A stretch of DNA of 64,000 nucleotides from Variovorax sp. CF079 (lineage in GTDB: Bacteria > Pseudomonadota > Gammaproteobacteria > Burkholderiales > Burkholderiaceae_C): assembly GCF_900101545.1 (NCBI RefSeq), contig NZ_FMZU01000005.1, forward strand, positions 62,001-126,000. The letters are read 5' to 3'. The position numbers and the translations under genes were made by a program. This document shows positions 1 to 64,000 of this stretch, in pieces; positions within the stretch are counted from its first letter, which is position 1, and the number at the start of each line of letters is the position of its first letter. The notes under the pieces were generated by a model. The model was given only the letters and a program-made list of their open reading frames with translations, ran no database searches and was not told the origin of the DNA.

Positions 1-227
1 CCCTCGCCGGCCAGCGCACCCTTGGCCCTGGCCTGCGCCATCAGCTCGCCGTATTGCTGCACGCCGGCCTGCTCGACGTTCTCGGCCGGCACCAGGTTGC
101 GCGCCACCGAGGACTTGCCGACCTCGACCTGCGCGAGCGCCGGTGTCACCGCGGCCGCGCCCGCAGCCAGCAGAAATGCGCGGCGGGCTTGCCAGGTTCC
201 GGAGCGAGAAGTGCAGCGCAAACACAT
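1..227 (-). CDS. M48-family metallopeptidase, N-terminal part (runs off window)
   Basis: Minus-strand reading frame open from an ATG at 227 to the left edge (75 codons). It begins with a short charged stretch, an Arg-Arg pair and a hydrophobic segment (RRAFLLAAGAAAV) ending in an AxA-like site (ALAQ), so the product is probably exported, possibly by Tat. The following residues (VGKSSVARNLVPAENVEQ, then QQYGELMAQAR) resemble the mature N-terminus of periplasmic M48 proteases of Comamonadaceae. The HEXXH site would lie outside the window, so the family call rests on N-terminal resemblance only. It is divergent from the AmpG-like gene, whose start lies 35 bp away. Confidence 0.55.
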   Translation of the reverse strand, partial: MCLRCTSRSGTWQARRAFLLAAGAAAVTPALAQVEVGKSSVARNLVPAENVEQAGVQQYGELMAQARAKGALAGE

Positions 228-262
228 GCGGGAATAATAAGAGAGTCCAAAGACCCTCATTC

Positions 263-1594
263 ATGTCCGCACCCCCGGCTGACGAAGCCTCTCCTGCCCT
301 GCCTTGGCGCGACGCGCTCAAGGTTTATCTCGAACCGGCCACGCTGCGCATGCTCGCGCTGGGCTTCTCCGCGGGCCTGCCTCTGCTGCTGGTGCTGGGC
401 ACGCTGAGCTTCCGGCTGCGCGAGGCGGGCATCGACCGCACCACCATCGGCTACCTGAGCTGGGTCGGCCTGGCCTATGGCTTCAAGTGGGTGTGGGCGC
501 CGCTGGTGGACCGGCTGCCGATCCCGCCGCTGACCACGCTGCTCGGGCGCCGCCGCGGCTGGCTGCTGCTGGCGCAGGCGATAGTGATCGCCGGCATCGT
601 CGGCATGGCTTTCAACGACCCGCGCGCCGGGCTCGCGCCGCTCGTCTGGTGCGCGCTGCTGGTGGCTTTCGGCTCGGCCACGCAGGACATCGCGCTCGAC
701 GCCTTCCGCATCGAATCGGCCGCCACGCGCAAGCAGGCCGCGCTGGCGGCGGCCTACCAGACCGGCTACCGGCTGGCGATGATCTGGGCCGGCGCCGGCG
801 TGCTGTGGATCGCGGCCTGGGCCGAGATCGCCGGCGCCGCGGGCTACCAGAACGGCGCCTGGAAGGCCGCCTACCTCGTGATGGCGGCTTCGATGGCGGT
901 GGGCGTGATCACGGTGCTGCTGTCGCCCGAGCCGGTGCGCGTGGCGCTGCCGAAGGCGAAGAACGCGGCCGAGTGGCTGCAAAGCGTGCTGATCGAGCCC
1001 TTTGCCGACTTCATCCGCCGCTACAAGTGGCAGGCCGCGCTGATCCTCGCGCTGATCGCGGTCTACCGCATCAGCGACGTGGTGATGGGCATCATGGCCA
1101 ACCCCTTCTACGTCGACATGGGTTTCACCAAGGACGAGGTGGCGACGGTCAGCAAGATCTACGGCGTGGTGATGACGCTGGCCGGCGCCTTCGTCGGCGG
1201 CGTGCTGTCGATGCGCTTCGGCGTGATGCGCGTGCTGATGCTGGGCGCGGTGCTGAGCGCCGCGAGCAACCTGCTGTTCGCCTGGCTAGGAACGCGCGGG
1301 CACGACCTCACCGGCCTGGTGCTGGTGGTCTCGGCCGACAACCTGGCCGGCGGCATTGCATCGGCCGCCTTCATTGCCTACCTGTCGAGCCTGACCAACA
1401 TCAGCTACTCGGCCACGCAGTACGCGCTGTTCAGCTCCCTGATGCTGCTCTTGCCCAAGTTCATTGCCGGCTACTCGGGCGTCTTCGTCGACCACTACGG
1501 CTACAGCGCCTTCTTCATCGGCACCGCGGCGCTGGGTGCGCCGGTGCTGCTGCTGGTGGCGCTGGCCTCTCGAGCCTTCAAATCGGCGCCATAA
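263..1594 (+). CDS. AmpG-like major facilitator permease (muropeptide permease family)
   Basis: 443 aa, with about 12 hydrophobic segments. The first transmembrane region (LGFSAGLPLLLVLGTLSF) and the segment YLSWVGLAYGFKWVWAPLVDR match the AmpG branch of the MFS, which imports anhydromuropeptides from cell-wall recycling into the cytoplasm. An early ATG at 263 is chosen over an upstream in-frame start at 143 because residues before 263 are low in family resemblance and overlap the promoter region of the divergent protease gene. No ampD or ampR lies nearby, so the substrate is inferred from family only. Confidence 0.8.
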   Translation: MSAPPADEASPALPWRDALKVYLEPATLRMLALGFSAGLPLLLVLGTLSFRLREAGIDRTTIGYLSWVGLAYGFKWVWAPLVDRLPIPPLTTLLGRRRGWLLLAQAIVIAGIVGMAFNDPRAGLAPLVWCALLVAFGSATQDIALDAFRIESAATRKQAALAAAYQTGYRLAMIWAGAGVLWIAAWAEIAGAAGYQNGAWKAAYLVMAASMAVGVITVLLSPEPVRVALPKAKNAAEWLQSVLIEPFADFIRRYKWQAALILALIAVYRISDVVMGIMANPFYVDMGFTKDEVATVSKIYGVVMTLAGAFVGGVLSMRFGVMRVLMLGAVLSAASNLLFAWLGTRGHDLTGLVLVVSADNLAGGIASAAFIAYLSSLTNISYSATQYALFSSLMLLLPKFIAGYSGVFVDHYGYSAFFIGTAALGAPVLLLVALASRAFKSAP

Positions 1595-1618
1595 TGACTC
1601 CATTTCGGAGGCATTCGA

Positions 1619-1891
1619 GTGGCCAATCTGTCGATCAAAGGCGTTCCTGACGATATCGCCGAGCGCCTGCGGCAACGCGCCGCACGCAACCACCGCTCGC
1701 TGCAAGGCGAGCTGATGGCCATCATCGAACAGGCCGCCGGGGAGCCGAAGCCCGTGCCCTCCCACGCCTTTCAGTGCGCGAGCAAGTCCATCGAACAGAT
1801 CGCGGCCGAGCACCGCGCCCGCTTCCCGCAGCCCATCGCCCACGGCCCCGACGCGGTCGACATCATTCGCACCGAACGGGACGTCCGGTGA
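1619..1891 (+). CDS. FitA/VapB-type ribbon-helix-helix antitoxin
   Basis: 90 aa from a GTG start. The N-terminus (MANLSIKGVPDDIAERLRQR) is a typical FitA-like Arc/MetJ ribbon-helix-helix: a beta strand, then two helices containing RAARNHRSLQGELMAIIEQA. The C-terminal half, rich in His and Arg, would be the toxin-wrapping segment. The stop codon overlaps the GTG start of the PIN-domain toxin by 3 bp (GTGA), a standard coupled toxin-antitoxin arrangement. The protein should bind its own promoter just upstream of 1619; no clear palindrome was identified there. Confidence 0.85.
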   Translation: MANLSIKGVPDDIAERLRQRAARNHRSLQGELMAIIEQAAGEPKPVPSHAFQCASKSIEQIAAEHRARFPQPIAHGPDAVDIIRTERDVR

Positions 1892-2331
1892 GGGCGCCGG
1901 CCCCCGCTCCCCGCGCCGCCGAACCGCCGGTGCCCTACCTGATCCGGCCGCCGATGGTGGTCGACTGCAGCGCGCTCAGCGCCGTGCTGTTCGACGAGCC
2001 GATGCGCGATGCCGCGCTGGCGCGCCTGGTCGGCCACAGCCTGCACGCGCCGAATCTGCTCGATCACGAGATCGCGAGCGTCGCGCTCAAGAAGCTGCGG
2101 CAGGACTGGCCTGCGGACTCCGTCGCGCTCGCGCTGGGCGACTACCACGCCGACGACATTCAGTTGCACCCGGTCGACATCGCCGGGCAATACGAGCTGG
2201 CGCAGCGCTACCAGATCTCGGTCTATGACGCCGCCTACCTGTGGCTCGCGGCCGAGCTCCGGGCGCCGCTCGCCACGTTCGACCCGAAGCTTGCCGCCGC
2301 TGCCCAGGCGCACCTCAACGGCGCGCCTTGA
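1888..2331 (+). CDS. PIN-domain ribonuclease toxin (VapC/FitB type)
   Basis: 147 aa from GTG at 1888, translationally coupled to the antitoxin; an internal ATG at 1954 would give a shorter protein starting MVVDCSALSAVLF. PIN acidic residues are visible in order: Asp in VVDCS, Glu in LLDHEIASVALKKL, Asp in YDAAYLWLA and Asp in ATFDPKL, so the Mg-dependent RNase site looks intact. Length fits the family (about 130-150 aa). Members of this family cleave tRNA or rRNA when released from the antitoxin; the target here is unknown. Confidence 0.87.
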   Translation: MRAPAPAPRAAEPPVPYLIRPPMVVDCSALSAVLFDEPMRDAALARLVGHSLHAPNLLDHEIASVALKKLRQDWPADSVALALGDYHADDIQLHPVDIAGQYELAQRYQISVYDAAYLWLAAELRAPLATFDPKLAAAAQAHLNGAP

Positions 2332-2413
2332 GCCGGGGGATTGACCGACATCGCGATCCGGCAACCAACTGGTAGTCTTGCGCCACGTCCATCCCACCCC
2401 TTTCCCCAGCACC

Positions 2414-3607
2414 GTGCCCTCCCGCATTTCTCCTCTTCAGATCAGCGCCTTCACCGCGACCTCGGCCGTCGGCATCGGCAAGGAAGCCCTCGTAGCCGCC
2501 CTCGAACAATCGAAGAGCGGCCTGCGCGCCAACGATTTCGGCGCCACGCCGCTTCCGACCTGGATCGGCCGCGTCGACGGGCTCGAATCGCTCCGGCTGC
2601 CCGAAGACCTGGCCGGCTGGGATTGCCGCAACAACCGCCTGGCCTGGCTCGGCTTGCAGGCCGACAGCTTTATCGAAGCGGTGGCGGCGGCGCGCGAGCG
2701 CTACGGCGCGGCGCGCATCGCGCTGGTGCTCGGCACCTCCACCTCGAGCATCGGCGAGACCGAACTGGCCTACACGCAGCTCGACGCCGACGGCGGCTTC
2801 CCGGCCGATCAACGGCGGCCCCTGGTCCACACGCCCCATTCGCTCGCGATGTTCGTGCAGCAGGCGCTCGGGCTCGAAGGCCCGGCCGAGACCATTTCGA
2901 CTGCCTGTTCGTCGAGCGCCAAGGTCTTCGCTTCGGCCGAGCGGCTGATCCGCCTGGGCCTGGTCGACGCGGCCGTGGTCGGCGGCGTGGACACGCTGTG
3001 CGGCAGCGTGCTGTTCGGCTTCAATTCGCTCGAGCTGGTCTCGCCCGAGCCGTGCCGGCCCTTCGACGCCACTCGCAACGGCATCAGCCTGGGCGAGGCC
3101 GCGGGCTTCGCGCTGCTCGAGCGCGGCGCCGGCAGGCTCGAACTGCTGGGCTACGGCGAGGCGAGCGACGCCCACCACATGTCCACACCCCATCCCGAAG
3201 GCCTGGGCGCGGAGCGCGCGCTCGACGATGCGCTGGCGCGCGCCGGCCTCGCGCCCGACGCCATCGACTACATCAACATGCACGGCACGGCCAGCATGAA
3301 GAACGACGAGGTCGAGGGCGCGCTGGTGGCGCGCCGCTTTCCAGCAGGCACGCATGCGAGTTCGACCAAGGGCTTCACCGGCCACACGCTGGGCGCGGCC
3401 GGCATCGTCGAGGCGGTGATCAGCCTGCTGGCCATCGAACGCGGGCTGAAGCCGGGCACCGTCAACACCACCACGCTGGATGCCGAATGCGGCCCGCAGA
3501 TCAGGCTGCAGCCCGCGCACGGCGAGGTGCGTTACGCGCTCTCCAATTCCTTCGGCTTCGGCGGCAACAACTGCTCGCTGGTGTTCGGCAAGGGGGCCCG
3601 CGCATGA
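2414..3607 (+). CDS. Beta-ketoacyl-ACP synthase (FabB/FabF-like, aryl-polyene/type II PKS class)
   Basis: 397 aa from the GTG at 2414 (an upstream TTG at 2378 adds 12 unlikely residues). All thiolase-fold catalytic residues are present: Cys165 in STACSSSAK, His290 in NMHGTAS and His324 in KGFTGHTLGAAG, followed by NSFGFGGNN. The enzyme should perform decarboxylative Claisen condensation on an ACP-bound chain. It overlaps by 4 bp (ATGA) a gene for a truncated ketosynthase-like partner, as in aryl polyene and type II polyketide loci. No acyl carrier protein, ketoreductase, dehydratase or acyltransferase gene is found nearby, so the product cannot be deduced. Confidence 0.85.
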   Translation: MPSRISPLQISAFTATSAVGIGKEALVAALEQSKSGLRANDFGATPLPTWIGRVDGLESLRLPEDLAGWDCRNNRLAWLGLQADSFIEAVAAARERYGAARIALVLGTSTSSIGETELAYTQLDADGGFPADQRRPLVHTPHSLAMFVQQALGLEGPAETISTACSSSAKVFASAERLIRLGLVDAAVVGGVDTLCGSVLFGFNSLELVSPEPCRPFDATRNGISLGEAAGFALLERGAGRLELLGYGEASDAHHMSTPHPEGLGAERALDDALARAGLAPDAIDYINMHGTASMKNDEVEGALVARRFPAGTHASSTKGFTGHTLGAAGIVEAVISLLAIERGLKPGTVNTTTLDAECGPQIRLQPAHGEVRYALSNSFGFGGNNCSLVFGKGARA

Positions 3608-4407
3608 AGACGCCGACCCTCTACATCGAAGGCCCGGCCTTCTGGGCGCCGACCCTGCCGGGCTGGGAGACCGCACGCGCCGTGTTCCGCGGCGAGGCGC
3701 AGCCGGCCGATCCGCTGGCCAAGCGGCCTTCGCCGCAGTTGCTGGCGCCGGCCGAGCGGCGGCGCGCGCCCGACACGGTGGCGCTCGCGCTCGAGGTTGC
3801 GGCGGCCGCGATCGCCGCCTCGGGCCGCGACGCCGCGCAGCTGCCCTGCGTGTTCGCCTCGGCGCACGGCGACCTCGGCATCAACGACTACATGTCCAGC
3901 ACGCTCGCCAGCGACCCCAAGCTGCTGTCGCCGATCAAGTTCCACAACTCGGTGCACAACGCAGCGGTGGGCTACTGGACCATCGGCACCGGCTGCATGG
4001 CGGCGAGCAATTCGGTGTCGGCCTACGAAAGCAGCTTTGCGACCGCCCTGCTCGAGGCCGCGGCGCAGTGCGCGGCCGACCAGGAGGCGGTGCTTCTGGC
4101 CGGCTTCGACGTGCCCGCCGTGGGCGCGCTCGCCTCGGTGGTCACCAGCCGCGAGCTGCTGGCCGTGGCGCTGGTGCTCGCACCTGCGCGCACCGAACGC
4201 ACGGTGGCCTCCTTCGAATGGTCGCTCGCGAGCGGCGCGCCGGCCGCGCCACGCCCGCCTTCCGATGCGGCGCGCGCCTTGAAGGCCAATGCGATGGCCG
4301 ACGCGCTGCCCTTGTTCGAAACCCTGGCGCGCGGCAAGCCGGAGGCGCTCGCCCTGCCGCTGTCGGCCACGCTGTCGCTGCAACTGCGGCTCGAACCGCA
4401 GGGCTGA
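3604..4407 (+). CDS. Ketosynthase-like chain-length-factor partner (Ketoacyl-synt_2 type)
   Basis: 267 aa, about two thirds the length of a full ketosynthase, corresponding to the N-terminal thiolase half only. The diagnostic region is SPIKFHNSVHNAAVGYW followed by TGCMAASNSVSAYESSF, which matches the Ketoacyl-synt_2 (PF13723) proteins that accompany aryl-polyene ketosynthases. The catalytic His residues of a complete ketosynthase are absent, so it is more likely an accessory or chain-length factor than an independent enzyme. It starts inside the stop of the upstream ketosynthase (ATGA), implying co-translation and a heterodimer. Confidence 0.78.
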   Translation: MKTPTLYIEGPAFWAPTLPGWETARAVFRGEAQPADPLAKRPSPQLLAPAERRRAPDTVALALEVAAAAIAASGRDAAQLPCVFASAHGDLGINDYMSSTLASDPKLLSPIKFHNSVHNAAVGYWTIGTGCMAASNSVSAYESSFATALLEAAAQCAADQEAVLLAGFDVPAVGALASVVTSRELLAVALVLAPARTERTVASFEWSLASGAPAAPRPPSDAARALKANAMADALPLFETLARGKPEALALPLSATLSLQLRLEPQG

Positions 4408-4417
4408 GGAAGCCGCC

Positions 4418-6046
4418 ATGAACCCCATCCTTCGCCGGCACGATGTCGTGATCATGGGCGGGGGACTGGCGGGGCTCACACTCGCGCTGCAGCTCAAGCG
4501 GCGCTTCGCCGACATCGACATCGTGGTGCTGGAGCGCCGCGCGCATCCGGTGCCGCATGCGGCGCACAAGGTGGGCGAATCCTCGGTCGAGATCGGCGCG
4601 CACTACTTCGACACGGTGCTGGGCCTCAAACCGCACATGCACGGCGCCCAGCTGCGCAAGTTCGGCTTCCGCTTCTTCTTCAGCGAGGGCCGGCGCGACA
4701 TCGACCAGGTGACCGAGATCGGCGCGAGCCGCTACCTCGCGGTGCCGAGCTACCAGATCGACCGCGGCATCTTCGAGAACTACCTGGCCGAGGAAGCCAC
4801 GCGCCGCGGCGTGCGCTTCGTCGACAGCGCACTGGTGCGCCGGATCGAGCTGGCCGACGACCCGCGCGAGCCGCACCGGCTCAACTGGACGCAGGACGGC
4901 GAAACCCACCTCGTCCACGCGCGCTGGCTCATCGACGCCTGCGGGCGCGCCGGCATGCTCAAGCGCAAGCTCGGGCTGGCCGAGCCCAATGCGCACGACT
5001 GCAATGCCGTGTGGTTCCGCATCGGCGAGCGCATCACCATCGACGACTGGTCCGACAACGCCGAGTGGCGAGCGCGCTGCGAGCCGCAGGCGCGGTGGCT
5101 CTCGACCAACCACCTGGTCGGCGCCGGCTACTGGGTCTGGCTGATTCCGCTGGCCTCGGGTTCGCACTCGGTCGGCATCGTGGCCGACCCGCGGCTGCAT
5201 CCGATGGAAACCATCGACAGCTTCGACAAGGCGATGGAGTGGTTCCGGACCTGGCAGCCGCGCCTTTTCGACGAACTCGACGGCAAGCGCCATCTGCTGC
5301 AGGATTTCGCCTTCTTCCGCGACTTCTCGTACGGCTGCAAGCAGGTGTTCTCGGGCCAGCGCTGGGCGCTGACCGGCGAAGCGGGGCTCTTCCTCGACCC
5401 CTTCTATTCGCCGGGCAGCGATTTCATCGCGATGAGCAACACCTACATCACCGACCTGATCGCGCACGACCGCGCCGGGCGCTCGGTGGATGCGCGCGCC
5501 CAGCTCTACGACCAGATCTACCACTCCTTCTACGAAAGCACGCTCGCGCTCTACACCGACCAGTACCCGCTCTTCGGCGACCCGGAGGTGCTGCCGGTGA
5601 AGGTGATCTGGGACTACACCTACTACTGGGGCGTGCTTTCGCAGATCTTCTTCCAGCAGCGGCTGACCGACCTCGCGCTGCTGGGCAGCCTGCGCGACGA
5701 GCTCCAGCATTGCCAGCGGCTCAACTTCGCGGCGCAGGACTTCCTGCGCGCATGGTCGGCCGTGAGCGCGAAGCGCAATCCGGCCGTGATGCTGGACCAG
5801 GCCGCGCTGCCGTGGTTTGCCGAACTCAACCGCAGCCTCAACGACCGGCTCGACGACGAAGCCTTTCGGACACGCATGCGGGCCTCGGTCGAACAGCTGC
5901 GTGCGCTGGCCGGCGAGATCCTGCTGCGCGCCACCCGGGAGCACCCGGGCCTCGACGGCCTCGCCCTGCGCGCCGTGCTAGCCGAGAAAATGACGGCCGC
6001 CTCGCCTGGCCCGGCGCCCGCCTCCATGCTCTTCGCGCCGAACTGA
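4418..6046 (+). CDS. FAD-dependent halogenase-like monooxygenase
   Basis: 542 aa. The N-terminal dinucleotide fold VVIMGGGLAGLTLALQL is followed by HKVGESSVEIG, and residues near 240 read GYWVWLIPLASG, containing the WxWxIP signature of flavin-dependent halogenases. A second FAD motif is WALTGEAGLFLDPFYSPGSD. The length matches tryptophan- and phenol-type halogenases (about 500-550 aa). It begins 10 bp after the chain-length-factor-like gene and is probably co-transcribed with the two ketosynthase genes. Halogenation is inferred; related proteins with the same motifs can act as plain hydroxylases. A flavin reductase partner is not encoded nearby. Confidence 0.75.
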   Translation: MNPILRRHDVVIMGGGLAGLTLALQLKRRFADIDIVVLERRAHPVPHAAHKVGESSVEIGAHYFDTVLGLKPHMHGAQLRKFGFRFFFSEGRRDIDQVTEIGASRYLAVPSYQIDRGIFENYLAEEATRRGVRFVDSALVRRIELADDPREPHRLNWTQDGETHLVHARWLIDACGRAGMLKRKLGLAEPNAHDCNAVWFRIGERITIDDWSDNAEWRARCEPQARWLSTNHLVGAGYWVWLIPLASGSHSVGIVADPRLHPMETIDSFDKAMEWFRTWQPRLFDELDGKRHLLQDFAFFRDFSYGCKQVFSGQRWALTGEAGLFLDPFYSPGSDFIAMSNTYITDLIAHDRAGRSVDARAQLYDQIYHSFYESTLALYTDQYPLFGDPEVLPVKVIWDYTYYWGVLSQIFFQQRLTDLALLGSLRDELQHCQRLNFAAQDFLRAWSAVSAKRNPAVMLDQAALPWFAELNRSLNDRLDDEAFRTRMRASVEQLRALAGEILLRATREHPGLDGLALRAVLAEKMTAASPGPAPASMLFAPN

Positions 6047-6127
6047 TCGATACCAGTCGCTTCGAGGTTTACGCCAACTTTACGGAGCGTTCAAGCCAGC
6101 TTGGCGCCACAGGGAGAACCTACAACC

Positions 6128-6841
6128 ATGAGCACCCCCCAACTCCTGATGATCGAAGACGACGCCCGCCTGGCGCAGATGGTGGGCGAATACCTCACCC
6201 AGTCGGGCTTCGGCTTCAGCCACGCCGCGGATGGCGCCAGCGGGCTCGAGCTGCTGCAGCAGCGCTCGCCCGATCTCGTGATCCTCGACCTGATGCTGCC
6301 GGACACCGACGGCCTCGAGGTCTGCCGCCGGATCCGGGCCCTGCCCAACGGGCTGGCCAAGGTGTCGGTGCTGATGCTGACCGCCAAGGGCGACCCGATG
6401 GACCGCATCATCGGCCTGGAGATCGGCGCCGACGACTACCTGCCCAAGCCCTTCGAGCCGCGCGAGCTGCTGGCGCGCATCCGCGCCGTGCTGCGCCGCC
6501 GCAGCGAAAGCACGAGCGCGGCGGCGGCCGCCACCGTGATGCGCTTCGGCACGCTGGAGATCGACCGCAACGCGCGCACGGTCACGGTCGGCGGGGCGCC
6601 GGCGGACCTCACCTCCTACCAGTTCGACCTGCTGGTCGCGATGGCCGAGCGCGCCGGCCGCGTGCTCACACGCGACCAGATCATGGAAGCCGTGCGCGGC
6701 CGCGAGCTCGAGGCCTTCGACCGCTCGATTGACGTGCACATGGGCCGCATCCGTGCGGCGATCGAAGTCGACGCCAAGAATCCGAAGCGCATCCTCACCG
6801 TGCGCGGCGTGGGCTACGTGTTCGCGAAGCAGCAGGACTAG
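6128..6841 (+). CDS. OmpR/PhoB-family response regulator
   Basis: 237 aa. The receiver domain spans residues 5-118, with the acidic pair at 11-12 (EDD), phospho-acceptor Asp54 in VILDLMLP, Thr in MLTAK and Lys in PKPFEP. A winged-helix DNA-binding domain fills residues 140-235 (LTSYQFDLLVAMAERAG and RGVGYVFAKQ). It is followed 11 bp later by a sensor kinase gene and thus forms a two-component pair. Sequence and partner architecture are closest to the RstA/CpxR-like group; the signal is unknown. Confidence 0.92.
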   Translation: MSTPQLLMIEDDARLAQMVGEYLTQSGFGFSHAADGASGLELLQQRSPDLVILDLMLPDTDGLEVCRRIRALPNGLAKVSVLMLTAKGDPMDRIIGLEIGADDYLPKPFEPRELLARIRAVLRRRSESTSAAAAATVMRFGTLEIDRNARTVTVGGAPADLTSYQFDLLVAMAERAGRVLTRDQIMEAVRGRELEAFDRSIDVHMGRIRAAIEVDAKNPKRILTVRGVGYVFAKQQD

Positions 6842-6852
6842 GACAGCCCCAG

Positions 6853-8037
6853 ATGTTGCGCAATCTCTACCGGCGCCACCTCTACGTCCGCATCTGGCTG
6901 GCGGTGGTGGCCGGCGTCGTCATCCTCACCCTCACCGCCAACTGGATCGTGCGCGAGGCGGCCGAGAACGAGCGCGAGCGGCTGTCGGCCGTGCCGCGCG
7001 AGGTTGTGGTGCTCAACAACCAGGACCACGCCATCGGCACCGGCAGCGCCGTGCGCGTGCCCGGCCAGGGGCTCGAATTCGACGTCACGCTCGAGGACGG
7101 CCGCGCGCTCTCGCTGCGCGTGGCGCCGCGCCCGCGCCCGAGCGGCACCAGCGGGCTGACGGCTTGGCGCACGCCTTTCGGGCTGGGCTGGATGGTCGCA
7201 CTGGTCGGCGTCGCCGTGGCGCTGGGCGTCTACCCGATCGTGCGCCGGCTCACCAAGCGCCTCGAGGCGCTGCAACGCGGCGTGCAGCGCTGGGGCGAAG
7301 GAGACTTGTCGGTGCGCGTCGCCGAAGAAGGGCAGGACGAAGTGGCCGATCTTTCCAATCGATTCAACGGGGCGGCGGCCCGCATCGAGCAACTGGTGCG
7401 CTCGCACAAGTCGCTGTTGGCCAATGCCTCGCACGAGCTGCGCTCGCCGCTCACGCGCATCCGCATGGGACTGGAACTGATGGGCGAGCGGCCGAGCGAG
7501 GCCGCGCGCGAGGAAATTGCGCGCAACATCGCCGAGCTCGACCAGCTGATCGACGAGATCCTGCTCGCGAGCCGGCTCGACGCCAAGGAAGCTGACATGG
7601 GCACGGTCGAAACGGTCGACCTCACCGGCCTGGCTGCCGAAGAGTGCGCGCGCGTCGATGCCGAGCTCGACGTGGCCGAAGACGCCAGCAGCGACGCGCT
7701 GACGGTGCGCGGCGTGCCCCGCCTGCTGCGGCGCGCGATCCGCAACCTGCTCGAGAACGCGCGGCGCTACGGGGCCGGCGAGATCAGCGTGCAGCTCGAC
7801 AGCACCAGCAGCGCCGCCGAGATCCGCGTCAACGATCGCGGCCCCGGCGTGCCGGCCGCGCTGCGTGATCGCATCTTCGAACCCTTCTACCGGCTGCCGG
7901 GCGCCAGCGAGCGCAACGGCGGCGTGGGCCTCGGCCTGGCGCTGGTCAAATCGATCACCGAACGCCATGGCGGCAGCGTGCGCTGCGAAGACCGCCCCGG
8001 CGGCGGCGCCAGCTTCGTCATCGCACTCCCGAACTAA
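6853..8037 (+). CDS. Sensor histidine kinase of the RstB/CpxA-like class
   Basis: 394 aa. A transmembrane helix lies at about 13-33, a short periplasmic domain of about 75 residues, a second helix at about 108-130, a HAMP region, the H-box LLANASHELRSPLTR with phospho-acceptor His194, and a C-terminal HATPase with N-box (NLLENARRYG), DRGPGVP and GVGLGLALVKSI glycine motifs. The small sensor loop has no recognisable ligand domain. It is co-directional with the response regulator 11 bp upstream, and the two act as a membrane signalling pair. Confidence 0.92.
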   Translation: MLRNLYRRHLYVRIWLAVVAGVVILTLTANWIVREAAENERERLSAVPREVVVLNNQDHAIGTGSAVRVPGQGLEFDVTLEDGRALSLRVAPRPRPSGTSGLTAWRTPFGLGWMVALVGVAVALGVYPIVRRLTKRLEALQRGVQRWGEGDLSVRVAEEGQDEVADLSNRFNGAAARIEQLVRSHKSLLANASHELRSPLTRIRMGLELMGERPSEAAREEIARNIAELDQLIDEILLASRLDAKEADMGTVETVDLTGLAAEECARVDAELDVAEDASSDALTVRGVPRLLRRAIRNLLENARRYGAGEISVQLDSTSSAAEIRVNDRGPGVPAALRDRIFEPFYRLPGASERNGGVGLGLALVKSITERHGGSVRCEDRPGGGASFVIALPN

Positions 8038-8080
8038 GGCCTCCCGGCTTTTCACTGCGCTTCGCTTCGTGTAACTCCAC

Positions 8081-8124
8081 CCCCCGAGGGGGAGGCGCGC
8101 CCCGCCTTGGGGCGGCCCGGCGGC
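8081..8124. repeat. GC-rich dispersed repeat element, copy 1
   Basis: Between the histidine kinase stop (8037) and the O-antigen ligase start (8189). It consists of a self-complementary CCCCCGAGGGGG block, a short spacer and the string CGCCTTGGGGCGGCCCGGCG. The same two blocks in the same order and orientation recur at 42083-42123. The element resembles the short intergenic repeats that are frequent in Comamonadaceae genomes; a transcript of it could form hairpins. No gene is seen in the 150-bp gap around it. Confidence 0.7.
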
Positions 8125-8188
8125 GGCCGCCGAAGCTGACCGTCCAGGTCAGGAAACGGTGCGGCGGCGGCACCTAAAATCCGCCCCC

Positions 8189-9448
8189 ATGCAGAGATCG
8201 CAAATCGTCCGCCCCGCAGCCATGTTCTGGGGGCTGACGGTGTTCATGCCGGTCGGCGTCCCCTACCTCGCTTTCTTCCTGCTGCTCGTCGCGCTGCTGG
8301 CGGCCGGCGACTGGCGCGAACGCGCCGTCCGCCTGCGCAGCAACCCGATGTGGTGGCCGGTCATCGTCTACGTGGTGTGGACGCTGGTGGTGCTGGCGCT
8401 CGGGCCCTACTACCCGCAAACGCCGTCGAACCTGGTGCACGGGCTGCGCATCGCGGCCACGCTGCTGATGGCGCTCGCCCTCACGCGCGAGGAAGCCCTG
8501 TGGGCGCTGCGGGGCTTCTTGCTGATGGCGCTGGTGAACATCGCGATCATCGCGGCGCACCACGCGTTCGGCTTCCAGATCGTGGAAGCCTGGCGCGGCG
8601 TGGTGATGCCGGTTGGCAACAAGTCCATCAGCAACGCCCTGCTGTTCACCGTCGTGGGTGCGACGGCGGCCGTGTTCGGGCTCGCCGCACTGTCGGAACG
8701 CCATCGCTGGCAGGCCGTACCCGCATTCGCGATCACGCTGGCCGTGGTGATGATCATCTTTTTCAAGCTGGATTCCCGCACCTCGCTGCTGGCGATGCTG
8801 CTGGTCATTCCGGCCGCTTGCCTGCACCAGTGGCGGCGAAGGCTTGGCGTGCTCATGCTCGCGATGATCCTGGGCGGGGCCCTCGTGGCCGCAGGCCTGT
8901 GGAGTTCACCGGCGGTACAGCGCAAGTTCGAGCTCGGCGTGCACGAGATCGAAGCGGCGCAAGGCGGCGCGGTGTCCGAAGGCAGCTGGGTGGTGCGCTA
9001 CTACATGTACCGCGACACGGGGCGCATGATCATCGACCGCCCGTTCGCGGGCTGGGGCATCGGCGGCTGGACCGAGCAGTGGCACCTGCGCGGCCCCAAG
9101 CTCCTGGCCGACTACAACATGCCGCACAACGACTTCCTGTGGATGGGTTCGCAGACCGGCATTCCGGGCGCGCTGAGCCTGCTCCTCATCATCCTGACCG
9201 GCATCTGGCTGGCCTGGCGGCGCGACGACCTGATCGGGCGCTATGCCTTCGTCGCGCAGCTGATCCTCCTGATCGCCACCAACGCCAATTCGGCGCTGCG
9301 CGATGCGCAGATCGGACTCAGCCTGCTGTGGGTGGCGACGATCTACCTGCGGCTCGCGCAGGAGCCGGGGGATTCATGGCGCGGATTGATACTGCGCCGG
9401 AGCCCACCCGTCCTCAATGGCGATGCGCCACAGCCTCGCCCGCTTTGA
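8189..9448 (+). CDS. O-antigen ligase / Wzy-like membrane protein
   Basis: 419 aa, with roughly 10-12 transmembrane segments. A large hydrophilic loop (about residues 240-320) contains WVVRYYMYRDTGRM, PFAGWGIGGWTEQW and MPHNDFLWMGSQTGIPG; the conserved His in the PHNDFL motif and upstream Arg residues are the hallmark of the WaaL/Wzy_C superfamily, which transfers polysaccharide chains in the periplasm. No other O-antigen genes flank it. Its 3' end overlaps the convergent zinc-finger gene by 35 bp. Confidence 0.83.
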   Translation: MQRSQIVRPAAMFWGLTVFMPVGVPYLAFFLLLVALLAAGDWRERAVRLRSNPMWWPVIVYVVWTLVVLALGPYYPQTPSNLVHGLRIAATLLMALALTREEALWALRGFLLMALVNIAIIAAHHAFGFQIVEAWRGVVMPVGNKSISNALLFTVVGATAAVFGLAALSERHRWQAVPAFAITLAVVMIIFFKLDSRTSLLAMLLVIPAACLHQWRRRLGVLMLAMILGGALVAAGLWSSPAVQRKFELGVHEIEAAQGGAVSEGSWVVRYYMYRDTGRMIIDRPFAGWGIGGWTEQWHLRGPKLLADYNMPHNDFLWMGSQTGIPGALSLLLIILTGIWLAWRRDDLIGRYAFVAQLILLIATNANSALRDAQIGLSLLWVATIYLRLAQEPGDSWRGLILRRSPPVLNGDAPQPRPL

Positions 9449-9620
9449 GCCGGTAGACCGTGCCGCAATAAGGGCACTTGGCCTCGCCGCTGCGCGCCAC
9501 GTCGAGATACACCTTGGGGTGCGCGCTCCACAGCTTCATGTCGGCCTTGGGGTTCGGGCAGAACACGCCGCCCTGGTGGTTCAGGTCCGTGGCCAGCAGT
9601 TCGATCACAGCATTGGACAT
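9414..9620 (-). CDS. Small zinc-finger domain protein (NDUFS6/zf-CHCC type)
   Basis: 68 aa. Three zinc ligands are evident: Cys in GGVFCPNP and the CPYC pair in AKCPYCGTVYRLK, with a His-rich C-terminus (AVAHRH). This matches the small zf-CHCC proteins that lie next to ilvE in many betaproteobacteria and resemble mitochondrial complex I subunit NDUFS6. It is 5 bp downstream of ilvE and likely co-transcribed. Function in bacteria is not established. Confidence 0.85.
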   Translation of the reverse strand: MSNAVIELLATDLNHQGGVFCPNPKADMKLWSAHPKVYLDVARSGEAKCPYCGTVYRLKAGEAVAHRH

Positions 9621-9625
9621 TGTCG

Positions 9626-10561
9626 TCAGACCTTCGTGAGCCAGTGGGCGTATTTGGGATTGCGGCCGTTCACGATGTCGAAGAAGGCGCTCTGGATCTT
9701 CTCGGTGACGGGACCGCGCGAGCCGATGCCGATCTCGATGCGGTCGAGCTCGCGGATCGGCGTCACCTCGGCCGCGGTGCCGGTGAAGAAGGCTTCCTCG
9801 GCGATGTAGACCTCATCGCGCGTGATGCGCTTCTGCACCACCTCGATGCCGAGATCCTTGCAGATGTGCAGGATGGTGTTGCGCGTGATGCCGTTGAGCG
9901 CGCCGGCCGACAGGTCGGGCGTGTAGACCACGCCGCCCTTGACCACGAAGATGTTCTCGCCCGCGCCCTCGGAGACGAAGCCGCTCGCGTCGAGCAGCAG
10001 GGCCTCGTCGTAGCCGTCGTCCAGCGCCTCCATGTTGGCGAGGATCGAGTTGCTGTAGTTGCTGACCGCCTTGGCCTGCGTCATCGTGATGTTGACGTGG
10101 TGGCGCGTGTAGCTCGAGGTCTTGACGCGGATGCCGCGCTTCATGCCTTCGTCGCCGAGGTAGGCGCCCCAGGCCCAGGCCGCGACCATGGCGTGGATGC
10201 GGTTGCCCTTGGGGCTGACGCCGAGCTTCTCGGAGCCGATCCACACCAGCGGGCGCAGGTAGCAGCTCTCGAGCTTGTTCTCGCGCACCACCTGCTTTTG
10301 CGCCTCGTTCAGCTGCTCGGGCGAAAACGGGATCTTCATGCGCAGGATCTTGGCGCTGTTGAACAGGCGCTCGGTGTGCTCGGCCAGGCGAAAGATCGCG
10401 GTGCCGTTGACCGTCTTGTAGGCCCGCACCCCCTCGAAAGCGCCGCAGCCGTAGTGCAGCGTGTGGCTCAGCACGTGGATCTTGGCGTCGCGCCAGTCCA
10501 CGAGATCACCGTCCATCCAGATCTTGCCGTCACGATCGTCCAGTGCGGGGAGCGCGCTCAT
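9626..10561 (-). CDS. ilvE: Branched-chain amino acid aminotransferase
   Basis: 311 aa from ATG at 10561. Class IV PLP aminotransferase: early motif LHYGCGAFEGVRAYKT, Schiff-base Lys164 in MTQAKAVSNY, and the C-terminal phosphate-binding region EEAFFTGTAAEVTPIRELD. It transfers amino groups between glutamate and the 2-oxo acids of Leu, Ile and Val. It is followed 5 bp downstream by the small zinc-finger gene. Upstream it diverges from rdgC; an inverted repeat lies at 10590-10605, 28 bp before the start codon. Confidence 0.95.
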   Translation of the reverse strand: MSALPALDDRDGKIWMDGDLVDWRDAKIHVLSHTLHYGCGAFEGVRAYKTVNGTAIFRLAEHTERLFNSAKILRMKIPFSPEQLNEAQKQVVRENKLESCYLRPLVWIGSEKLGVSPKGNRIHAMVAAWAWGAYLGDEGMKRGIRVKTSSYTRHHVNITMTQAKAVSNYSNSILANMEALDDGYDEALLLDASGFVSEGAGENIFVVKGGVVYTPDLSAGALNGITRNTILHICKDLGIEVVQKRITRDEVYIAEEAFFTGTAAEVTPIRELDRIEIGIGSRGPVTEKIQSAFFDIVNGRNPKYAHWLTKV

Positions 10562-10589
10562 GTTCTTTGTCCTTTGGGGAAGGGGTATG

Positions 10590-10605
10590 TCGCAAAAGCT
10601 TGCGA
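10590..10605. promoter_or_regulatory. Inverted repeat in the ilvE/rdgC divergent promoter region
   Basis: A 6-bp perfect inverted repeat TCGCAA-N4-TTGCGA. On the minus strand a TAAAAT hexamer lies directly upstream of it and could serve as the -10 box of ilvE, which would put the repeat at or just after the transcription start. It may be an operator or an mRNA hairpin. No matching known operator is recognised. Confidence 0.3.
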
Positions 10606-10684
10606 TTTTACGGCGACGACCGACTTCGTCCCGCCGACAATGCACGGCTTTGCCAATCAGTCAGCCAGAAAAGGGTTCGTTTCA

Positions 10685-11665
10685 GTGTCCGTCTTCAAGA
10701 ACGTCATCGTCTACCGCATCGAAGCATCGTGGTCGCAGTCGCACGGCCAGGTCGAGCAGGCCCTCGACCCGCTGCGTTTCGTCCCCTGCAGCCCCTCGCA
10801 GGAAAAATCCGCCGGCTGGGTCGAGCCCCGCGGCGAAGAGCACGGCCCGCTGGTCGAATCCATCGGCGGCCAGTGGCTGCTCGAATACATGATCGAAAGC
10901 AAGACGCTGCCGGCCTCGGTGGTGCGCCGCAAGGTCGAGGAGCGCGCCGCGCAGATCGAGGCCACCACCGGGCGCAAGCCGGGCAAGAAGGAAAAGAAGG
11001 AGCTCAAGGAAGACGTCACGCACGAGCTGCTGCCGCTGGCCTTCACACGCCACGCGCGCATCGCGGTGTGGATCGACCCGGCGGCCCGCCGGCTGGTGGT
11101 CAATGCGAGCAATGTCGCGCGCGCCGACGAGGTGGTGACCAGCCTGGTGAAGGCGCTGGAAGGCTTTGCCGTTGCGCAGATCAACACGCAGATCGAGCCG
11201 GCCGCCGCCATGTCGGACTGGCTCTCGACCCAGGAGCCGCCGGCCGGCTTCACCATCGACCGCGAGTGCGAGCTCAAGGCCAGCGACGAGTCGAAGGCCG
11301 TGGTGCGCTATGCCAAGCACCCGCTGGACATCGAGGAGGTGCGCCAGCATATCGCCGACGGCAAGCGCCCGACCCGGCTCGCGATGACCTGGGACGACCG
11401 CGTGTCCTTCGAGCTGACCGAGGGGCTGCAGCTGCGCAAGCTCGTGTTCCTCGAAGGCACGCTCGACGATGCGCCGGCCTCGGGCAAGGAAGACAACTTC
11501 GATGCCGACGCCGCGATCGCGACCGGCGAGCTCGGCCAGCTGGTGCCGGAGCTGATCGAGGCGCTGGGCGGGGAGATGAAGCTGGGCGGGGCGGCGGCCG
11601 ATGCGGCGCCTGCGCCGGCAGAGTCCAAGGCCGAAGAGCTCGCCGACGAATCGGCGCCGTTTTAG
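10685..11665 (+). CDS. rdgC: Recombination-associated protein RdgC
   Basis: 326 aa from a GTG start, giving MSVFKNVIVYRIE. Family blocks are visible throughout: FVPCSPSQEKSAGWVEP, GPLVESIGGQWLLEYMIE, PGKKEKKELKEDVTHELLPLAF split over two stretches, and VWIDPAARRLVVNAS. RdgC forms a ring-shaped dimer on duplex DNA and modulates RecA. Length is close to the E. coli protein (303 aa) with an Ala/Glu-rich C-terminal extension. Its stop codon lies inside a 38-bp perfect palindrome shared with the convergent gene. Confidence 0.95.
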   Translation: MSVFKNVIVYRIEASWSQSHGQVEQALDPLRFVPCSPSQEKSAGWVEPRGEEHGPLVESIGGQWLLEYMIESKTLPASVVRRKVEERAAQIEATTGRKPGKKEKKELKEDVTHELLPLAFTRHARIAVWIDPAARRLVVNASNVARADEVVTSLVKALEGFAVAQINTQIEPAAAMSDWLSTQEPPAGFTIDRECELKASDESKAVVRYAKHPLDIEEVRQHIADGKRPTRLAMTWDDRVSFELTEGLQLRKLVFLEGTLDDAPASGKEDNFDADAAIATGELGQLVPELIEALGGEMKLGGAAADAAPAPAESKAEELADESAPF

Positions 11666-11692
11666 GGCCTGTTAACAGGCCCTAAAACGGCG
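11655..11692. terminator. 38-bp perfect palindrome spanning two convergent stop codons
   Basis: The centre is GTT/AAC at 11673/11674, with 19-bp arms and no spacer. Each arm carries one TAG stop: that of rdgC (11663-11665) on plus and that of the small membrane protein (11684-11682) on minus. Both proteins therefore end in Pro-Phe. A run of T precedes TAG in each direction. As RNA it would fold into a long hairpin in either direction and probably acts as a bidirectional transcription or mRNA end. Confidence 0.6.
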
Positions 11693-12161
11693 GCCGCAGC
11701 GCGTCGGTCGCGCCAGGCTTGACGGCGTCGGCGCTCGGCGCGTCGGCCTGCTGCGACGCGTCTTCGTCCGGCACCTCGGGCCGCACCAGCTTCCACTCGC
11801 TCAGCTTGCCGTTCGCGAAGGTGGCATCGACCCAGGAGCCGCCGCCGTCGGTCCAGCGGAAAACTTCTGGCTGCGCGTCCTTGGGCGAACGCTGCTCGCC
11901 GAGCGCGCGCGTCATCGCGATCACGTGCAACAGTGTCGCCTTGGGCTTGAGCTTGGCGTTGAGCATCACCGCGCTGGCGACCGTGCCGATGGGTCGGTCG
12001 GCGGCGCGTTTCAGTACCTGCATGGTGCGGTTGAAATGCATCAGCAGGAACATGACGATGGCGCCGCCCGCGAGCGCGACGCCGGCCCATCCATAGGCGC
12101 GATAGGCGAGGCCGAGCAGCACGAGGCCGGCGAGCGGAACGAGGACTTTGCCGAAATTCAT
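11682..12161 (-). CDS. Conserved small membrane protein of unknown function
   Basis: 159 aa from ATG at 12161. Two hydrophobic segments occupy residues 5-45 (VLVPLAGLVLLGLAYRAYG and AGVALAGGAIVMFLLM), followed by a soluble domain with HFNRTMQVLKRAAD, then TLLHVIAMTRALGE and a stretch reading VFRWTDGGGSWVDATFANG. Similar proteins sit beside radA in related genomes and are sometimes mis-named glycerate kinase; no kinase motif is present. It starts 23 bp downstream of radA and is probably co-transcribed. Confidence 0.7.
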   Translation of the reverse strand: MNFGKVLVPLAGLVLLGLAYRAYGWAGVALAGGAIVMFLLMHFNRTMQVLKRAADRPIGTVASAVMLNAKLKPKATLLHVIAMTRALGEQRSPKDAQPEVFRWTDGGGSWVDATFANGKLSEWKLVRPEVPDEDASQQADAPSADAVKPGATDALRPPF

Positions 12162-12184
12162 GAGCGGTATTGTCACGCCCCGGG

Positions 12185-13576
<1,392 letters not shown>

Positions 13577-13653
13577 TGCCCGAGTGTAGGGAGGGCGTCA
13601 GCCCGGCTCAGGGAAAACCCCGCCGAAGCCCGCCCGGAAGGCACTTGCAATTA

Positions 13654-13669
13654 ATTTAACATGTTAAAT
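13654..13669. promoter_or_regulatory. 16-bp palindromic operator candidate for HpaR
   Basis: ATTTAACATGTTAAAT is a perfect 16-bp palindrome, AT-rich within GC-rich DNA, ending 13 bp before the hpaR start codon. Its size and position suit autorepression by a MarR-family dimer that also controls the downstream hpa operon. Binding by HpaR is inferred. Confidence 0.65.
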
Positions 13670-13682
13670 AATCAAGACCTTC

Positions 13683-14114
13683 ATGAGCACCCCCTTTGTC
13701 CACCGCAATCTGCCGCGCCTGCTGCTTCAGGCGCGCGAAGCCGTCATGGCGCACACGCGGCCCAGCCTGCGCGAGCATGGCCTGAGCGATCAGCAATGGC
13801 GCGTGCTGCGCGTGCTTGGCGAGCTCGGCGTGGTCGAGACCGGCCGCGTCGCACGCGAGGCCTTCATCCTCGGCCCCAGCCTGACCGGCGTGCTCTCGCG
13901 CATGGAGCGCGACGGCCTGATCCGTCGCGAGCGCGATCCGGCGGACCAGCGCCGCACCGTGGTCGAGGCCACGGCCAAGGGCACGCGCATGGTGAGCAAG
14001 CTCTCGCGCGCGATCGAGGCGCACTACGACTGGATGGAAAAGTCCCTGGGCAAGCAGAAGCTGTCGCAGCTCTACGTGCTGCTCGACGAAGTGATCGAAC
14101 TGGAGCAGCCATGA
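13683..14114 (+). CDS. hpaR: MarR-family regulator of homoprotocatechuate degradation
   Basis: 143 aa with a winged-helix core: LSDQQWRVLRVLGELG, FILGPSLTGVLSRMERDGLI and RDPADQRRTVVEAT. The N-terminus (NLPRLLLQAREAVM) is characteristic of HpaR/HpcR, the aromatic-responsive repressor of the homoprotocatechuate operon. It is the first gene of the operon; its stop overlaps hpaG1 by 4 bp (ATGA). The palindrome at 13654-13669 is the likely binding site. Confidence 0.88.
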   Translation: MSTPFVHRNLPRLLLQAREAVMAHTRPSLREHGLSDQQWRVLRVLGELGVVETGRVAREAFILGPSLTGVLSRMERDGLIRRERDPADQRRTVVEATAKGTRMVSKLSRAIEAHYDWMEKSLGKQKLSQLYVLLDEVIELEQP

Positions 14115-14734
14115 GCTTCATGCCCACCGGCACGGTCTACGGCGTGCTGCTCAACTTCCGCGCCGAAGTCGAGGCGCTGGCGCCGCAGATGAGCCAGCCG
14201 CCCTACAAGGCGCCGCCGCAAGCGCCCGTGCTCTACGTGAAGACGGCCAACACCTGGAGTCCGCATGGCAGCGCCATCACCGTGCCGGCCAAGGTGCCCG
14301 AGGTCGAAGTCGGCGCCACCATCGGCATGGTCATCGGCGCCGACAGCGACGTCGAAGGCTTCATGCTGATGAACGACCTGTCGATCCCGCATGCGAGCTT
14401 CTTCCGCCCGCCCGTCAAGTTCAAGTGCGTGGACGGCTTCCTCGGCATCGGGCCTGCCATGCGCGATGCGCAGGAGGTCGCCGACCCGGCGCAGTTCAGT
14501 CTCGAAGTGCGCATCAACGGCGAACTGCGCCAGTCGGTGGATTTCTCGCAGACGGTGCGCAGCGCGGCGCAACTGCTGTCCGAGGTCGGCGCCTTCATGA
14601 CGCTCGCACACGGCGACGTGCTGATGCTCGGCTGCGATGCCGGCCGTCCGCTGGCGCGCCTCGGCGACCGCATCGAGATCAGCGCGCCGGGTTTCGAAAC
14701 CTTGGTCAACACACTGGTGGGAGAACAGCCATGA
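14111..14734 (+). CDS. hpaG1: Homoprotocatechuate isomerase/decarboxylase, first half (HpaG1)
   Basis: 207 aa of the fumarylacetoacetate hydrolase fold. In E. coli the two halves are fused as HpaG/HpcE; here they are separate genes with 4-bp overlap. Motifs include LYVKTANTWSPHG, EVEVGATIGMVIG and FLMNDLS-like MLMNDLSIPHASFF. Together with HpaG2 it converts 5-oxopent-3-ene-1,2,5-tricarboxylate by decarboxylation and isomerisation to 2-oxohept-3-enedioate in the cytoplasm. Confidence 0.87.
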   Translation: MSFMPTGTVYGVLLNFRAEVEALAPQMSQPPYKAPPQAPVLYVKTANTWSPHGSAITVPAKVPEVEVGATIGMVIGADSDVEGFMLMNDLSIPHASFFRPPVKFKCVDGFLGIGPAMRDAQEVADPAQFSLEVRINGELRQSVDFSQTVRSAAQLLSEVGAFMTLAHGDVLMLGCDAGRPLARLGDRIEISAPGFETLVNTLVGEQP

Positions 14735-15483
14735 AGCACGCGCGCGTCACCTTCGAAGGCGCGGAGCACGAGGCGACCGAGCGCGACGGCCGCCTGCTGC
14801 TCGCCGACGGCCGCGCGGTCGGCTTCGACGAGGTGATGTGGCTGCCGCCCTTCGCACCGACGCCGCGGCCGCGCACCATCCTCGCGCTCGGCCTCAACTA
14901 CGCCGACCATGCGAAGGAACTGGCGTTCAAGGCACCCGAGGAGCCGCTGGTCTTCGTCAAGGGCGAGAGCACGCTCACGGGCCATCGCCAGATCACCTAC
15001 CGCCCGGCCGGCGTCTCGTTCATGCACTACGAATGCGAGCTGGTGATCGTGGTCGGCAAGACCGCGCGCAAGGTGCGGCAGGGCGACGCCTACGACTTCA
15101 TCGGCGGCTACACGGTGGCCAACGACTATGCGATCCGCGACTACCTCGAGAACTGGTACCGCCCCAACCTGCGCGTGAAGAACCGCGACACCTGCACGCC
15201 GATCGGCCCCTGGCTCGTGGACGCGAAGGACGTGCCCGACCCGATGGCGCTCGCGCTCAAGACCACCGTCAACGGCAAGCTCACGCAGTCGGGCAACACG
15301 AAGGACATGATCTTCGACGCGCCCTTCCTCATCGAATATTTCTCGAGCTTCATGACGCTCTCGCCCGGCGACCTGATCCTCACGGGCACGCCCGACGGCG
15401 TGGTCGACTGCCAGCCCGGGGACGTGATCGTGACCGAGATCGAGCGCATCGGCGCGCTCTCCAACACCATCGGTGCGGCCTGA
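14731..15483 (+). CDS. hpaG2: Homoprotocatechuate isomerase/decarboxylase, second half (HpaG2)
   Basis: 250 aa. A full FAH-type catalytic domain with metal ligands in HYECELVIVVGKTAR, the following VANDYAIRDY and GPWLVDAKD, and the C-terminal LILTGTPDGV. It starts within the stop codon of hpaG1 (ATGA) and most likely forms a hetero-oligomer with it. The metal-binding Glu-x-Glu is intact, so this half should be the main catalytic subunit. Confidence 0.87.
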   Translation: MKHARVTFEGAEHEATERDGRLLLADGRAVGFDEVMWLPPFAPTPRPRTILALGLNYADHAKELAFKAPEEPLVFVKGESTLTGHRQITYRPAGVSFMHYECELVIVVGKTARKVRQGDAYDFIGGYTVANDYAIRDYLENWYRPNLRVKNRDTCTPIGPWLVDAKDVPDPMALALKTTVNGKLTQSGNTKDMIFDAPFLIEYFSSFMTLSPGDLILTGTPDGVVDCQPGDVIVTEIERIGALSNTIGAA

Positions 15484-15520
15484 GCCCGCATCGCCCAGAA
15501 CACATCACGAAGGAGACGAC

Positions 15521-16498
15521 ATGGTCAAGAAGTCCTGGCTGGCGACGGCCCTGGTGGCATTGGGCGCGTCCGTCCTCGCCGCCGGCGCTGCAGCGCAGCC
15601 CTATCCGAACAAGCCCGTGCGCTGGGTGGTCGGCTACCCGGCCGGCGGAGGCACCGATTTCCTCGCGCGCACCGCCGGCGCCCAGTTGTCGCAGCAGCTC
15701 GGCCAGCCAGTACTGGTCGACAACCGCCCGGGCGCCGGCGCCATCATCGCGTCCGAGCACGTGGCCCGCGCACCGGCCGACGGCTACACCGTGTTCTCGG
15801 CCGACAACGGCGTGCTGGTCTACAACCCCGCGCTCTACAAGAAGCTGCCCTACGACCCCGAGAAGGACTTTGCGCTGCTCGCCATGATGGGCCGCTCGGC
15901 GCTGGTCATCACGGCCGGCCCCAATGCCGGCTTCGCCGACGCCAAGGCGCTGCTCGCCGAGCTCAAGCGCTCGCCGGGCAAGTACAGTATCGGAACGCCC
16001 GGCAACGGCAGCCCGCACCACCTCGCGCTCGAGCTGTTCCAGCGCGAGGCGGGCGTCTCCCTGCTCCACGTGCCCTACAAGGGCGGCGCGCCGGCCATGC
16101 AGGACCTGATGGCCGGGCAGGTGCCGCTGATCGTGCTCGACCTGCCCAGCGGCGTCAGCGCGGTCAAGGCCGGCAAGATCACGCCGCTGATCGCCCTGTC
16201 GGCCGAACGCATGCCGCAACTGCCCAACGTGCCGACGGCGAAAGAGCTCGGCTACGCGGGCGTCGAGGCCTATGCCTGGCAAGGCCTCGTCGCGCCGGCG
16301 GCCACGCCCAAGGACGTGCAGGCCCGGCTCGGCGCCGAGCTGCAGAAGGCGGTGAGCGACGCCGGCGTGCGGCAGAAGCTCTTCGACGCCGGATGGGATG
16401 CAACCCCCGCCGACGCCGCCGCGATGACCCGCTACACCGAGGCGGAGCGCAAGAAGTGGCACGCGCTGATCAAGGCACGCGACATCAAGCTGGACTAG
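15521..16498 (+). CDS. Bug-type periplasmic solute-binding protein
   Basis: 325 aa. A signal peptide occupies residues 1-25 (ending AAGAAAQPYP). The mature part opens with KPVRWVVGYPAGGGTDFLAR and carries DNRPGAGAIIASE and YKKLPYDPEKDF, the pattern of Bug receptors of the tripartite tricarboxylate transporter family. Bug proteins clamp carboxylated ligands with two water-bridged loops. Its position between hpaG2 and hpaE suggests a 4-hydroxyphenylacetate-like or pathway-related ligand. No TctA/TctB membrane subunits are in the window. Confidence 0.85.
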   Translation: MVKKSWLATALVALGASVLAAGAAAQPYPNKPVRWVVGYPAGGGTDFLARTAGAQLSQQLGQPVLVDNRPGAGAIIASEHVARAPADGYTVFSADNGVLVYNPALYKKLPYDPEKDFALLAMMGRSALVITAGPNAGFADAKALLAELKRSPGKYSIGTPGNGSPHHLALELFQREAGVSLLHVPYKGGAPAMQDLMAGQVPLIVLDLPSGVSAVKAGKITPLIALSAERMPQLPNVPTAKELGYAGVEAYAWQGLVAPAATPKDVQARLGAELQKAVSDAGVRQKLFDAGWDATPADAAAMTRYTEAERKKWHALIKARDIKLD

Positions 16499-16505
16499 GA
16501 CCCTC

Positions 16506-17963
16506 ATGAAGATCGACCACCTCATCGACGGCAAGCCGGTCGCCGGCCGCGACTACTTCCAGACCGTCAACCCGGCCACGCAGGAGGTGTTGGCCGAGGT
16601 CGCCGCGGGCGGCGAAGCCGAAGTGAACGCGGCCGTCGCGGCCGCCAAGGAAGCCTTTCCCAAATGGGCCGGCATGCCCGCGCCGCAGCGCGCCAAGCTG
16701 ATCCGCAAGCTGGGCGACCTGATCGCCGCCCACGTGCCCGAGCTCGCGCGCACCGAGACCGACGACTGCGGCCAGGTCATCGCGCAGACCGGCAAGCAGC
16801 TGGTGCCGCGCGCGGCCGACAACTTCTACTACTTCGCCGAGATGTGCACGCGCGTCGACGGCCACACCTACCCGACCGAGACACACCTCAACTACACGCT
16901 GTTCCATCCGGTCGGCGTGTGCGCGCTGATATCGCCGTGGAACGTGCCCTTCATGACCGCCACCTGGAAGGTCGCACCCTGCCTGGCCTTCGGCAACACC
17001 GCGGTGCTCAAGATGAGCGAGCTCTCGCCGCTCACGGCCGCGCGGCTCGGCGAGCTGGCGCTCGAGGCCGGCATCCCGCCCGGTGTGCTGAACCTGGTGC
17101 ACGGCTACGGCAAGGACGCGGGCGAGCCGCTGGTGGCGCATCCGGATGTGCGCGCCATCTCCTTCACCGGCTCCACGGCCACGGGCAACCGCATCGTCAA
17201 GAGTGCGGGCCTGAAGAAGTTCAGCATGGAGCTCGGCGGCAAGAGCCCCTTCGTGATCTTCGAGGACGCGAACCTCGAGCGCGCGCTCGACGCGGCCGTG
17301 TTCATGATCTTCAGCAACAACGGCGAGCGCTGCACGGCCGGCTCGCGCATCCTGGTGCAGCAGTCGATCTATGCCGACTTCGCCGCGAGGTTCGCCGAGC
17401 GCGCGAAGCGCATCGCGGTCGGCGATCCGCTTCATGAAGCGACCATCGTCGGCCCGATGATCTCGCAGGCCCACCTGGCCAAGGTGCGCAGCTACATCGA
17501 GCTCGGCCCGAAGGAAGGTGCGACGCTTTTGTGCGGCGGGCTCGAAGCGCCGCAACTGCCGGACCGCGTGAGGAAAGGCAACTATGTGATGCCCACCGTC
17601 TTCGCCGATGTCGACAACCGCATGAAGATCGCGCAGGACGAGATCTTCGGCCCCGTCGCCTGCCTCATTCCCTTCAAGGACGAGGCCGATGCGATCCGCC
17701 TGGCCAACGACATCCAATATGGATTGAGCAGCTACGTCTGGACCGAGAACATCGGCCGCGCGCACCGCGTCGCGGCCGCGGTCGAAGCCGGCATGTGCTT
17801 CGTCAACAGCCAGAACGTCAGAGACCTGCGCCAGCCCTTCGGCGGCACCAAGGCCTCGGGCACCGGGCGCGAAGGCGGCACGTGGAGCTACGAGGTTTTC
17901 TGCGAGCCGAAGAACGTCGCAGTCTCGCTGGGTTCGCATCACATCCCTCACTGGGGAGTCTGA
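16506..17963 (+). CDS. hpaE: 5-carboxymethyl-2-hydroxymuconate semialdehyde dehydrogenase
   Basis: 485 aa NAD-dependent aldehyde dehydrogenase. Catalytic Cys276 is in NNGERCTAGSRI, the general base Glu242 in MELGGKSP, and the NAD fold includes SFTGSTATGNRI and LISPWNVPFM. It oxidises the ring-cleavage semialdehyde from HpaD to 5-carboxymethyl-2-hydroxymuconate. Specific assignment within the ALDH superfamily rests on operon position. It starts 7 bp after the bug gene and ends 2 bp before hpaD. Confidence 0.92.
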   Translation: MKIDHLIDGKPVAGRDYFQTVNPATQEVLAEVAAGGEAEVNAAVAAAKEAFPKWAGMPAPQRAKLIRKLGDLIAAHVPELARTETDDCGQVIAQTGKQLVPRAADNFYYFAEMCTRVDGHTYPTETHLNYTLFHPVGVCALISPWNVPFMTATWKVAPCLAFGNTAVLKMSELSPLTAARLGELALEAGIPPGVLNLVHGYGKDAGEPLVAHPDVRAISFTGSTATGNRIVKSAGLKKFSMELGGKSPFVIFEDANLERALDAAVFMIFSNNGERCTAGSRILVQQSIYADFAARFAERAKRIAVGDPLHEATIVGPMISQAHLAKVRSYIELGPKEGATLLCGGLEAPQLPDRVRKGNYVMPTVFADVDNRMKIAQDEIFGPVACLIPFKDEADAIRLANDIQYGLSSYVWTENIGRAHRVAAAVEAGMCFVNSQNVRDLRQPFGGTKASGTGREGGTWSYEVFCEPKNVAVSLGSHHIPHWGV

Positions 17964-17965
17964 CC

Positions 17966-18841
17966 ATGGGCACGCTCGCACTCGCAGCCAAGATCACGCA
18001 TGTGCCGTCGATGTACCTGTCGGAATTCCCCGGCCCGAACTTCGGCTGCCGCGAGGCGGCGATCAACGGCCACAAGGAAATCGACCGCCGCTGCCGCGAA
18101 CTGGGCGTGGACACCATCGTGGTCTTCGACGTGCACTGGCAGGTCAACAGCGAATACCACATCAACTGCGGCCCGCAGTTCGGCGGCACCTACACCAGCA
18201 ACGAGCTGCCGCACTTCATCAAGAACATGCCCTACGCCTACCCGGGCAACCCGGCGCTGGGCCACCTGATCGCCGACGTGGCCAACGAGATGGGCGTGAA
18301 GAGCCGCGCCCACAGCGACACCACGCTCGAACTCGAATACGGCACGCTGGTGCCGATGCGCTACATGAACGCCGATCAGCACTACAAGGTGATCAGCATC
18401 AGCGGCTGGTGCGACTGGCACGACCTGCACGAATCCGGCCGCTTCGGCCTCGCGGTGCGGCGCGCCATTGAGGAACGCTACGAGGGCACGGTGGCGGTGT
18501 TCGCCAGCGGCTCGCTGTCGCATCATTTCGCCGACAACGGCCGCGCGCCCGAGTTCATGCACAAGGTCTACGATCCTTTCCTCGAGCAGGTCGACCGCCG
18601 CGTGGTCCAGCTCTGGGAAGCCGGTGAATGGAAGACCTTCGTCGGCATGCTGCCGATGTATGCCGACAAGTGCTGGGGCGAAGGCGACATGCACGACACG
18701 GCCATGCTGCTCGGCCTGCTGGGCTGGGACCGCTACACGGCGCCGGTGGAGATCGTCACGCCTTATTTCGGCAGCTCGGGGACGGGGCAGATCAATGCGA
18801 TCTTTCCGGTCACGCCGCTGCCTGCACCGGCCACCGCCTGA
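17966..18841 (+). CDS. hpaD: 3,4-dihydroxyphenylacetate 2,3-dioxygenase
   Basis: 291 aa type III (LigB-like) extradiol dioxygenase. Conserved blocks are AAKITHVPSMYLSE, VVFDVHWQVNSEYH, AHSDTTLELEYGTLVP and ASGSLSHHFADNG; the His residues in THVPS and VFDVHW are the likely Fe(II) ligands with a downstream Glu. The enzyme opens the homoprotocatechuate ring between C2 and C3. Length matches E. coli HpaD (283 aa). Confidence 0.92.
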   Translation: MGTLALAAKITHVPSMYLSEFPGPNFGCREAAINGHKEIDRRCRELGVDTIVVFDVHWQVNSEYHINCGPQFGGTYTSNELPHFIKNMPYAYPGNPALGHLIADVANEMGVKSRAHSDTTLELEYGTLVPMRYMNADQHYKVISISGWCDWHDLHESGRFGLAVRRAIEERYEGTVAVFASGSLSHHFADNGRAPEFMHKVYDPFLEQVDRRVVQLWEAGEWKTFVGMLPMYADKCWGEGDMHDTAMLLGLLGWDRYTAPVEIVTPYFGSSGTGQINAIFPVTPLPAPATA

Positions 18842-18852
18842 GGAAAAGAAAG

Positions 18853-19257
18853 ATGCCGCATCTGGTGATCCTCTACACCCCAAACATCGAGCGCGAGACC
18901 GACATGACGGCGCTGTGCCGCACGATGGCCGACGCCATGCTCGAACAGCGCGACGACGAGGGCCGGCAGGTCTATCCGACCGGCGGCACGCGCGTGCTGG
19001 CCTTTCCGGCAGCGCACCATGCGGTGGCCGACGGCAAGGGCGACTACGCCTTCGTCTACCTCAACGTGCGCATGGCGACGGGACGCAGCGAAGCAGTGAA
19101 GAAGCGCATCGGCGACGCCTTGCTGGAAAGGGTGAAGACGCATTTCGAGCCGCTGCTCGCGAAGCGGCACGTCGGCATCACGCTGCAGATCGACGAAGCG
19201 CCCGGCCAGGTCTACGACGGCAAGTGCGGCAACCTGCATCCTCTCTTCAACAAATAG
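18853..19257 (+). CDS. hpaF: 5-carboxymethyl-2-hydroxymuconate delta-isomerase
   Basis: 134 aa, starting Met-Pro so that Pro becomes the N-terminal catalytic residue, as in the tautomerase superfamily. Motifs are MPHLVILYTPNIE, DYAFVYLNVRMATGRS and HVGITLQIDEAPGQ. The E. coli homologue HpaF/HpcD has 126 aa. It isomerises the dehydrogenated ring-cleavage product before HpaG acts. It lies 11 bp after hpaD and 9 bp before hpaH. Confidence 0.9.
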   Translation: MPHLVILYTPNIERETDMTALCRTMADAMLEQRDDEGRQVYPTGGTRVLAFPAAHHAVADGKGDYAFVYLNVRMATGRSEAVKKRIGDALLERVKTHFEPLLAKRHVGITLQIDEAPGQVYDGKCGNLHPLFNK

Positions 19258-19266
19258 CCGCCACGC

Positions 19267-20070
19267 ATGCTCGACAAGAAGATCATCCAGCAGCTCGCCG
19301 CCGAGCTGCACGAAAGCGAGAAGTCGCGCGTGCAGCTGCAGCACTTCTCCCGGCGCTTTCCCGAGATGACGGTCGAGGACGGCTACGCGATCTCGCGCGA
19401 ATGGGTGAAGACCAAGCTGGCCGAAGGACGCGTGGTCAAGGGCCACAAGATCGGCCTCACCTCGCGCGCGATGCAGCTGTCCAGCCAGATCACCGAGCCC
19501 GATTACGGCACGCTCTTGGACGACATGTTCTTCGAGCAGGGCGGCGACATCCCGTTCACGCGCTTCATCGCGCCGCGCATCGAGGTCGAGCTGGCCTTCG
19601 TGCTCGGCAGGCGGCTGCAGGGGCCGCACGTGAGCATCTTCGACGTGCTCGCGGCCACCGACTACGTGGTGCCAGCGATCGAGATCATCGATGCGCGCAT
19701 CGAGCAGTTCGACCGCGAGACCAAGGCGCCGCGCCGCGTCTTCGACACCATCGCCGACAACGCGGCCAACGCCGGCATCGTGACCGGCGGACGGCCGGTC
19801 AAGCCCGACGCGGTCGACCTGCGCTGGGTCAGCGCCCTGCTCTACAAGAACGGCGTGATCGAGGAATCGGGCGTGGCCGCCGCCGTGCTCAACCACCCGG
19901 CCACCGGCGTGGCCTGGCTCGCCAACAAGCTCGCGCCCTGGGGCGAATGCCTGGAGCCCGGCGAGGTGGTGCTCGGCGGCTCGTTCACGCGTCCGACCAC
20001 CGGACTGCCCGGAGATACCTTCCATGCGGACTACGGCCCCCTGGGCTCGATCTCGTTCCGCTTCACCTGA
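19267..20070 (+). CDS. hpaH: 2-oxo-hept-3-ene-1,7-dioate hydratase
   Basis: 267 aa of the hydratase branch of the FAH superfamily (related to MhpD/XylJ). Metal ligands are in [15 protein letters not shown] and [12 protein letters not shown]; other blocks are [10 protein letters not shown] and [17 protein letters not shown]. It adds water to 2-oxohept-3-enedioate to give 4-hydroxy-2-oxoheptanedioate, the HpaI substrate. Length is identical to E. coli HpaH (267 aa). Confidence 0.93.
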
Positions 20071-20079
20071 AAGCCGACC

Positions 20080-20889
20080 ATGCAAACCCCCACGAACCCC
20101 TTCAAGCAAGCCCTCGCCGAGAAGCGCGTGCAAATCGGCCTCTGGCTCGGCCTCGCCGATGCCTACTGCGCGGAGATCTGCGCCGGCGCCGGCTTCGACT
20201 GGCTCTTGATCGACGGCGAGCATTCGCCCAACGGCCTGCGCAGCGTGCTGCAGCAGGCGCAGGCGATCGCCGCCTACCCCGGCGCCAACGCGATCGCGCG
20301 CGTCCCGGTCGGCCATGGCGACGTCGGCACGGCGCTGATCAAGCAGTACCTGGACCTCGGCCTGCAAACCATCCTGGTGCCGATGGTCGACACGCCCGAG
20401 CAGGCGCAGGCGATCGCGCGCGCGATGCGCTATCCGCCGCACGGCATCCGCGGCATGGGCGGTGCGCGCGCTTCGCGCTGGGGCCGCTACCCGGCCTATG
20501 CCAAGGAAGCCAACGAGCAGGTCTGCCTGCTGGTGCAGGCCGAGACGCGCGAGGCGCTGGCCAACCTGGATGCCATCGCGGCCGTGGACGGCATCGAGGG
20601 CGTCTTCATCGGCCCAGCGGACCTCTCGGCATCGCTGGGTCACGTCGGCAATCCGGACCACCCCGAGGTGCAGGCGGCGATCGAGGATGCGATCGCGCGC
20701 ATCAACCGCGCCGGCAAGGCCGCCGGCATCCTGACGCCCGACGAGGCGCAGGCGCGCAAGTACCTCGAACTCGGCGCCCTCTTCGTCGCGGTCGGCCTCG
20801 ACACCAATCTGCTGGCGCGCAGCACCAGTGCGCTCGCCTCGCGCTTCAAGGACAACGCGCAGGCGCTGCCGGCGAGCAAGACCTACTGA
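20080..20889 (+). CDS. hpaI: 4-hydroxy-2-oxoheptanedioate aldolase
   Basis: 269 aa class II HpcH/HpaI aldolase. Visible are the substrate and base motif [11 protein letters not shown], metal ligands Glu in [10 protein letters not shown] and Asp in [13 protein letters not shown], and [13 protein letters not shown]. It cleaves 4-hydroxy-2-oxoheptanedioate to pyruvate and succinic semialdehyde. This completes the lower pathway from homoprotocatechuate. The open frame continues 35 codons past its stop without another stop. Confidence 0.94.
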
Positions 20890-20997
20890 TTGGAGGTAAA
20901 CGCGGAGCTGCGGCGCGGCGGCTTGCTGGAAGAATACGCGCTCACCGTGCGCCCCAACCCCGAGGCGCCACTCACCTTGGAGACATCGCCACCATGA
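20890..20997 (+). other. 35-codon open frame directly after hpaI (remnant or small gene)
   Basis: Immediately after the hpaI TGA the same frame stays open for 35 codons from a TTG, ending in TGA that overlaps the next ATG (ATGA). The translation includes EVNAELRRGGLLEEYAL and ends TLETSPP. It has coding-like composition, but no start signal and no recognisable family. It could be the 3' end of a deleted gene or an extension lost by a stop mutation. Confidence 0.3.
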
Positions 20998-21983
20998 ATT
21001 TCACCCGCCGCCACCTGCTGCAAACCACCGGCGCCTCGGCACTGCTCGCGAGCATCGGCCAGCAAGCCTTCGCGCAGCAGCAGATCGAGACCACCAAGCT
21101 CATCACCGGCTTTGCCGCCGGCGGCACTTCCGACACGCTGTGCCGCCGCGTCGCCACCAAGCTGGCGCCGGGCTACGCCAACGCGGCCGTGGTCGAGAAC
21201 CGCACCGGCGCCGGCGGCCAGATCGCGGTGACCTACGTCAAGAGCCAGCCGGCCGACGGCGCGACCATCCTGCAGACGCCGACCTCGATCCTCACCATCT
21301 ACCCGCACATCTACAAGAAGCTGCCGTACGAGCCGCTCGTCGACCTGACGCCGGTGACGGTCGCCTGCATCTTCGACTTCGGCTTCGCGGTCGGCCCGGC
21401 CGTGCCGGCCAGCGTGAAGACGGTGCCGGAGTTCCTCGTCTGGGCCAAGGCCAATCCGACCGGCGCCAACTACGGCTCGCCGGCCGCCGGCTCGACACCG
21501 CACTTCATCGGCGCGCTGCTGGGCAAGAGCGCCGGCGTGGAACTCAAGCATGCGGCCTACCGCGGCACCCAGCCGGCGATGCTCGACCTGCTGGGCGGCA
21601 ACATCTCCGCCGTGTCGGGACCGATCGGCGACATCTCGCAGCACCTGCCGACGGGCAAGGTGCGCATCCTCGGCGTCTCGGGCAGCAAGCGCAGCCGCTT
21701 CGCGCCCGAGGTGCCGACCTTCGGCGAGCAGGGCATCAAGGACATGGCGCACAGCGAGTGGTTCGCGTTCTTTCTGCCCGCCAAGGCATCGCCCGAAGTG
21801 GTGGCACGCCTGAACGGCGCGATGAAGACGGCGCTGGCCACCAAGGAAGTGATCGACGGCCTGTCGACCTTCGGCCTCGAAGCCATGTCCTCGACGCCCG
21901 CAGAGCTGACCGAGCTGATCAAGAAAGACACCGCCAAGTGGGCGCCGATCGTCAAGCAGGTCGGCTTCACCGCTGAAGGCTAG
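20994..21983 (+). CDS. Bug-type periplasmic solute-binding protein with Tat-like signal
   Basis: 329 aa. The N-terminus MNFTRRHLLQTTGASALLAS carries a twin-arginine type motif followed by AFAQQQ cleavage residues. The mature protein shows KLITGFAAGGTSDTLCR, VENRTGAGGQIAVTYV and YKKLPYEPLVDLTP, typical of Bug/TctC receptors. It is a second receptor in the hpa operon, distinct from the one at 15521-16498 (Sec-type signal). The ligand is unknown; no TctAB is linked. Confidence 0.85.
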   Translation: MNFTRRHLLQTTGASALLASIGQQAFAQQQIETTKLITGFAAGGTSDTLCRRVATKLAPGYANAAVVENRTGAGGQIAVTYVKSQPADGATILQTPTSILTIYPHIYKKLPYEPLVDLTPVTVACIFDFGFAVGPAVPASVKTVPEFLVWAKANPTGANYGSPAAGSTPHFIGALLGKSAGVELKHAAYRGTQPAMLDLLGGNISAVSGPIGDISQHLPTGKVRILGVSGSKRSRFAPEVPTFGEQGIKDMAHSEWFAFFLPAKASPEVVARLNGAMKTALATKEVIDGLSTFGLEAMSSTPAELTELIKKDTAKWAPIVKQVGFTAEG

Positions 21984-22002
21984 ACATGAAAAGGAACTGC
22001 TT

Positions 22003-22791
22003 ATGAACTCCCATCTCGCTGCGCCGGCCACGCCGGCCCGCTCCGCCATCCATCCCGACGAACAGGAGGCGCGCCTGCAGCTCGCCGCCTGCTACCGCGT
22101 GTTCGCGATGCTGGGCTGGACCGAGATGATCTACAACCACATCACGGTGCGGCTGCCCGACAGCGTGACGGGTGGCCAGAAGCAGTTCCTGATCAATCCC
22201 TTCGGCCTGCACTACAGCGAGGTCACGGCCGGCAACCTGGTCAAGATCGATCTGCAGGGCAAGGTGCTCGACGGCTCGCCGCATCCGGTCAACCCGGCCG
22301 GCTTCACGGTGCATGCCGCGATCCACGACGGCCTGCCCGATGCCCACTGCGTGATGCACACGCACACCACAGCCGGCGTGGCCGTGGCCTGCCTGCAGGG
22401 CGGCCTCGCGCAGACCAACTTCTACACCGCGCAGTTGCACGACATGGTGGCATACCACGACTTCGAGGGCATCACGATCCATGCCGACGAAGGGCCGCGG
22501 CTCCTGAAGAGCATCGGCAACAAGCCGGCCGTGATCCTGCGCAACCACGGTCTGCTGGCCTGGGGCCAGACGCTGCCGCAGACGTTTGCGATTCTCTGGA
22601 CCCTGCAGCGCGCCTGCGAGATCCAGATGGCGACCTTCTCCATGGGCGCGGCGATTCCGGTGCCGGAAGACATCGCGCGCAAGTGCACGCGCGACGCGCT
22701 GCAGTTCAATCCCAAGCACGGCGGCGGGCAGGACGTGTTCGACGCGCTGGTGCGCCAGGTCGACCGCATCGACGATTCCTACAAGCACTGA
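22003..22791 (+). CDS. Class II aldolase/adducin family protein
   Basis: 262 aa. Zinc-binding His residues are in VMHTHTTAGVAVAC and downstream ILRNHGLLAWG; upstream NHITVRLPD is also conserved. Family members are metal-dependent aldolases or decarboxylases acting on hydroxy-oxo acids (for example L-fuculose phosphate aldolase). It sits between a Bug gene and a PanE-like gene at the distal end of the hpa operon, so a role in processing a C-chain intermediate is possible but not shown. Confidence 0.85.
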   Translation: MNSHLAAPATPARSAIHPDEQEARLQLAACYRVFAMLGWTEMIYNHITVRLPDSVTGGQKQFLINPFGLHYSEVTAGNLVKIDLQGKVLDGSPHPVNPAGFTVHAAIHDGLPDAHCVMHTHTTAGVAVACLQGGLAQTNFYTAQLHDMVAYHDFEGITIHADEGPRLLKSIGNKPAVILRNHGLLAWGQTLPQTFAILWTLQRACEIQMATFSMGAAIPVPEDIARKCTRDALQFNPKHGGGQDVFDALVRQVDRIDDSYKH

Positions 22792-22794
22792 ACC

Positions 22795-23772
22795 ATGAAA
22801 GTCTGCATCTACGGCGCCGGCGCGATCGGCGGATGGATCGGCGCCGGCCTCGCGCAGGCGGGCAACCGGCTCAACGTGGTCGCGCGCGGCGCGACGCTCG
22901 AAGCGCTGCAGCGCGACGGGCTCTTCGTGATGCGCGGCGAGCAGCGCACGCGCGTGCCGGTGAATGCGGTGGCCGACCCCGCGACGCTGGGCGAGCAGGA
23001 CCTGGTGGTGATTGCCGTCAAGGCGCCGGCGCTGCAGGCCGTGGCAGCGCAGATCGCGCCGCTGCTCGGCCCCGACACCATCGTGTTGACCGCGATGAAC
23101 GGCGTGCCCTGGTGGTTCCTGCAGGGCGGCTTCGGCGGCAGCCTGGCCGGTACGCGATTGCAGGCCGTGGACCCGGGCGGAAAGATCGGCGAGGCGATTC
23201 CAGCGCAGCACGTGATCGGCTGCGTGGTACATGCGAGCTGTTCGCTCGATGCGCCCGGCGTGGTGCGGCATCACTTCGGCAACGGGCTGATCATCGGCGA
23301 GCCCTCGGGCGAGGCGACGCCGCGCGCGACGCGGCTCGAGGCGCTGCTGAAGCAGGCGGGCTTCGAGGCCCGTCTCTCCGCGCAGATCCAGAAGGACGTC
23401 TGGTACAAGCTCTGGGGCAACATGACGGTCAACCCGATCAGCGCGATCACGGGCGCCACCACCGACCTGATCCTCGGCGACGACCTGGTGCGCGGCTTCA
23501 TCTCGACCATCATGCTCGAGGCCAAGGAGATCGGCGCGCGCATCGGCATCCCGATCGCCGAGAGCCCCGAAGACCGGCACGCGGTCACGCGCAAGCTGGG
23601 CGCCTTCAAGACCTCGATGCTGCAGGACGTCGAGGCCGGCCGTGCGGTCGAGCTCGATGCGCTGGTGTCGGTGGTGCGCGAGCTGGGGCAGCTCGCCAAG
23701 GTGGAAACGCCCTTCACCGACGCACTGCTGGGCCTGGCGCGCCTGCGCGCGCGGCAGCTCGGCCTCTATTGA
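22795..23772 (+). CDS. Ketopantoate reductase-like NADP-dependent reductase
   Basis: 325 aa of the ApbA/PanE family: the N-terminal Rossmann motif YGAGAIGGWIGAGLAQAG, then LVVIAVKAPALQAV, TAMNGVPWW, and the C-terminal helical part with KLWGNMTVNPISAITGAT containing the conserved Lys-x-x-x-Asn-type region. True PanE is usually near panBC; linkage to the aromatic operon suggests reduction of a different 2-oxo acid. It begins 3 bp after the aldolase stop. Confidence 0.82.
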   Translation: MKVCIYGAGAIGGWIGAGLAQAGNRLNVVARGATLEALQRDGLFVMRGEQRTRVPVNAVADPATLGEQDLVVIAVKAPALQAVAAQIAPLLGPDTIVLTAMNGVPWWFLQGGFGGSLAGTRLQAVDPGGKIGEAIPAQHVIGCVVHASCSLDAPGVVRHHFGNGLIIGEPSGEATPRATRLEALLKQAGFEARLSAQIQKDVWYKLWGNMTVNPISAITGATTDLILGDDLVRGFISTIMLEAKEIGARIGIPIAESPEDRHAVTRKLGAFKTSMLQDVEAGRAVELDALVSVVRELGQLAKVETPFTDALLGLARLRARQLGLY

Positions 23773-23798
23773 GCTGAGGCGCTGCCTCAGCCTTTCTT
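23773..23798. terminator. Bidirectional terminator between hpa operon and the alr-linked gene
   Basis: A stem GCTGAGGC / GCCTCAGC with 3-nt loop directly after the PanE-like stop, followed on the plus strand by a T-rich CTTTCTT. It overlaps the last codons of the convergent membrane-protein gene, so it may serve both strands, though the minus side lacks a T-run. Confidence 0.6.
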
Positions 23799-24509
23799 CA
23801 GCAGCACGCGCACCGCCTCGGGCAGCGAGTTCACCTGCGGCATGAAGCGGTCCAGCACCGCGCCCAGCACCACGGCGCAGAACAAGGCGCCGAGCAGCGG
23901 CTTCCAGGTCAGCCGCACCGCCGCCGTGAGCCAGCCCTCGCGGGCCACACGCACCGCGGCACGGGCCGACACATAGGAGAAGGCGACTTCGATCGCCACC
24001 GCGAGCAGCGCCTCCGAGCCGAAGTAGAGCAGCGCCAGCGCGCCGGCACCGAACACGATCGCCACCCCGATCAGGAAGATCGCGACCACCGGCACCACGA
24101 TGACCGCGCCCTCGTCGGCCCCGGCCGCGGCCTCGAGCGCGCCGCCCGCCAAGTCGCCGACGCCGCCCGCATCGAGATCGGCCATCGCGCTCTGCCCCGA
24201 AGGCCAGTCGCCGATGCCGGGGTCCGGCACATCGAGGTTGAGCTGCTTGTTCTGCCGCACCAGCATCGCCGCCCACCAGCGCAGCACCAGCAGGTAGCCC
24301 AGGTAGCCGACGCCGAGCGTCACGAAATAGCGCAGCGCCAGCGAGTCGACACCGGCGTGCATCTGAAGGTACGAGACCAGCCACATCAGGAGCAGCGTGA
24401 AGCTGCCGATCAGGAGGCCGTGCGTGCGAAGGTGGTAGTTGCGATGCAGGTCGCGCTCGACCTGCGTTTCCCAGAGGCGTACCGAGCGCCAGTTGGAAAG
24501 GACCTTCAA
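23787..24509 (-). CDS. Uncharacterised membrane protein downstream of alr
   Basis: 240 aa from a TTG start that overlaps the alr stop (TTGA), so translation is probably coupled. Two hydrophobic helices lie near the N-terminus ([18 protein letters not shown] and [16 protein letters not shown]), then an acidic Gly/Ala-rich linker, two further helices ([20 protein letters not shown] and [19 protein letters not shown]) and a last C-terminal one. No family function is recognised. Genes of this type follow alr in related Comamonadaceae. Confidence 0.65.
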
Positions 24510-25594
24510 TCGACAGCCGTTGGCACCCGCGGCGCGACGGCGCACATGAGTTCGTAGCCGACCGTGCCGGCGGCCTGCGCGACCTCGTCGATGGGCAGCA
24601 GCGTGCCGTTCGAGGCGCGGCCCCAGAGCGTGACCTCGCTGCCGAGAGCGGCATCCGGCACCGGCGTGAGATCGACGGTGATCATGTCCATGCTGACGCG
24701 GCCCACCATGCGCGTGCGCACGCCGTTCACCAGCACCGGCGTGCCGGTGTCGCAGTGGCGCGGATAGCCGTCGGCATAGCCGACCGCGGCCACGCCGACG
24801 TTGAGCGGCCCGTCGGCCGTGAAGCGGGAGCCGTAGCCGATGGTGTCGCCGGCCTTCAAGGTCTGCACCGAGATCAGCCGCGTGGAAAGCGTCATCGCCG
24901 GCTGCAGCTGCCAGTGCGCCGCGTCGTGTTCGGGGAAGTCGGGCGCGCTGCCGTAGAGCAGGATGCCGGGGCGCACCCAGTCGGCCCGCGCGATTCTCGC
25001 GTGGCGCAGCGTGGCGGCGCTGTTGGCGATCGAGCGTTCGCCCGGCAGGTCTTGCGTGGTGTGCTCGAACACCTCGAGCTGGTGGTCGATGCCGCGACTG
25101 CCGTCGGCATCGCTGAAGTGCGTCATCAAGGAGATCTCGTCGACCTGCGGCAGCGCGTTCAGGCGCGTCCAGGCCGAGCGGAAGCGCTCGGGCGTGAAGC
25201 CCAGCCGGTTCATGCCCGAATTCATCTTCAGGAACACGCGCTGCGGCACCTGCGTCTTGTGGGCGGCCAGCATGTCGATCTGCGCGTCGCAGTGCACCGT
25301 GTGCCAGAGATCGAGCCGCGAGCAGAGTTCGAGGTCGCGCGGCTCGAACACGCCTTCGAGCAGCAGCACCGGCCCGCGCCAACCGAGCGCGCGCACGCGT
25401 TCCGCCTCGGCCAGGTCGAGCAGCGCGAAGCCGTCGGCGCCGCGAAAGGCGTCGAACACGCGCTCGATGCCGTGCCCGTAGGCATTGGCCTTGACGACGG
25501 CCCAGACGCGGGCTTCGAGCGCCGAGCGGCGGGCGCGATCGAGGTTGTGGCGCAAGGCCGCGGTATGGATGGTGGCGAGGATGGGACGAGGCAC
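24506..25594 (-). CDS. alr: Alanine racemase
   Basis: 362 aa from GTG at 25594, chosen because the family N-terminus [18 protein letters not shown] begins there; the frame is open further upstream without family resemblance. The PLP-binding Lys is in [16 protein letters not shown]; the C-terminal catalytic Tyr is in [12 protein letters not shown], and [14 protein letters not shown] is the conserved barrel/beta junction. It supplies D-alanine for peptidoglycan. It diverges from lplT with about 170 bp between the starts. Confidence 0.95.
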
Positions 25595-25763
25595 GATGAA
25601 CCCGATGGCTGAGCTGAAAACATTCGCACGACCACGCCGCAAAAGCCGGCGTGTGGCGTCATTTTGACACTGCACCCCCATGCTATAACCGCGCATTCCG
25701 CCAGTACCGCGGCCTTTTTCCACTATCGCCAGCAGCCCCATTCTCTGGCCAGCCAGCCCATCG

Positions 25764-27068
25764 ATGAAGCGCGGTTTCTACACCATCATGTCGGCCCAGT
25801 TCTTTTCGTCGCTGGCCGACAACGCGCTTTTCGTTGCAGCGGTGGAACTCATGCGGAGCAACGGCGCGCCCGAGTGGCAGCGCGCGGCGCTGGTGCCGAT
25901 CTTCACCATCTTCTATGTCGCGCTGGCGCCGCTGGTCGGTGCCTTCGCCGATGCCTTGCCCAAGGGCCGGGTCATGTTCATCAGCAACGCGATCAAGGTG
26001 GTGGGCTGCCTGATGATGCTGTTCGGCACGCATCCGCTGCTGGCCTATGCAGTCGTCGGCTTGGGCGCCGCAGCCTATTCGCCGGCCAAGTACGGCATCC
26101 TGACCGAGCTGCTGCCGGCCTCCCAACTGGTCAAGGCCAACGGCTGGATCGAGGGCCTGACCATCGCCTCGATCATCCTGGGCATCGTGCTCGGCGGGCA
26201 GCTGGTGGGCCATGCGCTGTCGACCCAGCTGCTCGCGATCGACCTGCCCGTGGTGGACACCGGCATCGACACGGCACCCGAGGCCGCGATCGCGGCACTG
26301 ATCTTCGTCTACATGCTGGCCGCCTGGTTCAACACCCGCATCCCCCACACCGGCGTCGAGATGCGGCCGCTGCGCGCCAATCCGCAGCACGGCTTCGTGC
26401 GCAATCTGGCCGCGCTCTTGCCCGATTTCTGGCACTGCAACTCGCGGCTCTGGCGCGACAAGCTCGGCCAGATCTCGCTGTCGACGACGACCTTGTTCTG
26501 GGGTGCGGGCGGCAATCTCAAGTACATCGTGCTGGCCTGGGCCTCGCTGGCGCTCGGCTACAACACGGCGCAAGCCTCCGCGTTGACCGGCGTGGTCGCG
26601 ATCGGCACCGCGATCGGCGCGATCGTCGCTTCTCTTCGCATGCGGCTCGACATGGCGACCCGCGTGATCCCGCTGGGCATCAGCATGGGCCTGTTGCTGA
26701 TCGGGATGAACGCCATTGGCAACCTCTGGGTGGCAGTGCCGTTCCTGATTCTGCTGGGCGGACTCGGGGGCTTCCTGGTGGTGCCCATGAATGCGCTGCT
26801 GCAGCACCGCGGCCATAACCTGATGGGCGCCGGCCGTTCAATCGCGGTGCAGAACTTCAACGAGAACGCCAGCATTCTGATCCTCGGCGCGTTCTATAGC
26901 GCCTGCACCGGCTTCGGCCTCTCGGCCTACTGGGCCATCACCGCCTTCGGGCTCGTGGTGGCCGGTTTCATGTGGCTCATCAAGCGCTGGCACAAGAACA
27001 ACCTGCGCCAATACCCCGAGGAGGTCGAGCACCTCCTCGCCATCGCACGCAGCGACAAACACCATTGA
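25764..27068 (+). CDS. lplT: Lysophospholipid transporter LplT
   Basis: 434 aa MFS protein. The start [20 protein letters not shown] is diagnostic of LplT, as are [15 protein letters not shown] and [19 protein letters not shown]. It flips 2-acyl lysophospholipids across the inner membrane for reacylation. No fused acyltransferase (Aas) is present. An EamA-type exporter gene follows 20 bp later. Confidence 0.93.
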
Positions 27069-27088
27069 CCTGACCGGGCCTGACTGTT

Positions 27089-27997
27089 TTGCCGGCACTC
27101 GCGCTCGTCTTCAACGCCTTCGTGTGGGGCGTTTCCTGGTTCCCCTTCCGCCAGATCGCATCCCACGGCCTGCATCCGGTCTGGGCCACGGCACTGATCT
27201 ATGTGCTGATCTTCGTGGCGATGGGGTGGCTGCGCCGGCATGCGTGGCAGGCTTTCTCCGTGCATCCGGCCCTGGTGCTGCTCGGGCTGGCAGCCGGCCT
27301 CACCAACCTGTGCTTCAACTGGGCGGTGACAGCGGGCGATGTGGTGCGCGTGGTGCTGCTTTTCTATCTGATGCCGCTGTGGAGCGTGCTGCTGGCCTGG
27401 ATCTTTCTCGGCGAGCGCCCGACGCCCGCGGTGCTCGCGCGCGTGGCGCTGGCGCTGGTGGGCGTGGCGGTGGTGCTCAAGACGCCCGAGGTCGACTGGC
27501 CGGTGCCCGCAAGCCTCGCGGACTGGCTCGGCGTCACGGCAGGCTTCAGCTTCTCGGTGACCAATATCCTGCTGCGCCGGCTGCGCGCAGCAGCCGCCGA
27601 GTCGCGCGCGCTTGCCGTGTTCGGCGGCTGTGCGCTGGTGGCCGGCGCGACCGCGCTGGCCGGCACCGCGCTCGGCGCCATCGCGGCGCCGCCGCCACTC
27701 GCGGCCGCGCCCGGCTGGCTGGGCTGGGCCGCTTTGCTGGGTGCGGGCTTCGTCTTCGCCAACTTCTGCCTGCAGTACGGCGCCGCGCGCCTCACGGCCA
27801 GCGCCACTGCGGTCATCATGCTGTCGGAAGTGCTGTTCGCGAGCGTCTCGTCGGTGGCGCTCGGCGCGGGCACCATGGACACCCGCATCTGGATCGGCGG
27901 TGGGTTGATCGTGCTGGCGGCGCTGTGGTCGTCGTTTGCGCGAACGCCCAACGGCGAGGATGATCGACGCACTTCCCTCCTGAAGGACATGCCATGA
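27089..27997 (+). CDS. EamA/RhaT-family drug/metabolite transporter
   Basis: 302 aa from a TTG start, with about 10 transmembrane helices in two EamA repeats; the first contains WGVSWFPFRQIA and NLCFNWAVTAGDVVRVVLLFY, the second NFCLQYGAARLTASATAVI. It is predicted to export small metabolites from the cytoplasm; substrate unknown. The stop overlaps the glutathione peroxidase start by 4 bp (ATGA). Confidence 0.83.
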   Translation: MPALALVFNAFVWGVSWFPFRQIASHGLHPVWATALIYVLIFVAMGWLRRHAWQAFSVHPALVLLGLAAGLTNLCFNWAVTAGDVVRVVLLFYLMPLWSVLLAWIFLGERPTPAVLARVALALVGVAVVLKTPEVDWPVPASLADWLGVTAGFSFSVTNILLRRLRAAAAESRALAVFGGCALVAGATALAGTALGAIAAPPPLAAAPGWLGWAALLGAGFVFANFCLQYGAARLTASATAVIMLSEVLFASVSSVALGAGTMDTRIWIGGGLIVLAALWSSFARTPNGEDDRRTSLLKDMP

Positions 27998-28479
27998 CCA
28001 GCGTTTACGACTTCGAGGCCCGGCAGATCGACGGCAAGGCCGTGCCGCTCTCCAAGTACAAGGGCAAGGTGCTGCTGATCGTCAACACGGCCAGCAAGTG
28101 CGGCTTCACCCCGCAGTTCGAGGGGCTCGAAGCGCTGCACGAAAAGTACGCCGACAAGGGCCTCGCGGTGCTCGGTTTTCCCTCCAACCAGTTCGGCAAC
28201 CAGGACCCGGGCAGCAACGAGGAGATCGGCGCCTTCTGCGTCCAGAACTACGGCGTGAGCTTTCCGATGATGGAGAAGATCGAGGTCAACGGTTCCGGTG
28301 CCACGCCACTCTACAAATGGCTCACCAAGGAAGCGCCGGGCCTCTTGGGCAGCACCGCGATCAAATGGAACTTCACCAAGTTCCTGGTCGGCAAGGACGG
28401 GCGGGTGATCAAGCGCTACGCGCCGCTCGACACGCCGGCCTCGATGACGCGCGACATCGAGTCGGCACTGACGGCCTGA
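27994..28479 (+). CDS. Glutathione peroxidase family (Cys type)
   Basis: 161 aa. Peroxidatic Cys36 in ASKCGFTPQ, Gln66 in FPSNQFGNQ and Trp125-Asn126 in KWNFTKF form the conserved tetrad. Cys replaces selenocysteine, and bacterial forms of this type often use thioredoxin to reduce peroxides. It is translationally coupled to the preceding exporter (ATGA). Its stop is 13 bp from the stop of the convergent hypothetical gene. Confidence 0.93.
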   Translation: MTSVYDFEARQIDGKAVPLSKYKGKVLLIVNTASKCGFTPQFEGLEALHEKYADKGLAVLGFPSNQFGNQDPGSNEEIGAFCVQNYGVSFPMMEKIEVNGSGATPLYKWLTKEAPGLLGSTAIKWNFTKFLVGKDGRVIKRYAPLDTPASMTRDIESALTA

Positions 28480-28492
28480 GCGCCGGGCACCG

Positions 28493-28921
28493 TCAGAATC
28501 GGAAGTCCGCGGTCTTCGAACCGCGGCCGAGCGTTACGGTCTGGCTCTTCGTCATGCCTTCGGTGGCTGCCTCGACGGTGTAGCGGCCGGCGGGAAGGTC
28601 GATCAGGCACACCGGCCCCGACGCGCGCATCGCGAGCGCCGTCGCGCCATTGGCATCCTTGATCGTCACCGCGATCTCGGCCAGGTAGGCACCGTCCGCG
28701 CGCGCGAACAGCAGCGACAGCGGATGGTCCTTCATCGCCGCGCGCATCGCGGTGGATTCGTCCGAGCCGATGCCGCCGCACGCGAAGCGCGCGCTGCCCT
28801 GCACCTTCATGGCCGGCATGGCCGTGGCGTCCACGGACTGGGATTGCGCCATCCATGGCGCAGCGGCACACGCGCAGACGACGGCGCCGCGCAGAAGAAG
28901 GGATTGGAAGGAGGTATGCAT
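28493..28921 (-). CDS. Secreted hypothetical protein with carboxypeptidase-regulatory-like fold
   Basis: 142 aa. Signal peptide at 1-28 (LLLRGAVVCACAAAPWMAQS). The mature part contains CGGIGSDESTAMRAAMKDHP and ends with a short beta domain (CLIDLPAGRYTVEAATEG) resembling the carboxypeptidase-regulatory or PEGA-like beta sandwich. Two Cys residues could form a disulphide in the periplasm. No function is recognised; it is not obviously tied to glcF upstream. Confidence 0.6.
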   Translation of the reverse strand: MHTSFQSLLLRGAVVCACAAAPWMAQSQSVDATAMPAMKVQGSARFACGGIGSDESTAMRAAMKDHPLSLLFARADGAYLAEIAVTIKDANGATALAMRASGPVCLIDLPAGRYTVEAATEGMTKSQTVTLGRGSKTADFRF

Positions 28922-29007
28922 CGACAAGCTCCCGAAATGAACGATGGGAGATGGTCGCGCCCAGCGGTGCGCCGGAGGGTCGGACCACAGCCCCTCGGCG
29001 TGTGCGA

Positions 29008-30237
29008 TCAAGCCGCCGAAAGCGCCTCGTCGAGCAGTTCCACCCAGTGCCGCACCGGGATCTCGCTGCCGCTTTGCAGATGCGTGATGCAGCCGATGTT
29101 GGCCGAGACGATGGTCTCGGGATTCAACTGGTTCAGGTGGCCAAGCTTGCGGTCGCGCAGCGGGTAGGCCAATTCGGGCTGCAGTACCGAGTAGGTGCCG
29201 GCCGAGCCACAGCACAGGTGCGATTCGTTCATCGCGATCTGCACGTCGAAGCCCAGTGCGCGCAGGTTCGCTTCGACGCCGCCGCGCAGCTTCTGTCCAT
29301 GCTGGAGCGTGCAGGGCGGGTGGTAGGCGACGACGCCGGGCGGCGCGTTGACGCGCTCTTTCAACAGCGGCACGAGTTCGGGCAAGAGCTCGCTCAGGTC
29401 GCGCGTGAGCGCGCTGACGCGTTCGGCCTTCGCCGCATAGGCCGGGTCCTCGCGCAGGATGTGGCCGTACTCGCGCACGGTGACGCCGCAGCCCGAGGCA
29501 TTCATCACGATCGCCTCCACCACGCCGCCTTCGACGTAGGGCCACCAGGCATCGATATTGGCGCGCATCTGGGCCTTGCCGCCGTCGTGGTCGTTGAGAT
29601 GGAACTTCACCGCACCGCAGCAGCCCGCGGTGGGCGCGATCACGGCCTCGATGCCGGCCGCGTCGAGCACGCGCGCCGTGGCGCTGTTGATGTTGGGCGC
29701 CATCGAGGGCTGCACGCAGCCGGCCAGCATCAGCATCTTGCGCGCATGCGTGCGCATGGGCCAAACGCCCGCCGGTTGAGGCGCCGGCACCTTGGCCCGG
29801 AGCTTGGCCGGCAGCAGGCCGCGCACCGACTGGCCCAGCTTCATCGCGGGGCCGAAGAGCGGCGAAGGCAGCGCCTCCTTCAAGGTCCAGCGCAGCGCGC
29901 TTTCCATGGCCGGACGCGGCACCTTCTCGTCGACGATCTTGCGGCCGATGTCGACCAAGTGGCCGTATTGCACGCCGCTCGGGCAGGTGCTTTCGCAGTT
30001 GCGGCAGGTGAGGCAGCGGTCCAGATGCAGCTGCGTGCTGCGCGTCGGCGCTTTGCCTTCGAGCACCTGCTTGATCAGGTAGATGCGTCCGCGCGGGCCG
30101 TCGAGCTCGTCGCCGAGCAGCTGGTAGGTCGGGCAGGTGGCGGTGCAGAAACCGCAGTGCACGCACTTGCGCAGGATCGCCTCGGCTTCGCGGCCGTCGG
30201 CGGTGCCCTGGAATTCGGGAGCGAGTTCGGTTTGCAT
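29008..30237 (-). CDS. glcF: Glycolate oxidase iron-sulfur subunit
   Basis: 409 aa from ATG at 30237. Two 4Fe-4S ferredoxin motifs are CVHCGFCTATCP and CLTCRNCESTCPSG, followed by two CCG domains (GCCGAVKFHLND and LCCGSAGTYSVLQP). With GlcD and GlcE it oxidises glycolate to glyoxylate and passes electrons to quinone. GlcE lies 11 bp upstream; glcD is absent from this locus. Confidence 0.94.
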   Translation of the reverse strand: MQTELAPEFQGTADGREAEAILRKCVHCGFCTATCPTYQLLGDELDGPRGRIYLIKQVLEGKAPTRSTQLHLDRCLTCRNCESTCPSGVQYGHLVDIGRKIVDEKVPRPAMESALRWTLKEALPSPLFGPAMKLGQSVRGLLPAKLRAKVPAPQPAGVWPMRTHARKMLMLAGCVQPSMAPNINSATARVLDAAGIEAVIAPTAGCCGAVKFHLNDHDGGKAQMRANIDAWWPYVEGGVVEAIVMNASGCGVTVREYGHILREDPAYAAKAERVSALTRDLSELLPELVPLLKERVNAPPGVVAYHPPCTLQHGQKLRGGVEANLRALGFDVQIAMNESHLCCGSAGTYSVLQPELAYPLRDRKLGHLNQLNPETIVSANIGCITHLQSGSEIPVRHWVELLDEALSAA

Positions 30238-30248
30238 GAGGCTACGCG

Positions 30249-31346
30249 TCAGTCCGCGGGGTAGAGCCGTGCGCGATCGAAGACGGCGTGGGGGTCGAAC
30301 TCTCGCATCAGCGCACGGTGAATGCGCGCGAGCGGCGGGCTCAGCGCGTCGAAGCGGCCGAGCACGCGGTGGCCACGCTCGGCCGAGGGCATGAACAGCG
30401 TCGCATGCCCGCCGACCGCGCGGGCTGCCGCGCGCAGTTTCGGGCCCTCGTCGGGCGACGCCAGATACCAGCGCTGTGCGCCATGCCATTCGATCAGGGG
30501 CGAGCCCTCGAGCGCCAGGACCGGTGCGGCCTGCGGCACCGACAGGCGCCACAGATCGCGCGCGGCGCGCGCGCCGAACCATCGCAGGCGTTGATCGCGC
30601 GCAGCCTGCCATTCGGCCTGGGCCTGCGCGGGGTCTTGCCGCTCTCCGCCGAGGTGGGCACAGGCGGCCGCCACCGCCGCCACCGCGCCGCGCAATCGCA
30701 GCCAGAGCCGGCCTGTATCGCCCTCTTCCAGCCAGCGGCTCGCGTTGAGCGGCAAGGGCTGGCCGCCCCAGCCGTTGAGCAGGCGCAGCGCATCGGCTTG
30801 GTTGCATTCGAATGCGAGGGTGGCTTCGGCGGGCGGAACGGGCAGCACCTTGAGGCTGACATCGGCGATGACGCCCAGCGTCCCCAGCGAGCCGGCCAGC
30901 ACGCGCGAGACGTCGTAGCCGGCGACGTTCTTCATGACCTGGCCGCCGAAGCTGAGCAGTTCGCCGCGGCCGTTGATCAAGGTGGCGCCCAGCACATAGT
31001 CGCGCACCGCACCGACGCTGGCCCGCGCCGGGCCGCTCAGGCCCGCCGCGACCATGCCACCGACCGTTGCGCCTTCATCGAAATGCGGCGGCTCGAATGG
31101 CAGGCACTGGCCCTGTTCGGCCAGCAGGGCTTCGAGCTGCGCCAGCGGTGTGCCGGCGCGCACGGTGACGACCAGTTCGCTCGGCTCGTAGCTCGTGATG
31201 CCCGAGAGCGCGGCGGTGGAAAGCGGCTCGCCCTGCGGCGGTTCGCCATAGAAGTCCTTGGTGCCGCCGCCGCGGATGCGCAAAAGCGCGCCGTCGACGG
31301 CTGCGGCGCGGATGCGCTCGACGATCTGGCGAAGGGCTGGATCCAT
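30249..31346 (-). CDS. glcE: Glycolate oxidase FAD-binding subunit GlcE
   Basis: 365 aa from ATG at 31346. FAD-binding type 4 (PCMH) domain: RIRGGGTKDFYGEPP, LPFEPPHFDEGATVGGMVAAG and the region containing GGQVMKNVAGYDVSRVLAG. Shorter than GlcD and lacking its C-terminal oxidase domain, as expected. It is co-transcribed with glcF. A lactonase gene, not glcD, is the next gene upstream. Confidence 0.92.
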   Translation of the reverse strand: MDPALRQIVERIRAAAVDGALLRIRGGGTKDFYGEPPQGEPLSTAALSGITSYEPSELVVTVRAGTPLAQLEALLAEQGQCLPFEPPHFDEGATVGGMVAAGLSGPARASVGAVRDYVLGATLINGRGELLSFGGQVMKNVAGYDVSRVLAGSLGTLGVIADVSLKVLPVPPAEATLAFECNQADALRLLNGWGGQPLPLNASRWLEEGDTGRLWLRLRGAVAAVAAACAHLGGERQDPAQAQAEWQAARDQRLRWFGARAARDLWRLSVPQAAPVLALEGSPLIEWHGAQRWYLASPDEGPKLRAAARAVGGHATLFMPSAERGHRVLGRFDALSPPLARIHRALMREFDPHAVFDRARLYPAD

Positions 31347-31375
31347 GCGGCCGATCGTACAGCCCGCAATGCCCT

Positions 31376-32296
31376 TCAATCAGTGAAGAAATGGACGGGC
31401 AGTCCTGACACTTCCACACGCATCGAGAGCACCTGGCCGGACGCAGGACGCTGTTCGAGCTCGTCGGCCGGCCGGCCGCGCCGCGCGCTGGTGACGAACA
31501 GGGTCCGCAGATCGTCGCCGCCGAAGCAAGGCATGGTGGGGCACTGCACGGGTGTGGGAAGCGCATCCACCTGCTCGCCCGAAGGCGCGAAGCGCAGCAG
31601 TTGGCCGCCCTCGAACATTGCAACCCAATAATGGCCCTCGGCGTCGATGGTGGCGCCGTCGGGCCGGCCTTCGTAGCGCAGCGGCGACTCGGGCGTCCAG
31701 CCCTCGGGTTTGGCATCGAACTGCCGGAACACGCGCGGGCGCGAGAGCGCATTGGCCTCCGCCGCCCAGTCCCAGGCGCGCACGCGGTGTGCCGCGGTGT
31801 CGGCCCAGTAGAGCGTCGTGGCATCGAGCGAGAAGGCCAGGCCGTTGCCGGTGGTGACCTCGTTCGCCATCTGCGTGAGCTGCGGCGCATCGCCGCTCTG
31901 CGCGTCGAGACAGTAGAGCGCAGCGTTCGGCCGGTCCTTGGCCTCGTTCAGCGTGCCGGCCCAGAAGCGGCCCCATGCGTCGCACTTGCCGTCGTTGAAG
32001 CGCATGGTGCGCACGTCATGGTCGACGTTCACGATGACCGAGAGCGGGCCGCCCCATTCGCGTGCCCGGTAGATGCCGTCGCGCAGCGCGATCACCAGGC
32101 CGCCGCTCGCAGCCGGCGCCATGCAGCCGGGCTCGGCGGGCAGACGCCATCGCTCGACCGTGTGGCCACCGATCTCGCCGCGGGTTCGCAGCACGGCGCG
32201 GCCCGGAATGTCGAGCCAGTAGAGCGAGCGTTCGTGCGGATGCCAGAACGGGGATTCACCGAGCTGGCAGAGGCTGTCGTCGAGCGTGGTCCACAT
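31376..32296 (-). CDS. SMP-30/gluconolactonase family sugar lactonase
   Basis: 306 aa six-bladed beta propeller. Metal site residues are suggested by LGESPFWHP (Glu), NDGKCDAWGRFWAGT (Asn, Asp) and the following TTGNGLAFS and PDGATIDAEGHYW. Family members hydrolyse sugar lactones with Ca or Zn. Gap to glcE is 29 bp, so it may share the glcEF transcript, although no direct metabolic link is obvious. Confidence 0.87.
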   Translation of the reverse strand: MWTTLDDSLCQLGESPFWHPHERSLYWLDIPGRAVLRTRGEIGGHTVERWRLPAEPGCMAPAASGGLVIALRDGIYRAREWGGPLSVIVNVDHDVRTMRFNDGKCDAWGRFWAGTLNEAKDRPNAALYCLDAQSGDAPQLTQMANEVTTGNGLAFSLDATTLYWADTAAHRVRAWDWAAEANALSRPRVFRQFDAKPEGWTPESPLRYEGRPDGATIDAEGHYWVAMFEGGQLLRFAPSGEQVDALPTPVQCPTMPCFGGDDLRTLFVTSARRGRPADELEQRPASGQVLSMRVEVSGLPVHFFTD

Positions 32297-32312
32297 GGCG
32301 CCAGCTTAGGCG

Positions 32313-32347
32313 AAAAAAAGCCCGCTCGCGCCGAAGCGCTCGCGGGC
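32313..32347 (-). terminator. Rho-independent terminator of torF-glnK-amtB
   Basis: Reading on the minus strand: GCCCGC then a two-base mismatch, GCGC, a TTCG tetraloop and the complementary arm ending GCGGGC, followed by seven T. It lies about 50 bp beyond the amtB stop and just upstream of the lactonase gene start, so it isolates the nitrogen operon from glcEF. Confidence 0.85.
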
Positions 32348-32394
32348 CGAACATCCAAGGGAGACCTTGCTTGCTTGAAATGATCCGTTTCGTT

Positions 32395-33933
32395 TCAGCG
32401 GTTGTAGGCGGTTTCGCCGTGGGCCGAGATGTCGAGGCCTTCGCGCTCTTCTTCCTCGCTCACGCGCAGACCGATGGTGAGGTCGACGATCTTGTAGGCG
32501 ATGAAGGACACCACGCCAGACCACACGATGGTCAGCAGCACGGCCTTGAGCTGGATCCAGACCTGGGCGCCAATGCCGTTGGACACCACGCTGGCCGTGA
32601 CCCAGTCGCCCACCAGGCCGGGGCCGCCGAGCGCCTGGGTGTTGAACACGCCGGTGAGCAGCGCGCCGACGATGCCGCCCACGCCGTGGACTCCGAACAC
32701 GTCGAGCGAGTCGTCCGCGCCGAGCATCTTCTTCAAGCCATTGACGCCCCAGAGGCAGGCGAAGCCGGCGACGAAGCCGATCACGATCGCGCCCATCAGG
32801 CCGACGTTGCCGGCGGCCGGCGTGATGGCCACCAGGCCGGCGACAGCACCCGAGGCGGCGCCCAGCATCGAGGCCTTGCCCCTCATCAACGCTTCACCGA
32901 TGCACCATGCGAGCACGGCAGCGGAAGTGGCCGAGAAGGTGTTCATGAAGGCCAGCACGGCGCTGGTGCCCGCTTCGAGCGCGGAGCCGGCGTTGAAGCC
33001 GAACCAGCCGACCCACAGCAGCGAGGCGCCGACCATGGTGAGCGTGAGCGAATGCGGCGTGAAGGATTCCTTGCCGTAGCCAATGCGCTTGCCGATCAGG
33101 AAGGCGCCGACCAGGCCGGCGACGGCGGCGTTGATGTGCACCACGGTGCCGCCCGCGAAGTCGAGCGCGCCCCACTGCCAGAGGAGGCCGGCCTTGGCGT
33201 TCATGGCATCGACCACATCCTTGCTGGCATAGGCGTCCGGGCCCATCCAGAACCAGACCATGTGCGCGATCGGCGCGTAGCTGAAGGTGAACCACAGCGC
33301 CATGAAGAGCAGCACGGCCGAGAACTTGATGCGCTCGGCGAAGGCGCCCACGATCAGGCAGCAGGTGATGCCGGCGAAGGTGGCCTGGAAGGCGGCGAAC
33401 AGCAGCTCGGGGATATAGACGCCCTTGCTGAAGGTCGCGCCCGGCGCGAAGGTGCCGGCGGCCGAATCGAAGACGCCCTTCATGAAGAGCCGGTCGAATC
33501 CACCGATGAAGGAGTTGCCCTCGGTGAAGGCGAGGCTGTAGCCGTAGATGAGCCACAGTACCACGATCATCGAGAAGGTGACCATGACCTGCATCAGCAC
33601 CGACAGCATGTTCTTGCTGCGCACCAGGCCGCCGTAGAACAGCGCCAGGCCGGGGATGGTCATCATGATGACGAGCAGCGTGGACAGCAGCATCCAGCTG
33701 GTGTCGCCCTTGTTGAACGAGGGTGCCGGCGCGGCGGCCGGCGCAGCTGCGGCTTCGGCGGCGGGTGCGGCCGCGGCCGGTGCGGCAGCGGGGGCTGCAG
33801 CAGGCGCGGCGGCCGGCGCCGAGGCTGCGGGCGCTTCAGCCGCGGGCGCCGCCGGCGGCGTCTGGGCAAAGCCGGCGGTGCCGGCAGCGAGCACGCTCAG
33901 GCCGAGCGCGAGAGAGACGAGCAATTTTTTCAT
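32395..33933 (-). CDS. amtB: Ammonium transporter AmtB
   Basis: 512 aa from ATG at 33933. Signal peptide of about 22 residues, then an unusual Ala/Pro-rich stretch (residues 24-70, many PAAAPAA units), then 11 transmembrane helices. Family motifs include GLALFYGGLVRSKN, WGALDFAGGTVVHINAA with the pore His, GWFGFNAGSA and DVFGVHGVGGIVGALLTG with the second pore His. It conducts ammonium and is blocked by GlnK. It begins 25 bp after glnK. Confidence 0.95.
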   Translation of the reverse strand: MKKLLVSLALGLSVLAAGTAGFAQTPPAAPAAEAPAASAPAAAPAAAPAAAPAAAAPAAEAAAAPAAAPAPSFNKGDTSWMLLSTLLVIMMTIPGLALFYGGLVRSKNMLSVLMQVMVTFSMIVVLWLIYGYSLAFTEGNSFIGGFDRLFMKGVFDSAAGTFAPGATFSKGVYIPELLFAAFQATFAGITCCLIVGAFAERIKFSAVLLFMALWFTFSYAPIAHMVWFWMGPDAYASKDVVDAMNAKAGLLWQWGALDFAGGTVVHINAAVAGLVGAFLIGKRIGYGKESFTPHSLTLTMVGASLLWVGWFGFNAGSALEAGTSAVLAFMNTFSATSAAVLAWCIGEALMRGKASMLGAASGAVAGLVAITPAAGNVGLMGAIVIGFVAGFACLWGVNGLKKMLGADDSLDVFGVHGVGGIVGALLTGVFNTQALGGPGLVGDWVTASVVSNGIGAQVWIQLKAVLLTIVWSGVVSFIAYKIVDLTIGLRVSEEEEREGLDISAHGETAYNR

Positions 33934-33958
33934 GTCGATTTTCTTTCGTGCCTTGAAG

Positions 33959-35151
<1,193 letters not shown>

Positions 35152-35196
35152 CGAGAGACTCCTCGGAGGTTTTGGAATGGAATGGAAGCCATCTCA

Positions 35197-35214
35197 AAGC
35201 AGGGAGCGTGCCAA
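35197..35214 (-). promoter_or_regulatory. Sigma-54 promoter of torF-glnK-amtB
   Basis: Minus-strand TTGGCACGCTCCCTGCTT matches the -24/-12 consensus (TGGCACG, four bases, then xTGCT). The GC element is about 45 bp from the torF start codon. Partial NtrC-like half sites (GGTGCA and GCACCA types) occur further upstream between about 35240 and 35290, so NtrC control under nitrogen limitation is likely. Confidence 0.72.
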
Positions 35215-35306
35215 ACCGACCGTTCCGCACTGAGAAGGGCCTGGACAGGTGCACATTGCAACAATGAGCAAAAGATGGGCGCACCATCTTGGGGAAATGG
35301 AGAAGA

Positions 35307-35424
35307 ATGAGCTTGTCTTTGGTGCAAGGTCATGCCTTGCTGGGCCTGGAAGCCGCCAATGTCACGGTCGAGGTGCATCTGGCCAACGGGGCTGCCCAGC
35401 TTTACGCTGGTCGGCCTGGCCGAT
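35307..35424 (+). pseudogene. comM: 5' remnant of comM/yifB (Mg-chelatase-like AAA ATPase)
   Basis: From ATG at 35307 the translation MSLSLVQGHALLGLEAANVT and then VEVHLANG is the unmistakable N-terminus of ComM/YifB (about 500 aa when intact). At about 35391 one extra G shifts the frame, after which the other frame resumes the family sequence LPSFTLVGLAD. Homology then stops at about 35424. Only about 40 codons remain; the rest is absent on both sides of the adjoining toxin-antitoxin pair. ComM is a branch-migration helicase that promotes natural transformation, so this copy is dead. Confidence 0.85.
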
Positions 35425-35511
35425 GACGGGAGCCATCGGCCCGGAGGCAGGGCTTCTTGCGCGCGAGAAACGTGAGGAGCAAAATCGTCTCACGAATCTC
35501 ACGGAGCTGTC

Positions 35512-36135
35512 ATGAACCAAACCTCCGCCAAAGAACCGCATGATGCCGTCCAGGCGCTCGTGGCGCGCATCGACAGCATGCGTGAAGCAAGCCGCCTCAT
35601 CATCAGCGAGCTTTCCCGGACCCTCACCGGGCCCAGGGACAAGAAGCTGACCCTCCATGTGCGCGAGGCGATCAACGAGCTGGAGCGTCAATCGATCCAG
35701 GAGTTGGTGGATGAGGTTGAGCCCAGGCGCCCGGCGGCCACCCGCATCGATCTCGAGAAGCGCGCCATCGACGCCGTCCTGCAGGGCACCGAGTGGAACT
35801 CGGCCGCCGAAATTGGACAGCGGCTTGACGCGAAGGCAGCAAACCCGCACGCGGCCGTGAGCCGCTGGCAGCAGAGCGGGCGCATTTTCGGCATCGACCA
35901 CCGCGGCAAGAAAATCTACCCGGCCTACATTTTCGATGCGACCTGGCAGCCCTTGCCGGCGGTCAAGAAGATCCTGGCGGTCCTGGACGACTATTCGCCC
36001 TTCCGGGTTGCGGCATGGTTCGAGTCCACCAATTCGTCCCTGGGCGGAAAGCGTCCGCGCGAGGTGATTGCGAGCGCCCCGGATGCCGTCGTGGCCGCCG
36101 CGGAAGACCACAAGGTGGGTGCGGTGCATGGCTAG
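35512..36135 (+). CDS. ParS/Xre-type antitoxin partner of RES toxin
   Basis: 207 aa. The C-terminal part WFESTNSSLGGKRPREVI matches the Xre/MbcA/ParS toxin-binding domain; the middle (RIDLEKRAIDAVLQGTEW and AAEIGQRLDAKAANPHAAVS) looks like a DNA-binding helical region, and the first 80 residues are an extra helical extension relative to typical members (about 140-160 aa). Its last 8 bp overlap the RES toxin gene. Composition is less GC-rich than neighbours, consistent with acquisition. Confidence 0.82.
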   Translation: MNQTSAKEPHDAVQALVARIDSMREASRLIISELSRTLTGPRDKKLTLHVREAINELERQSIQELVDEVEPRRPAATRIDLEKRAIDAVLQGTEWNSAAEIGQRLDAKAANPHAAVSRWQQSGRIFGIDHRGKKIYPAYIFDATWQPLPAVKKILAVLDDYSPFRVAAWFESTNSSLGGKRPREVIASAPDAVVAAAEDHKVGAVHG

Positions 36136-36787
36136 CCCAGCACCTCTCCTGCCTCCTCCGCCAAAGTCGCTCCGCACCCTGCCGCATAAGGCTGGAGTCT
36201 GGTATCGCGTGCATCCGTACGACGCAACCACGGGGAAGTACGCGCCGGCCGCCTTCAACGCTTCGGAGCTCGGCAACGCTCGATTCAGCCCCCTTTTCAA
36301 TCCGGTCTCGAAAAAGCCGATTCCGACGATCTATGCGGCCAAGAGTGAGCGCCGAGCCATTGCGGAGATCGTCCTGCACGACGTCCCCACCCCGTCGGCT
36401 GGCTACCTGCATGACCTTGAGCGCGACTACCGCGCCAACCTTCACCTGAGCCGCATTCGTGCGCAGGCGGTCCGGCTGGTCAACATGACGACCATGGGTC
36501 TCCAGGCCGCCGGCCTGAAGCCGATCGACCTCTTCGAGGGCGAGAAGGACGACTACCCCAGGACCCAGGAATGGGCGCTATGGATTTGGCAGAACATGCC
36601 GGACGCCCAAGGATTGCGGTGGATGTCCAAGCGGGACAACCAGTGCGAGGTGATCATGCTCTTCGGGGATCGGATGAACCCGTCGGACGTCGTCGACGAT
36701 GGCAGTTCACAGCCGCTGCAGGCGCACGAGGACCTTGTCATCGAACTGCTGGATGAGATGGGTGCCGGGGCCTACCCCTGCATCTGA
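36128..36787 (+). CDS. RES-domain NAD-degrading toxin
   Basis: 219 aa from ATG at 36128, overlapping the antitoxin gene. Active-site motifs of the RES family are present: Arg in GVWYRVHP, then NARFSPLF, Tyr in PTIYAAKSERRAIAEIVLHD with the downstream Glu, and a late Ser/Asn region. RES toxins phosphorolyse or hydrolyse NAD+ and stop growth unless bound by the ParS-type antitoxin. The pair occupies the position where comM should continue. Confidence 0.85.
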   Translation: MASPAPLLPPPPKSLRTLPHKAGVWYRVHPYDATTGKYAPAAFNASELGNARFSPLFNPVSKKPIPTIYAAKSERRAIAEIVLHDVPTPSAGYLHDLERDYRANLHLSRIRAQAVRLVNMTTMGLQAAGLKPIDLFEGEKDDYPRTQEWALWIWQNMPDAQGLRWMSKRDNQCEVIMLFGDRMNPSDVVDDGSSQPLQAHEDLVIELLDEMGAGAYPCI

Positions 36788-37101
36788 CGAGGCCTGCCAG
36801 GCGCGCCAGGCACGTCGGGACACCCATCACCGCGTTCGAACCCATCGACGGAAACAATCCACGCCGCGGCCGGCCGCCCTGCCCGATTGGCCAGCCACAC
36901 GCCTGAGGCGCGCCTTCAGCCAAATGCCCCAGTGGCTCGCGTACGCGAGCCCACTCGATTCAATGCAGCTTCTTCATTTGGGCTGGCCCTACAACGCTCG
37001 CACCATTGAAATTCACCTCTTTAGCTGGTACGTCACGGCGTACACCCTCGTTTCGGTGCCCGTTGCAGACTGGCAGGTGGCCCCGATCACTGCAGCACTG
37101 T
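36788..37101. other. 314-bp gap between RES toxin and the FAH-family gene
   Basis: No supported gene. A reading frame with several Trp/Tyr/Leu-rich residues (around 36960-37080, relatively AT-rich) has no recognisable family. An 18-bp perfect palindrome (GGCTCGCG/TACGCGAGCC type) lies at 36934-36951. The segment probably marks the right boundary of the acquired toxin-antitoxin insert. Confidence 0.5.
36934..36951. repeat. 18-bp perfect palindrome
   Basis: GGCTCGCGTACGCGAGCC, self-complementary, within the gene-free segment right of the toxin-antitoxin pair. No T-run follows, so it is not an obvious terminator; it may be a recombination or binding site. Confidence 0.5.
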
Positions 37102-38286
37102 TCAGAGCAGCCCGCGCCCCGCCAGGTTGCGCATCAGCGCACCGATGCCGAAGGACCAGCGCGCTGCCTGGTCCGAATGCACGACGCGGTTCTCCAGCGC
37201 GCCGAGCTCGGGCGCCGAGATGGTCACACGATCGCCGACCACATGGGTGAAGCCCTGGCCCGGACCGTGGCGGTCCTGCGTGGGCGCGAACATGGTTCCG
37301 AGGAAGAGCACCAGACCGTCGGGGTAGGCATGGTGCGGGCCGATCGCCTGCGACACGATGTCCAGCGGATCGCGGCTGATCAGCGAGAGCGAGCTTTCGC
37401 CTTCGAGCACGAAGCCTTCAGGGCCCGCGACGCGCAGCGCCACCGTGATGCGGCGCACCTCGTCGATGCCGAAGTGGGCATCGAAGAGGCGGATGAAGGG
37501 GCCGATCGCGCACGAAGCGTTGTTGTCCTTGGCCTTGCCGAGCAGCAGCGCGCTGCGGCCTTCGAAGTCGCGCAGGTTGACGTCGTTGCCCAAGGCGGCG
37601 CCCAGCGTCTGGCCGCGGCTGTTGATCGCAAGCACCACCTCGGGCTCGGGGTTGTTCCAGACCGAACCCGAATGGATGCCGATGTCGGCGCCGGTGCCCA
37701 CCGAGGCCAGCACCGGCGCCTTGGTGAAGATCTCGGCATCGGGGCCGATGCCGACCTCGAGGTACTGCGACCAGGCGCCCTGCGCGATCAGCACCTCCTT
37801 GACCTGCGCCGACTGCGGCGAGCCGGGCACGATGCCCGCGAGGTTGTCGCCGAGCACGCCGCCGAGCGCGGCGCGGATGGCTTCGGCCTTGGACGCATCG
37901 CCGCGCGACTGCTCCTCGATCACGCGCTCCAGCAGGCTGGCGACGAAGGTCACGCCGCTGGCCTTGACGGCCTGCAGATCGCAGGGCGCGAGCAGCCAGG
38001 GCTGGCCGGGATCGCGCCCGGCCTCGTCGCTGTTGGCCAGCACCGCGTCGAGCGCGGCGATGCGGGGCGTGATGTTGTCGCGCAGGCCCTGCTGCACGGC
38101 ACCCACGGCATCGTCGAGCTCGAGCAAGTGGCTCGCGGTGGGCGCGATGCGCGTGAGGTCGTGCAGGCCGCCTTCGTGCACGGCCACCAGCGTCGGCCCG
38201 AGCCCGGGCTGCCAGAGGCGTCCGATCAGGGTGGCGCGCTCGGCATCGCGAGGCAGGCTGGTGGCGGGCGAGAGGATCGGGGGCAT
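37102..38286 (-). CDS. Fumarylacetoacetate hydrolase family protein
   Basis: 394 aa. A long N-terminal domain (GRLWQPGLGPTLVAVHEGG) precedes the FAH catalytic fold with metal-binding NPEPEVVLAINSRGQ, GNDVNLRDFEGRSALLLGKAKD and the late GLVLFLGTMFAP. This 390-aa subgroup is found in sugar-acid and aromatic catabolic loci and hydrates or hydrolyses 2-oxo-type acids. It lies 63 bp downstream of the NicB-like gene on the same strand, so it may act in the same catabolic route. Confidence 0.82.
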   Translation of the reverse strand: MPPILSPATSLPRDAERATLIGRLWQPGLGPTLVAVHEGGLHDLTRIAPTASHLLELDDAVGAVQQGLRDNITPRIAALDAVLANSDEAGRDPGQPWLLAPCDLQAVKASGVTFVASLLERVIEEQSRGDASKAEAIRAALGGVLGDNLAGIVPGSPQSAQVKEVLIAQGAWSQYLEVGIGPDAEIFTKAPVLASVGTGADIGIHSGSVWNNPEPEVVLAINSRGQTLGAALGNDVNLRDFEGRSALLLGKAKDNNASCAIGPFIRLFDAHFGIDEVRRITVALRVAGPEGFVLEGESSLSLISRDPLDIVSQAIGPHHAYPDGLVLFLGTMFAPTQDRHGPGQGFTHVVGDRVTISAPELGALENRVVHSDQAARWSFGIGALMRNLAGRGLL

Positions 38287-38349
38287 GCAAGGTCTCCAGA
38301 ATGAACGGGCCGATGAGCCGGCCTCTGCATGGGCGATCGTACGGGACTG

Positions 38350-41300
38350 TCAGCGTGCCGTGTGGGCCTGCCCCGCCGCGCGCACGCGCGCGACGCTCTG
38401 CGGCAGGTCTTTCCAGGCTGTAGCCTGCGGCGCGAAGCGCGCGCGCATGTAGCCGGCCAGCTCGGCGATCTGCGCATCGTCGAGCGCTTCGCCGAAGGCC
38501 GGCATGAAGCCGATCTCACGCGAGGCCGGCTCGCGCACGCCGTCGAGGATGGTGCGCAGCAGGTTGTCCGGCCGCTCGCTTGTGAGATTGCTGTTGAGCG
38601 CGAGCGGCGTGTTCACGCCCAGCAGGGTCGGCCCGTTGCCGTCGTGGTGGCAGGCGGCGCAGGCGCCGTCGAACATGCGCTGGGCGGAGCCTAGCAACTG
38701 GCCCTGGCCGGCGGCCGCGGCGGCGACCGCGCGCTGCGCCTGCGCGCTCGCTTCGGCATCGCTGGCGGCCGGATTGAAGGAAGCGAGGTAAGTGGCCATC
38801 GCGCGGATGTCGTCATCAGGCACTGCCGCCAACTCGCGCACCACCTCGGCCATTGGGCCACCAGCCATGCCGTGCCGCGGGCTGTGGCCGTTGCGCAGGT
38901 AGCGATAGAGCGCCTCGGCGTTCCAGGGCACAGCCGCCTTCGAGAGGCTGGTGAGCGCCGGCGCTTCCCAGCCCTCGACCATCGCGCCCGAAAGAAAAGC
39001 GCTGCCGCCCTGCTCCGCGCCGAGCGCATTGCGCGGCGTGTGGCAGGCGCCGCAGTGGCCCAGGCCGTTGACGAGGTAGGCGCCGCGGTTCCATTCGGCG
39101 CTTTGCTGCGACGCCGGCTGCATTGGCGCCGGATCGTGGAAGAGCGCGTTCCAGCCTGCCATCAGCGGCCGCAGGCCGAAGGGGAACTTGAGCCCCGCCT
39201 CCGGCGTGGGCGCGCGCACCGCGGGCAGCGACATGAAGTAGGCATAGAGCGCCTGCAGGTCGTCGTCGCTGGTCTTCGCGAAGGCGGTGTAGGGGAAGGC
39301 CGGGTAGAGATGGTGGCCGTCGCGCGAGATGCCCTCGCGCATCGCGCGCTGGAAGGCGCTGAAGGACCAGCGGCCCAGGCCGGTCTCGGCATCAGGCGTG
39401 AGGTTGGTGGTGTAGATGGTGCCGAAGGGCGTCTCCATCGCACGGCCGCCGGCGTTGGGCGTTCCGCCCGGCGCGGTGTGGCAGACGGCGCAGTCGCCGA
39501 TGGCGGCGAGCGTGCGGCCGCGTTCGATGGTGGATTGGCTGTAGACGGGGGCGCTGAGGGTGACGGGGGCGATCGTCGAGCGCCAGCCCATGAGGCCGGC
39601 GATGACGCCGAGGCCGCCGATGACGAGGGCGATCGCACTGGCTGCCTTGCTCCTTCCCCCTCTGGGGGAAGGCTGGGATGGGGGCACGACGACGCCACCA
39701 TCGAACGCTGGGTTGCCCCCACCCCTACCCTCCCCCAAAGGGGGAGGGAGTGAAGACGGGTTCAGCGCAGCACGCACCACTTCCGGCGTGAACGGCGGCG
39801 CCCTGAACCGCACCCCCGTCGCATCGAAGATCGCATTTGCGATCGCCGCCGTGCCAGGCACCGAGGACGACTCGCCCGCTCCGAGCGGCGGCTCGCCGGG
39901 CCGCTGCATGTGCATGACCTCGATCACCGGCACGTCGCGGAAATTGACGATCGGGTAGCTGCCCCATTCGCGGCTCGCGACCACGCCCGGGTTGGGCGCA
40001 CTCTGCGGCACGAACTGCACGCGCTCCTTCAACGCGCGGCTCGTGGTCTGGATCACGTTGCCGTGGATCTGGTGTTCGACCCCGGCCGGATTGACCATCA
40101 GCCCCGCGTCGTGCCCCACCACCACGCGGCGCACGTGCACCTCGCCGGTCTTGCGGTTGACTTCGACATCGGCCACCCAGGCCGACCATGCCGCGCCGAA
40201 GCCTGGCCACTTGCTGTGCACGTAGCGCGCGTAGGCGAAGCCTTGCCCGAAGAGCACGTCACCACCGGGTCCGAGGCCGCCGTCGGCATCCTCCTGCGGC
40301 CCGGTGCGCATGCGCCAGCCGGCCTTCTGCGCGGTCTCGCGCACCAGCTCGGCCGCGCGCGGATCGTTCAGGTGGCGCAGGCGGAACGCGACCGGGTCGA
40401 CGCCGGCCGCGGTGGCCAGTTCGTCGACGTAGGACTCGTGCGCGAAGGAGCTCGGCAGCGCCGACACGCCGCGCAGCCACGAGGCGCGCACGATCGGCGC
40501 CATGTCGTTGACCTTGACGCGCAGGTTGCCGTACGCATAGGGCGGGCGCGCGGTGCGGTCGCCCATCTCGAAGGCCTGGGCCGCAGGCTCGATGGTGCGG
40601 GTGAGCAAGAGCGCCAGCGTGGGCGCGCCGTTCGACGGGTACGAGGTCTCGAAGTCGTAAGCCGCAACGCCGCCTTCGGCATCGAGCCCGCCCTTCACCT
40701 GCATCAGCTGCGCGGCACCCTTGGGCTCCCACGCATGCTCCTGCTCGCGCGTGAGCTGCACCCGCACCGGCACGCCGGCCGCGCGCGCGAGCAGCGCGGC
40801 ATCGGCCGCGACGTCGTCGGCGCCGTTGCGCCCATAGCAGCCGGCCGCCTCCATGCGCACCACATCGACCGCGACATCGTCCACGCCCATGAGCTTGGCC
40901 AGATCCGCGCGCAGCACATGCGGGTTCTGCGAGCCGGCCCACACGCGCAGTTGCACATCGCCGCCTTCGCCTTCGGGTTGCCAATGCGCGAGCGCGCACG
41001 AGGGGCCGATCGATGCGTGCATCTGGTAGGGCCAGACGTAGGTGCGCGGCATCGACTCGGCCGCATGGGCGAGCGCGCCCTCGACATCACCTTCGTCGAC
41101 CAGCAGGCGCTGCGTGGCGGGGTTGGCGCGGATCGCGCCTTCGAGATCGTCGAGCGAAGGCAGGCCGGGCCAGCGCTTCCAGATCACGCGCAGTTCGCGC
41201 AGCGCCTGCTCGGCATGCTCCTCGCGCTCGGCGACGATGCCGACGAAGTCGCGGATCACCACCACGGCGCGGATGCCGGGGATGTGGGCGATCGAGGATT

Positions 41301-42135
41301 GGTCCACCGATTCGAGCGTGTTGCCGATGTAGTCGCCGTGGTCCGCGCCCGCATAGGGCGGGCGCACGACGCGGCCGTGCAGCATGCCGGGCGCGCGCAT
41401 GTCGTGCACGAACACCAACTCGCCCGCGAGCTTGGCCGGGATGTCGACGCGCGCCACCGGGCTGCCGACGATGCGGTAGTCCTTCGGATCCTTGAGGCGG
41501 GCGCCGCCGTCGAGCTGGAGCACGGTGCGCACGCCCGCCACCAGCTCCCCGAAGCCGACGCTGAACGCGGGGTCGTCGCCCGCATGGATGCGGCCCTCGC
41601 GCACCGCGAGCAGTGAGGGCTGCACGCCGAAGCGTTCCGAAGCCTGCGCGAGAAGCCAGGCGCGTGCCTGCGCCGCCGCGAGCCGCAAGGGTGCGGCATG
41701 GATCTGCAGCGAGGCGCTGGCGATGGTCGCGCCCTGGTTCGGCGCGCGGGCGGTGTCGCCGAGCACCATGCGGATCTGCGCCAGCGGCACATCGAGCTCT
41801 TCGGCGACGATCTGCGACAGCGCGGTCTGGATGCCGGTGCCGAGATCGACATGGCCGTTGAGCGCGGTCACGCTGCCGTCGTCCCACAGCGCAAGCAGGA
41901 TCTCGGGCCCTTCCGCGGGATTGCCCGACACCGTGGCCGGCTGGCCGTTGGCGACCGGCGGCGCGGGTGGCGTCTCGCGCACCACGACGAGCACGCCCTC
42001 GGCATGGAGGAAGTCGCTGCGGTTGCGCGGCAGCTCGGCGCGAAATGGTGCCCCCAGGCTCGGCACTCTCGTGTCCTCGCCGCCCCCCGAGGGGGCTACC
42101 GCGCCTTGGGGCGGCCCGGCGGCACGGTTGCTCAC
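38350..42135 (-). CDS. NicB-like nicotinate hydroxylase: molybdopterin subunit fused to three cytochrome c domains
   Basis: 1261 aa from GTG at 42135, overlapping the small subunit stop (GTGA). Residues about 40-780 are a xanthine-dehydrogenase-type molybdopterin domain (HVDLGTGIQTALSQIVAEEL, GCYGRNGADD region, GAGESSVPGTAAIANA). A linker containing an in-frame dispersed repeat leads to a membrane helix (AIALVIGGLGVIAGLMGW) and three haem sites: Cys882 (CAVCH), Cys1028 (CGACH) and Cys1159 (CAACH). This is the layout of NicB of Pseudomonas putida (1187 aa). Expected topology is N-in, C-out, passing electrons to periplasmic cytochromes. The first ~35 residues derive from another repeat copy and may not be native. 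Substrate is inferred from context; related enzymes oxidise aldehydes or isoquinoline. Confidence 0.8.
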   Translation of the reverse strand: MSNRAAGPPQGAVAPSGGGEDTRVPSLGAPFRAELPRNRSDFLHAEGVLVVVRETPPAPPVANGQPATVSGNPAEGPEILLALWDDGSVTALNGHVDLGTGIQTALSQIVAEELDVPLAQIRMVLGDTARAPNQGATIASASLQIHAAPLRLAAAQARAWLLAQASERFGVQPSLLAVREGRIHAGDDPAFSVGFGELVAGVRTVLQLDGGARLKDPKDYRIVGSPVARVDIPAKLAGELVFVHDMRAPGMLHGRVVRPPYAGADHGDYIGNTLESVDQSSIAHIPGIRAVVVIRDFVGIVAEREEHAEQALRELRVIWKRWPGLPSLDDLEGAIRANPATQRLLVDEGDVEGALAHAAESMPRTYVWPYQMHASIGPSCALAHWQPEGEGGDVQLRVWAGSQNPHVLRADLAKLMGVDDVAVDVVRMEAAGCYGRNGADDVAADAALLARAAGVPVRVQLTREQEHAWEPKGAAQLMQVKGGLDAEGGVAAYDFETSYPSNGAPTLALLLTRTIEPAAQAFEMGDRTARPPYAYGNLRVKVNDMAPIVRASWLRGVSALPSSFAHESYVDELATAAGVDPVAFRLRHLNDPRAAELVRETAQKAGWRMRTGPQEDADGGLGPGGDVLFGQGFAYARYVHSKWPGFGAAWSAWVADVEVNRKTGEVHVRRVVVGHDAGLMVNPAGVEHQIHGNVIQTTSRALKERVQFVPQSAPNPGVVASREWGSYPIVNFRDVPVIEVMHMQRPGEPPLGAGESSSVPGTAAIANAIFDATGVRFRAPPFTPEVVRAALNPSSLPPPLGEGRGGGNPAFDGGVVVPPSQPSPRGGRSKAASAIALVIGGLGVIAGLMGWRSTIAPVTLSAPVYSQSTIERGRTLAAIGDCAVCHTAPGGTPNAGGRAMETPFGTIYTTNLTPDAETGLGRWSFSAFQRAMREGISRDGHHLYPAFPYTAFAKTSDDDLQALYAYFMSLPAVRAPTPEAGLKFPFGLRPLMAGWNALFHDPAPMQPASQQSAEWNRGAYLVNGLGHCGACHTPRNALGAEQGGSAFLSGAMVEGWEAPALTSLSKAAVPWNAEALYRYLRNGHSPRHGMAGGPMAEVVRELAAVPDDDIRAMATYLASFNPAASDAEASAQAQRAVAAAAAGQGQLLGSAQRMFDGACAACHHDGNGPTLLGVNTPLALNSNLTSERPDNLLRTILDGVREPASREIGFMPAFGEALDDAQIAELAGYMRARFAPQATAWKDLPQSVARVRAAGQAHTAR
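39652..39748. repeat. Double-hairpin repeat inserted in frame within the NicB-like gene
   Basis: Two stem-loops: CCTTCCCCC-TCT-GGGGGAAGG (39652-39672) and CCCTCCCCC-AAA-GGGGGAGGG (39728-39748), 55 bp apart. Translated on the minus strand they give LPPPLGEGRGGG and PPSQPSPRGGR, peptide strings seen wherever this widespread proteobacterial intergenic repeat is read as protein. Here no stop is introduced, so the sequence becomes the linker between the molybdopterin and cytochrome parts. Confidence 0.8.
42083..42123. repeat. GC-rich dispersed repeat element, copy 2 (within 5' end of the NicB-like gene)
   Basis: Contains the same CCCCCGAGGGGG block and CGCCTTGGGGCGGCCCGGCG string, in the same order, as copy 1 at 8081-8124; the spacer differs. 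It encodes, on the minus strand, residues AAGPPQGAVAPSGGG of the predicted NicB-like N-terminus, immediately after the GTG start. Confidence 0.75.
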
Positions 42136-42632
42136 GAGTCGGCGTCCTTTGCCACCATCAGCTGCGCCGCACGCTGCACCGCCGCCATGATCTCGACATG
42201 CGTGCCGCAACGGCACAGGTTGCCCGAGAGCTCGTTCCTGATCTGCGCATCGCTCGGATGCGGCTCGCGCGCGAGCAGCGCCGCCGCCTGCATCACCATG
42301 CCGTTCAAGCAGTAGCCGCATTGCGCGGCCTGCGCGTCCTCGAAACCTTGCTGGACCGGATGCCATTGCTCCCGCGAGCCCAGCCCTTCAAGCGTGGTGA
42401 TGGCCCGTCCCGCAACCCCATGCGCCGGAATCACGCAGGCCCGCGCCGCCACGCCATCGACCCACACGGTGCAGGCGCCGCACTGGCCCAGGCCGCAGCC
42501 GTACTTGGGACCGTTCAGGCCCAGGTCGTTGCGCAGCACATGCAGGAGCGATGCCTCGCGCGGCACCGCGAGCGCGTGCGCGCGCCCGTTGACCTGCAGG
42601 GCGAAAGTCTCAGCGCTGGAGGCGTCCGTCAC
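42132..42632 (-). CDS. NicA-like [2Fe-2S] subunit of nicotinate hydroxylase
   Basis: 166 aa from GTG at 42632, overlapping the upstream binding-protein gene by 23 bp. The plant-type ferredoxin domain has GCGLGQCGACTVWVDG; the second 2Fe-2S domain has QCGYCLNGMVMQA and GNLCRCGTHVEI. This is the standard small subunit of the xanthine dehydrogenase/NicA class (NicA of P. putida is 157 aa). It delivers electrons from the molybdenum site to the cytochromes of the large subunit. No signal peptide, so it is cytoplasmic. Confidence 0.88.
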   Translation of the reverse strand: MTDASSAETFALQVNGRAHALAVPREASLLHVLRNDLGLNGPKYGCGLGQCGACTVWVDGVAARACVIPAHGVAGRAITTLEGLGSREQWHPVQQGFEDAQAAQCGYCLNGMVMQAAALLAREPHPSDAQIRNELSGNLCRCGTHVEIMAAVQRAAQLMVAKDADS

Positions 42633-43764
42633 GTGTGTACATCTCCAGATCGACGAAGGTCGAGCCGTTGTGGTTCTTCGGCCCGTAGGCCACCGGGAAC
42701 TCGCCGATGCGCGTGTCGCCCAGACTCTCGAGGGCCGTGACGAAGCTCTCGCGCGTGAGGTGGCGGCCGGCGCGCTTGAGCCCTTCGACGAACACGCGCG
42801 CGGCGATATAGCCCTCGAGCGCGGTGTAGCTGTCGATCTTCTCGCCGAACTCCGCGCGGTCGCGCCGGTAGTCGGCCACGATCGGCACGCGCACCAACTG
42901 CGGCGGCGGCACGATGCTGGCGGTGACCAGGCCTTCGAGCTTGCCGCCCAGGCGCTGTGCCGAACCGGCCGCGTCGGTGATGCCGACCGAGAGCGTGTAG
43001 AGCGGCGCAGCCGCACCACCGGCGCGGTAGTCGCGGATGAAGACCTCGCTCATGCGCCCGGCCATGATCATCACCACCGCGCCGGGCTTCGCCTTGGCCA
43101 GGCTCTCGCCGATGTCCTTGGCGTCGGTCGCCGCAATGGCCATCGGCAGCGCCTGCACCACCTTGACCTTGTATTCGGCCGCGAGCTGCTCGCAGGTCGC
43201 GAGGTTCGACTTGCCGAAGGCGCTGTCCTGGAACACCACGGCGATGTTGTGGATGCCGATGGTCGACAGGTGGCTGATGATCTTGCGCAGCTCCAGGTCG
43301 TAGCCCGCGCGCACATGGAACAGGTTGCGATTGAGCTTGGTGCGGAACGAGGTGGTGCCCACCAGCGGCGCGAACATCGGCACGCCGGCCTTGTCGGCCA
43401 GCGGCATGGCCGCCACCAGGTTGCCGGTGGCGACAAAACCCATCAGCGCGAACACCTTGTCCTCGTCGATCAGCTTGGCCGTGTTGACTGCCGTGCGCTG
43501 GGGCTCGTAGGCATCGTCGTAAGAGAGCAGCTCGATCTTGCGGCCGTTGACGCCACCGCCCTTGTTCACGCGGTCGAAGTAGAGCTTGATGCCGGCACGG
43601 TAGTCGTTGCCGAAATCCTGCGCCACGCCGCTGAAGACGGCCGATTGGCCGATGCGGATGCTGGTGTCGGTGACGCCGTTTTCGGCGGCGTGCGCGAAGG
43701 TCGAGAAGAAGGCGAGCGCGGCAGCGCAGCACGCCGCCGCGGCGCGTTGGGAGATGCGGGCCAT
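42610..43764 (-). CDS. Branched-chain-amino-acid-type ABC substrate-binding protein
   Basis: 384 aa. Signal peptide 1-26 (CCAAALAFFSTFAHAAENG), then a type I periplasmic binding fold: SIRIGQSAVFSGVAQDFGND, NGRKIELLSYDDAYEPQRT and AVVFQDSAFGKSNL. It belongs to the HAAT family, whose members often bind aromatic acids. It lies 3 bp after the nicotinamidase gene and upstream of nicA, inside the cluster; nicotinate, or a pathway acid, is a plausible ligand. Confidence 0.87.
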   Translation of the reverse strand: MARISQRAAAACCAAALAFFSTFAHAAENGVTDTSIRIGQSAVFSGVAQDFGNDYRAGIKLYFDRVNKGGGVNGRKIELLSYDDAYEPQRTAVNTAKLIDEDKVFALMGFVATGNLVAAMPLADKAGVPMFAPLVGTTSFRTKLNRNLFHVRAGYDLELRKIISHLSTIGIHNIAVVFQDSAFGKSNLATCEQLAAEYKVKVVQALPMAIAATDAKDIGESLAKAKPGAVVMIMAGRMSEVFIRDYRAGGAAAPLYTLSVGITDAAGSAQRLGGKLEGLVTASIVPPPQLVRVPIVADYRRDRAEFGEKIDSYTALEGYIAARVFVEGLKRAGRHLTRESFVTALESLGDTRIGEFPVAYGPKNHNGSTFVDLEMYTRDGRLQR

Positions 43765-43767
43765 CGC

Positions 43768-44493
43768 TCAGGCCACCACTTCGATGTCGGTGGACTGGAT
43801 GCGCTTGACGCCCTTGGCCGCCATCTGCTTCCAGGCCGCAGCCAGCGACCCGTTGAGGTCGATGGCGCGCGTCGCGTCCTCGATCACGTAGGCCTCGAAG
43901 CCGTGCTTGCGCGCGTCGAGCGCGGTCCAGGCGACGCAGAAGTCGGTGGCCAGGCCGCTCACGAACACCGTCTTGATGCCGCGCTGCTTGAGGTAGCCGG
44001 CCAGGCCGGTCGCGGTCTTGCGGTCGGCCTCCTCGAACGCCGAGTAGCTGTCGACGCCCTTGTGGAAGCCCTTGCGGATGATCACCTGCGCGGTCGGCAG
44101 CTTGAGGTCCTTGTGCAGCGCCGCGTCGTCCGTGCCCTGCACGCAGTGGTCGGGCCACAGCACCTGGTTGCCGTAGGCCAGCTTGATGCTGCTGAAGGGT
44201 TTCTGGCCCGGATGCGCGCTCGCGAAGGAGGCGTGGCCCTGCGTGTGCCAGTCCTGCGTGACGACGATGTTCTCGAAGGCCGTGGAGAGCTTGTTGATCA
44301 CCGGCACCACCTCGGCCCCGCCCTTGACCGGCAGCGTCCCGCCGTCGACGAAGCAGTTCTGCACATCGACCACGATCAGAGCCGCGTTGGCCGCCGGCTT
44401 GATCTTCGCCGCAGCGATGAGCGGCGCCGAAAGTCCCGCGAGCCCCAGGGCTGCGGCGGACTGAAGAAAGGTTCTGCGGTGCGTGTTGTGCAT
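43768..44493 (-). CDS. Tat-exported nicotinamidase (PncA-like isochorismatase fold)
   Basis: 241 aa. A twin-arginine signal (HRRTFLQSAAALGLAGLSAP) precedes the hydrolase. The catalytic triad is Asp43 (VVDVQNCF), Lys141 (IRKGF) and Cys186 (LATDFCVAW); metal ligands Asp81, His83 and His87 are in DWHTQGH. These are exactly the PncA signature residues. It deamidates nicotinamide to nicotinate. Cytoplasmic PncA serves NAD salvage; the export signal and neighbouring transporter and hydroxylase genes suggest catabolism of external nicotinamide. Confidence 0.88.
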   Translation of the reverse strand: MHNTHRRTFLQSAAALGLAGLSAPLIAAAKIKPAANAALIVVDVQNCFVDGGTLPVKGGAEVVPVINKLSTAFENIVVTQDWHTQGHASFASAHPGQKPFSSIKLAYGNQVLWPDHCVQGTDDAALHKDLKLPTAQVIIRKGFHKGVDSYSAFEEADRKTATGLAGYLKQRGIKTVFVSGLATDFCVAWTALDARKHGFEAYVIEDATRAIDLNGSLAAAWKQMAAKGVKRIQSTDIEVVA

Positions 44494-44527
44494 GGTGTGC
44501 GCTCCTCGGGTTGAAATAATCCTGTGA

Positions 44528-45262
44528 TCAGACGCTCAGGTACGCCCTGCGCACCTCGTCGTTGGCGGCCAGTTCGGCCATCGACGCCTGGTAGCGGATT
44601 TGTCCCTTCTCGAGCACGTAGGCGCGGTCGGACACGAGTTCGGCGAAGTGCATGTTCTGCTCCGACAGCAGGATGCTCACGCCCTGCGCCTTGAGCTCGA
44701 GGATCATGTTGGCCATCTGTTCCACGATCACGGGCGCCACGCCTTCGGAGGGCTCATCGAGCAGCACCAGGTAGGGGTTGCCCATCAGCGTGCGCGCCAC
44801 GGTCAGCATCTGCTGCTCGCCGCCGCTCATGCGGCCGCCTGGGCGGTTCGGCATCTCGCCGAGGTTGGGGAAGAGCTTGAACAGGCGTTCGGGCGTCCAC
44901 AGCGGCGCGTCGCTGCCGTCGGCCCAGCGGCGCGCGGCCTGCTTGCCGACTTCGAGGTTCTCCATCACCGTGAGGTCGGTGAACACGCGCCGGTCCTCGG
45001 GCACGAAGCCCAGGCCCAGCTTGGCCGCGTGGTGCGGCTCGCTCTTCGAGATGTCGTGGCCCAGGAAGCGCACCGCGCCGCGGCGCTTGCTCAGCATGCC
45101 GATCAGCGCCTTGAGCGTGGTCGACTTGCCGGCGCCGTTGCGGCCCATGAGCGCGACCACTTCGCCGCGTCGCACTTCGAGGTCGACGTCATAGAGGATC
45201 TGCGCGGCGCCGTACCAGGCACACAGGGCGTTGGCTTCCAACAACTGCTCATGCGAACTCAT
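44528..45262 (-). CDS. livF: ABC transporter ATPase, LivF type
   Basis: 244 aa. Walker A MGRNGAGKSTT, signature RMSGGEQQMLTVAR and Walker B LVLLDEPSEGVAP are intact. The LivF subgroup is recognised by GLGFVPEDRRVF. It works with LivG and the fused LivHM permease. Starts 4 bp inside the livG stop (ATGA). Confidence 0.94.
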   Translation of the reverse strand: MSSHEQLLEANALCAWYGAAQILYDVDLEVRRGEVVALMGRNGAGKSTTLKALIGMLSKRRGAVRFLGHDISKSEPHHAAKLGLGFVPEDRRVFTDLTVMENLEVGKQAARRWADGSDAPLWTPERLFKLFPNLGEMPNRPGGRMSGGEQQMLTVARTLMGNPYLVLLDEPSEGVAPVIVEQMANMILELKAQGVSILLSEQNMHFAELVSDRAYVLEKGQIRYQASMAELAANDEVRRAYLSV

Positions 45263-46062
45263 GCCGCCTCTCCTATCGCCGCGTTCACCGCGGCCGCCTT
45301 TTCGGCGATCTTCTCGAAGGTCTTGCCGCTGCCGAAGTACACCTCCTGCACCTTCGGATGGTCGCGGATCTCGAGCGGCTTGCCCTGCGCGATGAGGCGC
45401 CCGCGCGCCAGCACGATCATGCGGTCGGCGTACGCGAACACAACGTCCATGCTGTGTTCGGTGAAGAGCACCGCCATGCCGCGGTCGATCACCAGTTGCT
45501 TGGTCAATGCCATCAGGGAGTTGCGCTCCTTGGGTGCCATGCCGGCGGTGGGCTCGTCCATCAGCAGCAGCTTGGGACTGTTGGCCATCGCGATCGCGAG
45601 CTCGACGCGCTTGACATCGCCGTAGGCGAGCACGCTGCAGGGCCGGTCGGCCTGCGCCTTCATGCCGACCTGGTCGAGCAACGCCAGCGCCTCGTCGCGC
45701 TTGTGATCGGCGGCGCGGCGCCAGGTGGAGAAAAGTTTGTGGTCGTGCGAGAGCAGCGCCATCTGCACGTTCTCGACCACCGTGAGCGAGGCGAAGGTCT
45801 CGGCGATCTGGAAGGTGCGGCCCACGCCCATGCGCCAGATCTCGCGCGGCTTGCGGCCCACGAGTTCCTGGCCGTCGAGCAGGATCGATCCGCGATCGGC
45901 CTTCAACTGGCCGTTGACCATGTTGAAGGTGGTGGACTTGCCGGCGCCGTTGGGGCCGATCAGCGCGAGCAGTTCGCCCGGCGCCAGGTCGAAGCTGATG
46001 CCGTCGACGGCCTTGACGCCGCCGAAGGATTTGCCGAGTTCCGAAACTTTGAGGAGGCTCAT
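45259..46062 (-). CDS. livG: ABC transporter ATPase, LivG type
   Basis: 267 aa from ATG at 46062. Walker A IGPNGAGKSTTFN, signature SVLAYGDVKRVELA (a variant of the LSYGxQR motif), Walker B LLLMDEPTAGMAP, and the switch FTEHSMDVVF. Stop and start overlap neighbouring livF and livHM genes by 4 bp each, so all four transporter genes are translated together. Confidence 0.94.
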   Translation of the reverse strand: MSLLKVSELGKSFGGVKAVDGISFDLAPGELLALIGPNGAGKSTTFNMVNGQLKADRGSILLDGQELVGRKPREIWRMGVGRTFQIAETFASLTVVENVQMALLSHDHKLFSTWRRAADHKRDEALALLDQVGMKAQADRPCSVLAYGDVKRVELAIAMANSPKLLLMDEPTAGMAPKERNSLMALTKQLVIDRGMAVLFTEHSMDVVFAYADRMIVLARGRLIAQGKPLEIRDHPKVQEVYFGSGKTFEKIAEKAAAVNAAIGEAA

Positions 46063-47972
46063 GCTTCGGCCTCCTTCAGCTTGCCGGCCGCGCCGCCGCG
46101 CCGCCGATCGAACAGCTGCTTGGTGAAGCCCGCGATCCCCTGCGGGAACAGCAGCACGAGCAGCAGGATGATCCCGCCCAGCATCGCGCGCCAGTAGTCG
46201 GTGTTGCGCGCCACCGTGTCGTGCAGCCAGGTGAAGGTGACGGCGCCCACCACCGGACCTGCCAGCGTCTGGATGCCGCCCAAAAGCACCATCACCAGCC
46301 CGTCGACCGACTTGCCCACGCTCAGCGATTCGGGCGAGATGCTGCCCTTGGAAAACGCATACAACGCACCGGCCAGGCCCGCCGCGGTGCCCGCGATCAC
46401 GAAGGCCACCCACTGCATGCGCTTGACGTCGATGCCGATCGCATCGGCCCGCAGCGTCGAGTCGCGCCCGGCGCGCAGCGCATAGCCGAAGGGCGAGAAC
46501 AGCACGCGGCGCAGCCACAGCACGCCGATCGCCACCAGTGCGAGCGTGAGCCAGTAGTACACGCGTTTGTCCGAGAGCCACGCCGCCGGCCAGACACCGG
46601 TGAGGCCGTTGCTGCCGCCGGTGAAAGTGTCCCACTGGTAGGTGATGGCCCAGGTGATCTGCGCAAACGCGAGTGTGAGCATCGCGAGGTAGACGCCCGA
46701 CAGACGCACCGCGAACCAGCCATAGACGAAGGCGCCGGCCGCCGCCACCAGCGGCGCGACGACGAGCGCGAGCTCCATCGGCATGCCGCTCGCGCGCACC
46801 AGCAGCGCGGCGCCATAGGCCCCGAGCCCGAAGTAGGCCGCATGGCCGAAGGAATGCATGCCGGCCGGGCCCATGATGAAGTGCAGGCTGGTCGCGAACA
46901 GCGCAGCGATCATGAGGTCGATCATCAACACCGTCGTGTAGGGCGAGTCGGCCGTGATGAAGGGCATGGCTGCGAGCACGAGGCCGAACACGGCGGCCGC
47001 GATCAGGTAAGCCCTGCTCGGGCGGCGCAGCGGCTCCTCCTGCATGCCCACATAACGGCTCGGCGCCTGCGGCCGGCCGAACAGGCCCCAGGGGCGCCAC
47101 ACCAGCACCACCGCCATCACGAGAAAGTCGACCACCAGCGTGAGCTTGGAGAACGAGACGCTGATGCCGAAGACATCGACCACGCCGAGCCAGATGCAGA
47201 CCGCCTTGATCTCGGCGATCAGCAGCGCGGCCGCGTAGGCGCCGGGAATCGAGCCCATGCCGCCCACGACGACGACGACAAAGGCCGCGCCGATGGTGTT
47301 GAGGTCCATCTCGAGCGTGGCCGGTTCGCGCGGCAGCTGCAGCGCGCCGCCCAGGCCCGCGAGCAACGCGCCGAGCGCGAACACGGCGGTGAACAGCCAT
47401 GCCTGGTTGACGCCGAGCGCGCTGACCATCTCGCGGTCCTGCGTGGCGGCGCGCACCAGCGTGCCGAAGCGCGTGCGTGTGAGCAGCATCCAGACCAGGC
47501 CGAGCACCAGGGGGCCGACGACGATCAGGAACAGGTCATAGGAAGGAAACTGGCGTCCGAGGATCATCACCGAGCCCGAGAGGCCGGGCGCGCGCGGGCC
47601 CAGCAATTCGTCGGGCCCCCAGAACCACAGCACCGCGTCCTTGATCACCAGCACCAGCGCGAAGGTCGCGAGCAGCTGGAACAGCTCGGGCGCCTTGTAG
47701 ATGCGGCGCAGCAGCACCACCTCGATCAGCGCGCCGAGCACGCCGACGGCGAGCGCGGCGATCACGAGCGCCGGCCAGAAGCCGAGTCCCGTGCCCAGCC
47801 GTTCGACCAGCGTATACGCCACGTAGATGCCCACCATGAAGAACGAGCCATGCGCGAAGTTCACGATCCGCGTGACGCCGAAGATCAGCGACAGGCCGGC
47901 CGCCACCAGAAACAGCGACGACGCACCGGCCAGGCCGTTGAGCAATTGAACAATGAACCCCGAGAAACTCAT
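46059..47972 (-). CDS. Fused LivH-LivM ABC permease
   Basis: 637 aa, twice the usual size. Residues 1-290 are LivH-like (FGVTRIVNFAHGSFFMVGIY, and AAFVVVVVGGMGSIPGAYAAAL); residues about 325-620 are LivM-like (HFIMGPAGMHSFGHAAYFGLG and FAITYQW region, ending LFPQGIAGFTKQLF). Both permease halves therefore come from one polypeptide with 16 or so helices. It transports the ligand of one or both binding proteins in the cluster into the cytoplasm. Confidence 0.92.
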   Translation of the reverse strand: MSFSGFIVQLLNGLAGASSLFLVAAGLSLIFGVTRIVNFAHGSFFMVGIYVAYTLVERLGTGLGFWPALVIAALAVGVLGALIEVVLLRRIYKAPELFQLLATFALVLVIKDAVLWFWGPDELLGPRAPGLSGSVMILGRQFPSYDLFLIVVGPLVLGLVWMLLTRTRFGTLVRAATQDREMVSALGVNQAWLFTAVFALGALLAGLGGALQLPREPATLEMDLNTIGAAFVVVVVGGMGSIPGAYAAALLIAEIKAVCIWLGVVDVFGISVSFSKLTLVVDFLVMAVVLVWRPWGLFGRPQAPSRYVGMQEEPLRRPSRAYLIAAAVFGLVLAAMPFITADSPYTTVLMIDLMIAALFATSLHFIMGPAGMHSFGHAAYFGLGAYGAALLVRASGMPMELALVVAPLVAAAGAFVYGWFAVRLSGVYLAMLTLAFAQITWAITYQWDTFTGGSNGLTGVWPAAWLSDKRVYYWLTLALVAIGVLWLRRVLFSPFGYALRAGRDSTLRADAIGIDVKRMQWVAFVIAGTAAGLAGALYAFSKGSISPESLSVGKSVDGLVMVLLGGIQTLAGPVVGAVTFTWLHDTVARNTDYWRAMLGGIILLLVLLFPQGIAGFTKQLFDRRRGGAAGKLKEAEA

Positions 47973-47987
47973 GGTGGACGTGCTCGA

Positions 47988-49193
47988 TCAATCCGCGGTG
48001 CGCGATTTCTTCACGTCGGCGGCGGAAGGCTGGAACTTGGCGCCGTCGAAGTACTGGTAGTCGACCATCACGCCCTTGCCGTTGTCGTTCTTCGTCTTGC
48101 CGACGAAGGCGCCCATGGTCGATTGGTGGTCTTCGGGGCGGTAGAGGATCTTGCCGAAGGGCGTGTCCACCTGCAGGCCCTCGAAGGCGGCGACCAGCTT
48201 CGGCGTTTCGGTGCTCTTGGCCTTGGCGGCGCCGGCGGCGACCGACTTGATCATGGTGTAGCCCACCACCGAACCGAGGCGCGGATAGTCCTTGTACTTG
48301 TTGTGGTACGCGAGGAAGAAGGCCTTGTGCTCGGGCGTCTGGATGCCGTACCAGGGATAGCCGGTGACGATCCAGCCGTTCGGCGCCTCGTCCTTCAGCG
48401 GATCGAGGTACTCGGGTTCACCGGTCAGCACGCTCACCACTTCGCGGCCCTTGAACAGGCCGCGCGTGTTGCCTTCGCGCACGAACTTCGACAGGTCGGC
48501 GCCGAACAACACGTTGAAGATCGCATCGGGCTTGGCATCGGCCAGCGCCTGCACCACGCTGCCGGCATCGACCTTGCCGAGCGGCGGCGCCTGCTCGGCG
48601 ACGAACTCCACATCGGGTTGCGCGGCCTTCAGCAGCTGCTTGAACGCGGCCACCGCCGACTGGCCGTACTCGTAGTTGGGGTAGACGATCGCCCAGCGCT
48701 TCTTCTTGAGCTTGACCGCTTCCGGCACCAGCATCGCGGCCTGCATGTAGGTGCCCGGGCGCAGGCGGAAGGTGTACTGGTTGCCGCCCTGCCAGGTCAT
48801 CTTGTCGGTGAGCGGCTCGCCGGCCAGGAAGAAGAATTTTTTCTGCTTCGCGAAGTCGGCGACGGCCAGCCCGGTGTTGGACAGGAAGGTGCCGGTCAGC
48901 ACGTCGATCTTCTCGCGCGAGATCAGCTCTTCGGCCACGCGCACCGCGTCGCCGGGGTTGGCGTTGTCGTCGCGCGTGATGAGCTCGATCTTCTTGCCGT
49001 TGACGCCGCCCTTGGCGTTGATCTCCTCGACCGCGAGCTCCATGCCCTTCTTGTAGGGCTCGAGGAAGGCGGCCTGGGCCTTGTAGCTGTTGACCTCGCC
49101 GATCTTGATCACGCCCTGCGCATGCGCGGGGACGAGTGCAGTGGCGAGCGTGGCGACGGCGGCCGCACTGAAGACATGACGCAGGGGGTTCAT
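47988..49193 (-). CDS. LivK-type ABC substrate-binding protein
   Basis: 401 aa. Signal peptide 1-25 (VATLATALVPAHAQG), then VIKIGEVNSYKAQAAFLEP, NGKKIELITRDDNANPG and TGTFLSNTGLAVADFA. This is the cognate receptor of the adjacent LivHM/LivG/LivF, with stop 15 bp before the permease start. It differs clearly from the second receptor at 42610-43764, so the transporter may serve two ligands. Confidence 0.9.
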   Translation of the reverse strand: MNPLRHVFSAAAVATLATALVPAHAQGVIKIGEVNSYKAQAAFLEPYKKGMELAVEEINAKGGVNGKKIELITRDDNANPGDAVRVAEELISREKIDVLTGTFLSNTGLAVADFAKQKKFFFLAGEPLTDKMTWQGGNQYTFRLRPGTYMQAAMLVPEAVKLKKKRWAIVYPNYEYGQSAVAAFKQLLKAAQPDVEFVAEQAPPLGKVDAGSVVQALADAKPDAIFNVLFGADLSKFVREGNTRGLFKGREVVSVLTGEPEYLDPLKDEAPNGWIVTGYPWYGIQTPEHKAFFLAYHNKYKDYPRLGSVVGYTMIKSVAAGAAKAKSTETPKLVAAFEGLQVDTPFGKILYRPEDHQSTMGAFVGKTKNDNGKGVMVDYQYFDGAKFQPSAADVKKSRTAD

Positions 49194-49247
49194 TGAAAGC
49201 TCCTTGGGGTCGAACGGAAGAGGAAATGGATGAGTGGCAAGAGCGGC

Positions 49248-49832
49248 TCAGCGGAGGCCGTCTTCGCCCTTGATCTCGGAAACCTGCAGGCCGCCGATGC
49301 GCGGCAGCGGACGGCCGCTGTCGGTGACCGCCACCGCGACGACGATCTCGTTGGCGCGCGGCGCATCCGACACGCGGGCCTCGACGGCGTCGAAGTGGCT
49401 GCGCACGAAGGCCGCGTCCTTGTGGCCCAGCGGCACGTCGATGGCGGTGCCGAGCGTGCCGCGCTTCTTGGCCGAGGGCACCAGCGCCGCGCCCTTCTCG
49501 ACCGCCACGCGCAGCGGCGCGCCGAGCTTGGGATGCAGGATGGCCGCGGCATGCTCGAGTTCGCCGGACTCGCCGACGATCGCAGCCTTGCCGTAGCTCT
49601 GCACGCGGCCGGGCTCGATGCCCAGCGCGGCGACGGCCTTCTGGCCGAGCAGCGCACCCAGCTCTTCGCCGATGGCGATCAGTTCGTCCAGCGATTCGCT
49701 GTAGCGGCCTGCATAGGGGTTCTCGATCACCGCGATGGCGACGGCGCGGCGCGTGGGCGGCTCGATGCTTTGGCCCATTTCCTTGCGGGTTTCGTCGACC
49801 TGCACGACGAGCTTGCGGATGTTGGCGCTCAT
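49248..49832 (-). CDS. Amino acid synthesis family protein (PF06684), copy 2
   Basis: 194 aa from ATG at 49832. Shared family blocks: ENPYAGRYSESLDELIAIGEELG, SYGKAAIVGESGELEHAAAI split, and VPLGHKDAAFVRSHFDAVEAR. Its catalytic role is unknown in any organism. It is a paralogue of the next gene (49876-50517), and both lie downstream of the 6-hydroxynicotinate reductase-like gene. Being retained as a pair suggests they form a heteromer or act on successive intermediates. Confidence 0.82.
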   Translation of the reverse strand: MSANIRKLVVQVDETRKEMGQSIEPPTRRAVAIAVIENPYAGRYSESLDELIAIGEELGALLGQKAVAALGIEPGRVQSYGKAAIVGESGELEHAAAILHPKLGAPLRVAVEKGAALVPSAKKRGTLGTAIDVPLGHKDAAFVRSHFDAVEARVSDAPRANEIVVAVAVTDSGRPLPRIGGLQVSEIKGEDGLR

Positions 49833-49875
49833 GGTTCTCTTTCCTTGTCTTGTCTCTGGATCAGGGATGGTGCGC

Positions 49876-50517
49876 TCAGCGCAAGCCGTCCCACTTGGCG
49901 ATGTTTTCTGCGCGCAGGCCGCCGACGCGCTCATGCACGCGGTAGCCGGTGCTCATCGCGAGGATGAAGACGATCTCGTCGGACAGCGGCGCACCAGGCA
50001 CGCGCACTTCGATCGCGTCGAACTGCCCGCGCACGTAGCTGGCATTGATGTTGGTGAGCGGCACATCGAGCGCTGCGCCGGGCGGCCCCACCTTCTTGGT
50101 GGAGGGCACGATCGAGAGCGCATTGCCGGGCTGCCCGGTCTTCTCCTCGGCCTTGCCCTGTCGATAGGCGTCGCGGTCGCCCTTCCAGCCGAGCAGCTCG
50201 CGCATCGCATAGCCGCCTGGCACATGCCACAGCGCGCCGTGCTCCAGCTCGCCGGCGGCGCCGACGATCGCGCCCTTTCCGTAGGTGGCGATCTGCTCGA
50301 GCGGCACGTCCATCGCGGCATGCAGGCGGTGCGCCATGTCGACGCCGACCGGATCCAGCAGGCTCATCATCGGCAGGATGTCGGGCTCGTAGCGGCCCGC
50401 GAAGGGATTGGTCAGCACCGCGCTGATGGCGCCGCGCACCAGCGGCGTTGCGGCGCGTGGACCGAACTCGTGGTGGATGTGCTCGACATGGGTGAAAACG
50501 CGACGTATATCGATCAT
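49876..50517 (-). CDS. Amino acid synthesis family protein (PF06684), copy 1
   Basis: 213 aa. Starts MIDIRRVFTHVEHIHHEFG; the conserved parts TNPFAGRYEPDILPMM, IATYGKGAIVGAAGELEHGA and LTNINASYVRGQFDAIEVRVPG align with the neighbouring paralogue. It is 21 bp downstream of the UPF0280 gene. A 25-residue insert (around PGGYAMRELLGWKGD) distinguishes it from its partner. Confidence 0.82.
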   Translation of the reverse strand: MIDIRRVFTHVEHIHHEFGPRAATPLVRGAISAVLTNPFAGRYEPDILPMMSLLDPVGVDMAHRLHAAMDVPLEQIATYGKGAIVGAAGELEHGALWHVPGGYAMRELLGWKGDRDAYRQGKAEEKTGQPGNALSIVPSTKKVGPPGAALDVPLTNINASYVRGQFDAIEVRVPGAPLSDEIVFILAMSTGYRVHERVGGLRAENIAKWDGLR

Positions 50518-50538
50518 GAAAAGAAGCCCTGCTTTTCG

Positions 50539-51459
50539 TTAAGCAAATACTGAACCAACTGCAGCGGCACGGGGCGGCCCCGCAATGGCCGAGACACCGG
50601 ACGCATGCGAGCTTAAGGGCTCGACCATCGCCCATTGCCCCTGACAAACCAGCACGGCCGACCACACCAGCCCCGCGCGCTGCAAGGCCGCGGCGCGGGC
50701 CGCGCCCGCATCCAGTGCGCGGCGCACCTGCGCTGGCGCCAGCGGCTCCACGTCGGTCGTCACCGGGATGTCGCCCAGATCGCTGTCGTCCTTGCAGGCG
50801 CTGGCCGGCAGGCGATGGATGCCGGGGTCAACGACATCGACCGCGTTGGCGATCACGGTGGCCGCGGCATCGGCTTCGGCCGCCGTGGCTGCGAGCACGG
50901 TCACGCTGTCGGCGATGCCGAGCGAGAAGCTGCGGCCGCGCCAGCCGCTGGTGGCGACGCCGCGCACCGGCATCTCGGCGCCGATCTCGAACTGGCCGTC
51001 GGTCGCGAGCGGGCCGCTGTCACGCAGATCGAAGCGCGCGAGATCGGCGAACAGGCCGACGCGCGCCGAATGACCGGGCGCCAGATGCAGCGCGATATCG
51101 CCGCCGTTGTTGATCCACGCGCGCTCGATGCCGGAGCGCTGGTAGCAGGCGATGAGTTCCTGCGCCACGGCACCGGCCACGGCGGCCATCGGCGTGATGA
51201 AGCCGGCACTGAACGGGGCACAGGCCTTCCACATGCGTTGCGCGATGGGGCCTTGCAGCGCGCATTCGGTGCCCACGGGCTGGCGCAGCAGCGGCAGCTC
51301 GGTCACCAGCTCTTCGAGCACGGCGCCGAAGCGCCGCCACGCGAGTTCGTGCGCGACGGCGACCTCGACCGCGTCACCGTGCGCCTCGGCCACGATGTCG
51401 ATCGGGCCGTGGTTGAGATGCCAGCGGCCGCCGTCGAGCGCGGTGCGTTGGGCGGTCAT
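50539..51459 (-). CDS. UPF0280 family protein (ApbE-like fold)
   Basis: 306 aa. Motifs SAGFITPMAAVAGAVAQEL, AWINNGGDIALHLAPG and VATSGWRGRSFSLGIADSVTV are the UPF0280 signature. The family is structurally related to ApbE flavin transferases, which attach FMN covalently to target proteins. It starts 15 bp after the reductase-like stop, so it may modify or mature that enzyme; this is inference. Confidence 0.83.
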   Translation of the reverse strand: MTAQRTALDGGRWHLNHGPIDIVAEAHGDAVEVAVAHELAWRRFGAVLEELVTELPLLRQPVGTECALQGPIAQRMWKACAPFSAGFITPMAAVAGAVAQELIACYQRSGIERAWINNGGDIALHLAPGHSARVGLFADLARFDLRDSGPLATDGQFEIGAEMPVRGVATSGWRGRSFSLGIADSVTVLAATAAEADAAATVIANAVDVVDPGIHRLPASACKDDSDLGDIPVTTDVEPLAPAQVRRALDAGAARAAALQRAGLVWSAVLVCQGQWAMVEPLSSHASGVSAIAGPPRAAAVGSVFA

Positions 51460-51474
51460 GGGAATGAAGTCCGT

Positions 51475-53082
51475 TCAGCCCAGCATGGGCGGTTGACCGA
51501 GCGGCCAGGGATTCGCATCGTCCATGCGAAGCCATTGGCGCGCCAGCGGCGCACCGTCGTTCTGCCAAGCGCCGCGCGCCAGCGCTTGTTCGAGCGAGAA
51601 CACATGCTCCATATGCCCACCCAGCGCCGCATAGTCCTCGCGCCGCATGCTGAACTCGATGGGCGCCACGATCGCGGGCGTGGGCACGGTGCCGAAGCTG
51701 TTGTCGGGCATGCGCAGCACGTCCACCATCACCGTGATGCCGCCGCCGGGCCACACATAGGCCGGCGCGCCGCCGCAGGTCACGTTGACCAGCGCGCGCT
51801 TGATGGCGCGCGTGAGCAGCACCGGGTTTTCGGTGACGCCGGCGCGCAAGGACCCGCCGGCGCCGCCGAGGAAGAGCACGCTGCACAGCGAGGGCTCGCA
51901 GTTCTCGCCGATGCGCTCGACGATGCGGCGCACTTCGGCGGGCATCTCCTGCTCGACCGGCTGCAGTTGATCGTCGAGTACGTACCACTGCGCATGTTCG
52001 CCGGTGGTGGAGGTCATCAGGAGACGCAGGCCCGGCTTGGCCACGCCCTCTTCCCAGCCCTCGATGATCGACAGCGGATCGTCGATGTCGGTGCCGCCCC
52101 AGCCGTTGCCGGGGTTCGCCACCTGGAAGTAGCGCCCGGGCGTGGACTTGCGCCCGCGCATCTGGATGCCCGAGGGCGGCATGTCGAGGCAACGCCCGGC
52201 CTGGTGCTCGGTGAGCACGCCGGTGATGTGGTCGTCGACCACCACCACCTCGTCGGCCTGGCTGAAGAGCTGGCGCGCGAAGATGCCGACGGCCGCCGAG
52301 CCGCAGCCCACGCGCATGCGCTTTTCCTCCACGCCGTTGACGATGGGGGCCTTGCCGGCCTGGATCACCATGCTGGCGCCGCCGTCGATCACGCATTCGA
52401 CCGCCTTCTTGTTGCCCAGCAGCTGCATCAGCTCGGCCGTCATGCGGCCCTCCTTCTTGCTGCCGCCGGTGAGATGGTGCACGCCGCCGAGTGAGAGCAT
52501 CTGCGAGCCGTACTCGGCCGTGGTGACGTGGCCTACCACCTCGCCGCGGTAGCGCACGTTGGCCTGCTCGGCGCCGAGGAAGCGGTCGGTGTCGATCTTC
52601 ACCTTGAAGCTGCAGTAGCTGAAGATGCCCTCGGTCACGACCGTGACCATGTCGACGCCCTGGGCTTTGGAAGCCACGATGAAGGGTGCGGGCTTGTAGT
52701 CGGGGTAGGTGGTTGAGGAGCCCACGCCGGTGACAAAGACCTCGTCGGCATGCAGGAGATCGCCTTGCCAGTCCGGGTCCGCTTCCGCGGGCGCCTGTTC
52801 GGCCGCCGGCCGCGCAAAAGGCACCAGCGCGGGCGATTCGCTCGCGAGTTCGCGCCGCAGCAGCAGCACCGGATCGACGCGCACCAGCACGCCCTCGCGG
52901 TTGGCGTAGCGGTCACAGGCGCCGGTGCGCCCCTCGGAGATCTGGCACAGCACCGGACAGGCGTTGCACTCGACCTTGCTGGTGCTCATGCGCTCGTTGC
53001 GCAGGGGCGAGCGGCCGCCGGCCTCGGGCAATACCGGCATGTCCATGCCGGGCAATCCGTCTGTCTTGGTGTGTTCGGTCAT
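51475..53082 (-). CDS. 6-hydroxynicotinate reductase-like iron-sulfur protein
   Basis: 535 aa. The N-terminal Fe-S motif has Cys39, Cys42, Cys46 and Cys56 (ECNACPVLCQISEGRTGACD). Downstream blocks include GVGSSTTYPDYKPAPFIVA, FSYCSFKVKIDTDRFLG, SLGGVHHLTGGSKKEGRMT and VIDGGASMVIQAGKAP. This matches the 6-hydroxynicotinate reductase of Eubacterium barkeri and similar proteins in proteobacteria; there it reduces 6-hydroxynicotinate to 1,4,5,6-tetrahydro-6-oxonicotinate using reduced ferredoxin. It heads the minus-strand operon and diverges from fpr with two inverted repeats between. Confidence 0.78.
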   Translation of the reverse strand: MTEHTKTDGLPGMDMPVLPEAGGRSPLRNERMSTSKVECNACPVLCQISEGRTGACDRYANREGVLVRVDPVLLLRRELASESPALVPFARPAAEQAPAEADPDWQGDLLHADEVFVTGVGSSTTYPDYKPAPFIVASKAQGVDMVTVVTEGIFSYCSFKVKIDTDRFLGAEQANVRYRGEVVGHVTTAEYGSQMLSLGGVHHLTGGSKKEGRMTAELMQLLGNKKAVECVIDGGASMVIQAGKAPIVNGVEEKRMRVGCGSAAVGIFARQLFSQADEVVVVDDHITGVLTEHQAGRCLDMPPSGIQMRGRKSTPGRYFQVANPGNGWGGTDIDDPLSIIEGWEEGVAKPGLRLLMTSTTGEHAQWYVLDDQLQPVEQEMPAEVRRIVERIGENCEPSLCSVLFLGGAGGSLRAGVTENPVLLTRAIKRALVNVTCGGAPAYVWPGGGITVMVDVLRMPDNSFGTVPTPAIVAPIEFSMRREDYAALGGHMEHVFSLEQALARGAWQNDGAPLARQWLRMDDANPWPLGQPPMLG

Positions 53083-53162
53083 CGGGGGCTACTCTTGAAA
53101 TCGGGGCCGATCGGATCTGCAACAACCGTGCCGGAAACCGGCTTGTATTGGACTCACGGTTT

Positions 53163-53180
53163 GTGTAGTATTCCCTACAC
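53163..53180. promoter_or_regulatory. Inverted repeat 1 in the hnr/fpr divergent promoter
   Basis: GTGTAG-N6-CTACAC, perfect 6-bp arms. It shares the half-site TGTAG/CTACA with inverted repeat 2, 35 bp to the right (centre to centre). It lies in a 224-bp AT-richer intergenic region between divergent starts (53082 and 53307) next to a TetR gene, so it is a candidate TetR operator. Confidence 0.6.
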
Positions 53181-53196
53181 TTTCATGTTGCAATCA

Positions 53197-53217
53197 CTAC
53201 ATTGAAGGCCAATGTAG
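53197..53217. promoter_or_regulatory. Inverted repeat 2 in the hnr/fpr divergent promoter
   Basis: CTACATTG-N5-CAATGTAG, perfect 8-bp arms, 21 bp overall. The outer bases repeat the CTACA/TGTAG half-site of inverted repeat 1. Symmetry and length suit a TetR-family dimer. Confidence 0.65.
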
Positions 53218-53306
53218 CAAACAGAATCGATGCTTGCAATGGTGTTTTCGCGGCGTCGCCGACAATCGGCAGGTTCCCTTTTCATTCATAACCATCCCTG
53301 ATTCCT

Positions 53307-54080
53307 ATGAGTGCATTCAGCGAAGAACGCGTGTTGAGCGTCCACCACTGGACCGACCGCCTGTTCACCTTCACCACCACGCGCGACCCGGCGCTGCGCT
53401 TTTCCAACGGCCACTTCACGATGATCGGCCTCAAGGTCAACAACAAGCCCTTGTTGCGCGCCTATAGCATCGTGAGCCCCAACTACGAGGAGCACCTGGA
53501 GTTCCTCAGCATCAAGGTCGAGGAAGGCCCGCTCACCTCCAGGCTGCAGCACGTCCAGGTGGGCGACACCATCATCGTGGGCCGCAAGCCCACCGGCACG
53601 CTCTTGATCGACTACACGCTGCCGGGCAAGCGCCTCTATCTGTTCGGCACCGGCACGGGTCTTGCACCGTTCATGAGCATCATCCGCGACCCGGACACCT
53701 ACGAGAAGTTCGAGCAGATCATCCTGGTGCACGGCGTGCGCCAGATCGACGAGCTGGCCTACCACGACCTCGTGACCGACCACCTGCCCAAGCACGAGTT
53801 TTTGGGCGAGATGATCGAGAAGCAACTGCTCTACTACCCGACCGTGACGCGCGAGGAGTTCCGCAACATGGGCCGCATCACCGAGCTGATCGAGACCAAC
53901 AAGCTGACCGACGACCTGGGTCTGCCGCCGCTCAATGCCGCGGAAGATCGCGTGATGCTCTGCGGCAGCCCGGGCCTCCTGGTGGACTTGAAGCACATCC
54001 TGGAAGCGCGCGGGTTCAAGGAAGGCAACACGTCGACCCCCGGCGATTTCGTCGTAGAACGCGCCTTCGCCGAGAAGTAA
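53307..54080 (+). CDS. fpr: Ferredoxin-NADP reductase
   Basis: 257 aa. FAD-binding motif RAYSIVSPNYEEHLEF and NADP-binding GTGTGLAPFMSIIRDP, with the C-terminal aromatic-type end VVERAFAEK typical of bacterial Fpr. It exchanges electrons between NADPH and ferredoxin or flavodoxin. Divergent placement with the 6-hydroxynicotinate reductase-like gene suggests that it feeds ferredoxin reduction for that enzyme. The TetR gene starts immediately after its stop (TAAATG). Confidence 0.93.
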   Translation: MSAFSEERVLSVHHWTDRLFTFTTTRDPALRFSNGHFTMIGLKVNNKPLLRAYSIVSPNYEEHLEFLSIKVEEGPLTSRLQHVQVGDTIIVGRKPTGTLLIDYTLPGKRLYLFGTGTGLAPFMSIIRDPDTYEKFEQIILVHGVRQIDELAYHDLVTDHLPKHEFLGEMIEKQLLYYPTVTREEFRNMGRITELIETNKLTDDLGLPPLNAAEDRVMLCGSPGLLVDLKHILEARGFKEGNTSTPGDFVVERAFAEK

Positions 54081-54851
54081 ATGGCCAACGGCCGCAGCCT
54101 GCCCAAGCCGGCCACGCGCCGCACCGGCGTGCGCGAGGCCGCCGCGCAGGCCACGCGCGAGAGCATCCTGCGCGCGGCCACCAAGGTGTTCGCGAAGTAC
54201 GGCTACGACGGCGGCAGCGTCGAGAAGATCTCGAAGGCCGCGAAGTCGTACGACCGCATGATCTACTACTACTTCGGCAGCAAGGAAGGCCTCTTCATCG
54301 CGGTGCTCGAGGGCATCTATCGGCGCATGGACGAGGCCGAGGCCGCGATCGACCTCGACGCATCGCGGCCGGTCGAGGCGCTGACGGCGGTGATCCGCTT
54401 CGTGCTCGGCTACTACCGCAAGAACCCCGAGTTCGTCACGCTGCTCAACACCGAGAACCTGCACAAGGGCCGGCACGTCGCGAAGTCGCTGCGCGCGCGC
54501 GAATACTCGTCGCGGGCGATCGCGATCATCCAGAAGCTGCTCGAAAGCGGCGTCGCGCAGGGGCTGTTCCGCGACGCCGTGGCGGCGCGCGATCTCTACC
54601 TGCTGATCGCCTCCACCGGCTACTTCTACACATCGAACCGCCACACGCTGACCGCCTTCCTCGGCGAGCCGCTGGAGACGCCGGAAGCCGTGGCGCACTG
54701 GGAAGACTTCGTGATCGAAACCGTGCTGCGCACGGTCGACGCGGGCGCTTCCGACGAAGAAACCACCTCAACCTCACCCCACGAAGAGGCAAAGAAATGG
54801 CAGAAGTCGCAACCGGCGCAAAGTCGGGCAAGGTCGTCATCCGGAACATAG
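54081..54851 (+). CDS. TetR-family transcriptional regulator
   Basis: 256 aa. N-terminal HTH of about 50 residues: ILRAATKVFAKYGYDGGSVEKI then MIYYYFGSKEGLFIAVLE. Ligand domain C-terminal. It is abutted to fpr and overlaps the enamidase gene by 55 bp in a different frame; the last ~18 residues are Ser/Arg-rich and lie in that overlap, so they may be incidental. It probably binds the repeats at 53163-53217 and senses a pathway intermediate. Confidence 0.85.
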   Translation: MANGRSLPKPATRRTGVREAAAQATRESILRAATKVFAKYGYDGGSVEKISKAAKSYDRMIYYYFGSKEGLFIAVLEGIYRRMDEAEAAIDLDASRPVEALTAVIRFVLGYYRKNPEFVTLLNTENLHKGRHVAKSLRAREYSSRAIAIIQKLLESGVAQGLFRDAVAARDLYLLIASTGYFYTSNRHTLTAFLGEPLETPEAVAHWEDFVIETVLRTVDAGASDEETTSTSPHEEAKKWQKSQPAQSRARSSSGT

Positions 54852-55996
54852 GTCTGTTGCTCTCGGGCGACATCGACAAGCCCATCCTGGACGCCGACAC
54901 CCTGGTCGTGAACGACGGGCTGATCGTCGCGCTCGGCAAGGAAAAGGACTGCGATCTTGAAGGCGCGCAGACCGTGATCGACGCCAAGAAGACCTGCGTC
55001 GCCCCCGGCCTGATCGACAGCCACGTGCACCCGGTGTTCGGCGACTGGACGCCGCGCCAGAGCCAGCTTGGCTGGATCGATTCGACGATGAACGGCGGCG
55101 TGACCACGATGATCTCGGCCGGCGAAGTGCACCTGCCGGGCCGGCCCAAGGACATCGTGGGCGTGAAGGCCCTGGCCATCACCGCGCAGCGCGCCTTCGA
55201 CAACTTCCGCCCCGGCGGCGTCAAGGTGCTGGCGGGCGCGCCGGTGCTCGAGAAGGGCATGGTCGAGAGCGACTTCAAGGAAATGGCCGAGGCCGGCGTG
55301 GGCCTGCTCGGCGAAGTGGGCCTGGGCTCGGTGAAGGCCGGCTACGAGGCCAAGGAGATGGTGGCCTGGGCGCGCAAGTACGGCATCCAGAGCACCATCC
55401 ACACCGGCGGCCCCTCGATCCCCGGCTCGGGCCTGATCGACAAGGACGTGGTGCTCGAAGCCGATGCCGACATCATCGGCCACATCAACGGCGGCCACAC
55501 CTCGCTGCCCGAGGCGCATGTGTGCGAGCTGTGCGAGAAGTCTTCGCGCGCGATCGAGATCGTGCACAACGGCAACGAGCGCGTGGCCATCGCGGCTGCC
55601 AAGGCGGCGTTGGACCTGAAGTGCCCGCACCGCGTGATCCTCGGCACCGACGGGCCGGCCGGCTCGGGCGTGCAGCCGCTGGGCATCCTGCGCATGGTGG
55701 CGATGCTGTCCTCGATCGCGAACATCCCGGCCGAGCTGGTGTTCTGCTTCGCGACCGGCAACACGGCACGCATCCGCAAGCTCAATTGCGGGCTGATCGA
55801 GGTCGGCCGCGCGGCCGACTTCGTCTTCATGGACCGCGCGCAGCACACGGCCGGCAGGACGCTGCTCGAAAGCGTGCAGCTCGGCGACATCCCGGGCGTC
55901 GGCATGGTGATGATCGACGGCATCGTGCGCTGCGGCCGCAGCCGCAACACGCCGCCGGCGACCGAGATTCCGGTGGTGGTGTCGGGGGTGCACTGA
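54797..55996 (+). CDS. Enamidase-like amidohydrolase
   Basis: 399 aa. Metal ligands His76/His78 in LIDSHVHPVFG, later His in STIHTGG and GHINGGH, and Asp in LGTDGPAGSG; a binuclear metal site is expected. The sequence resembles the enamidase of E. barkeri, which opens 1,4,5,6-tetrahydro-6-oxonicotinate to 2-formylglutarate and ammonia. It is preceded by GAGG within the TetR coding region. Together with the reductase-like protein it supplies the two ring-breaking steps after nicotinate hydroxylation. Confidence 0.82.
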   Translation: MAEVATGAKSGKVVIRNIGLLLSGDIDKPILDADTLVVNDGLIVALGKEKDCDLEGAQTVIDAKKTCVAPGLIDSHVHPVFGDWTPRQSQLGWIDSTMNGGVTTMISAGEVHLPGRPKDIVGVKALAITAQRAFDNFRPGGVKVLAGAPVLEKGMVESDFKEMAEAGVGLLGEVGLGSVKAGYEAKEMVAWARKYGIQSTIHTGGPSIPGSGLIDKDVVLEADADIIGHINGGHTSLPEAHVCELCEKSSRAIEIVHNGNERVAIAAAKAALDLKCPHRVILGTDGPAGSGVQPLGILRMVAMLSSIANIPAELVFCFATGNTARIRKLNCGLIEVGRAADFVFMDRAQHTAGRTLLESVQLGDIPGVGMVMIDGIVRCGRSRNTPPATEIPVVVSGVH

Positions 55997-56022
55997 CTGA
56001 ACGAAGCGCGCGCGGCGATCAA

Positions 56023-56405
56023 ATGGATCTGGATCCGTTCGTATGCGTCGATGAAACACCGTTCTCGGCCTCAAGACAAGAGGTCGTGAAGATGCGAGGC
56101 AAGCCCGCGAGAACGTGCCGAACGGCGTCGGGCTCAATGAGCTCGACTACGACTCGGTGGTCTACCGTTTCCAGGACTGCGGTAGGTTGGAAGAGATCAC
56201 CGCGCAAGCACCGGTCGTGACTATCGGCAATCTGTCAGTGCCGTTCACCGCAGTTGCATCTTTCGTTCGAGCTACAGATCCGTCTGCGTTTGAGAAGGCA
56301 GGCCTTCTCATCACTCCCAAGTTCGGGCTTGCCTTCGATCCGGATGATCCGTTCTGGGTCACCGCTCTTGCCGCTCACTGCCTCGATTCATGGCGCGACT
56401 TATGA
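56023..56405 (+). pseudogene. Hypothetical protein gene with a frameshift near 56105
   Basis: From ATG at 56023 thirty codons (starting MDLDPFVCVDETPFSASRQE) lead to about 56112; then the coherent sequence continues one base out of phase from 56103 (ENVPNGVGLNELDYDSVVYRF) to the stop at 56405, ending WVTALAAHCLDSWRDL. Read together this gives a 126-127 residue protein of a conserved but unnamed family. A one-base deletion between 56103 and 56112 would explain the break; alternatively the second part starts at GTG 56115. Confidence 0.5.
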
Positions 56406-56564
56406 AGCCGAGAACGGTCTGCTGCGATTTGCCAGCAAGGCCGCCCCATCGGCCATGACCGGCGCTTGCGCTGCGGGCGCCTCCGATGGCGCGCCTCCTG
56501 CCTGCGCCGAGGCGCAGAGTGGCGAAACGAAGAGCGCGGCCGCCACGAGACTGCGCCGACCCAC
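56400..56564 (-). CDS. Small secreted protein candidate
   Basis: 54 codons from GTG at 56564 to TAA, 10 bp after the L,D-transpeptidase stop on the same strand. The translation is a textbook signal peptide (MGRRSLVAAALFVSPLCASA) followed by a short Ala/Pro-rich mature peptide. No family is recognised. Its 3' end overlaps the convergent hypothetical gene by 6 bp. It may be real or the truncated start of a larger gene. Confidence 0.4.
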   Translation of the reverse strand: MGRRSLVAAALFVSPLCASAQAGGAPSEAPAAQAPVMADGAALLANRSRPFSAS

Positions 56565-56573
56565 CCACGGCCA

Positions 56574-57608
56574 CTATGGCTTTACCTCCACCGCAAACCC
56601 GGTCTTGGCCAGTGTCGACAATCGCGCCGCATCCCAGTTGGTCAAGTGAATGCAGCCATTGGTTTCCTGGTGACCGACGCGCGCGGGAGACGGCGTTCCG
56701 TGAATGCCCCAGTGCGGTTTCGAAAGTCCAATCCAGGTGCTGCCCACCGGATTATTGGGGCCGGGCGGCACTTCGACCTTCTTCGCCTTCGCTGGCGCAT
56801 TCTTGAGGAGCCCGGGATCGTAGGTGAAGGTCGGATTCTTCACTTCGTTGGTGATCTTCATCCTGCCGAGCTCCAAGGGATCAAGCCGCCCGCCGATACT
56901 GATCGGGAAGCCGGCCAGCGGCTTGCCGTCGCGGTCGAGCACGAAGAGCATGTGCTCGGACTTGTCGATCTCGATCGACGCCGCGGCTTTCACAACCGCT
57001 GGATCCGCAGCGCCGGCCACGTTGACAATCACGATCTCATCGCCGGCCCTGAAGCGCGCGCCCTTGTTCAGGTCCGCCAGCAGCTTCGGCGCCATGTGAT
57101 GCTTCTCCGACAACGCTTCCTCGACGGATTCGTAGTCGAGCGATTTCAGCTTTGCCCTATCGGCCATGTCCTTTGGCGTCGCCGTGAAGGGCCCGGCAGC
57201 ATCCCTCTCGGTGACGACGTATGCGGCGAACAAAGGCGCGGTGTCGTTTCTGAGGGCCTTCCAGGTGGCGGCGTCCACCTTGCCGGTGGGGGCGATGCCG
57301 CTCGCCGTCTGGTACGCGGCCACCACACGCCGCATGTTTGCACCAAAGCCGCCGTCGATCTCGCCGGGCGAGAACCATGCGCGGTCAAGCAGGATCTGGG
57401 CACGAACCACCGCGGCGCCTCTGGCGCCCTGGGAAAGCATCGGCATCTCAGTCGCCGCATTGAGCCGGTCCAATGCCCTGGGTTTCTGCGCATCGGAGGG
57501 GGCGGTCTTGGCTGCGGCCGATGTCTTGGCAGCGCAGGCCGCCCACGATGCACCGGATGCAGCGAGCGCCCCAGCAATCAGCAGGAACTTGCGGCGGGGA
57601 AAGGTCAT
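56574..57608 (-). CDS. L,D-transpeptidase (YkuD) with N-terminal peptidoglycan-binding region
   Basis: 344 aa from ATG at 57608. Twin-arginine-like start [20 protein letters not shown]. Residues 80-130 form a PG_binding_1-like region ([19 protein letters not shown] and [13 protein letters not shown]). The YkuD domain ends in [23 protein letters not shown], containing catalytic His and Cys. It would form 3-3 cross-links or anchor lipoproteins in the periplasm. The usual Ser before Gly-Cys is replaced by Thr-Asn, a minor variant. Confidence 0.9.
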
Positions 57609-57841
57609 CGAGCGACGCCTGCGCGAGCGGATGGAAGTAGCAGCGTATCCGCATCGCAGGCAGTCACTGTCGGCGTGCACCCCATAAGGGCGCAGTCCAC
57701 AATCCAGGACGAAATATGGGAGGACGGCGTCTCCTGAAAACCCAGCGGCGATCCGGCCCAGCCCGGCAAGTCACGCGTGGCGCTACTCGGCCGCGCGATG
57801 CCGTGCTACTCGTTGTGACCGTGATCAGGCGACAGCATCCC

Positions 57842-58240
57842 TCACCGCTCGCGCCTCGACTTGAATATCAGGTGCCGCGCGGAAAGAAAGTTGAGCACCA
57901 TCCCCGTCAGGCTGCCAAGCGCCACGCCTGCCGCCGGCGCCCATGGGCCGCTCAGCGTGTGCAGCACCAGTACGTAGACGCCATAGTTGACGAACGCGCC
58001 GCCCAGCATGGTCAGCAGGTAGCCGAGGTATTCGCGCGCCAGCGATACCTCCGAATGCCGCGCGCCGAAGGCGTAGCGCCGGTTCAGCGCCCAGGTCGCC
58101 GTCGCGGCTGCGACGAAGGACAGCACCCGTGCCAGATACCAGCCGAGCACGGGGGCCGCGAGATACAGCACGCCGACATCGACGCCCAGGCCCGCCACGC
58201 CGGCGGCCGCGAAGAATAGGAACTCGCGGCCCGCCCTCAT
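57842..58240 (-). CDS. GtrA-family small membrane protein
   Basis: 132 aa, four transmembrane helices (FLFFAAAGVAGLGVDVGVLY, then LSFVAAATATWALNRRYAFG). GtrA-like proteins help flip undecaprenyl-linked sugars. The Arg-rich C-terminus (FKSRRER) is typical. Start overlaps the glycosyltransferase stop by 4 bp (ATGA), placing it in the downstream part of a glycosylation module. Confidence 0.9.
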   Translation of the reverse strand: MRAGREFLFFAAAGVAGLGVDVGVLYLAAPVLGWYLARVLSFVAAATATWALNRRYAFGARHSEVSLAREYLGYLLTMLGGAFVNYGVYVLVLHTLSGPWAPAAGVALGSLTGMVLNFLSARHLIFKSRRER

Positions 58241-59223
58241 GGCCGGCCGCGATGGCGCACACCCGGGATGGAGAGATAGCGCAGCCGCTTGGCCTCCTGC
58301 CGCCCGATGGTCACGGTGTGCAGCACGATGCCGCAGACGAAGGCCAGCATCGCGGCCAGCATGGTGCCGGTCAGCAGCACGGCCGTCGGCAGGCGCGGTA
58401 CCAGGCCCGTGTCGATGTAGGTAAGGGCCAGCGGCACGGCCGCCGCGAGCGAGGCCAGCGCCAGCACGGTCGCGATGCCCGAGAAGAAGAGCAGCGGCCG
58501 CTCGCTCACGAACAGCTTGCAGATGGTCTTGAGGATGCGCCAGCCGTCGCGGTAGGTCGAGAGCTTGCTGTGCGAGCCCTCCGGGCGCGAGCGGTAGCGC
58601 ACCGGCAGTTCAGCGAAGGGCATGCGCAATTCCAGCGCATGGACCGTGAGCTCGGTCTCGATCTCGAAGCCCTCCGAGACGGCCGGGAAGGACTTGGCGT
58701 AGCGCCGCGAGAACACGCGCAGGCCCGAGAGCATGTCGGTGAGATGGCCGCCGAAGAGCCCCGCCACCGCGCCGGTCAGAAGGCGGTTGCCGAAGCGGTG
58801 CCCCGTTCGGTAGGTGTGGGCGTCGTGGCCATCGTCGACGCGCGAGCCGACCACCATGTCGAGGTTGCCTTCGACCAGCGTGTCGACCAGGCGGCGCAGC
58901 TCGCCGAGGTCGTAGGTTGCATCCCCGTCGACCATCACGTAGATGTCGGCCTCGACGTCGGCGAACATGCGCCGCGCCACATTGCCCTTGCCGCGCAGCG
59001 CCACGTGCGTCACGCGCGCACCAGCGGCGCGGGCGACGGCCGCGGTGTCGTCGGTCGAGGCGTTGTCGAACACATGGACTTCGGCCTCGGGCAGGGCCGC
59101 GCGGAACTCGTCCACCACCTGCGCGATGGCCAGTGCCTCGTTGAAGCACGGGATCACGGCGGCTATACGCAGTGCGGGCAGTGCGGGCAGCGGGGCTGGG
59201 CGCGGATCAGGGTGCTCGGTCAT
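58237..59223 (-). CDS. Family 2 glycosyltransferase (GtrB/DPM1-like)
   Basis: 328 aa. GT-A motif AAVIPCFNEALAIAQVVDEF, DNASTDDTAAVAR and the DxD-like MVDGDATYDLGEL; C-terminal pair of transmembrane helices (LLFFSGIATVLALASLAAAVP and LLTGTMLAAMLAFVCG). It makes polyprenyl-phosphate-linked sugars. With GtrA it would supply a donor for the GT-C enzyme upstream. It overlaps that gene by 17 bp. Confidence 0.9.
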   Translation of the reverse strand: MTEHPDPRPAPLPALPALRIAAVIPCFNEALAIAQVVDEFRAALPEAEVHVFDNASTDDTAAVARAAGARVTHVALRGKGNVARRMFADVEADIYVMVDGDATYDLGELRRLVDTLVEGNLDMVVGSRVDDGHDAHTYRTGHRFGNRLLTGAVAGLFGGHLTDMLSGLRVFSRRYAKSFPAVSEGFEIETELTVHALELRMPFAELPVRYRSRPEGSHSKLSTYRDGWRILKTICKLFVSERPLLFFSGIATVLALASLAAAVPLALTYIDTGLVPRLPTAVLLTGTMLAAMLAFVCGIVLHTVTIGRQEAKRLRYLSIPGVRHRGRP

Positions 59224-60993
59224 TCTTGTATTGCAGGATGCGATAGGCCTTGGCGCCGTCTTTCTCGTACATCAAGGCGAAATGATCGTCGAATCCAGGC
59301 TTGGTCGTGATCTGCGGCACCATCGTGTAGGGCATGACGATGGCCTCGAAGCCCAGTGCCGCGAGCTTGCGCGCCATCTCGGCCGGGGGAAGAGGAAGAA
59401 AGTCCGTGTAGCGCCACGGTCCCAGCGCGTCGCCCCAGATCGGGTTGGGCCCGTAGTAGATCGCCTCGCTCAGCGCGATCTGGTAGACGCGGCCGGTGGC
59501 GTGCTCGCGCAGGTAGTTCATGACGGCATAGCCGGGCACGTTGGCCCGCAGGAAGGCCTCCCGCGTCTCGGGCGTCGGCGACACCTTGGTGAGCGCGCGC
59601 GCGGTATGCCGGACCGACACCGCCGCGAGCGCTGCCAGAAAGACAACGACGAAGAGACTGCCCGCGCGCGCCGGCCAGCCCACGCGGCCGGCTACCGGCA
59701 GCAGCCAGCGCAGCCCCGCCACGATCCAGCCGAGCAGCACCTGCCAGCCCAGCACCGCGATCAGCGCGATCAGCGGGAACGAAGCCGTCAAGTAGCGCGG
59801 GTAGCGCGAGGTCAGCGCCCACACGAGCACCGAGTAGGCGCAGAAGATGATCGCGGCGTGCACGGCCGGCGAGCGTCGCCAGGCCTTGCTGAGAGGCGCG
59901 AGCACCACGGGCCAGATCAGGAGGCTGGGAAAGGCGGCATGGATGCGCACGTCGTCGAGCTGGTTCTTGTAGTCGGCCAGGTTCCAGTTGCTGAAGCCGA
60001 AGAGCTTGGCGCCGATGGGATTGAAGGGATCGCCCGTCATCACGGCATTGCGCGCATACCAGTAGATGCAGGGAACGAGAAAGCACAGCAGCGCGACGGC
60101 CCAGACGCCCGGGCGCCGTTCGCGGCGGATCACGAACCAGGCCACCAGCGGCAGGAAGGTCAGCGCCTGGTACTTGGAGCCCGCCGCGAGGCCGAGGAAG
60201 AAAGCCGCCAGCGCCAGCCAGCGCGGGCCCTGCTCCGGCGGCGATTGGCGCCACCACCACAGGGCCGTGCAGGCCGCCAGCACGAACAGCGCGACGCCCG
60301 TGTCGATCAAGGCGTTCGAATAGTCGCCCATGCCGAGCCAGATGGCGGCGCCCGCGCAGCCCAGCACGCGGTTCAGGTGCAGCACGCCCAGGCGGTAGAC
60401 CATCCACACCGACAGCCAGCCGGCCAGCGCGTTCAGGAAATGCGCCAGCACGTCGTCGCCGATCAAGAGCGCGGCGGCATAGAGCAGGTTGTAGTTGTAC
60501 GGAAACCAGGGATAGCGCAGCCACTCATGGATGCCGAGAGAGCCGCTTTGCGCCACCTCGCGCGCATACGGCAGGTGGTACATCAACTCGTCGAAGGCGG
60601 CCGGCGGCGCCAGCGGCGCCAGCAGCGTCGGCAGCGCGACCAGCGCCAGCGCGACCAGGCCCGCCTTGTCGACCCATGACAGGGGCAGCCCCGGGTCGAA
60701 GGCGCGCACCTCCCGCCTCCATGCCGGAAACTGCACGCACGCCACCGCAAAGCCGATCGCGGCCAGCAGCAGCACGCCGGCGGTGTCGAACGCGCCCGCG
60801 ATGCCGAGCAGCTGGAACGCGCAGATGAAGACCCCGACGCCGAGCGCGGTGGCCATCGCGGTCTCGAGCCAGACGTCGCGGCGCACCGGCGAACCCATGC
60901 GCGACTGCACCACCCGCCCGAAGCCCCAGCAGCCGGCAACGAAGATCGCCAGCGCCGCATAGTGCGCGGCAGCAAACATCAGTTTCTGAAGCA

Positions 60994-60994
<1 letters not shown>
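59207..60994 (-). CDS. GT-C-type membrane glycosyltransferase (ArnT/GT39/GT83-like)
   Basis: 595 aa, about 12 transmembrane helices. The first large loop has FDELMYHLPYAREVAQSG, an acidic pair as expected for GT-C enzymes using lipid-phosphate sugars; a C-terminal soluble part follows (GPWRYTDFLPLPPAEM). The start codon overlaps the metH stop by one base (TGATG), so the whole module appears co-transcribed with metH. Confidence 0.83.
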
Positions 60995-63753
<2,759 letters not shown>

Positions 63754-63780
63754 GGGCTCACCTGCGGAACGTGGGTCAGG

Positions 63781-63856
63781 CGAGCGTCGTTGCAAGCCCA
63801 AGCCTGACGCGGACGCTTCGGACGGAAGGTACCGCGCTGCAACGCTCCTTGGGAGC
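63781..63856 (-). promoter_or_regulatory. S-adenosylhomocysteine (SAH) riboswitch upstream of metH
   Basis: On the minus strand: P1 CCCAAG (63853-63848) pairs with CTTGGG (63802-63797); the conserved GGAGCGTTGCA follows the 5' arm, CAGGCT precedes the 3' arm, and GCAACGACGCTC follows it, able to pair back with GAGCGTTGC as the pseudoknot. This order and wording are those of the SAH-I riboswitch, which switches on SAM-cycle genes when SAH accumulates. It ends 28 nt before the metH start codon. Confidence 0.85.
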
Positions 63857-63864
63857 CGCGGATT

Positions 63865-64000
63865 TTACGCCGGCTGGGCCACGCCGGCGGCCGATGCGGG
63901 CAGGCCGAACAGCAGGTCGAAGGCCCAGTTGAAGACGAAGGTGTAGACCAGGAAGAACACCACCAGGCCCAGGTCCATCACCAGCGCCTGCCACAGGCTC
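63865..64000 (-). CDS. PACE-family efflux transporter, C-terminal end (runs off window)
   Basis: 45 codons visible, ending at TAA (63867-63865). The translation SLWQALVMDLGLVVFFLVYT then FVFNWAFDLLFGLP is the last transmembrane hairpin of the bacterial transmembrane pair (BTP/PACE) proteins such as AceI, which export chlorhexidine and short diamines. The 111 bp between it and metH hold the riboswitch. Confidence 0.75.
   Translation of the reverse strand, partial: SLWQALVMDLGLVVFFLVYTFVFNWAFDLLFGLPASAAGVAQPA

Follow-up and report, generated by a model that had tools for sequence, protein, structure and literature searches.

A reductive route of nicotinate degradation has been reported in the aerobe Azorhizobium caulinodans, and the paper has the aerobic route end via glutarate and describes its gene cluster in Azorhizobium, Bradyrhizobium, Rhodopseudomonas and strain SG-6C (PMC3511419). 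A single cluster in A. caulinodans ORS571 and Bradyrhizobiaceae SG-6C encodes the enzymes of the first three steps together with an ABC transporter and two conserved proteins of unknown function, and Hnr of SG-6C matches Hnr of Eubacterium barkeri at 42 % (PMC3511419). The cluster investigated here is a betaproteobacterial instance of this published route and, in contrast to those of ORS571 and SG-6C, includes nicotinamidase and TetR genes. It lies in a 64 000 nt stretch of the genome of Variovorax sp. CF079 (contig NZ_FMZU01000005.1, positions 62 001–126 000), referred to below as the window. With a probability of roughly 0.87, it is predicted to serve nicotinamide/nicotinate catabolism by the aerobic THON route, on the basis of the match of Ena to 2vun, the names of the relatives of Hnr, the nicotinamidase, the NicA and NicB domains, the conserved gene order and the published cluster. 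The first three of these points support the original prediction of a reductive Hnr/enamidase route for nicotinate in an aerobic betaproteobacterium; its description of the system as an unusual hybrid was not supported, since PMC3511419 had already described the same aerobic route and cluster.

The ORF list, gene calls and family scans revealed a run of 13 genes on the minus strand and a divergent fpr–tetR–ena run on the plus strand, together spanning positions 37102–55996. The minus-strand run comprised hnr, a UPF0280 gene, two PF06684 genes, a Liv-type transporter with two receptors, a nicotinamidase gene with a Tat-like signal, nicA, nicB and an FAH-family gene. Each component named in the original prediction was recovered (Tat-type nicotinamidase, NicAB-like hydroxylase, Liv-type transporter with two receptors, 6-hydroxynicotinate reductase-like protein, Fpr and enamidase-like hydrolase). 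The UPF0280 protein, the two PF06684 proteins, the TetR regulator and the FAH-family gene at the 37102 edge were additional to that list. A Comamonadaceae plasmid (CP099606) was annotated with identical gene order and orientation, except that the nicotinamidase and the second receptor were missing, and the order was retained in most of 100 related hnr loci, indicating that the arrangement is not due to chance. The cluster was also retained in all 11 same-genus stretches compared, some of which end early. Hnr itself was found in 32 of the 398 genomes sampled, and 26 plasmid records also carried it.

The nicotinamidase (43768–44493, minus strand) scored 178.6 with model NF008623, above the cut-off of 174, matched the solved nicotinamidase 2wt9 (E=2.5e-87) and carried the Tat-like motif RRTFLQ at its N-terminus; the exported enzyme would convert nicotinamide to nicotinate, as judged from family and signal. 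Import of nicotinate may be provided by the Liv-type ABC system, all on the minus strand: a first periplasmic receptor (47988–49193; Peripla_BP_6, 240 bits), a fused LivH–LivM permease (46059–47972; two BPD_transp_2 stretches, 247 bits), a LivG-like ATPase (45259–46062 by gene call; ABC_tran and BCA_ABC_TP_C within a longer ORF, 45259–47400), a LivF-like ATPase (44528–45262; ABC_tran) and a second receptor (42610–43764; Peripla_BP_6, 204 bits). The hydroxylase consists of NicA, the 2Fe–2S small subunit (42132–42632, minus strand; Fer2_2 97.5 bits, Fer2 29.6 bits), and NicB, the molybdenum large subunit with a tri-haem cytochrome c part (38350–42135, minus strand, start approximate; MoCoBD_1, MoCoBD_2, Cytochrom_C and three CxxCH motifs). 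The mechanical ORF of 1338 aa at 38350–42366 corresponded to NicB plus an out-of-frame head; the start of NicB is near 42066–42135, the gene caller choosing 42066. The solved structure nearest to the cytochrome part was 8gy3 chain A, whilst the molybdenum part was nearest to 8gy3 chain C and then to nicotinate dehydrogenase 3hrd. The NicA and NicB domains are those of a molybdenum nicotinate hydroxylase with nicotinate as the predicted substrate, and the enzyme would yield 6-hydroxynicotinate, its cytochrome c part passing electrons to the respiratory chain.

The hnr product (51475–53082, minus strand) shared up to 93 % identity with Variovorax proteins labelled 6-hydroxynicotinate reductase and was 95 % identical to a Variovorax contig and 55–86 % identical to plasmid-borne relatives of the same family. 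Its assignment as a 6-hydroxynicotinate reductase homologue follows the relatives so named. The N-terminal motif CxxCx3Cx9C (C39, C42, C46 and C56) had all four cysteines invariant in 46 sequences. Hnr would reduce 6-hydroxynicotinate to 1,4,5,6-tetrahydro-6-oxonicotinate with electrons passing from NADPH by way of Fpr and a ferredoxin. Fpr (53307–54080, plus strand), the proposed electron source, matched NF008178 (142.6 bits, E=1.2e-41), although below the model cut-off of 390, and the CP099606 copy is annotated likewise as ferredoxin–NADP reductase. A ferredoxin gene was found in 12 of the 100 hnr loci and none within the window's own cluster.

Ring opening with release of ammonia to give 2-formylglutarate is attributed by homology to Ena (54797–55996, plus strand), which aligned over residues 11–390 with enamidase 2vun (E=2.4e-107), a protein from E. 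barkeri. By sequence Ena is a member of the 2vun family, and its motifs at 74, 172, 202, 228 and 283 presumably form the metal site.

The TetR-family regulator (54081–54851, plus strand; TetR_N, TetR_C_29) probably controls both runs through two palindromes 5′ of hnr, each unique in the window with 0.02 occurrences expected. GTGTAG-N6-CTACAC (53163–53180) preceded hnr in 23 of the 96 loci compared and had no further copy in them; a looser form of CTACATTG-N5-CAATGTAG (53197–53217) was found 5′ of hnr in 34 of the 96, with a single occurrence elsewhere in them. Both are regarded as candidate TetR operators.

Hydroxylation and the Hnr and Ena steps are shared with the E. barkeri fermentation, in which Ena has its close relative 2vun, whereas the hydroxylase of the window is of the cytochrome-linked NicAB type. 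Genes for hydroxymethylglutarate dehydrogenase, methyleneglutarate mutase and dimethylmaleate hydratase were not recognised among the cluster genes. The original prediction held that 2-formylglutarate must go elsewhere, to which the published answer is a path via glutarate (PMC3511419); by analogy with Azorhizobium, the same path may be followed here. A glutaryl-CoA dehydrogenase gene, gcdH (3d6b, E=1e-227), adjoining a PF02515 CoA-transferase gene, is located about 80 kb away on the same contig, and the two may serve other pathways. As gcdH serves other catabolism too, its presence is weak support. No gene was assigned to the decarboxylation of 2-formylglutarate or to glutarate-semialdehyde dehydrogenase.

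The FAH-superfamily protein (37102–38286, minus strand; PF01557, 26.5 bits) had as its best solved match the FAH family protein 9kkt (E=3.5e-130), followed by 2-keto-3-deoxy-d-arabinonate dehydratase 2q18 (E=5.8e-15). Its gene lay 3′ of nicB in nine of the 10 same-genus loci with room for it (L193, L204–L206, L208, L209, L211, L212 and L214), separated from it in L204 and L209 by a further predicted gene of about 300 aa; L207 was the sole miss, and L210 and L213 ended too early to count. In two other genomes checked (G207 and G322) no FAH gene was present beside nicB, and most other loci ended at nicB; the gene was probably added in the Variovorax lineage. The FAH superfamily includes decarboxylases; the gene was not adopted as the missing 2-formylglutarate decarboxylase, since its place beside nicB was confined, in the loci compared, to the Variovorax group and its second match was a sugar-acid dehydratase.

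Both PF06684 (DUF1185/AA_synth) genes are on the minus strand, one of the Ena-accompanying type, as judged by co-occurrence (49248–49832; 241 bits), and the other at 49876–50517 (208 bits; 3byq, E=3.2e-42). A PF06684 match was found in 32 of 33 Hnr genomes, and such proteins also occurred in other genomic surroundings. A role as essential partner of Hnr was weakened by genome G139, which has Hnr and HyuA and no PF06684 match anywhere. According to PMC7913881, HcdD, a member of PF06684, is similar to TgnF, which belongs to trigonelline catabolism and stimulates TgnE; attempts to detect a comparable effect of HcdD failed.

The sequence alone does not reveal the substrate, and a related pyridine might be the main target of the cluster (6-chloronicotinate, trigonelline or some other pyridine carboxylate), nicotinate being a side substrate: Rieske oxygenase-like genes, judged by eye, adjoin it in L106, L188 and L201, and SG-6C channels 6-chloronicotinate into the reductive route (PMC3511419). 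The same source has SG-6C degrading nicotinate itself as sole carbon source, and a nicotinamidase gene is inside the run here, with nicotinamidase-like genes in view in 38 of the 100 hnr loci, so that this explanation is considered improbable. Less probable still is degradation by the oxidative NicC/NicX route, with the Hnr/Ena cluster as a silent or auxiliary copy. NicAB-type hydroxylases also occur in the nic cluster of Pseudomonas putida and serve its route; however, the cluster has Hnr and Ena instead, no NicC, NicX, NicD or NicF turned up among those of its proteins that were scanned, and the retention of the cluster within the genus argues against a silent copy.

The UPF0280 gene (50539–51459, minus strand; NF003322, 397.6 against a cut-off of 290) followed hnr in 99 of the 100 loci, the contig ending at that point in the remaining one. 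Comparison of its profile with ApbE by hhalign (94.8 %, E=5.5e-8), with eight pairs of unrelated families as controls (E=0.12 or worse), aligned it with the C-terminal, catalytic half of ApbE, both having GGD and ADAxxT, and marks it as a remote ApbE relative. Because of this kinship and its position beside hnr, UPF0280 is proposed as a maturation factor: it may mature Hnr, probably preparing the enzyme perhaps by flavin attachment. The possibility that it acts on another step, Hnr having no need of a dedicated flavin transferase, is given not much less than an even chance. In its favour, only 94 columns align with ApbE flavin transferases, and in an alignment of 13 Hnr sequences judged by eye no ApbE-type attachment motif held in all rows, the conserved GSAT stretch being GSAA in the window protein and one other. 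Against it, UPF0280 is on the same strand as hnr and at most 546 bases away, whatever hydroxylase, transporter or ring-opening gene is present. A limited literature search found no tested activity for UPF0280.

Judging from the relatives, the ring-opening enzyme may be exchangeable for an unrelated one. Proteins at least 61 % identical to Ena were present in 18 of the 398 genomes, all 18 Hnr-positive, and two Ena-like proteins (42–43 % identity) were found in genomes without Hnr. Every one of the 32 Hnr genomes had Ena (18) or a HyuA of one hydantoinase/oxoprolinase clade (16, about half), two having both, and the clade was absent from the 366 genomes without Hnr; the query for HyuA was taken from a locus picked for its position beside hnr, and the clade line of 62 % was fixed after a gap down to 46 % was visible. 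On this distribution HyuA(B) may replace the enamidase. A Fisher test of it ignores relatedness, and an independent-pairs test yielded only two informative pairs, both opposite (p=0.5), too few to show anything about the independence of the swap. No link between HyuA/HyuB and nicotinate was found in the literature searched. On a Pleomorphomonas plasmid, a gene near Hnr is annotated ‘acetophenone carboxylase subunit’. A route modular around a fixed core of Hnr and UPF0280, with UPF0280 as an Hnr-dedicated ApbE-type flavin transferase and the THON ring opened by Ena or by the unrelated HyuA/HyuB, is put forward tentatively, as rather doubtful; it is weakened slightly by loci L112 and L115, in which HyuA lacked an adjoining HyuB.

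New here are the UPF0280–hnr pairing with its ApbE kinship, the distribution of Ena and HyuA, and the two candidate operators 5′ of hnr. The cluster provides an entry to the gene questions of the route: the roles of UPF0280 and PF06684, the 2-formylglutarate decarboxylase, and HyuA(B) as a second ring opener. An answer to the last would bear on labels such as that of the Pleomorphomonas gene near Hnr.

A codon-use gene caller together with Pfam and NCBIfam delineated a tight run of 13 genes on the minus strand of the window, in which hnr (51475-53082), encoding a homologue of 6-hydroxynicotinate reductase (Hnr), was followed by the gene for the remote ApbE relative UPF0280 (50539-51459) and two PF06684 genes (protein 2, 49876-50517; protein 1, 49248-49832). 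Next came the genes of a Liv-type transporter (receptor, fused LivHM, LivG and LivF), then those for a nicotinamidase whose signal is Tat-like, a second receptor, NicA and NicB, and the run ended at 37102 with an FAH-family gene. Divergent from it lay fpr (53307-54080), tetR (54081-54851) and ena (54797-55996), the last encoding an enamidase homologue (Ena). The presence of the predicted cluster was confirmed. Elsewhere in the window were a homoprotocatechuate (4-hydroxyphenylacetate) meta-cleavage cluster (13683-20889), with the C-part of HpaG, HpaE, HpaD and HpaH above NCBIfam cut-offs and the N-part of HpaG and HpaI below them, and the glycolate oxidase subunits GlcF and GlcE (29008-31346), each above its NCBIfam cut-off.

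Residues 11-390 of Ena matched the solved enamidase 2vun (E=2.4e-107), the enzyme of E. barkeri. The protein carries DSHVH, GEVG, HTGG, GHINGG and GTDGP, presumably metal or catalytic sites; the corresponding patterns matched 75, 69, 74, 74 and 60, respectively, of 75 sequences, the window's included. Hnr belongs to the family named 6-hydroxynicotinate reductase by NCBI; its closest relatives were Variovorax proteins (93 %; 95 % among the GTDB-contig matches listed) and no solved structure related to it by sequence was found. The hydroxylase comprised NicA and NicB, the latter with three haem motifs, whilst the nicotinamidase scored above its NCBIfam cut-off and also matched 2wt9. All four are family assignments with predicted activities; the Ena match to 2vun, the Hnr family name, NicA/NicB and the nicotinamidase support the reading of the cluster as a reductive nicotinate pathway.

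The original prediction had further termed this an unusual hybrid, which was not borne out, because PMC3511419 already describes the pathway in aerobes: reduction of 6-hydroxynicotinate to 1,4,5,6-tetrahydro-6-oxonicotinate (THON), discovered in E. barkeri, is reported there in aerobic Azorhizobium, and the Hnr of SG-6C has 42 % identity to that of E. barkeri (PMC3511419, and Kitts 1989/1992 and Alhapel 2006 as cited therein). PMC9304392 likewise assigns the THON route to Azorhizobium alongside E. barkeri, but names it the anaerobic pathway. Of the 398 Pseudomonadota genomes sampled, 32 had Hnr, which was also encoded in at least 585 stretches of GTDB contigs and in 26 plasmid records; the annotated genes of plasmid CP099606 have the order and orientation seen in the window, without the nicotinamidase and second receptor. 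In the window's genome a glutaryl-CoA dehydrogenase gene (3d6b match, E=1e-227) adjoins a CoA-transferase III gene at ~199-202 kb of the contig on which the cluster occupies ~99-118 kb; the two are consistent with a branch from 2-formylglutarate to glutarate, but are not specific to it.

Ena at ≥61 % identity was found in 18 of the 398 genomes, all of them Hnr-positive, with further matches at 42-43 % in genomes G238 and G289, both off the Hnr list. Some Hnr genomes encode hydantoinase/oxoprolinase-type proteins, HyuA and HyuB. A HyuA query with Hydantoinase_A domains (locus L123:11001-13061; E≤1e-230, with scores for no more than two candidates in each genome) defined a clade, at ≥62 % to the query, in 16 of 398 genomes, again all Hnr-positive. 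The Hnr, HyuA and Ena searches were taken as covering the same 398 genomes, their listed handles being in agreement. Jointly, Ena and HyuA covered all 32 Hnr genomes, with both in G123 and G194; when G411 was added (n=33), 16 had Ena only, 15 HyuA only, two both and none neither, the Ena search having reached down to 1e-20 in the 15 HyuA-only genomes. HyuA lay <10 kb from hnr in nine of 17 genomes and elsewhere in eight. Among 11 HyuA loci looked into (L112, L115-L118, L123 and L196-L200), HyuB adjoined HyuA in eight (e.g. L123:11001-14803) and was not found beside it in L112 and L115, the L117 contig being cut at HyuA; fpr was adjacent in four (L118, L196, L199 and L200). On the Hnr tree of 32 genomes the three states (Ena, HyuA or both) required five changes, with too few independent pairs for a statistical comparison.

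Since all sampled genomes with the HyuA clade also had Hnr, and the clade covered each sampled Hnr genome without Ena, it is a possible non-orthologous replacement for enamidase. Enzymes of the oxoprolinase family are known to hydrolyse lactams, which would fit THON as substrate. None of the papers searched joined hydantoinase with 6-hydroxynicotin; 6-hydroxynicotin and oxoprolinase co-occur in two, one on fungal nicotine degradation and one on sugarcane leaves. In locus L190 (AP017627.1), a pair annotated as acetophenone carboxylase subunits (15020-18855) lies 3' of Hnr, UPF0280-sized and PF06684-sized genes and may, judged from size and place, be HyuA/HyuB.

The gene neighbourhood was compared in 100 loci, mostly of Burkholderiales (80 named contigs from the GTDB matches listed and 20 regions, whose organisms may overlap). 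The gene caller found hnr in 96, and in 95 of these UPF0280 was on the same strand 3' of it (median gap 11 bases, largest 546). By tblastn it also followed hnr in L036, L081, L089 and L091, giving 99 of 100; the L068 contig stops 145 bases past hnr. The hydroxylase was variable, with nicB in view in 65 loci and an FAD/2Fe-2S/Mo type in 11. UPF0280 aligned with ApbE profiles over 94 columns, GGD and ADAxxT included (94.8 %, E=5.5e-8; eight control pairs, E 0.12 or worse). Hnr of E. barkeri holds a covalent flavin and this, with the constant pairing and the ApbE alignment, suggests that UPF0280 may flavinylate Hnr. A ferredoxin gene, mainly adjoining fpr or hnr, was seen in 12 of the 100 loci (L058:9410-9739, with Fer4 and DUF3470, and 11 others); its product is a possible electron carrier to Hnr.

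PF06684 was found in 32 of 33 Hnr genomes. The protein 1 type went with Ena: ena was in view in 74 loci, and in 72 of them this type was called as a gene; of the other two, L058 has it by tblastn and L044 stops before its place. In HyuA-only genomes it was present at one of 11 loci, L123, and absent from L112, L114-L119, L121, L130 and L188. In G123 and G194 ena lay beside two PF06684 genes on a contig other than that of hnr. PF06684 proteins may plausibly act after ring opening. Two Hnr genomes have an ena cluster separate from hnr (L191:5956-9643 and L192:5776-9523), with two PF06684 genes, a MarR-like gene and, by eye, an isochorismatase-fold-like hydrolase gene. A third PF06684 gene of the window's genome (G000:C66:2684-3262, in L183) neighbours an FAH-family-like gene, a receptor and a VOC-like gene (by eye and from weak matches to window proteins), perhaps another ring-cleavage cluster.

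Two palindromes lie in the 224-base interval that separates hnr from fpr, GTGTAG-N6-CTACAC (53163-53180) and CTACATTG-N5-CAATGTAG (53197-53217); each occurs once in the window (0.02 expected) and both have TGTAG/CTACA half-sites. Across 96 related loci (~1.83 Mb), which are not independent because many are close relatives, the first occurred in the 450 bases upstream of hnr in 23 loci, with no copy elsewhere, and a looser form of the second in 34, with one copy elsewhere; comparison of the lists gave either or both in 44. The two palindromes make good candidate sites for the adjacent TetR. The window cluster probably belongs to a known pathway, and the new, testable points come from the comparison of its relatives.
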